This document shows, piece after piece, positions 1 through 64,000 of a stretch of DNA of 64,000 nt (positions are counted from its first letter, which is position 1; each line of letters opens with the position of its first letter). Location of the stretch: contig NC_134846.1 in the NCBI RefSeq assembly GCF_965363235.1, positions 57,029,121 through 57,093,120 of the forward strand, written 5' to 3'. The DNA is from Mytilus galloprovincialis (Eukaryota > Mollusca > Bivalvia > Mytilida > Mytilidae). A program made the translations under genes and the position numbers. The notes beneath the pieces are model-generated. The model was given only the letters and a program-made list of their open reading frames with translations, was not told where the DNA came from and did no database searches.

Positions 1-168
1 TGTTGAACAATATTTTGCAATTTTTCTTTTGTATTTCTTGTCATGACTCATACATGTATTACATTATTATTAAACATTCACACCAATATTTCCTTGTTTT
101 CTTGCAATTTGCAGTTTCCTATCTGACAATATCCATAAACTGAAAAATCCATTCCGAGAGTTTATATT
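1..168. repeat. Dispersed repeat fragment at window edge
   Basis: AT-rich non-coding sequence. The stretch at about 75-150 resembles 20380-20455 (caatatttccttgttttctt versus caatatttttgttttctag, both ending in ctgaaaaatcc), so both are probably fragments of one dispersed repeat. No gene is visible. Confidence 0.45.
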
Positions 169-408
169 CTAAGTCGGCATTTTGAATAACCTAACCTTCT
201 TTAGATAAAAAGTAATTAAAAAAATATTTCTTTGAGACTATATAACTTACATTGTACAATGGCACTTGTACAAAAAATGTATACTACCTAATTGATTCTT
301 CTGTATTTACTTTCCGATCAACTACACCCTTTCTTTTAGAAGTATTTTGAATTATTTTTTACATAAACATGATAAAGAAGGTTAGGTTATTCAAACTGGT
401 GACTTAGA
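169..408. mobile_element. Short TIR element (MITE-like), 240 bp
   Basis: The ends are inverted copies: tctaagtc...tttgaataacctaacc on the left, and the reverse complement ending in gacttaga on the right. The match runs for about 35 bp with a few differences. The interior is AT-rich and non-coding. A TA duplication at the ends is possible but not clean. No superfamily is assigned. Confidence 0.6.
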
Positions 409-440
409 TACCTTTAGGATTATTCAGTATATGGATATGG

Positions 441-1910
441 TATCAGGTCTGTTCGCGTCCAATACACTTTCGCTCCCCACACGTTCCCACCTAACATGTT
501 CGCCCCTAAAGTCTGTTCGCACCCTACACATTTGCGCCAAATTTTATTTGAATTTCAGTTGAATTATTAGATATTTCTTTTTTATGTGTATACCAAATAA
601 TTCTATTTTCTCGAATAAAATTTGAGGAATTATTTTACAGATGTTTTTCTTCATTAATTTGATTATCAATTATAAAATGTTAATTATGTATGATTACTTC
701 TCATTGGTATCCATACACAGCCTAAGAAAAATAACGATTTTATTTCTCGTGCTTCGTTAATTTTTTTTTTATATTCAGTGCAATGTTTTTGCGGTTTTTA
801 ATTTCACGTGTTTCAGTATTCAGGGCCCCCTTTACCACCCTCTCTTTGTACTATACATAAAGAAACTTGCAAATGCATTATTTGTGCATCATTGTCCAAA
901 AATCATGATTGTTGTTTTAAATTGCTGTGATATAAATAGAATCTGGGCGGTGCATGTATTTAGCTTGGTATGAGTAAAACTTTAAAGATTTCCATAAAAA
1001 ACATGAAAAATAATTGTTTTTTACAGTTTGATCATGAAGATGAAAAAATGTGTGTTTGTCAGAATCCCAATTCCCTTTAAAACAATGAAAAAGAAATATT
1101 TATAGAAATACACTTTAAAGTCATAAGAAACCTCAAATTAAAAAAAATCATGCATATGTTTTTTATAACTAAATGGATAGTTTTCATTATACAACTTATG
1201 TACATATACTTTTTTCTGAGGAAAATTCTTTAGTGTGTCCACATTTACAAGAAGTTTATTTGTTTTTAATTGCTTGCTTCCAGGAAGCAATTCGCCAACG
1301 TATTTTCCGTATGCATAGTGACCTGAGCGTAACCCTCCTCGTAAAAATCCGGTGATCGCAATACGCATGGATCTGTCATTAAAATAAACAATTATCTGAT
1401 TGTACATGTTACACACGTGCTCAATACCCATGCTTTTTGTCATTTATTTACTATAATTAGGTGACAATCGGTAAACTTCGGCTTTAAAACACAGCATTTA
1501 ATGAGCAGCCATATTTGTTAAATCATAACAGACAGAGAGAAAAAAATTTGACGATTATAGGATATATTTGCGTAAAAAATGACAAAATCGTGCACAGAGC
1601 TCTAAGTTTATGATATAAACATGCATTGGTTCAAGAATTGGATAAACATTATTTTTCACCACTCACTGGTTTCATATGACTTTAATCAATCATGACACAA
1701 AAAAAAGCATGTCAGAATCTCACTTTATTTAAAAACAATGAAAAAATATATATTTATAGCAATACATTTCCCAAAACTCGTTTACAAATAATTAAATTGG
1801 GCGCGAATGTATAGGGTGCGAACTGGATGCAAACGTGTAGGGTGCGAAAATGAAAGGGGGCAAATGTGAATGGGTGTGAACGTGATTGGACACGAACTGA
1901 CCCGGATTCT
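441..1910. mobile_element. 1.47-kb TIR element with 10-bp target duplication
   Basis: Both ends carry inverted, CGC-rich sequence of about 100 bp, containing variants of GTTCGCGTCCAAT, GTTCGCACCCTACAC and TTGCGCC. The 10-bp direct repeat ATGGATATGG flanks it exactly at 431-440 and 1911-1920. Long TIRs with a 9-10 bp duplication are typical of Mutator-like elements, but no transposase is visible, so it is non-autonomous if mobile. The interior is AT-rich and contains one 101-codon minus-strand ORF, listed separately. Confidence 0.65.
1138..1443 (-). CDS. Possible 101-aa ORF inside the TIR element
   Basis: An ATG-initiated frame of 101 codons within the 441-1910 element. The product is basic and not low-complexity, with a Gly-rich centre (FLRGGLRSGHYAYGKYVGEL). 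I do not recognise a family. It could be a captured gene fragment, a small element-encoded protein or chance. Intact frame and varied composition argue mildly for coding. No splice structure or homologue could be checked. Confidence 0.25.
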   Translation of the reverse strand: MTKSMGIEHVCNMYNQIIVYFNDRSMRIAITGFLRGGLRSGHYAYGKYVGELLPGSKQLKTNKLLVNVDTLKNFPQKKVYVHKLYNENYPFSYKKHMHDFF

Positions 1911-2191
1911 ATGGATATGGATAGGAAATTGCACATTGCTAGTCCTAGATTGCAATAATGAGTATTGTGTAAAGTAGTTTTTGTTGATTTTAACATTAAA
2001 AATAAATAAATAGTAAAATCCTGAATGTAGTAATCTAATCTATTATTCAGCAGGAATTTATTTCCAAACAGTTGTTTCCTAGGACAGTATCATTATTAGC
2101 TGGTAATTGTTCATGTTATGTGTATCATTGTTTACCTTTTTTATTGTCGATACAATTTTTTTGATTCACTTACCATAACAAATAAATTGCA

Positions 2192-2334
2192 GAGCTAAAA
2201 TGACAGAAATTGTGCACCATTTCACTAGAACCATTGTAAAGAACACTCAGCAACATTCGTTTGTTCTATCACATTGTTCTAACCAAAAAGTGACAGTACA
2301 ACACATTTCAAATGCAGTTGACCTTACTAGAGGT
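2192..2334 (+). other. Possible isolated exon
   Basis: The sequence is bounded by a plausible acceptor (aataaattgcag just upstream) and donor (actagag|gtaaca). From the ATG at 2200 it reads 45 codons open into the donor in phase 1. No partner exon was found on either side, and the protein (starts MTEIVHHFTRTIV) is not recognised. It may be a relic exon or chance. Confidence 0.2.
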
Positions 2335-2625
2335 AACAACACACGATTTGTTTGTCGTTTGCTTTACACAAATACATTGAATTTTCATTAACAGATACGT
2401 GTATCGTTACAAATTATTGTTGTTGAAACGTTTCTTAATTAAACGGTTTAGATAATTTAGGTAGATAGTCTGTATTTCATTGTTTAACTGAACATATTTG
2501 TAGTTTCGATTTTTGACTTCCCATTTCCTTTCACCTGAAACCGGAAGCACTATAATCGGAAAAACAAATGCGATTCGTTGCAATTTTCCGAAATTAAAAT
2601 GATCTATCATAGTTGGGGTTTTCAT

Positions 2626-5430
2626 GTTTTGATTATGTGATTACTTGATCGTTTTTATAGTGACTACTTGATTACCAGACCAATTATTTCATGACTATTT
2701 GATTATCTAGGACTGTGTTTTTGATTTATTTGATCATCTTAATTGTTTAAAAAAAAAATAATTAACGATAATGCCGGTGATTTTGAGACTGACTATCCTA
2801 TAAGACTGGGGGATATAGGACCTTTCTCGGGACTCCGGGATCGGGTGTTGGAAAGCCGGGGATTTCAGGATTGACCTTTTCGGGATCCGAGAATTCTTTT
2901 TTCCAATTTCGGGATTTAGAATCAGGACCCCTCCTACCCGCCTCCCTCATATAACATCAAGTTAGTACTATAGTCTCAGTGTGATTCAGTATTGGCAAAC
3001 TAATATTGTTTTTATGTGATTACTTGGACACCCCCATGAGGGGCCTCATTATCATTAAGTTTAACACACCTCATACTATTATTTATTAACCGCAGGAATG
3101 GTGTTTCAAGTATTCCTCTTCCCCGTTTTCATGACCGTGAGACGAGGAGCATTAATACTCCTTTAGAATACAAAAAATGCGAACGACACTGGTTTTCAAA
3201 TCCTATATATAGTGCTTTTGTTTTAAGTTACATAAGATCTGTCAAAAATGTGCTAGAGCGAGAGCCCTAACACGCCGACAGTTTACAAATAATTCAGTAT
3301 ACTATTTCTTCATAGCTCCCGCAAATCTATAGACCCCGCAAATTTATCAATAACCGCAAGTTTTCAATATCGATGAAGATACATTTTTAGAAATGAGTTC
3401 ATTTAAACCTACAGTAATCAACTGAAATCTTTCAAAATTTGAATAGCTCAGATATCCAAAAGCACGACTCTAATAATAATAATTATAATAATTATTATTA
3501 TTATTATTATTATTATTAGAGGAAACGTTGAAGTTGTAAGTGACACAAATACTGCCCTCTATAACCACTGTCTATAATATTATAATGGCAAAACTTCGTA
3601 AGTTCCACTCTTTGGAAACCTAGCTGAGAAAACTGTGAAGATACAATCTTAAAAATAAAGAATGGCACTCACTTCTTTAATCTGTATATATGCATTCACC
3701 GAAAAAAAAAATCAGTAGTATTGCCCTATAGATAAATGAACAAAATTAATATGCCCCCACAAATTGCAAAAAAACAACTTTCGCAAAAAAGCAGTCGCGC
3801 GAAGTAAATAAGGGGACGTAGCATCAGGTGAACAATCATTATTCTGTTGGAATACGTCTGGTCCCTTTCCCATAAAACATGAATTATTTGTCTCGTTAGA
3901 AGAAAGCAGATTATATCACCATATCAATTCCAAATAGGAGCTAGGCCATTATTGAAGTGTGCGAACACTATGCATTTTTTTGTTATATAATTTGAAAGGA
4001 AAATGGCGGAATCATGGATTACAAAAACTTATAGCTACACACGATAACATTCAAATTCGATGACAAACATAACTAAGTTCCACATATCAAAAATCTGAGA
4101 AAAGAGTATACGAATCATTCCAAAATAAGAGATGCACATCGTACAAATTTACTGATGACTCAAATTTAATAGGTGCCTTCTATACATGTGTTTCGGACGG
4201 ACGGACGGACAGACAGACGGATGGACAGGTGTGGATATGAGTGGTAGCTACTAGACCTGCTCACGTCTCTGGATCGCGAATGGCTAGATATTGACAACTT
4301 GTATCGCCGATTGTAGACTAAATTTTAACTAAATTTTAACTCAGATCAACTCAGAGTTAAACTTTCAAGTTTGTTCTAGTAACAAGTGATGGGTCTAGGC
4401 CAGAAAAATCCTGATACTTATTTGTATGCATATATATTTTGAAGTATAAAATATATGTAAATACAGTTCTGATCAAGAGTGATAATTTGGGGGAAGGGAT
4501 AATACAATGGACTTGTTGGTAAAATGTCAAACTTCAGCAATGGCAGATATCTCAAATAAAAATCTTAAATATAGTATTGACTAGTATAAAACATATCATA
4601 AATACAAATCTTTAACAAAGGGGTTTAAATGATATATTTCGAAACAGCAGTAAATACTTTGAACTAGGGTGTTGAAATAAGTAAATGAAGTCTAGGGATA
4701 TAATTATGATTTCATTTCTATGTTCAAATAAGTGTATCAATAATTAGAACTCTTGTGAAAATATATACATATTTAAATCACCGGATCTAATCCTGTCAAT
4801 GGATTCGCAGTGGTTGTATATATTCGAATGCATAATTAAAAAGCGAATTATTAAGATATATATATAAAACGGTCCACGTATATTAGTAATTAAATATATA
4901 GACTACTTTACAAATAGGATGAAAAGCAGAACAGCCTTACAAAATCCGTTCAAATCTCCTTCATGTATGTATACAGATTTATACATTTCAAAAAGAGATT
5001 TAATATGACCGTTATTTTCGACGACTTAATCTATCTGTGTACGCCAGATTTATTTTGAAAAAACATAATATTTTCACTGTGGATCGATTTGTATTACTTA
5101 AAAGAATAATAAGACATGTGTGATTTTATATTTATATATTTTGAAAAGTAACAAAAAGAAAAAAGGATTTATATTATCTTAATTAACTGCATAGCAAGTG
5201 TCATGTGAAGTTTTATATATAGTGTGAGCAACAAAGAGAATATCCAAGTGTCAAAAACTTTCGGATTATTGATTATATGTATTGATAATTTATCACAGAA
5301 GTTATAATATTTGATAGATTGGAAAAGAAAATGAAGTTTTTTAATAGTGTTTATCTTATCCAACCAGTAGGTGATTTTCTGTGTTTGCTTTAGGTTTATT
5401 GCACTTTATTTATAATATTACTTGCAAAAA
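2626..5430. other. Non-coding stretch upstream of the first gene
   Basis: I see no exon here. It contains an ATT/AAT microsatellite (3469-3518), a short GGAC/CAGA simple repeat (about 4195-4230) and long AT-rich tracts. The last few hundred bases should include the promoter and 5' UTR of the 5431 gene, but no clear core promoter element could be called. Confidence 0.5.
3469..3518. repeat. ATT/AAT microsatellite
   Basis: Starts as aat units and changes to att units halfway, giving a small inverted structure of about 50 bp. Confidence 0.9.
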
Positions 5431-6990
5431 ATGCCTATAGATCATTATCGAATGACAATACAGGCCAAACCCCTGGCCTCACTTGGTGATAAACATCAAA
5501 ACGAGACGTCAGATCCAGTTTTACTTGGGATAGCAAGACCACTAGGTCATCTTCGTAAAACCAGAAAGGTAGCAAATGCTGTAGTGAATATTCCAAAGCC
5601 AGAGAAATCGGAAGACTTATTCCCGCAAGTTAGCGGCATAGGAATATACGATTCTGACGACGAAATGTCTTCAAAAGGATCCACCGTTTCTAAAGATACC
5701 AGTCGCTCCAAGAACTCAAGTCGAGACAGTCTACCATCGGTTAGAATGACAAAATCACAATTGTTCGAAAATCGATACAAACTCGCCGCCGCTCGTTCTC
5801 AACCCGATGCCACAAAACCTTCAGATATGTACAGTAAACGTGTAGTGTATTTACCAATGTTCAGAATCAACGTTGAAACGTACATCGGGGAAACAGAAGA
5901 TCATAAAACCGTTGAAACAACGCGAGAATCTCTTAAAAAGATGCTGGATAACAGCCGCAGCAAGATGAAGTCTCCCGATAAAATTGCCCGTAAATTGAGG
6001 GACTATTTTAAACAACAAGAAATGGATAATATTAGAAAGCAAGAAATTGAAAAGGAAAACGAAATTTCACGTAAGGAAATGTTACGAGTAAATATCCCTA
6101 AGACTCCATATCTGTATGACCCAGCTTCTATAAGAATTCCAGGTGTAACGTTAGATGGAAGAATTCACGGGACAAATTCAAAAGTAGAACCTTTAGATTT
6201 AACATCTGTTACGGACGATGACGGCCTTTCTGTGATATCTGCTAAAACTAGCAAAACAAAACTATCTGATAATGAAACGGTAAAGCTTCAGTCAGATCGA
6301 GGCACGCCTAATAGCTTTACAAAACCCTATATTGGACTTGTGTACGGTCATGAATCTGAAAGAGAACCACAGAGCAATTATGCAACGTATTCTGATATCC
6401 GTCGAATGAGACAAAAAGGAAGATTAAAAGTAGTCCAGAAAAGAGACAGTTCCGCTAAAACAAGTCGAGCTACAAACGACACACAAGACGCGAAAGACTG
6501 GATAACTATTCAAAGTAAACCGGTTTTAAAGTATACTACACCACAAACTGTCAAACCAAAGTTAGATCCGATAATTGTACCGTCTCATCCGTGCTCAGAA
6601 TGTCCTATGTGTAAAGCTGCAAAATACAAATCAACAGAACCAACGGCAGTCCCACCAAATAGTCCAACCCTGAAAAGACCTGCATTTGAAGAAGATTGTC
6701 ACGAACATCACGATTTACAACCAGATCTGACAGTACAAGCGCATTCTTCTAACAGCACACACGTGCACGAACACGTCGTGCACGATATTCCAACGCATGC
6801 AAATTTCACTGAGAGAGTCAATACTGGGCGAGCACCAGAAGTAAAAGTGAAAAAAGCCGTAATACACAGTGATACTTTAGCGGTTTCTAAAGTCACTATT
6901 AGAATGTCGCGATATAAAGATGGGCACATGAAGAATGCTAAATTAACAAAAAGCATTTCAAGCAGTACTGGGTCTATTAACGAATTGTAA
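5431..6990 (+). CDS. Intronless 519-aa disordered protein, unknown function
   Basis: Long open frame starting at ATG 5431 (context caaaaaATGc) and ending TAA. The frame is open a few codons upstream but has no ATG there. The protein is polar and largely disordered: a Ser-rich stretch (about 75-105), a charged helix likely to form a coiled coil (about 165-217, KKMLDNSRSKMKSPDKIARK and following), a tight Cys cluster CSECPMC (388-394), and a His-rich segment with CHEHH and HVHEHVVH (about 423-451) that could bind metal. A PYIGLVYGH motif lies near 300. I recognise no named domain. Its length, codon use and uninterrupted frame support a real gene. The absence of introns suggests either retroposition or a naturally single-exon gene. 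A polyadenylation signal AATAAA lies at 7194-7199. Confidence 0.8.
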   Translation: MPIDHYRMTIQAKPLASLGDKHQNETSDPVLLGIARPLGHLRKTRKVANAVVNIPKPEKSEDLFPQVSGIGIYDSDDEMSSKGSTVSKDTSRSKNSSRDSLPSVRMTKSQLFENRYKLAAARSQPDATKPSDMYSKRVVYLPMFRINVETYIGETEDHKTVETTRESLKKMLDNSRSKMKSPDKIARKLRDYFKQQEMDNIRKQEIEKENEISRKEMLRVNIPKTPYLYDPASIRIPGVTLDGRIHGTNSKVEPLDLTSVTDDDGLSVISAKTSKTKLSDNETVKLQSDRGTPNSFTKPYIGLVYGHESEREPQSNYATYSDIRRMRQKGRLKVVQKRDSSAKTSRATNDTQDAKDWITIQSKPVLKYTTPQTVKPKLDPIIVPSHPCSECPMCKAAKYKSTEPTAVPPNSPTLKRPAFEEDCHEHHDLQPDLTVQAHSSNSTHVHEHVVHDIPTHANFTERVNTGRAPEVKVKKAVIHSDTLAVSKVTIRMSRYKDGHMKNAKLTKSISSSTGSINEL

Positions 6991-8225
6991 CTTGGGTAAC
7001 GTTATTTATTGTATTAATTTATTGTCGATTTATTTTTCCAGTGCTATTTCAATGTATTCATTTATCACAATAGAAATTATTTGTTTTATTATGTAGTTCG
7101 TTTTTTTTTTAAATGTGAAATTAAAACATGCAGGTGCTTACATTTGAAATATATTAATTTCCTTATGTTGTCACTATCACACAAAAACACTATAATAAAT
7201 AATTCATAATATCTGATAATGAAGCATAACTGTATGCATCATAAATAGAATTGTTAACAAGTTTTTCCGATACATGTACTTGTATTTATTTAATATATGT
7301 TTCCTCATGTAACTAATATTTCGTGGTTTAGGAAGATTCTTATTTTCATATAAAATCATCTCACTTTTTTGCGTTTTATGACTGAGTTGAGATTTTTGTT
7401 TTGGTCATCTATCAAAATGCAGCCTAAATAATGTTTCGGTTTGTTGTTTTTAAGTCATATGCGCTAACAAATAATTATAATAACTATAAAACAACTTAAA
7501 TGGCTTTGAATTGAAAACTTGATATATTTTTTGACCAGGTTATTCAGCATTATGTTCTTTTTTTTCAAACTCAATGATTAGAATAACTATAAGAATCATA
7601 TATAATGGTTAAACGTTTTTAGGGACACCCTCATTAGCGTATAAACTGCATTTGTTTGGAGTATATATTTTAGATACAATTAAGTATATGAAAACATATC
7701 AATCAATCATATTTTTTCAAACGATTTTAATTTTATTACATGATGACGTTATAAGGTTTTTAAGTTTCCATTACGACACATACTTCACGGTTAATTTAAG
7801 TAACTTTAATGTTATACAATTTTAATATGAACGCAAAAGACCCACTTTATAATCCAAAACAAACGATTTACGGCATAGTTAAGTATGCTTAAGAATTAAT
7901 TCATGTATCGAAAACGTCAAATGATATATTTCAATTTGACTCTAAGGAGTCTAGAATTATGTAATGGAAAAATCACTGGTATGATTAAATCGTAAATCAC
8001 ATACAACAATGAATAGGGTTCTTCGTACGACATGACACAGTCAAAATTTCAACAAATTGTATAACTGCGGGTAATAAATAACAACTGGTTCAGACCAATA
8101 TCACATTTTTTTCACTCGAAATCTTTCCCATTACATTTGGTGTGGGTTGCGCCAAATACTATTGGTTTTAGACAGTAGTTTACCGTTTTTCAGTACTCGT
8201 AAACCCATTTATAAAGAGTATATAG
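6991..8225. other. 3' UTR and AT-rich intergenic sequence
   Basis: The first ~200 bp are probable 3' UTR ending near AATAAA at 7194-7199. The rest is AT-rich, with no exon or recognisable repeat. Confidence 0.5.
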
Positions 8226-8600
8226 ATATAGGAGGATGTGGTGTGAGTGCCAATGTGACAACTCTCCATCCAAAATAACAACTTATAAAAGTAAACCATT
8301 AAAGGTCAATGTATGGCCTTCAACACGGAGCCTTGGCTCACACCGAATAACCATATCATATCAAGGTGAACAGAAACTGCGGGAATCACATGGTCTGCAA
8401 ACGAAACATATTATTAATATAAATTATCTAAATGACAAAAAAGAACATTAAGATACGACATGAGAAAACTTTTGGCTCTCAAATAATAACAATTGGGAGG
8501 CCAAATACGAAGTTGAAGGCCATTGAAACCCTCAACACCGAGTTGTGGACTACTGGGCTGGTGATACCCTCGGTGACAAAACAGCGAGTAGTATAGGTAA
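8226..8600 (+). repeat. Mussel dispersed repeat (AGTGCCAATG family)
   Basis: Contains the family hallmark gatgtggtgtgagtgccaat...acaactctccatcc followed by 'caacacggagccttggctca'. Other copies lie at about 8747-8800 and 21522-21750. I recognise this as one of the commonest dispersed repeats in Mytilus. The short frames within it are not genes. Confidence 0.75.
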
Positions 8601-8609
8601 CACCCCAGT

Positions 8610-9745
8610 GGTGGTAAAATCCGTTTTGCATTTGCGCCGATCTGCATTTCATTTGCGCCGATTTTTTCTTTCATTTGCGCCGATTTTTTTTTTCATTTGC
8701 GCCGATTTTTTTAAAGGTAAATAACAGGTAAATTACAGGTGAAATGATATAAGAAGATGTGGTATGAGTGCCAATGAGACAACTCTCCATACCAGTAATG
8801 TTATTTTCATTTATCATTAAAGACCTCTTCCGTTAGCCAGTTCTACATATGTTATGAATTGTCAATCATAACATGTATATAACTGTTGTATCCTGCTTAA
8901 AATCAAGAAGTAAAAACCTAAGATAAAAGCACTTTGTTTATACTAAAATGACGAATTAAAAATATATGTACAGCATTCAAATCCATAAAAACGGAATACA
9001 TTCAAATCATAAATCTGTTCTTGCCGAGTATGGATAGGCAACACATCTAATATATTCCTTTCTTATGATTTCGTCTCTTCTATATTTGGCGTAATTGTCG
9101 ATAACGAAGGCCATCTTTTCTTTGTCTGGCATACGTACTGGTGGGGGCATTTCTAGAGTTCGCATTTTCTCACAAGGAAGCTATTAAACCAAGAGTTGGT
9201 GAAGTTGAAATCATCCCTTCGTTAATTTTATGGACGTCATCACGAATTGGTTGACGGTTATGGAATGTGTACTTGTACGTTGTCTAAGAATGTATGACAT
9301 TTGTCACCAGAAGGAGCGGAGCGTCAGACAATGTCAAACGTGAAGCAGTCGTCGATTTCATTTAGGGAAAGGAATGGTTACCCAAAATATTTGGATAGCC
9401 ATTAACCAATTGCAAGGTTACTTGATTTGTCTTTATACTCTGTGCTCAGCCAATGTAAAAGTATTAACTTACCTGTAATTACCTGTAAATCCAATTAGGA
9501 AAAAATAAAATCGGCGCAAATGAAAAAATGAAATCGGCGCAAATGAAAGAATGAAAATTTTCAAAATCGGCGCAATTGTCATACGCCCCTGGGGACTGCT
9601 GATCGAGTGTCATGTAGAGTACACGTTTGACAGGCGTACCAAATAGTAAACCTGGCATCTTAGACGGATTTTACCGGGCGTATGACAATTGCGCCGATTT
9701 TGAAAATTTTCATTCTTTCATTTGCGCCGATTTCATGTATTTTCT
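8610..9745. mobile_element. Compound TIR element with CATTTGCGCCGATTT repeats
   Basis: At 8626-8716 the motif catttgcgccgatttt occurs four times. It recurs in reverse complement at about 9511-9580 and again in forward orientation at about 9686-9735. The last two blocks, which share 'gcgtatgacaattgcgccga', form a palindrome around 9590-9670. The sequence ggtaaaatccg at 8609 reappears inverted at 9664-9674. This looks like an element with inverted, internally repetitive ends that contains a nested AGTGCCAATG repeat (8747-8800) and a short coding-like stretch (9007-9165). Confidence 0.5.
9007..9165 (-). CDS. 52-aa coding-like frame inside a TIR element
   Basis: ATG at 9165 reads 52 codons to a TGA. 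The peptide is proline- and charge-rich (MRTLEMPPPVRMPDKEKMAF, then a basic helix with KYRRDEIIRK). The frame stays open into LPCEK upstream, where an acceptor-like 'ggtttaatag' lies. Composition looks like genuine protein, unlike surrounding sequence. It may be the last exon of a gene captured by the element, or a small gene. The family is unknown. Confidence 0.3.
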   Translation of the reverse strand: MRTLEMPPPVRMPDKEKMAFVIDNYAKYRRDEIIRKEYIRCVAYPYSARTDL

Positions 9746-10309
9746 TTACAATATGTTCTCTGCATTTTATTTTTTTATATATGCTATGTTGGTGACATTT
9801 TTGTTTTTGTACATAGTATGCTAAGGCCAATTTTGTTTTAAAAAATGGCCTATTAGTGGGGTTTTTTTTTTGGGGGGGGGGGGGAGGGTACACATATTTT
9901 ATTTTTATTTTTTAATTTTGGTACATGGATTGGTATGTTTGTAGAAATTTTGTTTTTGTAAAAATTTGTTGATTGCATTTTAAATTTGGTATATGGTATG
10001 AGAGATGTATTTTTTTGTTTTTGGTACATAGTGTTTATGTGGCGTTTTTAGTTAAATATAAATGATATCATGGCTTTTGGTTTGGCACATGGTACTAAAA
10101 TTGAGAATTGAAACGGGGAATATGTCATAGAGACAACAACCACCAAAGAAGATAATAGCCGAAGGTCACCAACGGGCCTTTAAAGTTCAGTGAAAATGGA
10201 TGATTTACTTAACTCCAAAACACATAAATGAATTAAAATTTGAAAACATACCAGACTAACAAAGGCCAAAGGCTTCAGACTTGGGACAGGAGCCAAAAAG
10301 TTTATCATT
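9746..10309. repeat. Low-complexity T/G-rich tract and repeat fragment
   Basis: A poly-T then poly-G run lies at about 9860-9890. Degenerate 'ttttgtttttggtacatagt' motifs precede the ordered 31-bp array. A fragment of the AATGGAAATGGGGAATATGT family is at about 10098-10200. Confidence 0.6.
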
Positions 10310-10678
10310 GGTATTTCTGTTGTGGCACATGATATGTAGTGGTATTTCTGTTTTGGTACATGATATGTAGTGGTATTTCTGTTTTGGCACATGCTATGTA
10401 GTGGTATTTCTATTTTGGCACATGCTATGTAGTGGTATTTCTGTTTTAGCACATGCTATGTAGTGGTATTTCTGTTTCAGCACATGCTTTGTAGTGGTAT
10501 TTCTGTTTTAGCACATGCTATGTAGTGGTATTTCTGTTTTAGCACCTAGGTAGTGGCATTTCTGTTTTGGCACATGCTATGAAGTGGTATTTCTGTTTTG
10601 GCACATGCTATGTAGTGGTATTTCTGTTTTAGCACATGTTATGTAGTGGTATTTCTGTTTTAGCACATGCTATGTAGT
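10310..10678 (+). repeat. 31-bp minisatellite, 12 copies
   Basis: Unit: ggtatttctgttttggcaca followed by tgctatgtagt. There are twelve units, one shortened to 28 bp, giving exactly 369 bp. Copies differ by one to four bases. A looser, longer-period array with 'tttttgttttggtatatgaa' continues to about 10870. Confidence 0.95.
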
Positions 10679-10679
10679 G

Positions 10680-12309
10680 GTAAGTTATGTATTTTTGTTT
10701 TGGTATATGAAATGTTAGGGGTATTTTTGTTTTGGTATATGAAATGTTAGGGGTATTTTTGTTTTGGTATATGATATGTTAGTGGCATATTTTGTTTCAA
10801 TGTTTTTGTATTTACTATGCTAGTGGCATCTTTTGTTTTGGTACATGATATTTAGCGGCATTTTACTGGGTTTTTTTTAACCAGTGTATATTTTGTCATA
10901 TATATTTCCACATCCGATTTTTTAGCCATATTTAAACAGTAGATTCCACGTTTCGGACGTACAAATGTACCTGTTTCATTGAGCGGAATCATGGAGACGG
11001 TAATCTTCAGAGTGAGTTTTTCAGCTGTTAAAATGTAGACGAAAATAATGCTTCAATGGAGCGAAACTGGCGCTTTCTGAAAAATATTTATTTATCCTTA
11101 GTTGAACTGTTTAGAATAAAAGAGTTACTACTTAGTCATGCTGAATCATTAAAAGCCAGTGCATTATATATGTTCAAACATTCTATATTGGATTAATTTG
11201 AAAGGTACAAAGGCACTACAAATTTCCCCTGCACTTTTTAAAAAAAATTGATGAATCGTATACATGTAAATTGGATTAGAGTGTAGATAATACCTATATA
11301 TGACGAACTTCTATAATTTCACTTGTCTAGAAATTCCAACCAATGATGTTTAAACCTCAAAGTACACATACAAAAGTTCAAACTGTCCTACTGTGAATCT
11401 TGATAAAAAAAATCTATAAAAAATCAAGCCCTCCACGTTTTGTGTGCATATTGTTTTAAACCTGGTCTTACTTTATCAGATCGTGACAGATCTAGGGTCA
11501 GTTTTATGGTTTTTGTATTAAGAATACAAAGATTAAATAAACTTTAGCTGGACTATATAAACTTACCATCATAATAAAACATAATTTTTGGCACACATGC
11601 CGCTGTGACATAATAAATCATTATATGTTAAATATAATAATAAACAATATGAATAAAAATGACAGGTCATGTGATTTTTTTTCAATGGTAAATTATTAAA
11701 TCCATTTGATAATTAAAAATAACACGTACACACAGTCGTCAGATAAGTATATAAGTATTTAATTTATCTGTCATCAATTTTGTGAACAACAATATAAGTT
11801 GTTAAATCAATTCGTCTGTGAAATAATGTTAAAATTACACACTTGAAAGAAGTGATAGACTCATATACAATGGTTGATTGACAAGGGCGCGTTTTTTGAA
11901 GATACTAACAGTGAACTGGTGAGTTGAGAATAATAGAACATGGTTCTCTCGGTAAAGTTCCAACGGAGGGGTATCCTGGTTTACATTAATATTGTACCTC
12001 TGTCCCTAACATATTGCTGTCGTGAATTTCTGTTCATCAAATTCAGCTTCTTGGTATAAGTCGCCAAGCCCATTTTAAATAAGTTATACCATACCGTGTG
12101 ATACATTTTCAGATCAATCAGTGTTCTACTTTCTGTTTTACAAAAAAAATGTACATTTGATTGGGTTACTTTAATATAATTTTATGTCTTTGTTTTATTT
12201 TGTTATAAAGGATTATAAATATACTGTGCTCAGCAATGATTATATATATATTGTGCTCAGCAATGGGTACCATAATTGGCCAAACAAAACTATCGTTTTT
12301 ATCAACATA
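10680..12309. other. Degenerate repeat then AT-rich intergenic
   Basis: The degenerate array fades by about 10870. The rest, to 12309, is AT-rich with no supported exon. Confidence 0.4.
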
Positions 12310-12945
12310 ATAAAATTGAAAATGGAAATGGGGAATATGCCAAAGTGACAACGACACGGCAAATAAGCAGATAACAGCCGAATGTCACCAATGGGTCTTC
12401 ACAACGCAGTGAGAAAATCCTGCACCTGACTAACCTCTAAATAAAAATACTAGTTCAGTGAAAATGAACGTCATACTAAACTCTAAAAAATATAAATGAA
12501 CTAAAATTTAAAAGCATACAAGACTATTTTTTTTTTTATTTTTTTTTCTATGGTCGGGTTGTTGTCTCTTTGGCACATTCCCCATTTCCATTCTCAATTT
12601 TATCAAAGGCCAGAGGCTCCTGGTATGGGACAGACGGATAAATGCAGCGGAGTTACACATGTTTTGTGAGATCTCAACCCTCCCCTATACCTCTAGACAA
12701 TGAAGAATAAAGAAACACACAGCAATACACAAAGTAAAACTCTGTTTAAAAGAAGTCCTAGTAGTTAGTACGATCTCAGAATAAGAAACTAAGGAAAATG
12801 ACAATGATACACAAATAAACAAAGGACTACTAAAGCAGTTACTGATTTGCCAGCTCCAGACCTCAATTAAATTGATTGAAAGATTATGTCTTCATCATAT
12901 GAAAATCAAGTATAATCCATCTCCTTGAGTGTTTAAAAGTATCAT
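12310..12945 (+). repeat. Long mussel dispersed repeat, AATGGAAATGGGG family
   Basis: Begins aaaattgaaaatggaaatgg and runs through '...agatctcaaccctcccctat' to 'tcttcatcatatgaaaatca'. A reverse-complement copy is at 60040-60590, and shorter copies are at 33648-33745, 44069-44119, 61912-62065 and (reverse) 62736-62852. At 12543-12600 a reversed copy of its own start is embedded (ccccatttccattctcaatt), so this instance is a composite. Non-coding. Confidence 0.75.
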
Positions 12946-14282
12946 ACCATCACATTTTTTATTACAGGTACCTTGTCTTCAGACAGACACACAAAGTATA
13001 CGGCGGGGTTAAACACATCTTTGAGAGCTCACCCCACCCATTAATCTTAGACAGTAGTGTAACAACACAGTATAATAACAGACTGTTCGCATCAGTTGAA
13101 ATGGGCTTGACTCATCAGGACAAAAAAATCATAACAAAAAGACAAAAGTAGCGAATATCTATTTAAAAAGTTTATCACCAATAAATTTGTTTATACCTGT
13201 AAGTCGAAACGTCTGACATTTTTACAAAATGTTTTCAGAAAATTAAAACCATACTGAATATAATTGTTAAACACATGCAATGTATGTACTTTCACTGTAC
13301 TATAACTATCTGTCGCTACCTATTTTTGGCATTGCACAAGGTAATGTTTTTTCTCGTCTGTTCACTTAATTCATTGGATGTTGGATGTGTACTAAATGAC
13401 ATCGTAGTATTTGATTCTTTTTTTGTATTTGTTGTTATTGGCTTTGAACTAGCTTTCAGTAATTCTAGAAATCCCAGATCTGTACATGGTATCTTTTTGT
13501 TGTTAGGGATGAGGAATGGATAAATACCCTGCCACGTCCGATCTGTGTTTTTGTTTGATGTTTTTTTTTTCTGCTTTGTATCGATCTGATGTTCAGTCCT
13601 TTTCAGCCGATTTCATAGTTAAATCTTATGTTGTGCTGGTACCAACCGTTCAAGGTTATGGTAGGGTTGAACACTCACAAAAATGTTGAATCCCATCCCA
13701 TTCTTTGTGTACCTGTCCCAAGTCAGGAGGCTGTAGTTAAGTGGTTTTCATTTGTTCATGACTGGCATATGTGTTCAACGTAAATTGTTTTGATGTAAAT
13801 AAGACCGTGATTTTTCTTAAACTGTAAGTTTCATATTTTATATGTTTCAGTGGGGCATTTTATAGCCGACTATACGGACATATAACGGTAACAGACTATT
13901 CACTTATGTCACAAGAAAGACAACTCGATACTTGTTTTTCAACAACTAATTCGTCAGGTCGGTAAAAAAAATACGCATTTAAGACTATATATGTTTATCG
14001 TCAAAACACTAAACTAAACAATAACAAAAGACACAAAGACAGATCTGAGTGTAATCGCAGTTGCTGAAAGCTAACCAACAACGATTTATAAAAAATCATG
14101 TATCTAAGACTACAATATCAAAAAGTACACATCCAACTTCCAATGCGATCATTTTATAGTGAAAAGATGAAATAATACAAATATTTATTTTCAATACAAA
14201 CAAGGATATGTATAGTAATCCTTGATGCAAATAAATAGTAATAAATATGACATGAGATTACTTGTAAAGTAAAACATATAGT
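12946..14282. repeat. Further dispersed-repeat remnants
   Basis: About 13000-13100 (gttaaacacatctttgagag) and about 13480-13790 (tctgtacatggtatcttttt; cctgtcccaagtcaggaggc) look like fragments of mussel repeats. Similar 'cctgtcccaagtcgggagcc' occurs at 60325. No supported exon. Confidence 0.5.
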
Positions 14283-14427
14283 TTAATATCTAAGTAATTC
14301 TAACGTGGAATTAAGATGGAAAGAACAATAAAACATTAACAATTTCCAGTTTAAAGCTTGGATAAGATTGTAGATAACAATATTAAAGGTAATAGCTTCA
14401 AGATAAGAATAAAAAGACAATAATATA

Positions 14428-15027
14428 TCAACAGTTTCCAGCATTAGAAGTTTGATAATCTTTCTTTTTACAGTGCCAACAACTGAAACAGCAACATGAT
14501 AAACGGTCATCAGGGTGATAGGCACACGGACACCAGTCACAGAAACAAAACAACACTCTTAAGATCTCTAAACTACAGAGAATCATATCTATAATAGCGA
14601 CTACTGATGTTACTACTCCATACACAGAGTCCCAGTTAGATATTGAGAATATAAATCCAGCATGTATACCAGTTGTCACTTTAAACACAATAAATATAAG
14701 CCTCCATATTTTTGGATGATAATTATCAGCAATAAGTTCCCACTTTATAACAACAATGATAGTTAAAATAATAGCTAAGGTCAATAATACGGCTACATAT
14801 ACTATTATAGGTACTTTGTAGCTATCTAACCAATCCGGAAGTCCTATCTTCTGCCACACAATAATGAATGTTACTGCGTCCACTATGTAACCGATCCACA
14901 CACGGATGGCAAAGACAGTCACCCATTTCCTCGGTTCTTCTTCGAGTGTTTTATCAATGTACCGAGAAGCAAAACATCTAAATACACATAGCAAAATGTC
15001 TCCATTATTTCGACAACAATCCGCCAT
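14428..15027 (-). CDS. 199-aa four-helix membrane protein with Cys-rich ends
   Basis: Single-exon frame, ATG at 15027. It has four hydrophobic segments at about 35-58, 72-96, 107-130 and 135-162. Both termini are Cys-rich: MADCC with C14 and C18 at the start, and CFCDWCPC plus SCCCFSCWHC at the end (161-186), suited to palmitoylation or metal binding. Equal topology would place both ends in the cytosol. There is no signal peptide. I do not see the Cys-Cys-Gly loop motif of tetraspanins, nor the claudin W-GLW-C-C signature, so I leave the family open; MARVEL-like or lineage-specific tetraspan proteins are alternatives. TTTATT on the plus strand at 14184-14189 would give AATAAA for this gene. 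Confidence 0.75.
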   Translation of the reverse strand: MADCCRNNGDILLCVFRCFASRYIDKTLEEEPRKWVTVFAIRVWIGYIVDAVTFIIVWQKIGLPDWLDSYKVPIIVYVAVLLTLAIILTIIVVIKWELIADNYHPKIWRLIFIVFKVTTGIHAGFIFSISNWDSVYGVVTSVVAIIDMILCSLEILRVLFCFCDWCPCAYHPDDRLSCCCFSCWHCKKKDYQTSNAGNC

Positions 15028-16612
15028 GACTTTTAATTGATCGGAAAGATGTTAACTACACTATAAGAAAAAAACACCCACTCGTTTTCTAAATATAAAC
15101 CTATTGACCCATACCGGTATGTATTGTATTACTTTATTATACAAAAGCTATTCATCATTAGTGTTGCACGAAAACTGTCAAAACGGACATGTACCCTTGA
15201 GGTATCGTCAGTTTGCGTAAGAATAAAACGGATGAATTTTAAACAATAACAATTTATAAAATACAAGTTCTTTGTTTTGTTTATTTTTAGACGGGCTGGA
15301 TAAATAATTATCAAGCATAATATATATCTATAGTTATAAATAGCGATTTCGAACAAAAAAACAACATCGTGTAGCCAGTAGTTCGATGCAATTTGTCACT
15401 TTTTCACATCAGGGTTGTCTTTTACCATGTTTACTTTTTAGAGACTTTAGAGCTAAAATACTCTATAACTGCATGTTTTCTGTCCTCAGTTTCTGTCAGC
15501 TGGTCAGATGAGTTAATCAGTTTGATTTCAATAAAAAAAAATTTAAACAATAATAGCAGTTAACAATATAATTACCATCTGAAATTCATCAATATAAGCA
15601 GAAGAAGTGATCAGAAGTCCATTTACTAATTTTAGGCTCAAGCAATGAACTTCTAATAAAAAAAAGTAGTAAGTACTCATAAATGGGTTGAACTAGTCTA
15701 CTATATCAAAGAAGAAATAAAAGAAAAGAGAAAATAATTTTATCATTGCTAACTGAAATTCGTGCATCTTGGTAGGTTAACAGTTTAGTTCTGTGGTAAC
15801 TTGGTTTCAGCCGCTGTTGAATATAAACAACTCTTATTAAAAGGACTGAATAGGCCCTGTAATGGTCATTTCAGCCATATGGGATAGGGGCAAACAGAAG
15901 AGTTGCCTGGAAACATGCATCGGAATTCCCCATTCGTTCTTACTATTTCTACCTCTATAAAAAAAAATCTGTTCTTTATTCAATATACCTGCTGACTCTA
16001 ACTTGTTGAATGATTGAAGCCTCATTGACGATTATTTCATCTCTTTTTATTCACTAAAATATTATAAATGCGTGCATAAAACGAGTGTTATTATAACCAG
16101 ATACATGTATTATATGTCTCTGATATAATAAAAGTATATTAGGAAAGGAATTCAATTTGTAAAAGTCACACAGTCATGTTATCACGTGACAAATTGTTAT
16201 TTATTACCGTCAATTTTCAAGTTAAACAAAAGTTATTAAATCAAATGATCACATCGTTAAAACATTAGCACTTCAAACGAGCAATTTGTCAAAACTTAAA
16301 TCGACCGTTTAACTTGTGTATGGTAATGTTATTTTCCACCTTAAAATGAAGCCATTTTACATTTACATTAACAATGAAATTGTTCGATTTATGGGTACTT
16401 TTCTATTGTAAGAGTGAAACAATATTAATCCATCCATACATTTCACTGTACGTAGATATGAATAAAGTCTGGACGAATAATCTATTATGATCCGATTATA
16501 CCATAGCATACACTAATTAATAAAATGGTAACTATTAAAACTTTTATCTCGGGTGACAAGTTCAAATAGGAAAAGATACGACTTTTTACAAATTGAAACG
16601 GATTTTTCAATC
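15028..16612. other. Intergenic between the membrane-protein gene and the repeat-protein gene
   Basis: AT-rich, with no exon, RNA gene or clear repeat that I can support. The two flanking genes are divergent, so both promoters should lie here. Confidence 0.4.
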
Positions 16613-16693
16613 ATGGAGCAAAAATTTAAGGCATAAAATGTGCTGCATTCAAACTGACACTTGAATGAGACATATGCAACGTGGAAAGACTTG

Positions 16694-17833
16694 ATGGTCT
16701 CACAAGAAAAGGTTGTTCGGTATAAAACTTTTGTGACGACGTGTCCAATGGACACGCAAAAAATTCGTTTACTTGGACGGAGACTAAGGCCACATCCAGT
16801 GGAACCAATTCCGTTTGCTTCATGCAAGGAGAAAAATTTATCTGTTTATCTCAATTTGCTCGACTCGAGAGATAAATTCGTAAAAAGTAAAAAGTATCAG
16901 GCATGGAACTATTATTCTGATAAGGATGTAATCGAAGAGCAAACGTCTAAAAGGACATCGGTAGATATGCCAATTATTGAGTCACCTCCTGCTCATGTTA
17001 CAAGTGTGTCTGTGATTAAAGCAGAGAGGCAAGGCAGTGGACGGTCTGTAGGGAGGTCGGAAAGACAACACAGTGAAAGGAGGAAGTCTGCCAAACATGC
17101 TAGCGAACGTTCTGTGGGTAGACCTGAGAGACAAAACAGTGAAAAGAGGAAGTCGGCCAAACAAGGTAGTGATCGTACTGTAGTTATGCCGGACAGACTA
17201 ATTAGCGTGTCGTCTGAGGTTATGCCGGCAAGACAAGGTAGCGAACGGTCTGAAGGTATGCCTCAGAGACAAGGTAGCGAACGGTCTGAAGGTATGCCAC
17301 AGAGACAAGGAAGTGAAAGGAAGTCTGCGAAGAAAGTCGCCTTTAGTGTTAATGAAAAGGTTGACGAAGATAAATTTCCATCCATAGAACCAAATTCACG
17401 TGCTAGCTCACGTGCAAGAGCGAACACTAAACTATCCGATTTGACCTTTGGCAGTCGAAAGTCACCAGGACGAAAGAGTGCAGCAAGTATTGATAGTGCG
17501 TTAAGTAGAGACGGAGAATTATTTCATATAACATTTAGGGGATGCAGCAGAGAATCACAACGAAGGTATGATCCAAGAAGTGAAATACATAGTGACTATT
17601 ATTCAATCAAAAAAATATCTGAAAGTCCTCGAACAAAGGTGCAAAATGTTCAAAAGCCAAAATCAGCCATCTTCCCCGAGTCAAAACAATCCTTCCAAGC
17701 TATACTCTTGGGTAGTCAGAAAAGAATGGTAAAGAAATTCGACAAAGGAAACATTAAACTACCGTATTATACGTGGGATAAATTAAACAGAGTGTCACAT
17801 TTAAGAGGGTATACTTCGGTGCCTATATTTTGA
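16694..17833 (+). CDS. Intronless 379-aa Arg/Ser/Glu-rich repeat protein
   Basis: The frame opens after a TGA at 16655. The first ATG is 16694 (weak context, T at -3), ending TGA at 17831. Three short upstream ATGs with stops (16613, 16638, 16665) precede it, which could dampen translation; ATG 16748 is an alternative start. Residues 1-85 are mixed and look structured (CPMDTQKIRLLGRRLRPHPV). Residues 111-215 are degenerate repeats: two ~25-residue units built on ERQxSExRKSAK, then three units of SEGMPQRQGSER type. The C-terminus is a basic, aromatic block (LPYYTWDKLNRVSHLRGY). Strongly basic and Ser/Arg-rich with no known domain. The repeats are in frame and vary mostly without breaking it, supporting a coding gene. 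Confidence 0.7.
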   Translation: MVSQEKVVRYKTFVTTCPMDTQKIRLLGRRLRPHPVEPIPFASCKEKNLSVYLNLLDSRDKFVKSKKYQAWNYYSDKDVIEEQTSKRTSVDMPIIESPPAHVTSVSVIKAERQGSGRSVGRSERQHSERRKSAKHASERSVGRPERQNSEKRKSAKQGSDRTVVMPDRLISVSSEVMPARQGSERSEGMPQRQGSERSEGMPQRQGSERKSAKKVAFSVNEKVDEDKFPSIEPNSRASSRARANTKLSDLTFGSRKSPGRKSAASIDSALSRDGELFHITFRGCSRESQRRYDPRSEIHSDYYSIKKISESPRTKVQNVQKPKSAIFPESKQSFQAILLGSQKRMVKKFDKGNIKLPYYTWDKLNRVSHLRGYTSVPIF

Positions 17834-19274
17834 TTTGTTTATATATGGACCATTTGAATTTATTACACACCTTTGAAGATTAACATTAATCGCAGTGATG
17901 ATAATCGGTCTATATGTGCAACTACAGTCGGAAGTGAATAGTGAGGAAAGAAGTGTTGTATCCAAATCAATGTATTACATTGGAGCCATAAGACTCATAG
18001 TATATTCTGAATATCAGAACTACTGCTATCATATTGGTAAAGTTAAAAGAGACAACTTTCACGATCGATTTCCCCCGTAATTTCTAACATTATTCGAATA
18101 TTTTGTTTGTATTTTTCTATGTCAGACTTTGTTTCGCGTATGTAGAATGATATATTGTATCATTTTGTATTAACTGGTAATAATATGATGTGAAGCAAAC
18201 ATGTATAGCAATGAGCATGAATCAAAGACAATCAAATTCGGATAGTGCGTTATGTTTGGAAACTTTATTCTGTTCAAGCTTCGCTTTCTGCACTCTTTTT
18301 CAGTTGTCCCGGAATTGAGCACAATTTCCTTGTTGTGGCTTCAACATGGCCGAAATACGATAAAAAGTATGGTTCTCGGCTTATGGCCACCGTACAACTT
18401 TGTCCATAGATTATGTCAGCAATAACCATATTAAAGAGTTGAGTAATGTCTTATAAGACATGTCTTAAGCTTTGTGTCCGCAAATGAGGTCAACAGGAAT
18501 GACCTGGGTTCGTCATTGAAAACACCCAACCTGCATGTTTTTTTCACGATGACTACTTTCAGTGTAGGATTAAAAAACAAAGCTATCTGAAGATTTGTAC
18601 ATACTGTACGTGTAAGCTAATTTTCCTGATGACTTGTATTGTTAAAAAAATGACACATATACAATGTGGTGTTCAGTTTAAAGTATAAACAATAAATCTG
18701 ACTCTAAAATCTTGACAACAAATTAAAGTCTTAAGGGGTTTTGTGTTCTTAAGCTGATTAAAAATATAAATCATGTATTGTTAAATGTACCCTTGCTCTG
18801 ATTATGCATAATACATTTGCCACTGTACGTTAAACAATCAACTATTAATGCCATTAATCCACTGGTTGGTCCGTTTTTCTATCTTGGGTTTTCTGTCTTT
18901 TTTTCAACTAATCTTGTTCCTGTTTTAATGCTTTCATTCAACTTCACATGGTGAAATCAATGCTTAGAAATAAAACAACATGAACTCATAGAAATCTGCT
19001 TCATGAATTAGAATTGTAGACCTTTTTACGATCTTTACTTTAATATAATTTCGATTTATATATTAACCTTACTAAAAGTCATGGCAGTTGTCGTCTGTAA
19101 ATTATACTACTTAGAACTACAAAGTTTAAATGTATGGTAGGTCCCCGTCTTGGTGTCAAAGCTCATCAATCTTTAAAATGATGAACAAACCATTATGTCG
19201 TGTTATGGTGTACGACACCACCGGAAAAAAACCACCAGTAACATGGTTAAACATACCATTATAGCACCTCAACA
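17834..19274. other. 3' UTR and intergenic, AT-rich
   Basis: No exon seen. AATAAA at 18691-18696 is a possible but distant polyadenylation signal. Confidence 0.35.
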
Positions 19275-19536
19275 CATATATGGGTCCACAGTGGGCGAGT
19301 GGTCTATGTAGTTTTATAACTACTGTACCTATGGCCTTTCAACACTGAGGTTGTGAATTCGAACCCAACATATGACAGGTGCGCTAGCCTTCAATCTTAC
19401 GGTTGATTTGCATAGTCATTTGTTCCCCAAAAGTTATGCTTTTCTCTGGGCATTCCTGTTTCCTCATCAAATTAAAACCGGCCACCACTGAATAGTCAAA
19501 AGCGCTGAAAGTGGCGTTAAACCCCAAAAAATAATC
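19275..19536 (+). repeat. tRNA-headed SINE with conserved 3' domain
   Basis: A-box-like gtgggcgagtggtcta and B-box-like gtgaattcgaaccc give a tRNA-derived head. The tail contains ctctgggcattcctgtttcc, accggccaccactgaatag and aagcgctgaaagtggcgtta, which I recognise as the conserved domain of molluscan/deuterostome-type SINEs (Meta-like). It ends in an A-rich tail. A more diverged copy is at 41645-41895. Confidence 0.7.
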
Positions 19537-20047
19537 AGTAAAAAGGACGTTTTATACAATTTGAGTTGTGAAAATAAAGTTGTAAAGAGATAATGGAAGC
19601 TAGATAACATGATTTTAGGATGGGATGCAGGAAGTAAATATGGAGAAAATCGGATAAAAAATAATAGTTTACAGAGATATGTTTCATCTGTATATAATCA
19701 TATTGATATGATAATTCAACAGTCGAAGTTTAAAACAGCAATTCTTTAAAATTCGAATGTTCATACATTTGCTATTCTGGATACCAAATACTATTGACTT
19801 CTCAAAACTGGTCCCTTGACTTAAACAAAAACTTTCTTTGTAAACTATACACATATTTTTACATCTTTTACTGAGGGGGCAGGGCAACATAATCTTTATG
19901 GATACGGGATGTGCAAATGATACTACAACTGTATATCAAATATCTAAAAATTAGTCCTTAAATCTAATAAGAAACTTACACATGTGAACTAAACAATAGT
20001 TTTAATCACAGGGACTCGGTTGGCAGATACTTTTTTTTAATCTATGT

Positions 20048-20335
20048 TTTTATGCCCCACCTACGATAGTAGAGGGGCATTATGTTTTCTGGTCTGTGCG
20101 TCCGTTCGTCCGTCCGTCTGTCCCGCTTCAGGTTAAAGTTTTTGGTCAAGGTAGTTTTTGATGAAGTTGAAGTCTAATCGACTTCAAACTTAGTATACAT
20201 GTTCCCTATGATATGATCTTTTTAATTTTAATGCCAAATTAGAGGGTTTATCCCAATTTCACGGTCCACTGAACATAGAAAATGATAGTACGAGTGGGGC
20301 ATTCGTGTACTGGGGACACATTCTTGTTTCAATCT
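20048..20335 (+). repeat. 'TATGCCCCACCTA' dispersed repeat
   Basis: Begins tatgccccacctacgatagt, then ggggcattatgttttctggt, a CGTCCGTCCGTC run, and ggttaaagtttttggtcaag. The same family occurs at 62066-62640 (internally triplicated) and inverted at about 58465-59150. It is common in bivalve genomes from memory. Non-coding. Confidence 0.75.
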
Positions 20336-20525
20336 TTTTTTTCATATTTCCTGTTTATTTGTATTACATTATTTACGTTTTTAACATTGGTATCAATATT
20401 TTTGTTTTCTAGCGATGTGCAGTATACTATCCATATCTGTATACTGAAAAATCCTACTTTTTTTTCCAACGTTAAAAACTTTAATAATGTAATACAAATA
20501 GACAGGAAATATGAAAAAAAAAGAA
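20336..20525. repeat. Inverted repeat, about 45-bp arms
   Basis: ttcatatttcctgtttattt...gtattacattatttac at 20340-20380 is mirrored as its near reverse complement at 20475-20523. The loop contains sequence shared with the left edge of the window. It gives overlapping spurious frames on both strands. Confidence 0.65.
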
Positions 20526-21521
20526 TGAAAAAAAAAATAGATAAAAAAAATGTATCTGCTAACTGAGTCCCCGTGGTTTTAATCACTTAAGAAAGCAGAG
20601 GAAACAAGCTCAATGGAAATGGAATGTATCAATGATAACAAAACTACATAACAATGGTCAAATTAGTTCCACTTAATCTTATCTAATCTCAGACTTAAAC
20701 ATTATTGACAACATTACAGCTGAAAAAAGCAGCATGCCTTAGTCATTCCTCAGCACCTGCACCTGCACCAAGACAAGACAAGACGAAAGCGGGATGTCAT
20801 TCCGTACCTATTGACAAGATGAACAGTAAACAATATTGGGGTCTTCAATGCCTTCATATTTTTTTCGTCTACAAAACACAACTAAACATGTTTCTTCAAA
20901 TGAAAACTTTAAGACCGTGTTTGTCATTATTATGCTCAGAAAAGTTTTATCATTTCAAGAAATCAGGGAAAGGTGCCGATACTCCCATTCTTTTAGAAAT
21001 GTGTAAGTTTTTTGTCTCCACGTCTTGCTCAGTAAGTACCAAAAATCCTTGGACTGTGTCACTGTCGTGTCAATCTGTCCAAGAAATACTTTGGTTTCAT
21101 TAAATCTATATTAAGTTTTTAAACATTTGGACTATTATGAGAAATTAGTACAATCTTACAAAGGCAGCTCCATAAGACCACACTATTTCAGACTCAGACA
21201 TCTGAGATTAACATTCCCAAAATCTGACAAGCTCAGAGATGAAATAACATCTTAACAGAGGATATCTGAAACTAAGTCTTGCATTCTTACCATTGGATTT
21301 AATTCTGGTTCACCTAAAAGTTCTATTGGATTCAAAATGGCAAAAAAGTTGCATGTATGCTGTCCCACCAGGTACACTAAATTATTTTCTGTGATAAAGA
21401 AAGTTATCACTTTAACTTGTTAGTTTGAAGTGTGTGTCCTATCCATTGTATTATTTCTTGTTTTGACAATACAATATCATTCTGTTTCCAATATAATTTC
21501 TAGTTCATAATATAGATATAA
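20526..21521. other. Intergenic, no supported gene
   Basis: Contains a 132-codon plus-strand frame (20705-21103) that starts in low-complexity (APAPAP) and does not look like a conserved protein. No donor or acceptor organisation was found around it. Confidence 0.3.
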
Positions 21522-21750
21522 GAAGATGTGGTATAAGTGCCAATGAGACAACTCTCCATCCAAGTCACAATTTGTAACAGTAAACCAACAAGGAACCTAG
21601 ACTCATACTGAACAGCAAGCTATAAAGGGCCCCAAAATGGCTAGTGTAACACCATTGATACAAGAAAACCAACTGTCTAATCTAAATCAAAAACAAGAAA
21701 CACTTATGAACTACATCAACAAATGGCAACCACCGAACAACAGGAGTTGA
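21522..21750 (+). repeat. Copy of AGTGCCAATG mussel repeat
   Basis: gatataagaagatgtggtat then agtgccaatgagacaactct, 'gaacagcaagctataaaggg' and 'ccaaaatggctagtgtaaca'. This is the same family as 8226-8600 and a fuller copy. Confidence 0.8.
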
Positions 21751-22414
21751 TTTCTCAAAAAAACTTACGACTAAGATTTATTGTAAGTATACTGAATGGT
21801 TAATGCATTTGGTTTAAATTTTTTAACAGGTGCCAACCTTCACCCTAACATGAAATGATAACAACATACACTGAAGGAATCAGTGTTCTCCCTGGGGCCT
21901 TTTAGCATCATGGTAAGGTGATGCTATCTGAAGTGGTTTTCTTATATATATTGTTATGGATGTGATACATTAATTTTTAGAAGGTATTTCTCCTGTTTAC
22001 CAGGATTCTTAATGAAATATCTGGGGAGAACACTGACAATATAAGGTCAATGTCAGAAAAATATAACCTTTTTGTAAAAGGCTGAGAAACTTAAGTAAGA
22101 CAAGCTTTTGACATTGACCTAATACTGTTTTCATACTGAAACTTAAATTAATAAATTGATAGCTATTTAAATTGTAACACAAAATTTCAAACTTCTTTCC
22201 ACCTCTTAATGAACCTCTGATTGTGGAGAAAGTGTTACATGTTGAAATTGACATCGCACAAAATATAGACTATAATTATGGAAATAAACACAACTACCGT
22301 AGTTGAAGTATAAATATGATTCGATTTGATTTGAAAATGTTTTATGATTTGATGATGTGTAGAAATTATGAGTTATCAAGTTTAAATCAATATATCGGAA
22401 CATATTTTAATAAT

Positions 22415-25400
22415 CTATTGTCCCTTTTCTTTAAGGGATGCCAGCATTTGTATTGCAGCTATAGTGTCACTATCTATAGGTTTATTAGGATCGTCTGAAA
22501 TGATATGATATTCTGTCCCAGACTCTGTCTCATACATAACACAATGGGTAATCTCCTGTACATTTGACTTTTCAACATCCACAATACATGACAAATCGTT
22601 TTCAGAACAATGAGGTATGTTATTCAGGTCAATTTTCTGTTCTGTCACTATGTTGGTATCTTTATTATGCTTAGTCAAAGGATTTGTTTTCTCATTCAAT
22701 CTCTGACGCCGTCCTTTTTTATGATTGGTTATCAATGTCTTATCTCCACTTGCTGACTCTGTACGTTCACGCTTCAGTTTATCTTTTCTAATTCCATTTT
22801 CACTGCTAGTTCTTTGTATTTCCTCTTTAACTGTTTGCTGACAGATTTTATGATGGCTGGTTAGGTAATGCTTTCTGTGAAAACGTTTTCCACATTTGTC
22901 ACACTGGTATAGTTTTAAATTTTGGTGTCTGGCCTGTTCATGTCGCTTAAGTGAACCTATAATATAAAATAATTAACCAAATATTAAGCATTGTTATATT
23001 TATTTACCCTTACTAAATCTGCATTAGATTTAGTGCTGGCAAAAAAGAAGGCAATTTATTACAAGCAACAAAACAAATAAAATTCTATACAGCAACACAA
23101 AAGATGTATCCATTATACTATATATAGGGTACATGGTATGCTGTTTTAAAATTCCAATGAATTATATGTCTTAGCAAACAAGCTGACTTTTGAAATGGAT
23201 GGAAATTACTACTTATTTTTTATTCAAACTATCCTACTCCTTACAGCTGGAAAAAGGAGTATGTTCACAGATATCTGAATAAAAGAAAAATTTATCTGAG
23301 GACATGAATGCCTCCCCTCAATAAATGACTCACTACGAAAATTCGAACTCTGTCTGTGTGTTGTGGTTCTTAGCATTGTGTATGAATTTCATAAATATCA
23401 GATGAGAAAAACCTAGGTTAGAGTAAAGAAATGAAAAATGGATGGACAGAAGGACTGATAGAAAAAAGTTTTAACAAGGGTAACACATAATGTGCCCTTT
23501 GCCTTGGTGCATTCTTATAGTGAAAATAATCATGTTTACTAAATTCTAAATAACTTTCAGAGTTATTGCCTTTGACAACATTGCTCACATGCTAGGGCAA
23601 CAATTATTTTTTGTAAGGATGTGTAGTTCAACAAAATATATATCTTTATAACAAATAAGACATTAAAAGTTTCTTGCTTTTGTAGAAATCTATATTATAC
23701 ATTTTGGAATAAGGCAGTTATTTTCCCACTGTGCTGCTGATTTAAAGCTTTTGTTTTTGTCAGTTTTTAATATGAAAATACTCTTTATGAATTGGCCTTA
23801 TAGTTTTCCGTTTTTGTCTTACATTTTTGTTGGGTTAACTTATCATTTTTTTCATTCTGTTTCTGTTATTTACTCTATTATATTACAAAGTCCAAGTTTG
23901 ATGACAAAACACAGGTCATCTTGGTACTGCCCCTTCAACTATAGATATTGGATAGACAGCAAATGACTGACAAGAAAAATTACACATCGAATGGACTAAG
24001 TGTGGAAAGTTGTTTAAAATACTTACCTTTTCTAGTAAATACTTGGTTACACACAGTACAGCTGAATAATGAAGGAGAAATAAATGCATGTCTATTGTTT
24101 ATATGTGCAGTAAGATCAGCTTCAGTAAAAAATCCTTTGAAACAATGAGGACATTCCAATCTTTTAGGGTTAGAATGCATCTTCAGGTGAGATTTTAGAG
24201 AAAATGATTTAACAGTCTTTCCACAGGTGCTACACCTACAAGTAGAAAAAAGTAAACATGTATATATTCATAACTTATATTCAGAACAGACAAAGTCTTC
24301 AAGATATACAAAAAACTTTTCTGGCAATCAACAATTTCCATGTTTAACATGAATGAGCAATGGATATATTCAGGTCAAAATTTATAAACTGATATTTGGT
24401 TCCAAAGGAAAATATTTTGGTAGTATTTTTTATGTGGTCTATGCTAGATCTGCCAATAGTTTTCCTAAAAATAAAACAAAACATGGCCTCAAATGTATGT
24501 TTTCATGTAATTTTGGAACCTCATTCAAATTGATCCAACGTCACAGCTTTTAAACATCATCAAAGGTCTGCAATGTTAGTTAGTGAAGCACAAATTTCTA
24601 ACAAAATATGTGAAGTACCTTTTAGTGTATTTTGAACACTACAATACAAGTTGATTATATGTTAAATATCAGAAAGTAAAAAAAAGATATGTGTTAAGAA
24701 TATCCAAAGGATGTTATTTGATAGATTGATACGAAGTTGTAATGTAAGGATAAAACCTGGCTTCAATTCGCTTATATTTTCCTTCATTTGAATAAATATT
24801 GAATATACATGGCTGGATCTAAATGGTATCTTATATTCTTAAGGCATAACTTGAAGCATTAAAGGATGTAAATAAATTCACACTTACAAACAAGTGAGAG
24901 ATCTTCTGTGAGCTTTCATTAACTTCTTTGTTTTACAATCTTTCCCTTGGGAATTAGTCTTGTTATTTTCTTTAACAGATTCCTTACTGCCAGTAAATAT
25001 TTTCCCATCTTTACCACAATTTACTTGCTGCTTTGGGTGTCTTGTTAGTGTGTGATTTTCCATTTCTTCCACTGTCCTGCAGTTATTCTTGCTAAGATCA
25101 CAACTACAATAAAACTAGTTAAATAATTCTACTTAAATCTTTTTTTAAAATAAGCAAGCAAGAAATTAATATTTCTTTCACTTTTTTGAAATGACAAAAT
25201 AAAGACATGGACGATATATATTTTATCATAGAGAACTATAAGAAATATTGGTCCATGCATCATTCAAAAATATATATACAATTTGTTTAAATTTTCTTTA
25301 GTTTGAGAATTTATTCTGACATCAGAAATCTAATGGTGTACATGTTTAACTTGTTAATGTAAATGTGATTTTTCATACAACATTTGTACAAGTGTGTATA

Positions 25401-28400
25401 GTAAACCCTCTATTGCATGACACAATGTGGCTGCATAAATCCTAAAAAGTATTACCTCAGGTCAGCATTGGACTCCTCATGTAAATGTGCTTTTACAAGA
25501 TTTGAGTTTATATTCTTTTTGGAAAGACAAATTTTAGATTGCACATTATCTATCATACACTTCTGCTCCCCTTTTTCTGAATTATCAGAATGTTCTGTTC
25601 TTTTATCTTTAAACTCTACCGAACCATTCTTGTGACAAGTTGCCTGATCTTCATCCTTACAAAAATTTTGTTCCATAACTAAACTGTCATCAAATGATTC
25701 TCTCTGATTTTCTACAATCATGCAGTTATTGGACATTGCATCTTCATGATTAGATTTCTTTCTGTTTGAAACTGGTTTTAACTTTTTAGTATGTTCTGAT
25801 ATAGTACCAACAGAGGATACTTTCCTTTTCTTAGTCTTAAAACTATCTGTGGTCTGTTTGTCTGATGATAGGGAACAGTAATCAATTCTCTTGTTTCTTG
25901 TTGCCATTTTACGAGAAGATTTCACAATTTCATTATTATTTACCACTTTTGTTGTCTCAGTATTGTCTTTTGAATATCTTAAAGGTCTTTTTTCAGTCAC
26001 GTTAGCTTCTTTTTTTGAAAGATTCTCAGACACAGAATCAAGTTCCCTCTCAGTTATAATATCTGTGGTGATCTTGTCATTTGTGTCACCCAGATTCACT
26101 GACTTATTTGAACAATATCTATATATGCTGAGTAATTTTTTAAGCTTGCTATCAAATTTGTGAAATCCATCTTCATTTTCCTTTTTTTGTCTGAAGTAAA
26201 GTAGATTTATATCATAATTAATAAATTAACACACAATTTTCTCTTTAACCAAACCAGATTTTAAACTTAAATGGTAAATACAATTTCAATAATTCTGATT
26301 TGACATTCACTTTTCCTATCATGTTTGGAAATTTTAATCATGTTAATTGGTGATGAGTTTATCTCTTGTTTTTTCTTTTTTAACAAATGTTGAAATTTGT
26401 CAATATTTTTAGCTATTCTGATAGATAAAAAGCATTGCTCAATAAAATTTATCATCAAAACAAGAATTCAATATATATATTATTTACTTTTAAACCAAAA
26501 TATCTAATTACATTAGATATATAACTAAAATAAATTTAAATACTCTTCTTTAAGAAAATAGAAAAATATTATACCTTCTTTTGATAAAAAGATTACAGGT
26601 TCCATCAACATGATCATCATATGCAATTCTAAATGGCATAATGGCAAATAATAATGTGCATGGCCAGTCTAAATTGTTCTTAATAAAACATGAAACCTTG
26701 TTCTTCAGTAGTATCCAAATCTCGTCTGAAATAAGATTTATAAATACCGGTATAAAATTATTCTGATAGTAGCGTTTTTTTGTTGCTTACCTACTTACAA
26801 TAATATCAAAAGGTGACCATTTATTATTTCATTTTCTGGCTTATCATCGCATAATTCAAAAAGATGTAACAAAATGAAATTATAAACAATAGCAAAAAAA
26901 TTTAGATGTACATTGTATCACAAAAACATAATTTTGATCATTGCACCATGAAAATTAGGTCAAGATCAGGTCAAGATGATCAGGTTGATATGTAAATGTA
27001 AGAAGGATTCAATAGACTAAATATCAATAACCTAATACTTCAAGTACTGAGAAACTGACATGATCATGAAACTTAATGTTGACTTTTGTGGGGCCATTAA
27101 ACAAAGAAAATGATGTGCATATGAAAGCAGTGAATTCTCCAGGCCCTTTGAGGACCACGGGTTCACAGTGGTATAAAGTTTTAGCGTGTTGGTATAATTT
27201 TGGTCCTTGGGGCTAAAATTTTCAGTTAAATCAAAGCGCTGTAAGCGCTGAAGGCAGTTAACCAAAAACCAAGGCAACCGTAATTATGAAAACTGTGGCA
27301 ACGTTGCCTCAACATTAAACATTCATATATAGCACATTCATGTCTATCTAATGATTTATTTATTAAGGCAAATAATTTATATGTTATCAAAGTTTCAAAA
27401 GCAATGCATATATCAATGTATATTTTTTTTATGGTGAGTCTGCAGTGGTACAAGTTCCCAATGATTGCAGTTGTTCTACTTGGTAGTTAACTTTGGTTTT
27501 ATTTGACTGCTAGAAGTTCAAGTTGACTTAGTATGAAGATGTAATAGTATGAATGGACTGGTTTCCCTGGAAAGAAAACTGAGTTTGTGTTCTATAGTAC
27601 AAAAGTTATGAGACACGAATCAGACAAATGTTCACTACAACAGGGATCAAAGGTGAGGTCTGACTGACCTGCCCATAGTAAATGTAAATGATTTGTTATT
27701 TTGTCCCATACATATGAATATATATAATTTAGGGGTGGGGATCTCAACGGTTTTCAAGTTCTCAAACAGGTAGGGGTAGGCCGAGGATTTAGGGGGGGCA
27801 GGCGGCCCCGCCCCCCTTTTGGGAAAAAAATTGGTTGCTTATATAGGGAATCACTGAAGCGTGACTTGAGTGGGCCCCCTCTTAGGTCAGTCAGCGGGCC
27901 CCCACTATGAAAATTTCTGGATCCGCCACTGGGGGTAGGGTGACCCTAGGGACTTCCCCTACATTTCATTTTATTTGTTATATTGTCCCATACATGAATA
28001 TATATGGTTTAGGGGTGGGGATCTCATTGGTTTCCAAGTTCTCAAACAGGAGGGGTAGGTTGACCCCAGGGACTCCACCTATATTTCATTTAATTAGTTA
28101 TATTGGCCCATACATGAATATATATTGTTTTGGTGTGGGGATCTCAACCGTTTCCAAGTTCTCAAACAGGAGGGTTGGGGTGACCACAGGGACTTCCCCT
28201 ACATTATATTTGATTTGTTATATTGTCCCATACATGAGTATATATGGTTTAGGGGTAAGGATCTTGACCATTTCCAAGTTCTCAAACAGAAGGGTGTACA
28301 GTGACCTCAGGGACTCCCCCTATCTTTCATTTGAATTGTTATATTGTCCCGTACATGAATATATGGTTAAGAGGTGGCGATCTCAACGGGTGTCAAATTC

Positions 28401-31400
28401 TCAAACAGGAGGGGGTGGGGACACAAGGGACTCCCCCTATATTTCATCTGATTTGTTATATTGTCCCATACATGAATATATATGGTTGAGGGTGGGGATC
28501 TGGGCCATTTTCAAACTCTAAAACAGGAAGGGTGGGGTGACCCCCAGTGACTCTTCCTATATTTCATTTGGTTTTTCATATAGTCACAAACATGAATATA
28601 TATGGTTAAGGGGTGTGGATCTCGACCGTTTCCAAGTTCTCAAACAGGAGGGGATGGGGTAACTCCAGGGACTCCCCCTATATTTCATTTTATTTAAAAT
28701 ATTGTCCTATACTTGAATATATGCAGGGGCGGATTCAGGCGGGGGGTTGCGGGCTTGAACCCCCCTTAAATTTGCAAAGCATGGGTTGTTCTCAGCTTAA
28801 TAAAGAATATTCCGATAATTTTACCTCAATTTTTTTTTAGCCTCGCTCTGCTCAGCGAAAATTTAAGTTTACGTCCCTCCTAACCTAAAATCCTGGATCT
28901 GCCCCTCATATGGTTTAGGGGTGGGGAGCTCGACCGTTTCCAAGTTAGGGAGCTACCATTTGATTTTTATGGGGGGGCTAGGATGAAATTTGAAAAAAAT
29001 AGGCAGGACAGGAGTTTTGAGTAAAAAAAAAAGGCAGGATGAGCAACTTGGTAAAAAAAAAAAAGGCAGGATGACAATTTGTGTAAAAAAAGTCAGGATA
29101 ACTAGTAAAAAAAAAGGCAGGACCGAATAGAGTAAAAAATAAAAAGGCAGGACAGAGATTACAACTAAAAAAAAAAAGCAGGACAAAATTTTTCATCCTA
29201 GCCCCCCCATAAAAATCAAATGGTAGCTCCCTTATCAAACAGGAGGGGGTAGAGTGGCCCAAAGAATGCCACCTATATATCATATGATTTACTTACATTT
29301 AGGTATATATAATATAGTTGCATTATTTGTGAAAATAAAGAAACTTTCAGCTACATTAATTGACCCTTCAAAATTGAGAAAAACAAATAACCCTTCGAAA
29401 TTGCAGTAATATGTTTACACTTTAAAAGCATCTCACATGCATTATCATCATTTATCACTGATAAAGAAAATTTAGACTGTGACCATGAACATGTATATTG
29501 TTAAATATATTCTGTTCCCAGCTGTTACGTTGTATTGGATTTTTAAATTAAAATTTGTCAAAAAGTAATTTTGAGTTTCTGTATAAAATATTTTTCTGCT
29601 TTTTCTTTCTTTTACATATATCTTTTGGTTTACAATTCTAGTGTTTATATTCATTTACCATGCATAGATTTATTTTTTCACCTGCTTTGATTTATTTTGT
29701 AATTGATCGCCGAATCCGGAATTATCCTTATCCGCTTCCGGAATCGGATCCGATATTGTAAAATTTTGTCTTCACGGTCGCCATTGTTATGTGTTTACAA
29801 TGTTGTTTTTGTCAATCAGATACAATTTTACTCGAATTTATACAACATTTGTCGGCGATTTTCTGTATAAAGCTAGCGGTTGAACAAAATGAACATCGCT
29901 GTCATGAATAATAATGATAAAAATAAGTTTTTAGCTCGTTTAATTGGAGACTTTGGTGACTTGCATGGAAGGTTTGCAAAGTAATTTAAAGTGGAAGGTG
30001 ACTACGTCGGACGTAGCTATAGAAACCAACTATCCTGGTCGAAATTCCTCTTGCAAAAGTGGAAGGTCGCGGACCTCGGACCACCGCTAATTTGCACACC
30101 TGCCTCCAAATTCAAAAGCTACGAAAATTTCTTTTTCTAATTTGAAATTGCCGCCAACAGCATGAACTTATTTTATAATATACTACTGACGTAGTTGTAC
30201 TACGTATTGATGACAAACAATATCCCTACGACTTTTGCCATTTGGGAAATCTAAACTACTTGTCTTAAGAGATTTTCGGCGATTAAATATTTCATACAAT
30301 TGTTCTTTGACATCTTAGCTAAAAGCACAAGTCATAATGAACTACACAAGGATTCTTAATAAGCACTACTTCCTATGTGTAACTTCAAAACTTTTGGATA
30401 AATCGACGATCATTTAAGTTTTTTCTGGTCATATTTTTTGTAATCCAGAATAAAAAGTATTAAAAAAGTGTTCAATTAGTTATATATAACATAGTAGCGA
30501 GCTAGATAATAACAATGGCAAGTATTTCAGCATTTATTGGGTAGAACACAAATTTAGGGTGCTCGCATAATGCAGCTTAACTGCATAAAAATCCGTAATC
30601 AGTAAAATTTAAAACAGCTTCTTTAATCTTTTCTGTGTGGTATAAAATTCCAGAAAGTACACAGAGAGTTGTGAGGAAAGAAAAACCTTTAATTCAATAA
30701 AATATAATACACTTGTAAGATATAATACTTTCCCTTTTGTACAGCGTACCTGAATAATGGACATCTTTTTTCACTATATCTATGTGTAAATCAGCTGACT
30801 TTAAAAGCTGAACATCAGGTGTTAAAAGTGATAATCCTCCACATAAACTTCTTCTAAGGTATAACCTTGTCATTACATTGTATCTGAAAAATTAAGAAGG
30901 AAAAATTGTCATGTTATGTCTTTGTTGTCTCATTACCTAGTTTATTTTATTTTCAGAAAAAGGAAAAGCCATGTCAAATGCTGTCCAGAATTACCTCAAA
31001 AGACCAAATTAGACTAGCCAATCAAAGAATCACAATCCCTACAACATCTGGAAAATAACTGTCATACTCCTATCTTGATTTGTGAGTTGAAAATGATGTG
31101 CTACAACATATTTTATAATGCCAAGCACCAAACATTTATGACAGCAGAATGAGTCCTTGGTCATAAACTTTACATGGTACTAGGAGTACAGACTTTGTGC
31201 CCGAAACACCAAATCCAGTATTTTGGTTGGTTGATTTCTGTCAAATTCTCAGTCTGAGTGTTATAATCTGACTGCAAGGCCTGAAGCTCTGGTTCAAATG
31301 ATTATCATTTCCAGACTTTGAAAAACTATGTGTTTATATGAATAAAAAGAGATGAAGAGTACTAAGTTAGGAGTAACTAGGGTCTACATTTATAATGAAA

Positions 31401-34400
31401 TAAAACCTGAACCACATGCTTAAGAATTAATTTTTTTCTACTGAAATAATGTTGCAACTGGTGGAGAGTTGTATCATTGGCAATCATATATTACATCTTC
31501 TTATTTATTTTTAACACAAAACTAAACTAAAGTACCTGCAAACAAGGTCAAGTAGACCCATGGTAATAATGTCTGGTGAAATTGTATCTATTATTGCTAC
31601 CTCTGGCCACATAGAATAGAGGTCAAGGAATATCATCACATACTTCTGTCTTCCTTGGCAGCCATATGGTCCCAACACACATAACTCAACCTGGAAATAT
31701 CAATATCTCATGAAAAACTCTGAATTAAATGCAATGAATTGCCATTGTAGTTTGGCGAGTGATTCAGCTTTGAAAGTTAAAAAGTAATGTAAATATAAAT
31801 CAACAATTAATTAATAGATTCTTTTGTACATCAAACTGATATCTTCACTTATTGTATGTATGACTAAATAAAAATAGTAAAAAAAAAATCTTTAAAAAAA
31901 TGAAAAAGTTACATGTACTTGTAGTTAAAATATCTTGGAAAATATGTTAGACTTTTAAAGTACATCAAAACACCTTTTCATATAATCTTCTATATGGAAG
32001 AGAAGTCTTTGTTTATTTCAGATGTGACCTTTTAAGTTTTATTCTACTTAGTTAATTCCGACAAGTGAAGTATATAGACTCAGGAACATGTAATGTTTGT
32101 AAAGAATTGCCTTTAAAAGAAAGGAAGTACATTGAGATCTTTGAATGGATTTTCACAGAAGCCCCACTGCTCATAGAATTTCAAAATATCTTAACCATTG
32201 TTAACTGCTAAAACCACACATAAAAATTCATATGCAAAGACTTAAAAGATCTCAGGTAACTTTTCTTAAACAGCCAATAGTCTGATAGTATAAATTGTGT
32301 TGAATGACATGTTAAATAATCTTACAGAATGCCAAAAGTAATCAGGTTCAACATCAGATTCAAGGTTACATATTTCTACTCCATTATTATCCACATTTTC
32401 TAAAACTTCTTCATTTCTCTCCTCATCTGGCTCATTTTTCATTATACAACTCTTCTCAACAGCTGAATTTTGTTTTGTAGAGCTCGAGCTTTCTAGGTCT
32501 GTTTCATGCACAGTTTTTATTTCATTATTACAACTGAAAGACAATTCCAATGATTGGCTGATGTCATTGGTATTTTCATTATGATCAACATCGATGTCTG
32601 TGTTTGTTGAAAATAATTCAATTGTACTATCACTGTTTCCATAACTTCTGAAGTTTTCCATTTCTTGTAATACATGGTTGTCATGTTTTTCACCATATAA
32701 CATATTCAATATATCCATGTCATTTTCCTGCTCCATTGTGATAATGTTAGTTGTATCTAATCTTGAAGTACAGATAGGACAGTTCCTGATCAACAGTTTA
32801 ACCATCTCAATCATACACAGAAAATAATATTTATCTTTACACAGTGCTACAGTTCTGTTTTTACCATGATGTTGACCTACAAAATATTCATCAATAAATT
32901 TTTATTATATTATGTTTTTGCTTCATGAATGAAAAAATATGGTATTTCTTAAGTCCATTTCGTTTTTCTTAAATTAATTATCACAGGAACACTCTTACCT
33001 CCCCCCCCACCCCCACCCCCCACCCCAAAAAAACAACAATCAACAAACAAACAAACTTGGTATGATAACTACTTAAACACATGCAACTGGTCAATACTTA
33101 TTAAATACAAAGAACCCTTTACAAAATATCAAGTGTTGTAAACTTTGTTAAATTTCTAACGTGACAAATCTAGATCTAAATTCAGATTTATCAGATTTAT
33201 ACAACGCACTGTGTCCCTGGGAGCATTAATTACCATAAAATCATCGTTGTATTCCCTACACAAAGCCCTTTTCAGTGCATTTTCTGATATCTATAGTATA
33301 CATAATCTTGGTTTTATATAGAGCTCTTGGAACTGCAGAAAATACATTTTTGTAAAATAACTAGAAAAGCAAAATGAAAAGAGCCTGTGTCTGGTCACCT
33401 TAGTACAATGTAGTATGTGCATTTTCAAAAAGGGATTTATACACTCTGACTATGCCGACCCCATTAGTTCATCTTGTAAATCTGAAAATGGAAAATTTAA
33501 TAGTTGTGCTGCCAGCTAGACCTTTTTGTAGACAGGGTTAAGTTGCATTAAAGTTTCAATGAAAATAATTTGTTTTACATAATTTTACAAGACTGGCCAA
33601 AACAACTCATTGGGAAAGAACCCAATACTGTCATCTACTGCTATTACTGGAATAGAGTCGAAAAAGGAAATGTGTGAAAGAGACAACAACCCCACCAAAG
33701 ATCAGATAACAACACAAGGCCACCAATGGGTCTTTCAAGGGGCTCTAGCTAGGAGATACAATGCATATATAAAAAAAATCTAAAAAAAATAATTTTTTAA
33801 TCATTAATCATGCTAATGCAAGTTGAATAGTGAAATTATAATTCCCTTTTAGCAGCTAGTATGGTTCAATTTTGTCAAATAAGCTAAGAAACATTGATGA
33901 TGAATTCTCATTGAATCTGTATTCATGTGACCTTCAATTTAACCACTTACATGTAGCTAGAGATGGATAGCACATGAACTGTGCGTGTTGAGTTATTCGA
34001 AGGAAAAGAATGTTAACATTGAAAGAGATTGATTGACAGGTTTTGATCCACAAATTATCATTCTTATAGATTATTATGCAGGTAAAAACAATTCTTTAAA
34101 ATATATTTTTTTAATGTACAAATGTATATAATAATATGAAATTAAACAGACATAAAAAAATCTAATTGCATGAGTTCCCTATCTATTTATATCTATATTA
34201 ATGTTAATATTATTTATTCGACCATCAGAGGTTTTCATAGGTTAAATCAAAAGTAATTAGATGGCATCAAGACATACATGTACACACAAAACAAAGCAAC
34301 ATATTATCGATCCCATGCCCTGTAAATTGTTTATTTTAGACTTTTTATAATTCAGATAAATGTTTTACATTATATTAAATCAAATATGAGAATTTGAATC

Positions 34401-34824
34401 GAATTGGTGAATGTGAATTTGACAGCTAGTTCCCCTTTAACACAGCGAGAAGGTCCTGAACTCAATGGTGAAGTCTTATTCTATTTTTACCTTCTTCGCT
34501 TATATGGCATTCATAGAAGGCCTGCAACTTATCGTCATTGGAAAACAGTACCAGTCTTTTTAATGACTTTTTATCACTTTTCTGATGGTCAGTATCACTG
34601 GTATTATCACAAGTCGATGGAAAGGGAGTGGAATAATATTGTGAGTAAAGTTTGCCATTTTCAATGATAAAATCTAAAGCTCTTTGTCTTAGGTTAGATC
34701 TGTGTATTCTGTTGCTGTAACGATCATCTGGAGGATACTCATTGGTTTGGAGATAGCTGAAAACGTGTTCGAGATCTATTTTTTGATAGAGAGATTTTTT
34801 CGTCTGCTTCTTATTTTTTTCCAT
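22415..34824 (-). CDS. Gene B: GIN1-like dead integrase fused to four C2H2 zinc fingers, 9 exons, 1008 aa
   Basis: Exons (minus, 5' to 3'): 34491-34824, 32326-32876, 31536-31690, 30750-30883, 26575-26725, 25456-26190, 24888-25103, 24027-24235, 22415-22956. All have GT/AG sites and the phases close to 3027 nt. Domains: N-terminal GIN1-type domain (about 15-105); HHCC zinc-binding module (H-x6-H, then CPIC); acidic linker (about 155-290); integrase core (about 296-441) with LGPY and the first Asp (IFLDLYSMWPE, D318). The second Asp block (usual SDxG) and the Glu are not recognisable. A disordered basic/Ser linker spans 442-755. C2H2 fingers lie at about 760-865: CSTC..H...H, CPHC..H....H, CTVC split by the last intron, and CDKC..H...C. 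The tail is acidic. A nuclear DNA-binding protein is likely and integration activity unlikely. It is divergent from gene A. Confidence 0.85.
23000..24026. other. Gene B intron 8
   Basis: About 1.1 kb of AT-rich sequence (22957-24026) separating the two halves of the third zinc finger. The intron lies just after CNQVFTRK, in phase 1. No other feature seen. Confidence 0.6.
27700..28720 (+). repeat. ~120-bp tandem array, about eight copies
   Basis: Each unit contains ttccaagttctcaaacagga, 'gggactccccctatatttca' and 'ttgtcccatacatgaatata'. Its periodic frames translate as repeats but have frameshifts and no start context, so they are not genes. The homologous array in the right arm is at about 47110-47990. 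Confidence 0.9.
27781..27931. mobile_element. 151-bp hAT-like MITE
   Basis: Ends are CCGAGGATTTAG... and ...CTGGATCCGCCACTG, the latter being the inverted form of the common CAGTGGCGGATCCAG end. It is flanked by the 8-bp duplication GGGGTAGG (27773-27780 and 27932-27939). The same insertion is present in the right arm (about 47795-47940), so it predates the duplication of the arms. Confidence 0.65.
28732..28905. mobile_element. hAT-like MITE inside tandem array
   Basis: Starts caggggcggattcaggcggg and ends atcctggatctgcccctc, imperfect inverted ends of hAT type. It interrupts a 120-bp unit within 'gaatatatatggttta'. It is shared with the right arm (about 46935-47130). Confidence 0.55.
28948..29231. 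mobile_element. PIF/Harbinger-like MITE 1 (284 bp)
   Basis: Near-perfect TIRs: GGGAGCTACCATTTGATTTT ... and its reverse complement. The 3-bp duplication TTA lies at 28945-28947 and 29232-29234. The interior is built of repeated 'aaaaaaaaggcaggac' units. The empty site is seen in the right arm, where 'ccaagttatcaaa' is uninterrupted (about 46897-46915, minus). TWA duplications and GG-starting TIRs fit PIF/Harbinger. Confidence 0.85.
33648..33745 (+). repeat. Fragment of AATGGAAATGGGG family
   Basis: Diverged copy (gtgtgaaagagacaacaacc, then 'ggccaccaatgggtctttca') in gene B intron 1. Confidence 0.6.
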
Positions 34825-35140
34825 TTTTTTCTGCCGGTGTTTTGCAAGGTTTCGTCCCTTTTGTTATTACGGTGCAATGGGAAATATGTAAACATTCTGA
34901 TGACTTCGTTCATTGATTTTTTGGTGTAAAAATTGTGAATGTATAATTTAATAATAAAAATCTGTCAAATATATGTGCTTTTCCTTCATATAAAAACTTT
35001 GGACTTTTACAAGTAATGTGGTTTTGTAACAAAATAATTTGTTGTTTGTTTGAAAATTTACCATTGCACCAGGATTGAGAATTGCAAATGGCGGTGTGGC
35101 CAGAATGAAAAGTGAACGATAAATACCACTTCTTATACCA
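34825..35140. promoter_or_regulatory. Divergent promoter shared by genes B and A
   Basis: Only 316 bp separate the two start codons, so both 5' UTRs and any promoter lie here. No clear TATA box is placed for either side. CAAATGGCGG at 35085-35094 resembles a YY1 site (AAnATGGCGG). The ATG inside it opens a six-codon upstream frame ending TGA before gene A's start. Co-regulation of the pair is an inference from layout. Confidence 0.6.
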
Positions 35141-38100
35141 ATGCCCCCGAAGAAAAGAAGAGCTGCTAAGAGCAGTTTGAATTATGATAATTTAATTCAT
35201 TATTTAAAGTATGAAGCATATCCCCCAGAAGTTAACTCTGATCGAGAAAAGCGAAATATCCGGAAGCGTGCAAAGTCGTTCCGCCTGGAACAGCTTCCTA
35301 GTGGGGATAAACTTTATTTTACATACACATATCCAGACGAAGAAAATACACAACACACAAAGGAAGTTATCTATAAAACTGAAGATCAGAAAAGAGCTTT
35401 TGACGAATTTCATATAAATTCGAAAGGTAATTGAAGTGTTTTTTGTTATTTGCTACAAGAGTCTAAGGCTAAGTAGTAAGGGAGCTACCATTTGATTTTT
35501 ATGGGGGGGCTAGGATGAAAAATTTTGTCCTGCATTTTTTTTTAGTTGTAATCTCTGTCCTGCCTTTTTATTTTTCACTCTATTCGGTCCTGCTTTTTTT
35601 TTTTTTTAGTTTATCCTGACTTTTTTTACATAAATTGTCATCCTGACTATTTTTTTTTGCAAGTGTCTCATCCTGCCTTTTTTTTTTATTAAAACTCCTG
35701 TCCTGCCTATTTTTTTCAAATTTCATCATAGCCCCCCCCATAAAAATCAAATGGTAGCTCCCTAAGTAGGGTAGGACTATGAATGCCTTTTACAGTCAGG
35801 TGGTCATTTTCAGTAAAATTTAGCGTCATTATAGTTCAAACCTTATATATGAGGAAGGCGCTTCCATAAATTAATCGGGGACATAAATGCCAGCTTACCA
35901 AGAATATGTCCTACATATTGATTGATTGTTGGTTTGCTTAACATCGGGATGTATCAAGTTCGCAGTCACGTCCGGTCAGAATGGGGACGTTAAATCCGAT
36001 GCCTCGTGTATAGAGAGTGCCACGCTCTTTGCACGTTAAGAACCCTTGCAACAACTCTTTGAGGGGTCTGTAGGTTGCCTGTTGAAAGGCAAAATTTCTG
36101 TCCCTATCCAATATACCCTCATTTTCCAGTGGCAGTTCAAATTTCCCCGATGAGGCTAAGCGATTGGTGCTGTACTTTATCAAATGTGTGAGTTGTACAA
36201 AAATCTAATTCTAACACTGTTGGGTGTAATTTTCAGACTTATATATATACAATGTATACACCATGTATAGATCAATAACTTTGATCAATTATTTTTTTGT
36301 GGAGTGTGTTTTGTGTTTTGATTTTCATGAAGAAGTGGAGGATTTATAATATCTTGTTCATCAATAGTTAAAATTTGTAGCTGTTTTTTTGTTTATTTTG
36401 TAGGCACTGGCTACGGTTACATGGAAATGTAACAATAATAAAAATATTATTGTTACATTGGAGACTAATTGCCGGAATGCAAAGTTGGGTGAGGAACCGA
36501 TTAATTACAAATGTAACAATAATTACTGAGGCTACGGTTACATTACGTTATTGTTACATGAAAAACAGCAATGTACGCTAGATTGATTAAACTTAAATCT
36601 TCTATAGTTGTATTGCTTCATTCTTTCATATGTACTAAAGAATACTTGTAATTTAATACTGATAAATAATAAAATATTATTATTCAACAAATGGTGTACA
36701 ACTTGATAGTTTTACTACGTATTAATGGTTTTGATGTATTTAAAGATACTACACCGACCGTGCGAGGGCTGTATAGCCAGTCAAGGTCGTTAAACACTTC
36801 CATATATAAGATACTACTCAAGATTAGGAGTGTGACTGTCAAAGGCGAAAAATATAGTTCAATGGTTTCACTTTTTTAAAGTATTTAACTGCACACCTAC
36901 TCTTATTAAGTGTCATTATACTTTGGACCAATTTTGTTTATGGTGAAAAAAATAAAACTTGGGATGCGTTTTAAACGAAACTGAAACAATATCAAGACAT
37001 ACATTTCATACAGCTTTATAACTTGACGTAAATTGATAATCAAAAGCAAAGTTTGCTAACTGTTACTTAAGTACTAAGAAAATCTGTATGTACACGTATC
37101 CGTGGAGGACGTAATTTCGTTCATCAAAAATGTGTCGGACTTTAAAAACAACTTACTGGATTTGTAGAAATTGTCATTGTAAATAAAAAATTACAGTAAA
37201 TAAATTGTATGTTATAAATTTTTGAATAAATGTCCTCAACTTTTATTATTTAGTACATATTACTAGTCCCATCGTACATTGCTTTTTTTCATGTAACAAT
37301 AACGCAATGTAACCGTAGCCTCAATAATTATTGTTACATTTGTAATTAAACAGGTCCTTACCCAACCATGCATTCCAGCATTTAGTCTCCAATGTAACAA
37401 TAATATTTTATTATTGTTACATTTCCATGTAACCGTAGCCAGTGCCTGTTTTGTATTGCAAACATACATATATACAACTCTTTCTGTTTGTTGAATTATT
37501 TTTACTTTCTAAATTAGCAGGATGTTCATATTGTACATTTGTATTTTCAGCCTGTATCTCATATATATGTGATCAGTAAGAGGATCATATTGATTGTTAA
37601 AAATGAGTTTGAATTTACAGTGAGCCTGTTTAGTAAATTGATTTTTATCACGATAATAACCAAAAAATTGGTAAAAATTGATGAAGAATGAGAAAATCAT
37701 CAAAATTAGGTTCTTTCAAAGGGCCTTTAATAGCTTTTTTCTTCACCGATTGTTAACAGTCATATAAACCATGTAAACCCAAAATTCAGGTTAAGAAAAA
37801 AAGTTTAATTCTAGATTTTTTGGCTCCTCAGATGTGTACATCCTTTAGGAAAAGATTTTCGATTTTTAAATTTTTTTGATTTTATGTTTTGTAATTCTGT
37901 TATTTTCTTTATAAAAAAGGGGGAATTTTCCAGTTTTTCGGATATGACATTGAGAAGTTATTGAACTTTATTCTTTGAAATAGCAATGGGCATATCATAA
38001 GCTCATGGCGCAGCTGTTTATTAAATAAAGATATATTAGATAAAACAAGTACAAATATGGACCTATTCCACTTAACCTTCTAGGGTGAGCTCAACTTAAG

Positions 38101-41100
38101 TGACTCAACGAAGGTCTGGTTCACCAAAAGGATTTGAAAAATATGGCTGTGCTTACACCACAAAATTTATTCTGAAATACATGCCTATTTAACTGGAAAA
38201 GATTAAGACATATTGAGGGAACTTTACTTTCTTTTTCCAATGAGACGTAAAATAAAAAAACATACATTTAACCAACATTTATAAATTGTAACAAGAAAGA
38301 TTTGTTTCTTTTTTAGGTGTTCACATCGGTCGTGAGAAATTACTCACCCTGATAACAGAAAAATATTACTGGCAGGGAATATGTATCAAGATTCGAGAAT
38401 TCCTCAGAGCATGCAAAGAATGCCACCAAAAGGTAGAGGCACAAGTTACAAAGAAGAAACTCATGGAAGATACCATACAAACAGAGGGATATGTTGCTGT
38501 AAAGATTGAGGATGATCAGGATTATGAAGAAGTAATGGAAACAGAAGATTTATCTGGTGTATCATTGAGTGATATTTGGACATCATCTGAACAGCAGTTA
38601 TTACAGTTACAGTCTCAGCATTTCTGGGATATTGTACGTAAATGAAAACTAATTTGTTAGTTAAGGTGGTACCTAACACCTTAACTAAAATTAGTTTGTC
38701 TGGTTTACTTTTCATAAAATTTTGACAAGACCTTGACTTTGACTAGACACATTATCAGAAAAAAATGGTTGGATAAATAGCAGTTTGACTATCACAATTT
38801 TGATCATTGAAAAGCTTAATATTTCATTAACAATACAATGTCATTAAAACGTTTAGCTGATTTTACAGAGTTATCTCCCTGTAGTTTTAGGTACCACTTT
38901 AAATAAAATAAAAATCTGTGGATTTTAACAAATCATTTGTTGAAAAACATAGAATAGTCTAGACATGCTAGACTATGTCTCCTTTTGGCTTAAAACTAAT
39001 TTCAGTTAACTGTGTATTTTCATGATGTGAACAAGATAAACAAATTTTTATAATTTAATTTGGCCATGTTGGTTGAAATATATAGTAAATTTCTGGACAA
39101 AAATTAATGCCTGTGGTTTTTTTCATCAGAAATCAAGAACACTTGACAACAAAAATATAACCAACCTGTAACAATTCGGTTTCTATTGTTACCATGTTTT
39201 TTTTTTTTAAAAACAACCAAAATAATGATGTCACAATAACTTTTTGAAAACAAACCCATATATTAATATGAAACATATACATGTAGCATGGTCTTTTAGG
39301 TGATGCATACTTATCAATTGCATAACTCTGTATAATGAACAGGTTCAAGAAAAAAATGCAGTTTAAGAAAAAAAATAAGATGAACACCCACCCATATAAC
39401 AATACATGCACAGGGTTAGATAAGCCAATAAAAAAAGAACATGAAAATTTAATGAAAATCAAAGCATGTTGAAGTTGTTGGAAATGTGATAGAAATACAT
39501 ATATCTGGCAGAGAAAGTGAACATCCAGTCATATTAAAGCTCTTGTAATTTAATTAAAAGTGATAATACAAGATTTCACATTTGTTAACCGTTGAAAAGG
39601 TTTTTTTTAAGTGTTATTTTTTTTTATATTGAAAACAGAATAAAAAATCCATAAAATCATTTTATTCTATAGTTTATTAATTCTTATTCATTGAACAGGT
39701 TGAAGTAAAGATGTTAGGACCATATCTTTGTAATGGAAGAAAGAAGCATGTTATGGTATTTATGGATGTATTTTCCTTATGGCCAGAGGCAGCTATTGTG
39801 GAAACCATGTCATCCACTGTTGTAACACATGTTCTCATCAACCTCATATGTAGGTAAGAGACTGAGATAAATAAACTCATCATAGTGGAAACCATGTCAT
39901 CCACTGTTGTAACACATGTTCTCATCAACCTCATTTGTAGGTAAGAGACTGAGATAAATAAACTCATCATAGATACCAAGACCACAAGTTTGTACACCAC
40001 ACACACATATCATCTATAAGAGACTCATCAGAAACGCTTGATTAAAAAAATAATTAAAAAAGCCAAATAAATTATGAGGTTGAAGAACATTGAGGACCCA
40101 AAATTCCAAAAGATTTTGTCAAATACAGCTAAGACAATCTGTGTTTGGGGTAGAAGTAATAAGAGAAAAAGAAATTATTTTTGAACTTGCCTGGATGTAT
40201 GAACTAGTTGACCCTTGCCATGATGGCCTATCATTATTTGCCTGTTTGACAACTTTATATTTTCAATCTATTATTAGGTCTTCAGAATATTTTCCTCTGC
40301 AAATACCTTTTAAGTGTTTAATATCAATATTGCATAGGATGACTCTCCTAGTCAATAAATATGGCTTCCATTAATTTAAATAGAATACAGGGGACTAAAA
40401 AAGACAAAACATTATTCTTTATGCTGATTATACTTAAGCAATACCCATACCATATAGTCAGCCTTTAAATTCCCTGATATGAAAAAATGTAAAACAATAC
40501 AAATAAAATTAAAAACGACCCATTTTATTTATGAACAGATTTGGAGTAATGAATAAGTTGTTGATGGGAGCTGGTCAAACAGATACAAATGTATTTATGT
40601 TACCTAGGACAGATATTCTTCTAGCTTCTGACATTGATATTAAGATACTGCACACTACCACTCCACAAACAGGTAATATAAAAGTAATGTTGACTCAGTG
40701 GGATAGGTAGAATATAAGAAAAACAAGAATTCAAACATTTAATATGTACCGGTATGCACTTTTAAATAAGATACTGCAGGGATTAGAAGAATATAAGTTG
40801 AAGAACAGTTTGGATAGGCAACACATTTCTTAGTCATAGACATATCTACAAGTAAACAGACACTGTATAAGCATAGGGTTAGGGGGGAATTTTAGTTTGA
40901 AGCAGATTTCCTAATATCGGTACTAGATATGTACTTTTTGTAATGTTGATAAACAAGAATCTATATTTTTCTAACACTCTGAGGAAATTTAAATAAGTTC
41001 TACTTCTTGATGTAATAAAATAAATCAAATATTTGAAATTGTTCATCTTTTCACAATAGCTTTCCTACTTTCAGCTGAAGCATGGTATGAAATAGAAGAA

Positions 41101-42608
41101 ACAATGAATCAGTTTGTTGCCAATAATTCTGACTGGACAAATTGTCTCCCCTTTGCTCTACTGCCACACAGAATATCTCGTGGAAGACATACTGAATACT
41201 CTCCAGCTTATCTTACATATGGCAGGTAAGGGGATATTAAAAAATAATTTTGACATCAGTAACATACTGAGAGTCCTGCTGTATTGTTACTTAAGGAACA
41301 CCTGCCAACCTTTTGTACAAAACAGTACGTCATGAATGCAATTTACATTTCATATTTTGTTCACCTTTATAAACATTCTGTTATCCAAGTTTTGCTATCA
41401 ACTTGATAATTACATTAAATGGCAAAGTGCTGTTCCTAGAAAGTATTACTCTTAATTAGATTCACATACATCAATTCTATATAAAGATGTTAAATGATTT
41501 AGACATCTATTAAGTTTGTTTGTTAAAATCTTATAAAATGAAGTTGATATAATCGTCTTTATATAAAGATATTTATATAACTTAGAAAATACTTTTGTAA
41601 AAATACCAACTGTTATATTATAGTTTACTATTAAACATCTAATTATACGTCAGAGTGACCAAGTGCTGTAAGAAGTTCATATACAGTTACCACCAATCTT
41701 TCAACATGGATATTGTGAGTTCAAACCTGCTTGTGACAGTTGTGTTCAACTATTTAAACTGACTAAAATTAACAGTTTTAAAAATACCTACTGAAGGTCA
41801 TGGTAGTCTTCAGGGGAACACCAGCTTCTTGGCTGCGACATTATTATAGCCAATAGTGGTGAAAGTGCTGTTAAAATACCAACAATCAATTATTTAAATG
41901 ACAAGTGACAAAAACATTACATAGGATTGATTTTACTAAATAGCCACATTAACTGCAAAAGGTTATGCTAAATAATTGTTGAATTGAATGAATAATCTAA
42001 ATGTATTTTGACCTTGTAGAGAATTGAATCTTCCATCGCTACTGACACATCAACCCACAGCAGAATACCTTCAAACAAGTGATGGATATATCCCTATTGA
42101 CAAAAAGTTACAAACTTTAAGTTCATTAATGACTGTTTACAAAGGATATTGTGGAGATGATAATGTTTCTCAAGATTCTGATATATTCAAAGGTCCGTCT
42201 ATGAATATGCCTGGAAGAAAGATTCCATTGGGTTCTGCTAAAACAATGACTGCATCTAGTAGTTTAAGTAGTCAAGAAGTGTCAACATCAACTTCTGCTC
42301 AGATATGTCATGAAGGTATAGAAACATCTGGGATGTCTGATGAAGATGATATAAACACTGACAGCAAAAATGTCAAACCAAAAGGAGAAATAAAAGAGGA
42401 ACAGGAAACTTCAGTGAATACTCCCCTAAGAAGGAAAAGGTGGTCAAAAACTCACAGAACGAGTATGGATAATAGCAGTAATAATACTGATGATCTTAGC
42501 ATAGAGGAAATACAGAGCTATGAAAAACTTCTAAAAGTTGATGAAAATAGCAATGCTGATAGATTGATGGTATTAAATGTTTTAAAAAACAAATATTCTC
42601 GGTCATAA
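35141..42608 (+). CDS. Gene A: GIN1-like domesticated integrase, 6 exons, 543 aa
   Basis: Exons: 35141-35426, 38317-38633, 39699-39853, 40539-40672, 41075-41225, 42020-42608; GT/AG sites, total 1632 nt, frame intact. N-terminal GIN1-type domain (about 12-93, with YLKYEAYPP and KRNIRKRAK); HHCC module (H-x6-H, YYWQG, CKEC) around 88-135; acidic spacer; integrase core about 202-352 with GPYLCNGRKK, first Asp D224 (VFMDVFSLWPEA), an HTTTPQT block, a retained Glu near 303 and the closing YLTYGRELNLPS. The SDxG motif with the second Asp is replaced by MGAGQ, so the catalytic triad is broken. The tail (350-543) is Ser/Asp/Glu-rich with a basic patch (RRKRWSKTHR). No zinc fingers. Length is close to vertebrate GIN1 (about 520 aa, from memory). 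A DNA- or chromatin-binding role is likely; the partner is unknown. Confidence 0.85.
35480..35762. mobile_element. PIF/Harbinger-like MITE 2 (283 bp)
   Basis: The same family as 28948-29231 in opposite orientation: TIR GGGAGCTACCATTTGATTTT, duplication TAA at 35477-35479 and 35763-35765. It lies in gene A intron 1, 53 bp after the donor. Transcribed through, it would form a long hairpin. Confidence 0.85.
36403..37446. mobile_element. 1.04-kb element with ~175-bp TIRs rich in GTAACAATAA
   Basis: 36403-36577 is mirrored at 37271-37446. Ends are GGCACTGGCTACGGTTACAT and its inverse. Within each TIR, TGTAACAATAA and its inverse recur, including a perfect internal palindrome (tgtaacaataata / tattattgttaca). 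A TTTTGTA-like sequence flanks both sides, so a 6-7 bp duplication is possible. The core (about 36580-37260) is AT-rich with no transposase. In gene A intron 1. Confidence 0.7.
39799..39972 (+). repeat. 87-bp tandem duplication across gene A exon 3 donor
   Basis: Units 39799-39885 and 39886-39972 differ at one visible base (cctcatAtgtag versus cctcatTtgtag). Each has the last 55 nt of exon 3, its donor (TAG|GTAAGAG) and 32 nt of intron. The junction creates an AG just before unit 2. Fifty-five nt is not a multiple of three, so including unit 2 as an extra exon would shift the frame. Confidence 0.9.
41645..41895 (+). repeat. Diverged tRNA-type SINE in gene A intron 5
   Basis: Has a B-box-like gtgagttcaaacctg and a tail 'tagtggtgaaagtgctgtta', parallel to the SINE at 19275-19536 but more degraded. 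Confidence 0.5.
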
Positions 42609-43044
42609 ATTAAAGAGTGCAATGGAAAAATCAATGGTTTCTTAAACATGATTTAAGTAAAATTAACGTAAAAATGAAAGTGAAATATGAATATGTTATT
42701 TCTAAGGTAGTTAAAAAGACACTTATTGATATTTTGCATAGCATCGCATGATGTTTAAACAGCTGGCCAATTTCTGACTAAAATGTCCAGTTTGAAAATG
42801 TTAAGTGATTACTTGAAAAGATTCATGCTACTCTCCGATTTTCGACACATATGTTTACTTTCGTAATAGATAGCTATGTTGAGTTGGAACTGTTGTAACA
42901 TAAATTTAAACAATGATGCATATTTTATGACAGAATTGTACAAGTTTTATTCAATAAATATTTTTTTTTTAAACAGTAATGTTTCTTCTAACCGTGGGTT
43001 TCTATTGTTGGGCGCCAATGTAACCAGAAAGCATGAATTTCATT

Positions 43045-43135
43045 ACAAAATTGCTCGTCTCCACCGGGACTAGAAGGCTGGACCTCTGTGTTACAAGGCA
43101 GCGTGTTAACCGACTGAGCTAAAGAAGTACTTCCT
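43045..43135 (-). repeat. tRNA-Thr-like sequence (SINE head or pseudogene)
   Basis: On the minus strand: tttagctcagtcggttaaca (D-arm/A-box), then gctgccttgtaacacagagg (anticodon loop CTTGTAA, anticodon TGT), then gtcccggtggagacgagc. The T-arm is degenerate and the acceptor stem does not pair, so it is not a functional tRNA. The downstream 'gaaattcatgctttctggtt' looks like a repeat body. Confidence 0.55.
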
Positions 43136-43283
43136 TAGCTCAACTGCTTACGGCTGACTAAGTATCTACTAAGTTTTCTAATCAAAGCAATGCCGTCACA
43201 AATTCATAAAAGAAATGTAAACATGTAGGTAATGTAAAAATGTTAAGTACTATAAAAAAAGAAAACAAAAACACATATATTCG

Positions 43284-43336
43284 ATGTAAACATGAATTAT
43301 GTAAACATGAATTATGTAAACATGAATTATGTAAAC
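43284..43336 (+). repeat. Short tandem repeat, 15-bp unit
   Basis: atgtaaacatgaatt is repeated three to four times just upstream of the first clear exon of gene C. Confidence 0.8.
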
Positions 43337-43426
43337 AAATGTCTTCATTTAGTATGAAAAATGAGGCTCTCTAACCAACATACATTAGTGGTCAGATAAT
43401 TTAAATTTGAATATTCTTTATTTTAG

Positions 43427-46400
43427 GTGTCAGGAGAAGTTGATGCATATTATGACGATGTGATATTGTATCTAAAACATAAGAGATACGGGGTAGGTGT
43501 TGTAAATGATCATATGAAGAGGAATATAAGAAAGATGTCTGAGAGTCATTACTTAGAGGGGGATATGCTGTACCACAAATGGAAGACCACTAGCAGGGTT
43601 ATACCACTCAGATTTGATGAAAGATATTATATTATGGAAAATTACCATATTGACAACAAAGGTATGAGAGATATTATATTCGTCTTCATGTTTAAATATT
43701 AATGTATTTCTTACAATAAAAGTAACTATATATGTTCTAAAGAAAAAAGCAATAAAAAAAAATCACGTTTTTTGACTTTCATCTTTTTAATAAGTTTTTT
43801 TTGTACTTATCAGTGGGTTTATTTTCATATATAAATTTTTAAAGGTGGTGCAATATTGCAACTAGCCTGCTCATTAACTGGTCATCTAGTAAATGTTTTT
43901 CACTTTTCTAAGTATTAGGCCAAAAAAATTATATGCATTTTTCCTTTTTTTTGATCGACATCAGGGGTGTGGAAATATTTGTTGTGGGCACTTGTCCCCG
44001 GGCAAGTGAAACCTAAAATTTTACTTGTCCGCAAAAAATTTACTTGCCCTGATTATCCCAATAAATATTGAATAAAATTGAGAATGGTAATGGGGAATGT
44101 GTCAAAGAGACAACAACCCGTATTGTATTTCTTGTTAGCTAATATATGATTCTTAATTAGCACTGTTGTGCATCACAAATGAAATATATTTGTTTATATG
44201 TGTAAAAAAATAGGAAAGTAGGAAATTGGTTGACATCAATGGGACAGAAACCTAACAGCAAACCAACCGATGAAATGACATGTAAACATGGTAAAGGACA
44301 ATTTTGCAGCAGTTTTTGAATAAAAATTGTAGCTAGTAGGTACATATACTAAATTTGAGGACAGTGATTGAAGAAATGTAAACTAAATAATAGATAAACT
44401 ATTGATTTTGTGGCGTTTCTCTCAACTGACACACTTGGTTTTTTCTTGATTATTTAGTATTGTCTTGATGGGCAATTAAAGCGTCCCTTTTATTTTCCAC
44501 TTTGACAACAAATAATGTTGACCTTTCATCTATAAATAAGACTTCATCTATAAATAAGACAAAAACTTAATTTATTTTTCGAATTTCCATAGATAGCCAG
44601 GGGCAATTTGATATCCACGATGTCTGAAATTCTCGCTTCCGTTTTTGTTTTTAAATACTGTGTCCTCCATTTGCATTTAAGGTTTTGTACTCGACTCATG
44701 ACTCTTTTTGTCTTGCTTGCCCACTTTTTATTAAGAATTTATCAATCTGAAGGTTACAATACACCATTAGATTTTATGGGCGCAGCCATTTTATGAGCAT
44801 AACATGGTATTCAGAATTAAGAGTATGACTTATCCTGATTGGTCGATATGTGCGCCCGTTGTTTTTTATTATTAGAGACTTCGTGCACTCTGCTTTATAC
44901 AAAAGGCAAAATAAAAATTATTCGGTAGCCCTAAAGGCACTGAGATGACTTTTCAACGCTAGGACAAGACACGTATTTTTAAGGGCAAAATTGATAGGCA
45001 TGGGAGATAAGTACAAAATACGCTAAGAAAAGCAACGCGAACCTATATTTTTTGGACCAAAAAATACTGTCATAATAACTTTTCTTTGATTCTAGCAAGG
45101 TTTCGTTAAGAAAATCAACTTTCTAAAGTCTGTATCTCGAAAAAGGCTACCATTGTCGCCTATGGGGAAATTAATTGTTTATTTCAATCTGAATCTCGAT
45201 ACAAAATTTAAAGAAATGACACTTCCGGTAAATGATGGATAAAACCTAATCGACGATCCCGGGTCAATTGACAAAGCCAATGCAATGTTACGCGACTCGG
45301 GTTCGTATACTTATTTTTATTTATTTTGGTAATCGATCTATTTCCGGTATCATGTAATAGAAATAAATTGACGAGAACTTTAGTCAGCTGCAATATTTAT
45401 CGCCATGAACATTGATGTTTTTACTTGCTGAACATTGGTTTCTTTTACATAAATTAAACATCTTTATACGTTTTGAAATTAATTTTATGTTTTTGTTGGA
45501 TTTGAACTTTGTCTTGTATATTTTTATGCAGTTAAGCTGCATTATGCGAGCACCCTAGATTTGTGTTCTACCCAATAAATCCTGAAATACTTGCCATTGT
45601 TATTATCTAGCTTGTTACTATGTTATATATAACTAATTGAACACTTTTTTAATACTTTTTATTCTGGATTACAAAAAAAAGTGACCAGAAAAACCTTAAA
45701 TGATCGTCGATTTATCCAAAAGTTTTAAAGTTACACATAGGAAGTAGTGCTTATTAAGAATCCTTGTGTAGTTCATTATGACTTGTGCTTTTAGCTAAGA
45801 TGTCAAAGAACAATTGTATGAAATATTTAATCGCCGAAAATCTCTTAAGACAAGCAGTTTAGATTTCCCAAATGACAAAAGTCGTAGGAATATTGTTTGT
45901 CATCAATACGTAGTACAACTACGTCAGTAGTCTATTATATAATAAGGTCAACTGTTCATGCTGTTGGCGGCAATTTCAAATTAGAAAAAGAAATTTTCGT
46001 AGCTTTTCAATTTGGAGGCAGGTGTGCAAATTAGCGGTGGTCCGAGGTCCGCGACCTTCCACTTTTGCAAGCGGAATTTCGATTAGGATAGTTGGTTTCT
46101 AGCTACGCCCGACGTAGTCGCTTTACATTTGAAAGAAAATAAGAAATTACTTTGCAAACCTTTTCACCATGTTCACCAAAGTCTCCAATTAAACGAGCTA
46201 AAAACTTATTTTTATCATTATTATTCATGACGGCGATGTTCATTTTGTTCAACCGCTAGCTTTATACAGAAAATCGCCGACAAATATTGTATAAATTCGA
46301 GTAAAATCGTATCTGATTGACAAAAACAACATTGTAAACACATAACAATGGCGGCCGTGAAGACAAAATTTTACAAGTCGGATCCGATTCCGGAAGCGGA

Positions 46401-49400
46401 TAAGGGTAATTCCGGGTTTGACGATCATTTACAAAATAAATCCAAGCAGGTGAAGAAATACATCTATGCATGGTAAATGAATATAAACACTAGTATTGTA
46501 AACCAAAAGATATATGTAAAAGAAAGAAAAAGCAGAAAAATATTTTATTCAGAAACTAAAAATTACTTTTTGATAAATTTTAATTTAAAAATCCAATACA
46601 ACGTGACAGCTGGGAACAGTATATCTAACAATATACATGTTCATGGTCACAGTCTAAATTTTCTTTATAAATGATAAATGATGATAATGCATGTGAGATG
46701 CTTTTAAAGTGTAAACATATTACTGCAATTTCGAGGGGTTATTTGTTTTTTTCTCAATTTTGAAGGGTTAATTAAAGTAGCTGAAAGTTTCATCCTTTAT
46801 TTTCACAAATAATGCAACTAAATTATATATACTTTAATGTAAGTAAATCATATGATATATAGGTGGCATTCTTTGGGCCACTCTACCCCTCCTATTTGAT
46901 AACTTGGAAACGGTCGAGCTCCCCACCCCTAAACCATATGAGGGGCAGATCCAGGATTTTAGGTTAGGAGGGGCGCAAACTTAAATTTTCGCCGAGCAGA
47001 GCGAGGCTAAAAAAAAATTGAGGTAAAATTATCGGAATATTTTTTATTTACAACCCATGCTTTGCAAATTTAAGGGGGGTGCAAGCCCGCAACCCTCCCC
47101 CGTCTGAATCCGCCCCTGCATATATTCAAGTATAGGACAATATAATAAATAAAAAATGAAATATGGGGGAGTCCCTGGAGTTACCCCACCCCCTCCTGTT
47201 TGAGAACTTGGAAACGGTCGAGATCCACACCCCTTAACCATATATATTCATGTTTGTGACAATATGAAAAATCAAATGAAATATAGGAAGAGTCACTAGG
47301 GGTCACCCCACCCCTCCTGTTTTAGAATTTACAAATGGTCGAGGTCCCCATCCCTAAACCATGTATATTAATGTATGGGACAATATAACAAATCAGATGA
47401 AAGATAGGGGAGTCTCTGAGGTCACTGTTCACCCTCCTGTTTGAGAACTTGGAAATGGTCAAGATCCTTACCCCTAAAACATATATACTCATGTATTGGA
47501 CAATATGGCAAAGCAAATGAAATATAAGGGAAGTCCCTGTGGTCATCCCAACCCTCCTGTTTGAGAACTTGGAAACGGTCAAGATCCCCACACCAAAACA
47601 ATATATATTCATGTATGGATCAATATAACTAATTAAATGAAATATAGGGGGAGTCCCTTGGGTCACCCTACCCTTCCTGTTTGAGAACTTGGAAACCAAT
47701 GAGATCCCTACCCCTAAACCATATATATTCATGTATGGGACAATATAACAAATAAAATGAAATGTAGGGGAAGTCCCTAGGGTCACCCTACCCCCAGTGG
47801 TGGATCCAGAAATTTTCATAAGTGGGGCCCACTGACTGACGCTCCAGTCACGCTTCAGTGATTCCCTATATAAGCAACCAAATTTTTTCCCTAAAAGGGG
47901 GGGCCGGGCCCCCTGCCCCCTAAATCCTCTGCCTACCCCTACCTGTTTGAGAACTTGAAAACCGTTGAGATCCGCACCCCTAAATTATATATATTCATAT
48001 GTATGGGACAAAATAACAAATCATTTACATTTACTGGCAAGTCAGTCAGACCTCATCTTTGATCCCTGTTGTAGTGAACATTTGTCTGATTCGTGTCTCA
48101 TAACTTTTGTACTATAGAACACAAACTCAGTTTTCTTTCCAGGGAAACCAGTCCATTCATACTATTACATGTTCATACTAAGTCAAATTGAACTTCTAGC
48201 ACTCAAATAAAACCAAGGTTAACTACCAAGTAGAGCAACTGCAATCATTGGGAACTTGTACCACTGCAGACACACCATAAAAAATATACATTGATATATG
48301 CATTGCTTTTGAAACCTTGATAACATATAAATTATTTGCCTTAATAAATAAATCATTAGATAAACATGAATGTACTATATATGAATGTTTAATGTTGAGG
48401 CAACATTGCCACAGTTTTCATAATTACGGTTGCCTTGGTTTTTGGTTAACTGCCTTCAGCGCTTACAGCGCTTTGATTTTACTTGTCCACGGGCAACCAA
48501 GACAAAAATAATTACTTGTCCGGTTGTTCAAATGTACGAGTCGGGCGAGTCGGGCATAGCATTTCCACACCCCTGGACATTAAGTTTGATAGCTGATCCT
48601 AAAACGTATTATTACCTTTCCAAAAAAATATTTCATGAAAAAGCCTATTGAGTTGTCTTATTTCACTACGAATCCTATTTCCACTAGATTATTCACTCAA
48701 ATTTGTGATGAGTTAAAGCATACAGAGTGAAGAACTTGTCAAGACACTGAAAACTATACACTTATCAACCTGCACACCCAAATACCTGATTAATAAGTGT
48801 AAAACATGATCAAACTTGGAGAAACTTTTCTTGGATAACATATTTCATGGTTTTGCTAAAGTCTGCCTACAATCCTATAAAAAATGTGTACTTTGTTAAA
48901 CAGTTTTTAAATTTGTGATTTATCTAGACCTTCAAAATCCACCAATAATATTCATCCAAGAGATTAAAGTATTTCTCACTATATATTTTGTAACAGGAAG
49001 ACATTTAGGATTCCGACAGATGTATGAGAGACTGAACAAGTTCCACTGGAAGAGTATGGCTGTAGATTGTGAAGCCTATGTTAGGACTTGTGTTACTTGT
49101 AACCAGGCCAAAAGTGTTAACAATGATAGTCTATTTGAGTACTTTTATGATGTTACTGATGTAAGTAAGAACTATATTAATTCTTTTAGGGTTTTATAAA
49201 ACTATATTCAGAAATTATTGGAGTGTTTTTATAAATGCAAAAAAGTGGCAATATCAGGGTTGCAATAATAAAAATTTGCATTCATTATTTTAGTAGGGAT
49301 TTTCCTTAACAAAAGTTAATGATGTAATAAGGTCTTGCATTTTTACCAATAAACTGGGATTTGCAATAACAAATGCACACATTTATGAATTTACAGCAGT

Positions 49401-52400
49401 TATTTTTTAAAATATCAATCTTCACAGTTAATGCTAAACATGCTTAGCTAATCATGAACTATTTTACTTGTGAACTGTAAAAACAAATATATTGTAAAAT
49501 CTCTGTTTCATTGAAATTAAATTTAAAGGGGGTATCTCAGAATTGGTTTTTGTTGTTTAGAAAATTTAATTTTGAATATATATGTAATCATGGTAATATT
49601 GTGAACAGAGAAAAAAAACATAGAGTTGTATACACAATGCAGTTGCAACGTCACACTGACTTTTGCATTTTCAGTAATTTTTTAAACTGGTGTGGATGAT
49701 TGAAATCATTTATTTTCATTAAAAGGATGAATGTCGATTTTTAAAACAAAACAGAAACTTCAGTCACAATAGTACATGATTTGTAAGAAAATCTGTCATG
49801 TCTGAAATTTTTTGTATAAGATAGCAAACATTTAACAGTTTGTTTCATAGTTTCTATTTAAAAAAAATATTAATTTGATATTTTCTTGTTGTAATTTTAA
49901 CAAAGATTATGTACTATTTCCTTTGACCATACTTTATATTCTATTAAAATCTATTTCATTTTTTGTATAGGAGGAGAGAGCCAAGCTTGCTGAAGAAAAC
50001 TACAGTTTGTTAGTTAAGTATCTACAGAAAGGAAAGATTTTACAATCTGTTCAACCAAACAAATCTAAACTGATAACATTGCTGGCTAACTGGTTCACTA
50101 TTAATAATGGCCAGTTATACTACAAGAGACCAGATAGAGATTTTAATGTCTGTCTGGAAATAGCAGCAAGAGCCAAGAAAAATGCCATTAGGAATGCTCA
50201 TGTTATTACAGGTTTGTTATATTCATATTTACTTTCAAGAGTTTACAAAAGGTTATGACCCTATTTTGAATTAAAAAATAAAGTTGTAACATCAAATGAG
50301 GTTGCTCGTCAAAAGTTTTGTTTAAGTACATTAGTTGTAAAATGTTAAAGCATTTCATGAAAGTTTTGAATAAAATGAAAGAAATCAACCTTGGGTCAGA
50401 AAAATGTAGCAAAGCTTTTATTTAAGGAATGTAAATTAATTCAAAGGATTATTTATATTATCATGTTCTGCAAGATACATTTATTTTGACTGCTGGTACT
50501 AATAGAATAGCACCAACAAAAAAGTTTTGTTCTTAAGTTGAGGCCATGATATATAATTATTATGATTTGTTTAGTAAGTGGAAACCATTTAAACCAACCT
50601 GACACGTTACAAATGTTAAGTGAAGGATATATATGGAATGGTATGAAGGAAAACTGTGAAGATTTTGTACATTCTTGCTGTAAACACCCAAAACCAGCTA
50701 ACATCAAAAGAAATGCTGCATTTAAAAAATTTGATCTTCTGCAAAGAGTTTCACTGTTCAAGAAGATAAGAGTTATGGTGAGTTTGTTTGAATGTACTCT
50801 CAGGTGTAAACACCATATCATTATAATAGAACTAAGACAGAGCACACATTTTTAAGAAGGGTGATGATGCTTTTCCAAGGGATAACAAGACAGATTTGAC
50901 AATTGCATAGAAATTTGATCATTAAAAAAAAGTATTTCTTGAATTACCTATAGGACTGCAAGTGTTCTTTTTCATAATATTGATTATTACACATGAGATA
51001 CCAATTTTTTGTTGATTTCTTGTGTATGTGTTAACCACAAGTTTACCCTGTTTATATGTTCTTATTTACAAATTATCCTTATTCTTGTATACAGGTTATG
51101 TCAAAACTACTATCCATTAAAAAACAAAAGTTTTAACAGTGTCATTAATGAAAGTGATACATGTACCTTAACAGATAATCGGAAAGAATAATATTCATCA
51201 AAAGTATTTTTTTTTCATTTCAGCAAGATGATCCAAAGATGACACAAACAACTAAGCAGCATAAGTCAACAGCTTTATTAAGATATCAGAAAATTTTAGA
51301 TGACACAGCTCAAGATAGTTTCAGAACAGACAATGATCCCACAGAACGTTCTAGTGAGTTAGTAGAAATTACAGAAAATGGCCAACCACATCATGAACAA
51401 GAGAATGAGATGGAAAATGAAAACTCTGAAGTGTGTGAAATTACAGATGCTGAAACGTCTGTGACAAATAAAATTATAAAAATGGACGAAGAAGTAGAAG
51501 ATCTGGATGAGATAAGCAGAAACGAGCCATCGTCCTCTCAAGAAGAACAGACTATGATTTGTGATTCTCATGACGTTATTGAACAGCATGTAGACGGTAT
51601 TGAGCAAATAATTTTATATAGTAAACATCAGATTCAAGATGAACAGGATATAAATCAACAAACAGTCCTTCATGAGGAGGCAAAAATTCACACATCTAAT
51701 CTGCATACACATTCTAATGAAGAAATGGAAAATGAAGAATTAGTGGATAATTTGACTTTAGAGACTGCTGGTGGTAGACAAGAAGATGTCATTAAACAAG
51801 AACATCGTTATACCTCATCAAGGGTGGTCGATACTACAGTTTCTGGAATGATTCCATTGGAAGAAGCTCTTCTTCTTTGCTCATCTGATAATAATTTACA
51901 GGGCTCAGAAGTAACACATATAATTAAGCATAAGGAGCATGATACAGCAGTTGAGAACAAAATGGTAGACAGTAAACCAACACAGACAGAGTATCTTAGA
52001 AGTGTTTCTGATGAGGTTACATTGTCAGCCATCAGATCTATAATGCCGTCTGATGAGCATGATGAGGAGGAAGGAGAAATGTATGATGAAGAAACAGAAT
52101 CAGAGAATGAAGAAATGACTGCCACAGGCGGTAGGTTATGTTATCTCAGGTTTTTGGAAAAAAGTTATATTCCTCGGCTTGGAGCATATGTTGCATGCCT
52201 GTCCTTTTTAGACTAATAATTTACATTTGTATGTTACATTTTGTATAAGAACATTATAATTTGAAAATGTTGGTTATTATAGCCTAAAACTTGATGAGCC
52301 ATTCAACTGTATATATTCACCAAAAAAATTCTTTTTTCACATAAAAATCCCCAGACCAAACAGACGTGTATTTCTTTTCAAAGTTGTAAAAGTAACTCCC

Positions 52401-55400
52401 CTTTTGCCTATATAGCTTGTGTTAAATTTGAGCATTATAGTTACTCATCAAAACTTAAAAAAATAAGTTGAACCATTTTTGCAGAATATAACATTTAAGG
52501 ATATTAGAAAAAATGTATAAAATTGTATTGTAAAATATTAACTTTAAATCAAGTATAGACCCTTTTATGGAGATAAATGCATGAGCTAACATAAAAGATT
52601 TTTATGACCCTGCAACGAAGTTGTTGGTGCCATTTAGTTTTACCCTTACTAGTGAGAAATTCCGTCTTTCCGAAATTCCGTCATTCCATCATTCTGTCAT
52701 TCCGCAACAAACCATTATACGGAGTTTTTTTCTAAACGCCTTCAGATATTGGGCTGATTTTTGGTTTGTGAGTTTACCATGATGAGTTCCAGATCAATTT
52801 AAAGTTTCGTTCTGCTCTGCTAATTTTTGCTGAAATTACGGGCTTTGGACTTTGATAAATTGTTGAAAATCACAGTTATACAGAGTTTTTTATTAAACGC
52901 CTTCAGATATTGGGCTGATTTTTGGTTTGTGAGTTAACCATGATGAGTTACAGATCAATTTAAAGTTTCGTTCTGCTCCGCTAATTTTTGCTGAAATTAC
53001 GGGCTTTGGACTTTGATAAATTGTTGAAAATCATGGTTATACAGAGTTTTTTCTAAACGCCTTCAGATATTGGGCTAATTTTTGGTATGTGAGGTAACCA
53101 TGATGAGATACAGATCAAGTTTAAGTTTTGTTCCGCTTCGCTAATTTTTGCCGAAATTACAGGCTTTGGACTTTGATAAATTGTTGAAAATAACAGTTAT
53201 ACAGACTTTTTTTTCTAAACACTTTCAGATATTGGACTGATTTTTGGTATGTGAGTTACTCATGATAAGTTACAGTTCAAGTTTAAATTTTGTTGCTCTC
53301 CATTAATTTTTGCCAAAATTAAGGGTTTACAACTTCGAAAATTGTTGAAAATCACAGTTATACAGACTTTTTTTCAATAGGCCTCCACATTTTTAGCTGA
53401 GTTTTGTTAACAGTTATACAGACTCTTTTTCTATAGGCCTCCACATTTTGAGCTGAGTTTTGTTAACAGTTAATTATAATTATGAACATATCAATGTGAG
53501 ACTACCATCATGTTTGTGTCCACATGTGTTATTGAAATTGCAGATTTTTCAATTTTTTGGGACGGGGCCATTCGTGTCGCTTTGACACATCAAGTTTTTT
53601 TAAAAACTCTTACATGCACCAATTTTTATTGAAAAATAGTAAGTACTGAGGTATTCAAATTAAATAAACAATTGGAAATCAATATCAGTTACAACTAATT
53701 GAATCATGTACCTTTTTTGCAGGAAAGATATTTTTATACATGCTTTTTGCCAAAAATTACACAAAGGGAGATAATAATGCCCCCCCTTAAATCTATATAA
53801 TAGCATGTCCCTAATAAGTGGATATTGGAAGAAAATTGTCACACAGCTTGAAATGTTCCATTTTTTTTTTTGTCATTACTTCCCTTTGCATTTTGTATCA
53901 TATGCTATGCTTTGGTAGTCCAAACTTTTTCATAATTAAAGGATGTAAGATAGCATTGTTTGAAAAATATTTTGAAATTTAATTACAGAAAATGACTCAG
54001 ACTGGAAACCAAAAGAAGTCAAATCTAAACAGGACACCAGTGCAATAGTTGGTAGCAAAGACCCTGATTTTGACCCCATAAAGAAGAAATATGATACTAC
54101 AACTAGATTTCGTTGTAAAGAATGTGGGAAATGCATTAGAGGGATCATAAGATACAGAAGTAAGTCAACATTATATTAGTTTGCAGGGTTGGCAGCCTGG
54201 GTTTTTCTGGGCTGGGCTATACTACCAGAAATGGGTAATACTGGGCAATACTGGGCAATATGATATTTTAAGCTTATTTCAACACTAAGGCAGCAACCAT
54301 TTGATTTTCTGGGGGGGGCTATGGTTTTTTTTTCTGTACAAACTTTTTTTTTCGCCTGCGGCGAAAAACAATCTATTTTTTTCGCGACAAGTCGAAAACA
54401 ATTTTTTTCTTTCAATTTTAGCATTACATATAGTGGCAGCTGAGGGTGAAACAAACAATTTTTTTTTCTCAGAATCAAAAACAAATTATTTTTTTCTCCA
54501 AAAACTGGAAACAAACTTTTTTTTCCAAAAAAAACCATAGCCCCCCCCAGAAAATCAAATGGTTGCTGCCTAAAGACTCGTTGTAGTTTCATAGTATTAT
54601 AGCTAAACATTTTATAAAGATAACCAGTCATATGCCAGTGAGAGTCATTTCCATAAGATTGAAAACTCAATTTCATTCTCTTCTCCACTTATTCTTTGTA
54701 AGCGAAATACAAGATTTGCACATTTTTGGATACCGTTTTAATTTCCAAGCATTGTTTTCAATAATTCAAACTTTGAAAAAAATGCATTTTACTGGAGTGT
54801 TAAAATTAATTGTATATTAAATTGCTATATACTGTAAAAGTACTTTTATTCGTGGGGTACCAATTTTCGTGGATGAGTTTATCCATGAATTTAAGTGTCC
54901 AACGAAATAAAACAACCATTGAAAGATCCATCGTCGGGTTTGACTACTGATATGATTAGAAAATATATTGAATAACGCCAAATCTGAGAATACTTTAATA
55001 TCTGTCACAGAACTACAACCGCACTCAGGATTTTACCCATTTTATCTTTAATAACCTAAACTGTACAACTTTTGATCTTTTAATTCTCTTAAAAATATTT
55101 TTGACCTATGAAAGTTAGATTTCCAGTATTGATATGCTAGTATGATAAAGTGTTGATTTTATATCCTCATAGTTCTTTTACATATGCATGATATGGGAAA
55201 TTATAATTTCATGCTGGGCTTAATTTTTATAAGAATTACTTGACAATTCAAGATACGTTTATAGCATTTGTTTATGTTACTGTTTTCTTTAGGTGGCATG
55301 TTAATGGCCTAATTAACACCTTTGATATGGTCTTAATCTGTTGATCACTTTATCATGGGTTAATTAGTGTTATCACTACGATTTACATGGCTTAATGTTT

Positions 55401-58400
55401 ACTTTGCAATTTCCTCAATCCAGACTATTTGTAACCTTCATTTCTAAAGGCTTTAATTTTTAATTTTTTTGAAAACTAAAATCCATGAATTTAAAAACCC
55501 ACGAACATGTAAATATTGCTCAAACCACGAAAATTGATACCCATGAATTAAAGTACTTTCACAGTATATGAAATCATATTTCTAATTAAACACCCTACAG
55601 GGTCTTGTCATAAAACACTGATAGAAAGGAAAAGGCTAATTATTGTAATATAAACATAATTGTGTTCTAAACTGAATAATTACTTATTACTTAGTTTTGT
55701 ACATTTGTACATATAAATTCTTTTAAAGTAAGTTTTCTTACATACATAAAATTGTCATATTGTGTCACATACTGATTGAACATTATACAATAACATAATA
55801 AAAATATACATTAAAACAACAGTACCCAACCATAAGATTGGCTTATGAGACACATATCTACAAAACATGGCATTGTTATTAACTGTTAGTATTAGTTATA
55901 TATATTTGAAAAAAGATTTTTTTGGCTTAAGCTTTATATTAAGACTTTGACCAATCCAGACAGAAGGGTGCTTTCATAGACTTTTAGGAGAGAAATGTTT
56001 TTTCCATTACAATTTGTCTAATTTGTCTCCGTGTACACTTGTCTTAGAGTTGCTTTCTCAAATGTATACACTTTTACATGTTTCATAAGACTCAAACATC
56101 CTTGTTTTCAAAACAAAAGACTCAAACAAGTAAACTTATTTATAAATCAAAATATGTTTATAAATATCTTAAATGAATTGCATTTGTGTTTGTGTTTGAT
56201 CACTGAATTCTCTTTAAAATTCAGGCCAGTATCTTATATATTACTTAGTATTGCAAAGTATTATCCAGTAAAACCCTGTAAAACCCGGGTTTTCCCAGTA
56301 TTTCCTGCTGGGCTGGGCAATACTCTTTTTTGCCAACCCTGTTAGTTTGTGATTAGGTCAGTTTTATGTATGGGAGCCACAAATGGCATACTGGTAGTTT
56401 AAATGTTAGTATCGGTATGTGTTTTCGACAGTTTAAAGGGAACCACTTATTTTAAGTCATTGGAATTTGGTATACAGTGGAATTAACAAGGGCATATCTA
56501 ATTTCCATGGATATAATTAGGCCTGTTTCCTAAATTATATTCTTTTTACTGAAACATTTACTTGTTTAAGTTTGCAATTAGGGCAGTTTGAGTTGAACCA
56601 CTAATGATAAGTAAATGATATTTGGTATGTAGTTGTAATGCCATTGGCACATCTCATTTCAATACATGTACTGTCTTTTTAGGATTGACAATCAGCCCTT
56701 GTTTATTTGCTTTAAAATTTGAGTATAGTTTACATATTACACAGGCAATACATATTTCAAATAAGAATTTGATTTCAACTTATACTATATGTTTTTATTG
56801 CAGCACATGTATATGAACACACAGGCATTTAAACTTTTGATGATGAACATTGTGTTTTATTGCAGCACATGTATATGAACACACAGGCATTTAAACTTTT
56901 GATGGTGAACATTGTGTTTTATTGCAGCACATGTATATGAGCACACAGGCATTTAAACTTTTGATGGTGAACATTGTGTTTTATTGCAGCACATGTATAT
57001 GAACACACAGGCATTTAAACTTTTGATGGTGAACATTGTGTTTTATTGCAGCACATGTATATGAACACACAGTCATTAAACCTTTTGAATGTGAACATTG
57101 TTTTTTTTATTGCAGCACATGTATATGAACACACAGGCATTAAACCTTTTGAATGTGAACATATTGTTTTTTTTATTGCAGCACATGTATATGAACACAC
57201 AGGCATTAAACCTTTTGAATGTGAACATATTGTTTTTTTTATTGCAGCACATGTATATGAACACACAGGTATTAAACCTTTTGAATGTGAACATATTGTT
57301 TTTTTTTATTGCAGCACATGTATATGAACACACAGGCATTAAACCTTTTGAATGTGAACATATTGTTTTTGGAAAGTTTGCTATAGCTATAAAAGGAATG
57401 TATGTTCACTGACAATTCAGATGAATTTAACTTCATTTTGAAAATAAGTATCACAAACACTACTTTGCGGATCGGCCATTGGCTGAAGAGAAAATCAAAA
57501 GAAATCTACGCGAGACAACGTTTCATTCATGAATATTTCATGAATGAACATTTTCCCGCACTATTTTTTACTATGTACGATATTAACAACTGTTTGCTAT
57601 TGAATAAGTGAAAGCCCGAGTGTATCGAAAGAGTCTGATATGCGAGAACAAGTTGATATTTGACCAAGTTGTCGGATAATTGACAAGTGATAATGGTTTG
57701 ATTTATTTTAACAATACACAGGTGATAGAATATAAAATAATCAATAATTATATGGCTAATGTCTGACGCCAAGGATGAGCAAAGGTAAATACCGGCTTTG
57801 ATAGAAAAGTGCATTGTTTTTGTCAAACTGACATCGATCTGAAAGTTTTGATGCCAAAAATCATTCGAAAACTTTTAATTCCGATATTTAAATACTAGCT
57901 GTTTCACATTCCAATGTGAAACAGATATAAGGACCTTCACTCGTTCAGTATGCTTAAGTGGATCAAACTGACAACAGAAAAACATTGTCTTAATGGCAAT
58001 AAGTATCATAGCATCTGTATAATTTAAAAGCAACTGAGTCATCATCTACTTCTTAGAATATATTATAGTTCAGTGTATCAAGACCGAGATCAAGCTAAAG
58101 ACAAGTGCTGTTAAATTATTAAAATGATTTAAAAACATATGTCCATGTACCAACAAAATGACTTTCTTTGTGCTTAACAATGCAGTGGCGGATCCAGAAC
58201 TTTTTATCCTCACACTTTATTCCTGGGGCAGTATGATTCTTTAAGATTTACCTATAATTAACAATGGGTTGTCCTAGCACAGAGGCAATGATTACTAGTA
58301 TATATAATAAATGGCTTAAAACAAAAATCTCAAATGTCATTGCCTCAATGGAAAATTACACAGCAGCAACTTAAATGTGTTACAGAGTTATAAGCACCTC

Positions 58401-61400
58401 AGATCAACATTGTATGAATCTAGTTTATATAAACTTTTTATTCCTGAGGTCATACTACTATTGTTATGCCCCCACCATATTGAGTTTTATCCTTGTTTTT
58501 TTCTGTAAGTATGTACGTCCCTTACTTGTACATACGTCCATACATCCCAAAATTGATTTCTGTTCTCTTACTTTAGTTTGCCTGAACCAAATTTTATGAA
58601 ACTTATATGCAATGCTTATAACCACAAAACACAAGTCAAGTTTGAATTTTGTTGGCGTCACTTTTACCATTCTAGATGTAAAGGGGTAAAATTTTCAGTA
58701 TATCCTATCAAGTATATATATACCCTTATATATAAGTTTGACTTGTAGCTTTCTTCGGTTATACGTTTATCAGGTGAACATAAAAACGATCTTTAGATTT
58801 AGAAGTATAGATATATGAAATAAGAATGTGTCCATAGTTATGATAGTACACAGATGCTGGCCAATTCGCACTATCATTTTCTATGTTCAGTGGATTGTGA
58901 AAATGGAGTAAAAACTCTAATTTTGCATTAAAATTAGAAAGATTATATCATAGGAAACATATGTACTAAATTTCAAGTTGATTGGACTTAAACTTCATCA
59001 AAACTACCCGGACCAAAAACTTTAACCTGAATGGGACAGATGAACAGACGGAAAGACGGATGGATGAACGAACGGTACGACGTAAGGACGGATGGACAAC
59101 CGGACACACAGACCAGAAAACATAATGCCCATACATGGGGCATAAAAAGTGATTTTTGGAAATTGCTGGCGAGACAAAGGTTTAGTTTGAAAAATCAAAA
59201 CTGTGATTAAATACATTTTGAAATAATGCACGTCTATAACCTATTTGAAATAATACACATATACAGTTGCAAACTTTCCAGAGGTGCTATCCAGCACTCT
59301 GATTTATTGCAGCACATGTATATGAACATACAGGCATTAAACCTTTTGAATGTGAACATTGTTTTTTTATATTGCAGCACATGTATATGAACACACAGGC
59401 ATTAAACCCTTTGAATGTGAACATTGTTTTTTTATTGCAGCACATGTATATGAACATACATGCATTAAACCTTTTGAATGTGGACATTGTTTTTTTATTG
59501 CAGCACATGTATTTGAACACACAGGCATTACACATTTTGAATGTGAACAATGTGTTTTTATTGCATCACATGTATATGAACACACAGGCACTTAAACTTT
59601 TGATGGTGAACATTGTGTTTTTATTGCAGCACATGTATATGAACACACAGGCATTAAACCTTTTGAATGTGAACATTGTTTTTTTTTATTGCAGCACATG
59701 TATATGAACACACAGGCATTAAACCCTTTGAATGTGAACATTGTGATAAAAGATTCACAACTTTAAAGACAAAGAAAATCCACATGATGAGACATACTGG
59801 AGGTCAACAATTTCTGTAAGTCATTAGCTTTGTAGAACTTGTTTTTTATTATCGTCACTTTTAGTTTTTCATCAGTGAATGGAATCTTTAGAAATTTAAT
59901 TTATGTAAAATTGTGCCTGATTCTAATTTTTTGTTGTATATTTGCATCTGGAATATACACATTTATTCTTAAACCAGTTGTTGGCATGATAAGGATTATA
60001 TTCTTCTCAAATATTTTATGATGGTATGATACTAAAGCCCTAACGGGAGGGATTGTACTTGATTTTCATATGATGAAGACATAATCTTTCAATCAGTTTA
60101 ATGGAGGTCTGGAGCTGGCATTTCAGTAACTGCTAGTCCTTTGTTACTTTATGTATTATTGTCATTTTACTTAGTTTCTTTTGTTACCTATTACGACATT
60201 CTTTTAAACTGAGTTTTACTGTGCATATTGTTGTATGTTTCTTTATTCAACATTCACTAGATGTATAGGGGGAGGGTTGAGATCTCACAAAATATGTTTA
60301 ATCCTGCAGCATTTTTGCGCCTGTCCCAAGTCGGGAGCCTCTGTTTTTTGTTAGTCTTGTATGTTTTTTTTAATTTTAGTTCATTTATATGTTTTGGAGT
60401 TTAGTGTGAAGTTCATTTTTACTGAACTAGTACACAATTGTTTTAGGGTGCGGAGGACCACCTCTTAGTGTGGGATTTTCTTGCTGTGTTGAAGACCCAT
60501 TTAAGGCCTTTGGCTGTTATCTGCTTTTTTGTCAGGTTTTTTGTCACTTTGATATATTCCCCATTTCCATTCTCAATTTTATTATCTAATTTTTTTAAAA
60601 ACATCGTTGATTTCTTCATACATAACCAAGCCAGTGGTCTAAGTAGTGGAACTACTGTATTAATAGCTTACGAGTTCAAGTGCAGCTCATGTCAGGTACT
60701 TTTGACTCCATTCTTATATGACTAGAATTGTCAGTTTTTCCTACCTATTTTTCCTATATAAGATTTTTTTTTAAATACATGTACAAATACCTACAATACC
60801 AATAACAATTTGCAAATTATGAAAGTGAGGGGGCTTTTTTCTCATTTTTTTCCACTGAACATGACTTTCTATGAAAAAGAAGTCGGTGAAGTATATAGGA
60901 AGATGCAGTCATCATTTGTCCTTCCTCAATTACAAAATTAGATTCATTATATATAAACAAGTTATACTTGACATCCTCCCTAATATTGTTTTAATTTGTT
61001 TATTGCAATGTAGTAGTACATATGTATTTTTATATACAAAACAGTAGAAAAATTGACGAAGCTTATACAATGCTTCATATGTTGATGTTCATGCCCTTTA
61101 AAACTGATGTAATATTGATGTTGCAACTTCATCTGTTTGTTCTTATGAGCAATTTTGACCAAAAAAAAGGAAAGTTTACACAACTTGAAGAGAAAATTAT
61201 TTCAGAAAAAGAAAAAAAGGTCTTTTTTTCTCAAAATATTTTTTTTTGACTGACCATGAGATTCCAGGGGAAAAAGTGAAGTATATAGGAAGATACAGTT
61301 ATCACTTGTCTTTCATCTGTTATAAAAATAGATCAATTATACATAAATAAGTTATACTTAAGACATCCTTCCTAATCTAGTTGTTAAATCTTTTTTTGAA

Positions 61401-63082
61401 AATAAAATCCCAGGTGTTCACCTAATTATTTTTGCCATGTTTTTCGTAGAAAGCCTTCATCATATTGTCTTTCGTTATACTCTGAAGTGAAAATTTTCTC
61501 TAATATATTTTCAGTTGGTTTGCAATGTTGGCAAAATATGAATATATTCTCTTACTTAATTTTAATCTTTTTAAACATCAGAAATAGTACAAGTAAAACT
61601 GAAAGTAAAGCCTTGCAGAATTGCTTTACCCTTCAAACCTCAACCTTGACTTTGCAATAAACCAACTTACAGTAAATCATTTGTACATTCATTTTTATGT
61701 TTAAAATTATGAGGGCTCTGAAAAATATTTCTTGAGATATATTTACTCATGCTCTAATTTTCATTGATAAACGATATTTCATATCATGTTTTAATTGATC
61801 TTCATTTGTGGACCATTTTATTCTTGATTTAAATCTGAGTAGTTTTCCCTGCCAACAGTGTACAATAAAAAAAGATAGATGTAGCATGTTAAAATATCCA
61901 ATGCAAGAAACAATAAAATTGAGAATGGAAATGGGGAATTTGTCAAACAGACAACAACCCAACCAAATAGCAGAAAACAGCTGAAGGCCACCAATGGGTC
62001 TTCAACACAGTGAGAAAATCTAGCACATGGAGGGGAGCTTCAGCTAGCCCCTAAACAAAAATATTTTTATGCCCCACCTACAATAGTAGAGGGGCATTAT
62101 GTTTTCTGGTCTGTGGCTCTGTTCGTGCGTCTGTTCAGGTTAAAGTTTTTGGTCAAAATAGTTTTTGATGAAACTGAAGTCCAATTAACTTGAAACTTAG
62201 TACACTTGTTGCTTATGATATAATCTTTCTAATTTTAAAGCTTAATTAGACTTTTGACACCAATTTCATGGTCCACTGAACATAGAAAATGAAAGGGGGA
62301 ATTTCAGGTTTAAAGTTTTTGGTCAAGGTAGTTTTTGATGAAGCTGAAGTCCAAGCATCTTGATACTTAGTACACTTGTTGCTTATGATATGATCTTTCT
62401 AATTTTAAAGCCAAATTAGACTTTTGACCCCAATTTCATGGTCCACTGAACATAGAAAATGAAAGTGGGAGTTTCAGGTTAAAGTTTTTGGTCAAGGTAG
62501 TTTTTGATGAAATTGAAGTCCAATCAACTTGAAACTTAGTACATATGTTCCCTATAGTATAATCTTTCTAATTTTAATGCCAAATTTGATTATTACCCAA
62601 TTTTTACAGTCCATGGAACATGGAAAAGGATATAACTTTGTTATAAACATGTAACATGTGTTCATTGAAAGTAATGTTATGTTGACTTGAATTCATGAGC
62701 CTTTATACCTTAATATCATAAATTGAAGGACAACCCCAGGTGCGAGAATTTTTCGTTGCATTGAAGACCTGTTGGTGACCTTGTGCTGTTGTCTGCTCTA
62801 TGGTAGGGTTGTTGTCTCTTTAGCACATTCCCCATTTCCATTCTCAATTTTATTTAATTTATTTTAGGTGTTATTTATGTGGTAAAGGATTTAGCACTAG
62901 TATTAGTTTGAAATCACACATCAACATACATGAAAAAGGTGGAAATATTATGGTGAAGTGTGAGCTGTGTAGTCGTGTTTTCAGAACTAAAAATAGATAT
63001 GAGAAACACATGCTATGTAAACATCCTTACACACCAGAAATATTCAGATGCGATGAATGTGACAAAGATTTTACTACAAGAA
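43427..63082 (+). CDS. Gene C (partial): duplicated GIN1-like N-domain/HHCC modules, acidic exon, C2H2 fingers
   Basis: Exons: 43427-43661, 48997-49160, 49971-50211, 50575-50777, 51224-52130, 53989-54159, 59695-59815, 62868-63082; all have GT/AG sites and 752 codons are in frame, continuing past the window. A stop lies in frame just before 43427, so a 5' exon ending in phase 0 is needed; 43190-43216 (MPSQIHKRN, donor gtaaac) is a weak candidate. Exon 1 is the N-domain (YYDDVILYLKHKRY, KRNIRKMSE) and exon 2 the HHCC module (RHLGF..CVTC). Exons 3-4 repeat both (LLVKYLQKGK; NHLNQPD..CCKH, where the last Cys is His). Exon 5 is a 302-residue acidic region. Exons 6-8 encode C2H2 fingers: CKEC..H...H split by intron 6, CEHC..H...H, CYLC..H...H, CELC..H....H, and the start of another (CDEC). 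There is no integrase core. Likely a nuclear DNA-binding protein. Confidence 0.8.
45520..48480. repeat. Right arm of ~3-kb inverted repeat (gene C intron 1)
   Basis: The reverse complement of 27229-30592, lacking the Harbinger-like MITE. It includes the mirrored ~120-bp array (about 47110-47990) and both older hAT-like MITEs. The outer boundary abuts the right end of the 43962-48575 element. Relative to transcription, the arm has the same orientation here as in gene B. Confidence 0.85.
47110..47990 (-). repeat. ~120-bp tandem array in the right arm
   Basis: Same unit as 27700-28720, inverted (tcctgtttgagaacttggaa). Slightly shorter than the left array, so copy number has changed since duplication. 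Confidence 0.85.
52605..53595 (+). repeat. Dispersed repeat with ~165-bp tandem core (gene C intron 5)
   Basis: Opens with ccctgcaacgaagttgttgg and 'gaaattccgtctttccgaaa', closes with 'gacggggccattcgtgtcgc'. The core has about four units with gccttcagatattgggctga, 'tttttggtttgtgagttaac' and 'ttacgggctttggactttga', decaying to the right. I recognise the framing sequence from bivalve repeats. Non-coding. Confidence 0.75.
54289..54570. mobile_element. PIF/Harbinger-like MITE 3 (282 bp), nested
   Basis: TIR GGCAGCAACCATTTGATTTT and inverse, duplication TAA at 54286-54288 and 54571-54573. A sister subfamily to the copies at 28948 and 35480 (GGGAGCTACC changed to GGCAGCAACC, conserved ATTTGATTTT). 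The interior is T-rich with AAC/TTTTTT units. Confidence 0.85.
54830..55566. mobile_element. 737-bp TA-flanked TIR element, nested
   Basis: Ends TACTGTAAAAGTACTTTTAT...GGTACCAATTTTCGTGG and the near inverse with ...AAAGTACTTTCACAGTA, flanked by TA on both sides, as for Tc1/mariner-type MITEs. The interior is non-coding. Lies inside the 54184-56341 hAT-like element. Confidence 0.75.
56804..57370 (+). repeat. Exon-derived splice-acceptor satellite, array 1 (9 units)
   Basis: Units start (cacatg) at 56804, 56866, 56928, 56990, 57052, 57116, 57182, 57248 and 57315. Each is cacatgtatatgaacacaca + ggcattaaaccttttgaatg + tgaacattg, then a T-tract and attgcag. This equals the first ~50 nt of gene C exon 7 plus its 3' splice site. 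Units 1-5 (62 bp) carry a diverged centre (tttaaacttttgatgg). Units 6-9 (64-67 bp) keep the coding-like gaatgtgaaca. Confidence 0.95.
57371..59312. other. Sequence separating the two satellite arrays
   Basis: About 1.9 kb with no exon. Includes an inverted 'TATGCCCCA / GGGGCATAA' family repeat (about 58465-59150, with ggacggatgg runs) and a cagtggcggatccag fragment at 58184. Confidence 0.5.
59313..59694 (+). repeat. Exon-derived splice-acceptor satellite, array 2 (6 units)
   Basis: Units start at 59313, 59378, 59441, 59504, 59567 and 59630, and the real exon 7 follows at 59695. Four successive spacings are exactly 63 bp (21 codons), the last is 65. Each unit ends in ttttttattgcag except the fourth, whose terminal g is changed (ttgcatcacatg), so the fifth lacks an acceptor. 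Confidence 0.95.
60040..60590 (-). repeat. Inverted copy of the 12310-12945 repeat
   Basis: Runs from tgatgaagacataatctttc through 'agggttgagatctcacaaaa' to ccccatttccattctcaatt, the reverse complement of the 12.3-12.9 kb repeat. In gene C intron 7. Confidence 0.8.
60591..61911. other. Intron 7 sequence, two similar segments
   Basis: AT-rich. The segments at about 60880-60985 and 61275-61380 look like diverged copies of each other (gtgaagtatataggaagat ... aagttatactt ... acatcct). No exon seen. Confidence 0.45.
61912..62065 (+). repeat. AATGGAAATGGGG family copy
   Basis: aaaattgagaatggaaatgg, then 'ggccaccaatgggtcttcaa'. In gene C intron 7. Confidence 0.75.
62066..62640 (+). repeat. 'TATGCCCCACCTA' repeat, internally triplicated
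   Basis: Three successive ~170-bp segments each contain ggtttaaagtttttggtcaa or close variants, 'gatgaaactgaagtccaatt' and 'tggtccactgaacatagaaa'. Same family as 20048-20335. Confidence 0.75.
62736..62852 (-). repeat. Repeat end abutting the exon 8 acceptor of gene C
   Basis: ccaggtgcgagaatttttcg ... gggttgttgtctctttagca ... ccatttccattctcaatttt, an inverted AATGGAAATGGGG copy. It ends about 15 bp before the acceptor at 62866-62867, so its pyrimidine-rich end supplies the region where the branch point and upstream pyrimidines should lie. Confidence 0.65.
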
Positions 63083-63164
63083 GTAAGTAACTGAATAATT
63101 TTTCATGACTTTTAAGTTACATTCTGATTATTCCTTTAATTCATGCATGTCATGAATTATTTTT

Positions 63165-63410
63165 TTTATAAAAGAGGGGTGAAAGATACCAGAGGGACAG
63201 TCAAACTCATAGATTGGAAATAAACTGACAACGCCATGGCTAAAAAAGAAAAAAGCAAACAGACACATAATAGTACACAAGACACAACATAGGAACCTAA
63301 AGACTAAGCAACACAAACCCCACCAGAAACTGGGGGTCATCTCAGGTGCTCTGTAAGTGTAAACAGATCCTGCTCCACATTATAAGTTGCTGTTCCCAGG
63401 TACTTTGAAC
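63165..63410 (+). repeat. Mussel dispersed repeat ('agataccagagggacagtca')
   Basis: agataccagagggacagtca, 'aaactgacaacgccatggct', 'ggtcatctcaggtgctctgt' and 'agatcctgctccacat'. I recognise this as a very common Mytilus repeat. Confidence 0.75.
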
Positions 63411-63475
63411 TATGATTGGAGTATGCATGGTTAGCAGAACAAAACATTCATTTGCAGTAAGTTTCTTTGTTCAAA

Positions 63476-63592
63476 TGGAGACTTACACAGGCACTTGTCT
63501 CAGAATTTTTCCCCCTATATACCTTAATGTAACATATTAAGGTATAAAGGACATTTTATTCTGAGACAAGTGTCTGTGGAGACTTAGAATCA
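63476..63592. repeat. Palindromic element, ~45-bp arms
   Basis: tggagacttacacaggcact...tgtctcagaat is mirrored as attctgagacaagtgtctgt...ggagactta, with an inner hairpin taccttaatg / atattaaggta. A MITE-like foldback in gene C intron 8. Confidence 0.75.
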
Positions 63593-64000
63593 TTTAGTAA
63601 TGTTTTTGTACTGGTTGTTTATATATTGATCATTTTGTTGACAGGGACCAATACAATCAACCTATTTGTTTGTAAAAGTAAACAAGCCTTCATAGTCTCT
63701 TTTACCTGTCAAAGGAATCCAGATTTTTATGGTGGTCATTTTATGGCCAAACTTTTCCTCTTATTATTATGTATCAAAAGACGTTTTTTTTTTTTGGTTA
63801 ACTACTTTTTAATCATATCAAATATGTAGGCCTTTTTTGAACACCAAATACAGAAATAATGCATGTGGATTCGTTTATTTTTCCTGGATGGAGAACAAAT
63901 TATATTTACATGAAAACTTTATTTTGAGGTTTTGCCAATGTTTGATTTCAAGTTTATAGGAAATTTTTACTTCGCTGTATACTTAAAGTCGTGGTTCACC
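63593..64000. other. Gene C intron 8, to window edge
   Basis: AT-rich. The expected continuation of the last zinc finger (after CDECDKDFTTR) is not found here, so the next exon lies beyond the window. Confidence 0.5.

Follow-up and report, generated by a model that had tools for sequence, protein, structure and literature searches.

A linked cluster of three genes related to a Gypsy/Ginger-type integrase, probably a host-gene family, in the bivalve Mytilus galloprovincialis

Introduction

The domestication of integrases is already known from vertebrates (GIN1, GIN2, NYNRIN, and ZBTB11) and from crustaceans (Imagin). GIN1 and GIN2 are multi-exon host genes that originated from a Gypsy-type integrase and retain the HHCC finger, and the DDE residues are eroded in GIN2, which has been found in fish (PMC3424704). 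The excerpt of the description that was compared mentions neither a fusion to C2H2 fingers nor a linked family for GIN1 and GIN2. Three intron positions are common to Ginger1-5_HM and to Gin-1 and Gin-2, host genes derived from Ginger1, and Ginger1 is present in Aplysia (PMC2836005). Imagin of malacostracan crustaceans is a host gene with introns that has an N-terminal YPYY motif, an H2C2 finger, and a core without DDE (PMC12863088). Imagin is a single-copy gene within an intron of MMUT, its product is cytosolic, and the excerpt compared describes neither a C2H2 fusion nor module doubling (PMC12863088).

ZBTB11 exhibits an N-terminal finger of the spacing HX6H-X29-CX2C ahead of a C2H2 array, and this spacing is printed for ZBTB11, GIN1, and NYNRIN (PMC5384227). 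The zinc-stabilised HHCC finger permits multimerisation in retroviral integrase. The repression of TP53 by ZBTB11 requires Cys116 of HHCC, and rescue by ZBTB11 in fish survives the loss of the N terminus or of the fingers but is abolished by point mutations in HHCC (PMC5384227). The fusions of BTB with integrase and fingers are located primarily in Chordata (808 of 828) (PMC12062965). Mollusc transcription factors that are derived from TEs combine TE parts with DNA-binding domains in Aplysia, Crassostrea, and others, where the rve signature has been reported in the CENPB and HTH-Psq genes, and the families named in the part compared lack an architecture of HHCC and C2H2 (PMC10027918). No molluscan integrase-C2H2 family of the kind described below was recognised among the titles and opening lines of abstracts of the open-access papers listed.

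Results

Layout and gene models of the cluster

The window is the whole stretch of 64,000 nucleotides of Mytilus galloprovincialis DNA that was analysed, and all positions refer to it. Three neighbouring multi-exon genes were identified at 22415-63082, where gene A is on the minus strand and genes B and C are on the plus strand.

Gene A runs from 34824 to 22415 on the minus strand, consists of nine exons, and encodes 1008 amino acids with both start and stop present. Exon 1 (34491..34824) consists of the ATG, the N-domain, and the first His of HHCC, and it ends at the donor GAAG/gtaaaa in phase 1. Exon 2 (32326..32876) consists of the remainder of HHCC and an acidic linker. The integrase core starts in exon 3 (31536..31690), continues in exon 4 (30750..30883), and ends in exon 5 (26575..26725). 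Exon 6 (25456..26190) encodes a charged low-complexity linker that exhibits no Pfam family at or above the cut-off, and exon 7 (24888..25103) also encodes linker. Exon 8 (24027..24235) encodes C2H2 fingers. Exon 9 (22415..22956) consists of the last C2H2-type finger, the C-terminal tail, and the stop.

Gene B runs from 35141 to 42608 on the plus strand, consists of six exons, and encodes 543 amino acids with both start and stop present. Exon 1 (35141..35426) consists of the start, the N-domain, and the first His, and exon 2 (38317..38633) consists of HHCC and a linker. The core starts in exon 3 (39699..39853), continues in exon 4 (40539..40672), and ends in exon 5 (41075..41225). Exon 6 (42020..42608) consists of the C-terminal end of the core, a charged tail, and the stop.

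Gene C is on the plus strand, starts at 43427 as modelled, and ends past the window with a TGA at about 65171 on the window scale. Its frame comprises 959 residues, excluding the first exon, and no start exon was found in the search 5' of 43427. The first exon found (43427..43661) encodes the N-domain of module C1, and the next exon (48997..49160) encodes the HHCC of the same module. The following two exons encode the N-domain (49971..50211) and the HHCC-like half (50575..50777) of module C2. They are followed by an acidic linker without a Pfam family (51224..52130), by linker with the first C2H2 finger (53989..54159), and by two exons of C2H2 fingers (59695..59815 and 62868..63082). The last exon (L002:1549-2171, which is 64549-65171 on the window scale) consists of the last finger, the tail, and the TGA.

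All 21 introns are GT-AG (eight in A, five in B, and eight in C including the one before the last exon), and their phases are consistent. The start codons of the divergent genes A and B are separated by a spacer of 316 bp (34825..35140) with a G+C of 0.313, a CpG observed/expected ratio of 0.80 compared to 0.56 for the window, and ATGGCGG at 35088. This spacer is possibly a shared promoter of A and B.

The N-domain and HHCC module

All four modules (A, B, C1, and C2) consist of an N-domain and, after it, an HHCC finger, and gene C has two such modules in tandem. A phase-1 intron after the first His splits the module in all four. The Integrase_H2C2 profile (PF17921, cut-off 25.5 bits) scored 35.2 bits on residues 1-471 of A, 39.6 bits on B, and 72.6 bits over two stretches on residues 1-338 of C. 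The spacing of the finger is HX6H-X29-CX2C in A and B, HX6H-X28-CX2C in C1, and HX7H-X29-CX2H in C2. Pairwise BLAST with the search space set to 1e8 gave E = 1e-10 between the modules of A and B and E = 1e-11 between those of B and C1.

C2 is the weakest module, where the last Cys of HHCC is replaced by His. C2 is assigned to the family by its Pfam match, its intron phase, and its position, because its BLAST similarity to B is weak (E = 0.09). The CX2H of C2 is also present in the environmental relative P0007, which is nearly identical and therefore hardly independent. YPYY-like residues were recognised by eye in the alignment and not by a profile, as YP...F...YF in B, YP...F...Y in A, and partially in C1 and C2. 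The first-pass annotation of this DNA had claimed that the three genes share the N-domain, the HHCC finger, and the phase-1 intron between them, and all of this was recovered here.

The integrase core of A and B

Exons 3, 4, and 5 have the lengths 155, 134, and 151 nt in both A and B, as the first-pass annotation had pointed out. These 440 nt can be aligned without gaps, and 49 of the 146 amino acids are identical. The gapless BLOSUM62 score of this alignment (z = 16) was equalled by none of 10,000 shuffles, and BLAST gave E = 1.5e-28 for a search space of 1e8. The core of A was recognised through this homology to B.

Comparison of B with integrase cores of its own genome gave 35 open reading frame hits at E <= 0.01, with local alignments of up to 187 amino acids and a best E of 1e-16 in this small set of 35 hits. 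The check with profiles that had been proposed earlier was positive for H2C2, which is above the cut-off in A, B, and C, and was not for rve (PF00665), which scored 16.9 bits on B, below the cut-off of 32.6, and had no match on A at E <= 0.05. No integrase core was found in gene C as modelled.

The core alignment places Cys, Arg, and Glu in A and Lys, Gly, and Glu in B at the Asp-1, Asp-2, and Glu positions, which are located in exons 3, 4, and 5, respectively, so that neither gene exhibits the D,D,E triad. Fourteen comparison cores, which are the fish sequence P0001 and 13 of the 35 hits from the mussel genome, exhibit Asp at the first position in 12 (with one Asn and one gap), Asp at the second in all 14, and Glu at the third in all 14. 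Both relatives that cover exon 3 of B (P0003 and P0004) also exhibit Lys at the Asp-1 position. The core of A and B is expected to be catalytically inert, because both catalytic Asp residues are lost. The tree of the cores of A, B, and Gypsy-type elements placed A and B apart from the Gypsy-type cores with 100% support, and the branch of A (1.64) is longer than that of B (0.37). No GPY/F motif was seen by eye 3' of the core in A or B, which differs from GIN, where GPY/F is retained.

The C2H2 fingers of A and C

Four C2H2-type fingers in A and six in C were identified by eye with the support of Pfam, and the Pfam scan found none in B. The four fingers of A fit best to the last four of C, with a summed score of 187 compared to 148 and 118 in other registers. 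The best local match between the fingers of A and C is in that same register (39% over 61 amino acids). The intron ahead of the last finger is in phase 1 in both genes, and both tails end alike with AI-x-MLA (AIQMLA in A and AINMLA in C). We infer that the fusion of integrase and fingers is older than the split of A and C, since the fingers are in register and the intron and the tail are shared. A single ancestral fusion would then have been inherited by A and C and be absent from B. Two of the three genes had been described earlier as fused to zinc fingers; the fingers are indeed confined to A and C, and one inherited fusion describes them better. No BTB domain was found by Pfam scans in A, B, or C as modelled, where C is without its missing first exon.

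Copy number in the genome

The genome that was searched comprises 1.385 Gb in 331 contigs. Among the matches listed for B, 100 in number, seven are located in B itself, one in exon 3 of A, and 92 elsewhere. One of the seven is the duplicated end of exon 3 (69% match). The 92 matches listed elsewhere exhibit 22-32% identity with a best E of 7.2e-11. This search scored 80 of 964 candidates, so that its counts are lower bounds for large families. The N-domain and HHCC modules of C (281 amino acids as query) gave 139 listed matches, of which four are their own exons and 135 are elsewhere, with identities of up to 43% and a best E of 2.9e-8 among those outside C. Here 138 of 392 candidates were scored, and the counts are again lower bounds for large families. 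The matches are spread over contigs C1-C14, with single ones on contigs C218 and C298, which fits the chromosome number of Mytilus (n = 14). The frames were read at two of the other loci, L009 (which also contains a reverse transcriptase) and L023, and both are Gypsy-type.

B and the N-domain and HHCC modules of C are single copy in the genome. Many near-identical copies, which had been named as a sign of active transposons, were not found for B and the modules of C, and the other matches listed exhibit 22-43% identity. An active transposon was rejected on the grounds of this single-copy state and of the loss of the catalytic Asp residues in A and B.

Environmental relatives and selection

A profile of the four modules recovered seven of 4683 environmental candidates at E <= 0.1 (P0002-P0008). 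Five of these relatives match B best, two match C best, and none of the seven matches A best. The relatives of B exon 1 are P0002, P0005, and P0008; one is identical in 96 of 96 residues and the others exhibit 62% and 57% identity. The relatives of B exon 3 (P0003 and P0004) exhibit 84% and 88%, and those of C (P0006 and P0007) exhibit 72% and 94%.

Compared with the DNA of the window, the similarity is confined to predicted exons in five of the seven relatives (P0003, P0004, P0005, P0006, and P0008). The matches of P0005 and P0008 stop at the donor of B exon 1 to within one codon. The match of P0006 (49971-50213, 77% over 81 amino acids) corresponds exactly to the C exon at 49971-50211 and its split codon. 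P0003 and P0004 are conserved from acceptor to donor of B exon 3, and the upstream part is poor and gapped. The remaining two relatives are uninformative on splice sites, where P0007, a relative of the C exon at 50575..50777, matches through both flanking introns (97% over 97 amino acids), and the match of P0002, which is without differences, extends two residues beyond B exon 1. P0007 probably comes from this species or from one very close to it.

The differences between A and B in exons 3-5 amount to 81, 49, and 89 at the first, second, and third codon positions. Exon 3 exhibits 20, 7, and 29, which suggests purifying selection on this exon from the comparison of two sequences. Exon 4 (30, 20, and 28) and exon 5 (31, 22, and 32) exhibit little excess at the third position. 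The NG86 estimates between A and B (dN 0.71 and dS 1.49) are near saturation and thus weak. The dN/dS check proposed for all three genes, applied here to A and B, was therefore suggestive for exon 3 and did not show purifying selection for exons 4 and 5.

Repeats and neighbouring features

Gene C contains tandem arrays of 62-63 bp at 56792-57370 (about nine copies) and 59303-59744 (about seven copies). Each unit of the arrays (HVYEHTGIKPFECEHC) combines a splice acceptor with the first part of an exon of gene C that encodes a C2H2 finger. The edge of an exon was thus amplified inside the intron, since the real exon at 59695-59815 begins in the last copy of the array. A tandem duplication of 87 bp at 39798-39972 covers the 3' end of exon 3 of gene B and its splice donor, with 98% matches.

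An inverted repeat of roughly 3 kb has one copy in an intron of A (27224-30592) and the other in an intron of C (45520-48483), which are 15-21 kb apart and 92-98% complementary in most collinear blocks. These copies were considered as the TIRs of one element that carries the genes and were rejected, as they are located inside introns of A and C at this distance. An inversion between the two copies would give each of these genes the 5' exons of the other.

Two similar long open reading frames downstream of gene C (L002:7430-8515 and L003:2509-3615) resemble seven-transmembrane receptors by eye. Two open reading frames on the plus strand upstream of the cluster, 5416-6990 (524 amino acids) and 16658-17833 (391 amino acids), match no Pfam family at E <= 0.05.

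Discussion

We consider it fairly probable that A, B, and C are a host-gene family in tandem and divergent arrangement that originated from one Gypsy/Ginger-type integrase gene, is no longer mobile, and likely consists of regulators. The shared exon-intron architecture, the HHCC finger, the core of A and B without the catalytic Asp, the single-copy state of B and of the modules of C, and the relatives confined to exons lead to this reading. The first-pass annotation had regarded all three as domesticated host genes. The support for domestication is good in the case of B and C, which exhibit single-copy sequence, intact frames, and relatives confined to exons. The case for A is weaker, because no relative matches A best and its branch is long.

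The same observations bear on whether the locus contains genes at all. Copies of a retroelement or Ginger element that decay in place, now pseudogenes with frames open by chance, would be expected to lose the catalytic Asp, to lie in a locus rich in repeats, and to leave A without a relative that matches it best, as is observed. However, frames of 1008, 543, and 959 residues are open across 21 GT-AG introns, five relatives are conserved only inside exons, and B and the modules of C are single copy, which makes such decay very improbable. Slightly less credible still is one broken-up locus that was read as three genes, or a single transcription unit of B and C, as might be proposed from their common strand and from the first exon of C that was not found; B has a stop and a complete exon 6, and C has an N-domain of its own at its start.

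The source of the integrase is less settled. Direct descent from a Ginger1 DNA transposon, which would make the three genes true relatives of GIN with introns inherited from the element, is a possibility of some weight that we hold tentatively. It agrees with the YPYY-like N-domain, the shared introns, the intron positions common to Ginger1-5_HM, Gin-1, and Gin-2, and the presence of Ginger1 in Aplysia (PMC2836005). The apparent lack of GPY/F after the core, as judged by eye, speaks against it, and the core tree, which comprises A, B, and Gypsy-type cores, separates A and B in a way that any diverged pair could give. The GIN1/GINGER-type label given earlier is consistent with the N-domain, which resembles the YPYY region of Ginger1, and with the finger spacing, which equals that of GIN1, NYNRIN, and ZBTB11. 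An unlikely reading is that A and C mark sites where a dead B captures or steers Ty3/Gypsy integrases, or else that A, C, and ZBTB11 share an ancient fusion to which BTB was added later in chordates. It is a little more doubtful that inert B, together with A and C, acts as a trap by joining the multimers of Ty3/Gypsy integrases and blocking or retargeting their insertion. Long open frames that include stretches similar to integrase are numerous in the genome, their D,D,E is mostly intact where aligned, the domain retained in the genes is the part for multimerisation, and A evolves fast; against this, B is only 22-32% identical to the other matches, which is low for co-assembly.

Returning to the reading as a host-gene family, these genes are best read as integrase-derived transcription regulators by analogy with GIN1/GIN2, Imagin, and ZBTB11. 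The ancestor may have been fused to C2H2 fingers before the split of A and C. B would have lost its fingers later or never acquired them, and C would have lost the core and doubled the module of N-domain and HHCC. The fingers of A and C are predicted to bind DNA, and the N-domain, HHCC, and inert core may serve as surfaces for protein contacts. A and C could then be transcription regulators, since they would combine both properties, and probably repressors by analogy with ZBTB11. B without fingers, paired divergently with A, may be a co-expressed partner or modulator. A and B exhibit the exact finger spacing of ZBTB11, and they differ from it in the retained core and, like C, in the absence of a detected BTB. 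The analogy is weakened because rescue was not abolished when ZBTB11 had lost its N terminus or its fingers.

The tandem modules of C, and the fingers of A and C that are in register with a common intron and tail, are new here. One linked family exhibits three stages, which are a core without fingers (B), a core with fingers (A), and a doubled module with fingers and without a core (C). The family may thus illustrate a route from a transposase domain to a module of transcription factors, and it would provide an independent comparison for the HHCC domain of ZBTB11, which is poorly understood.
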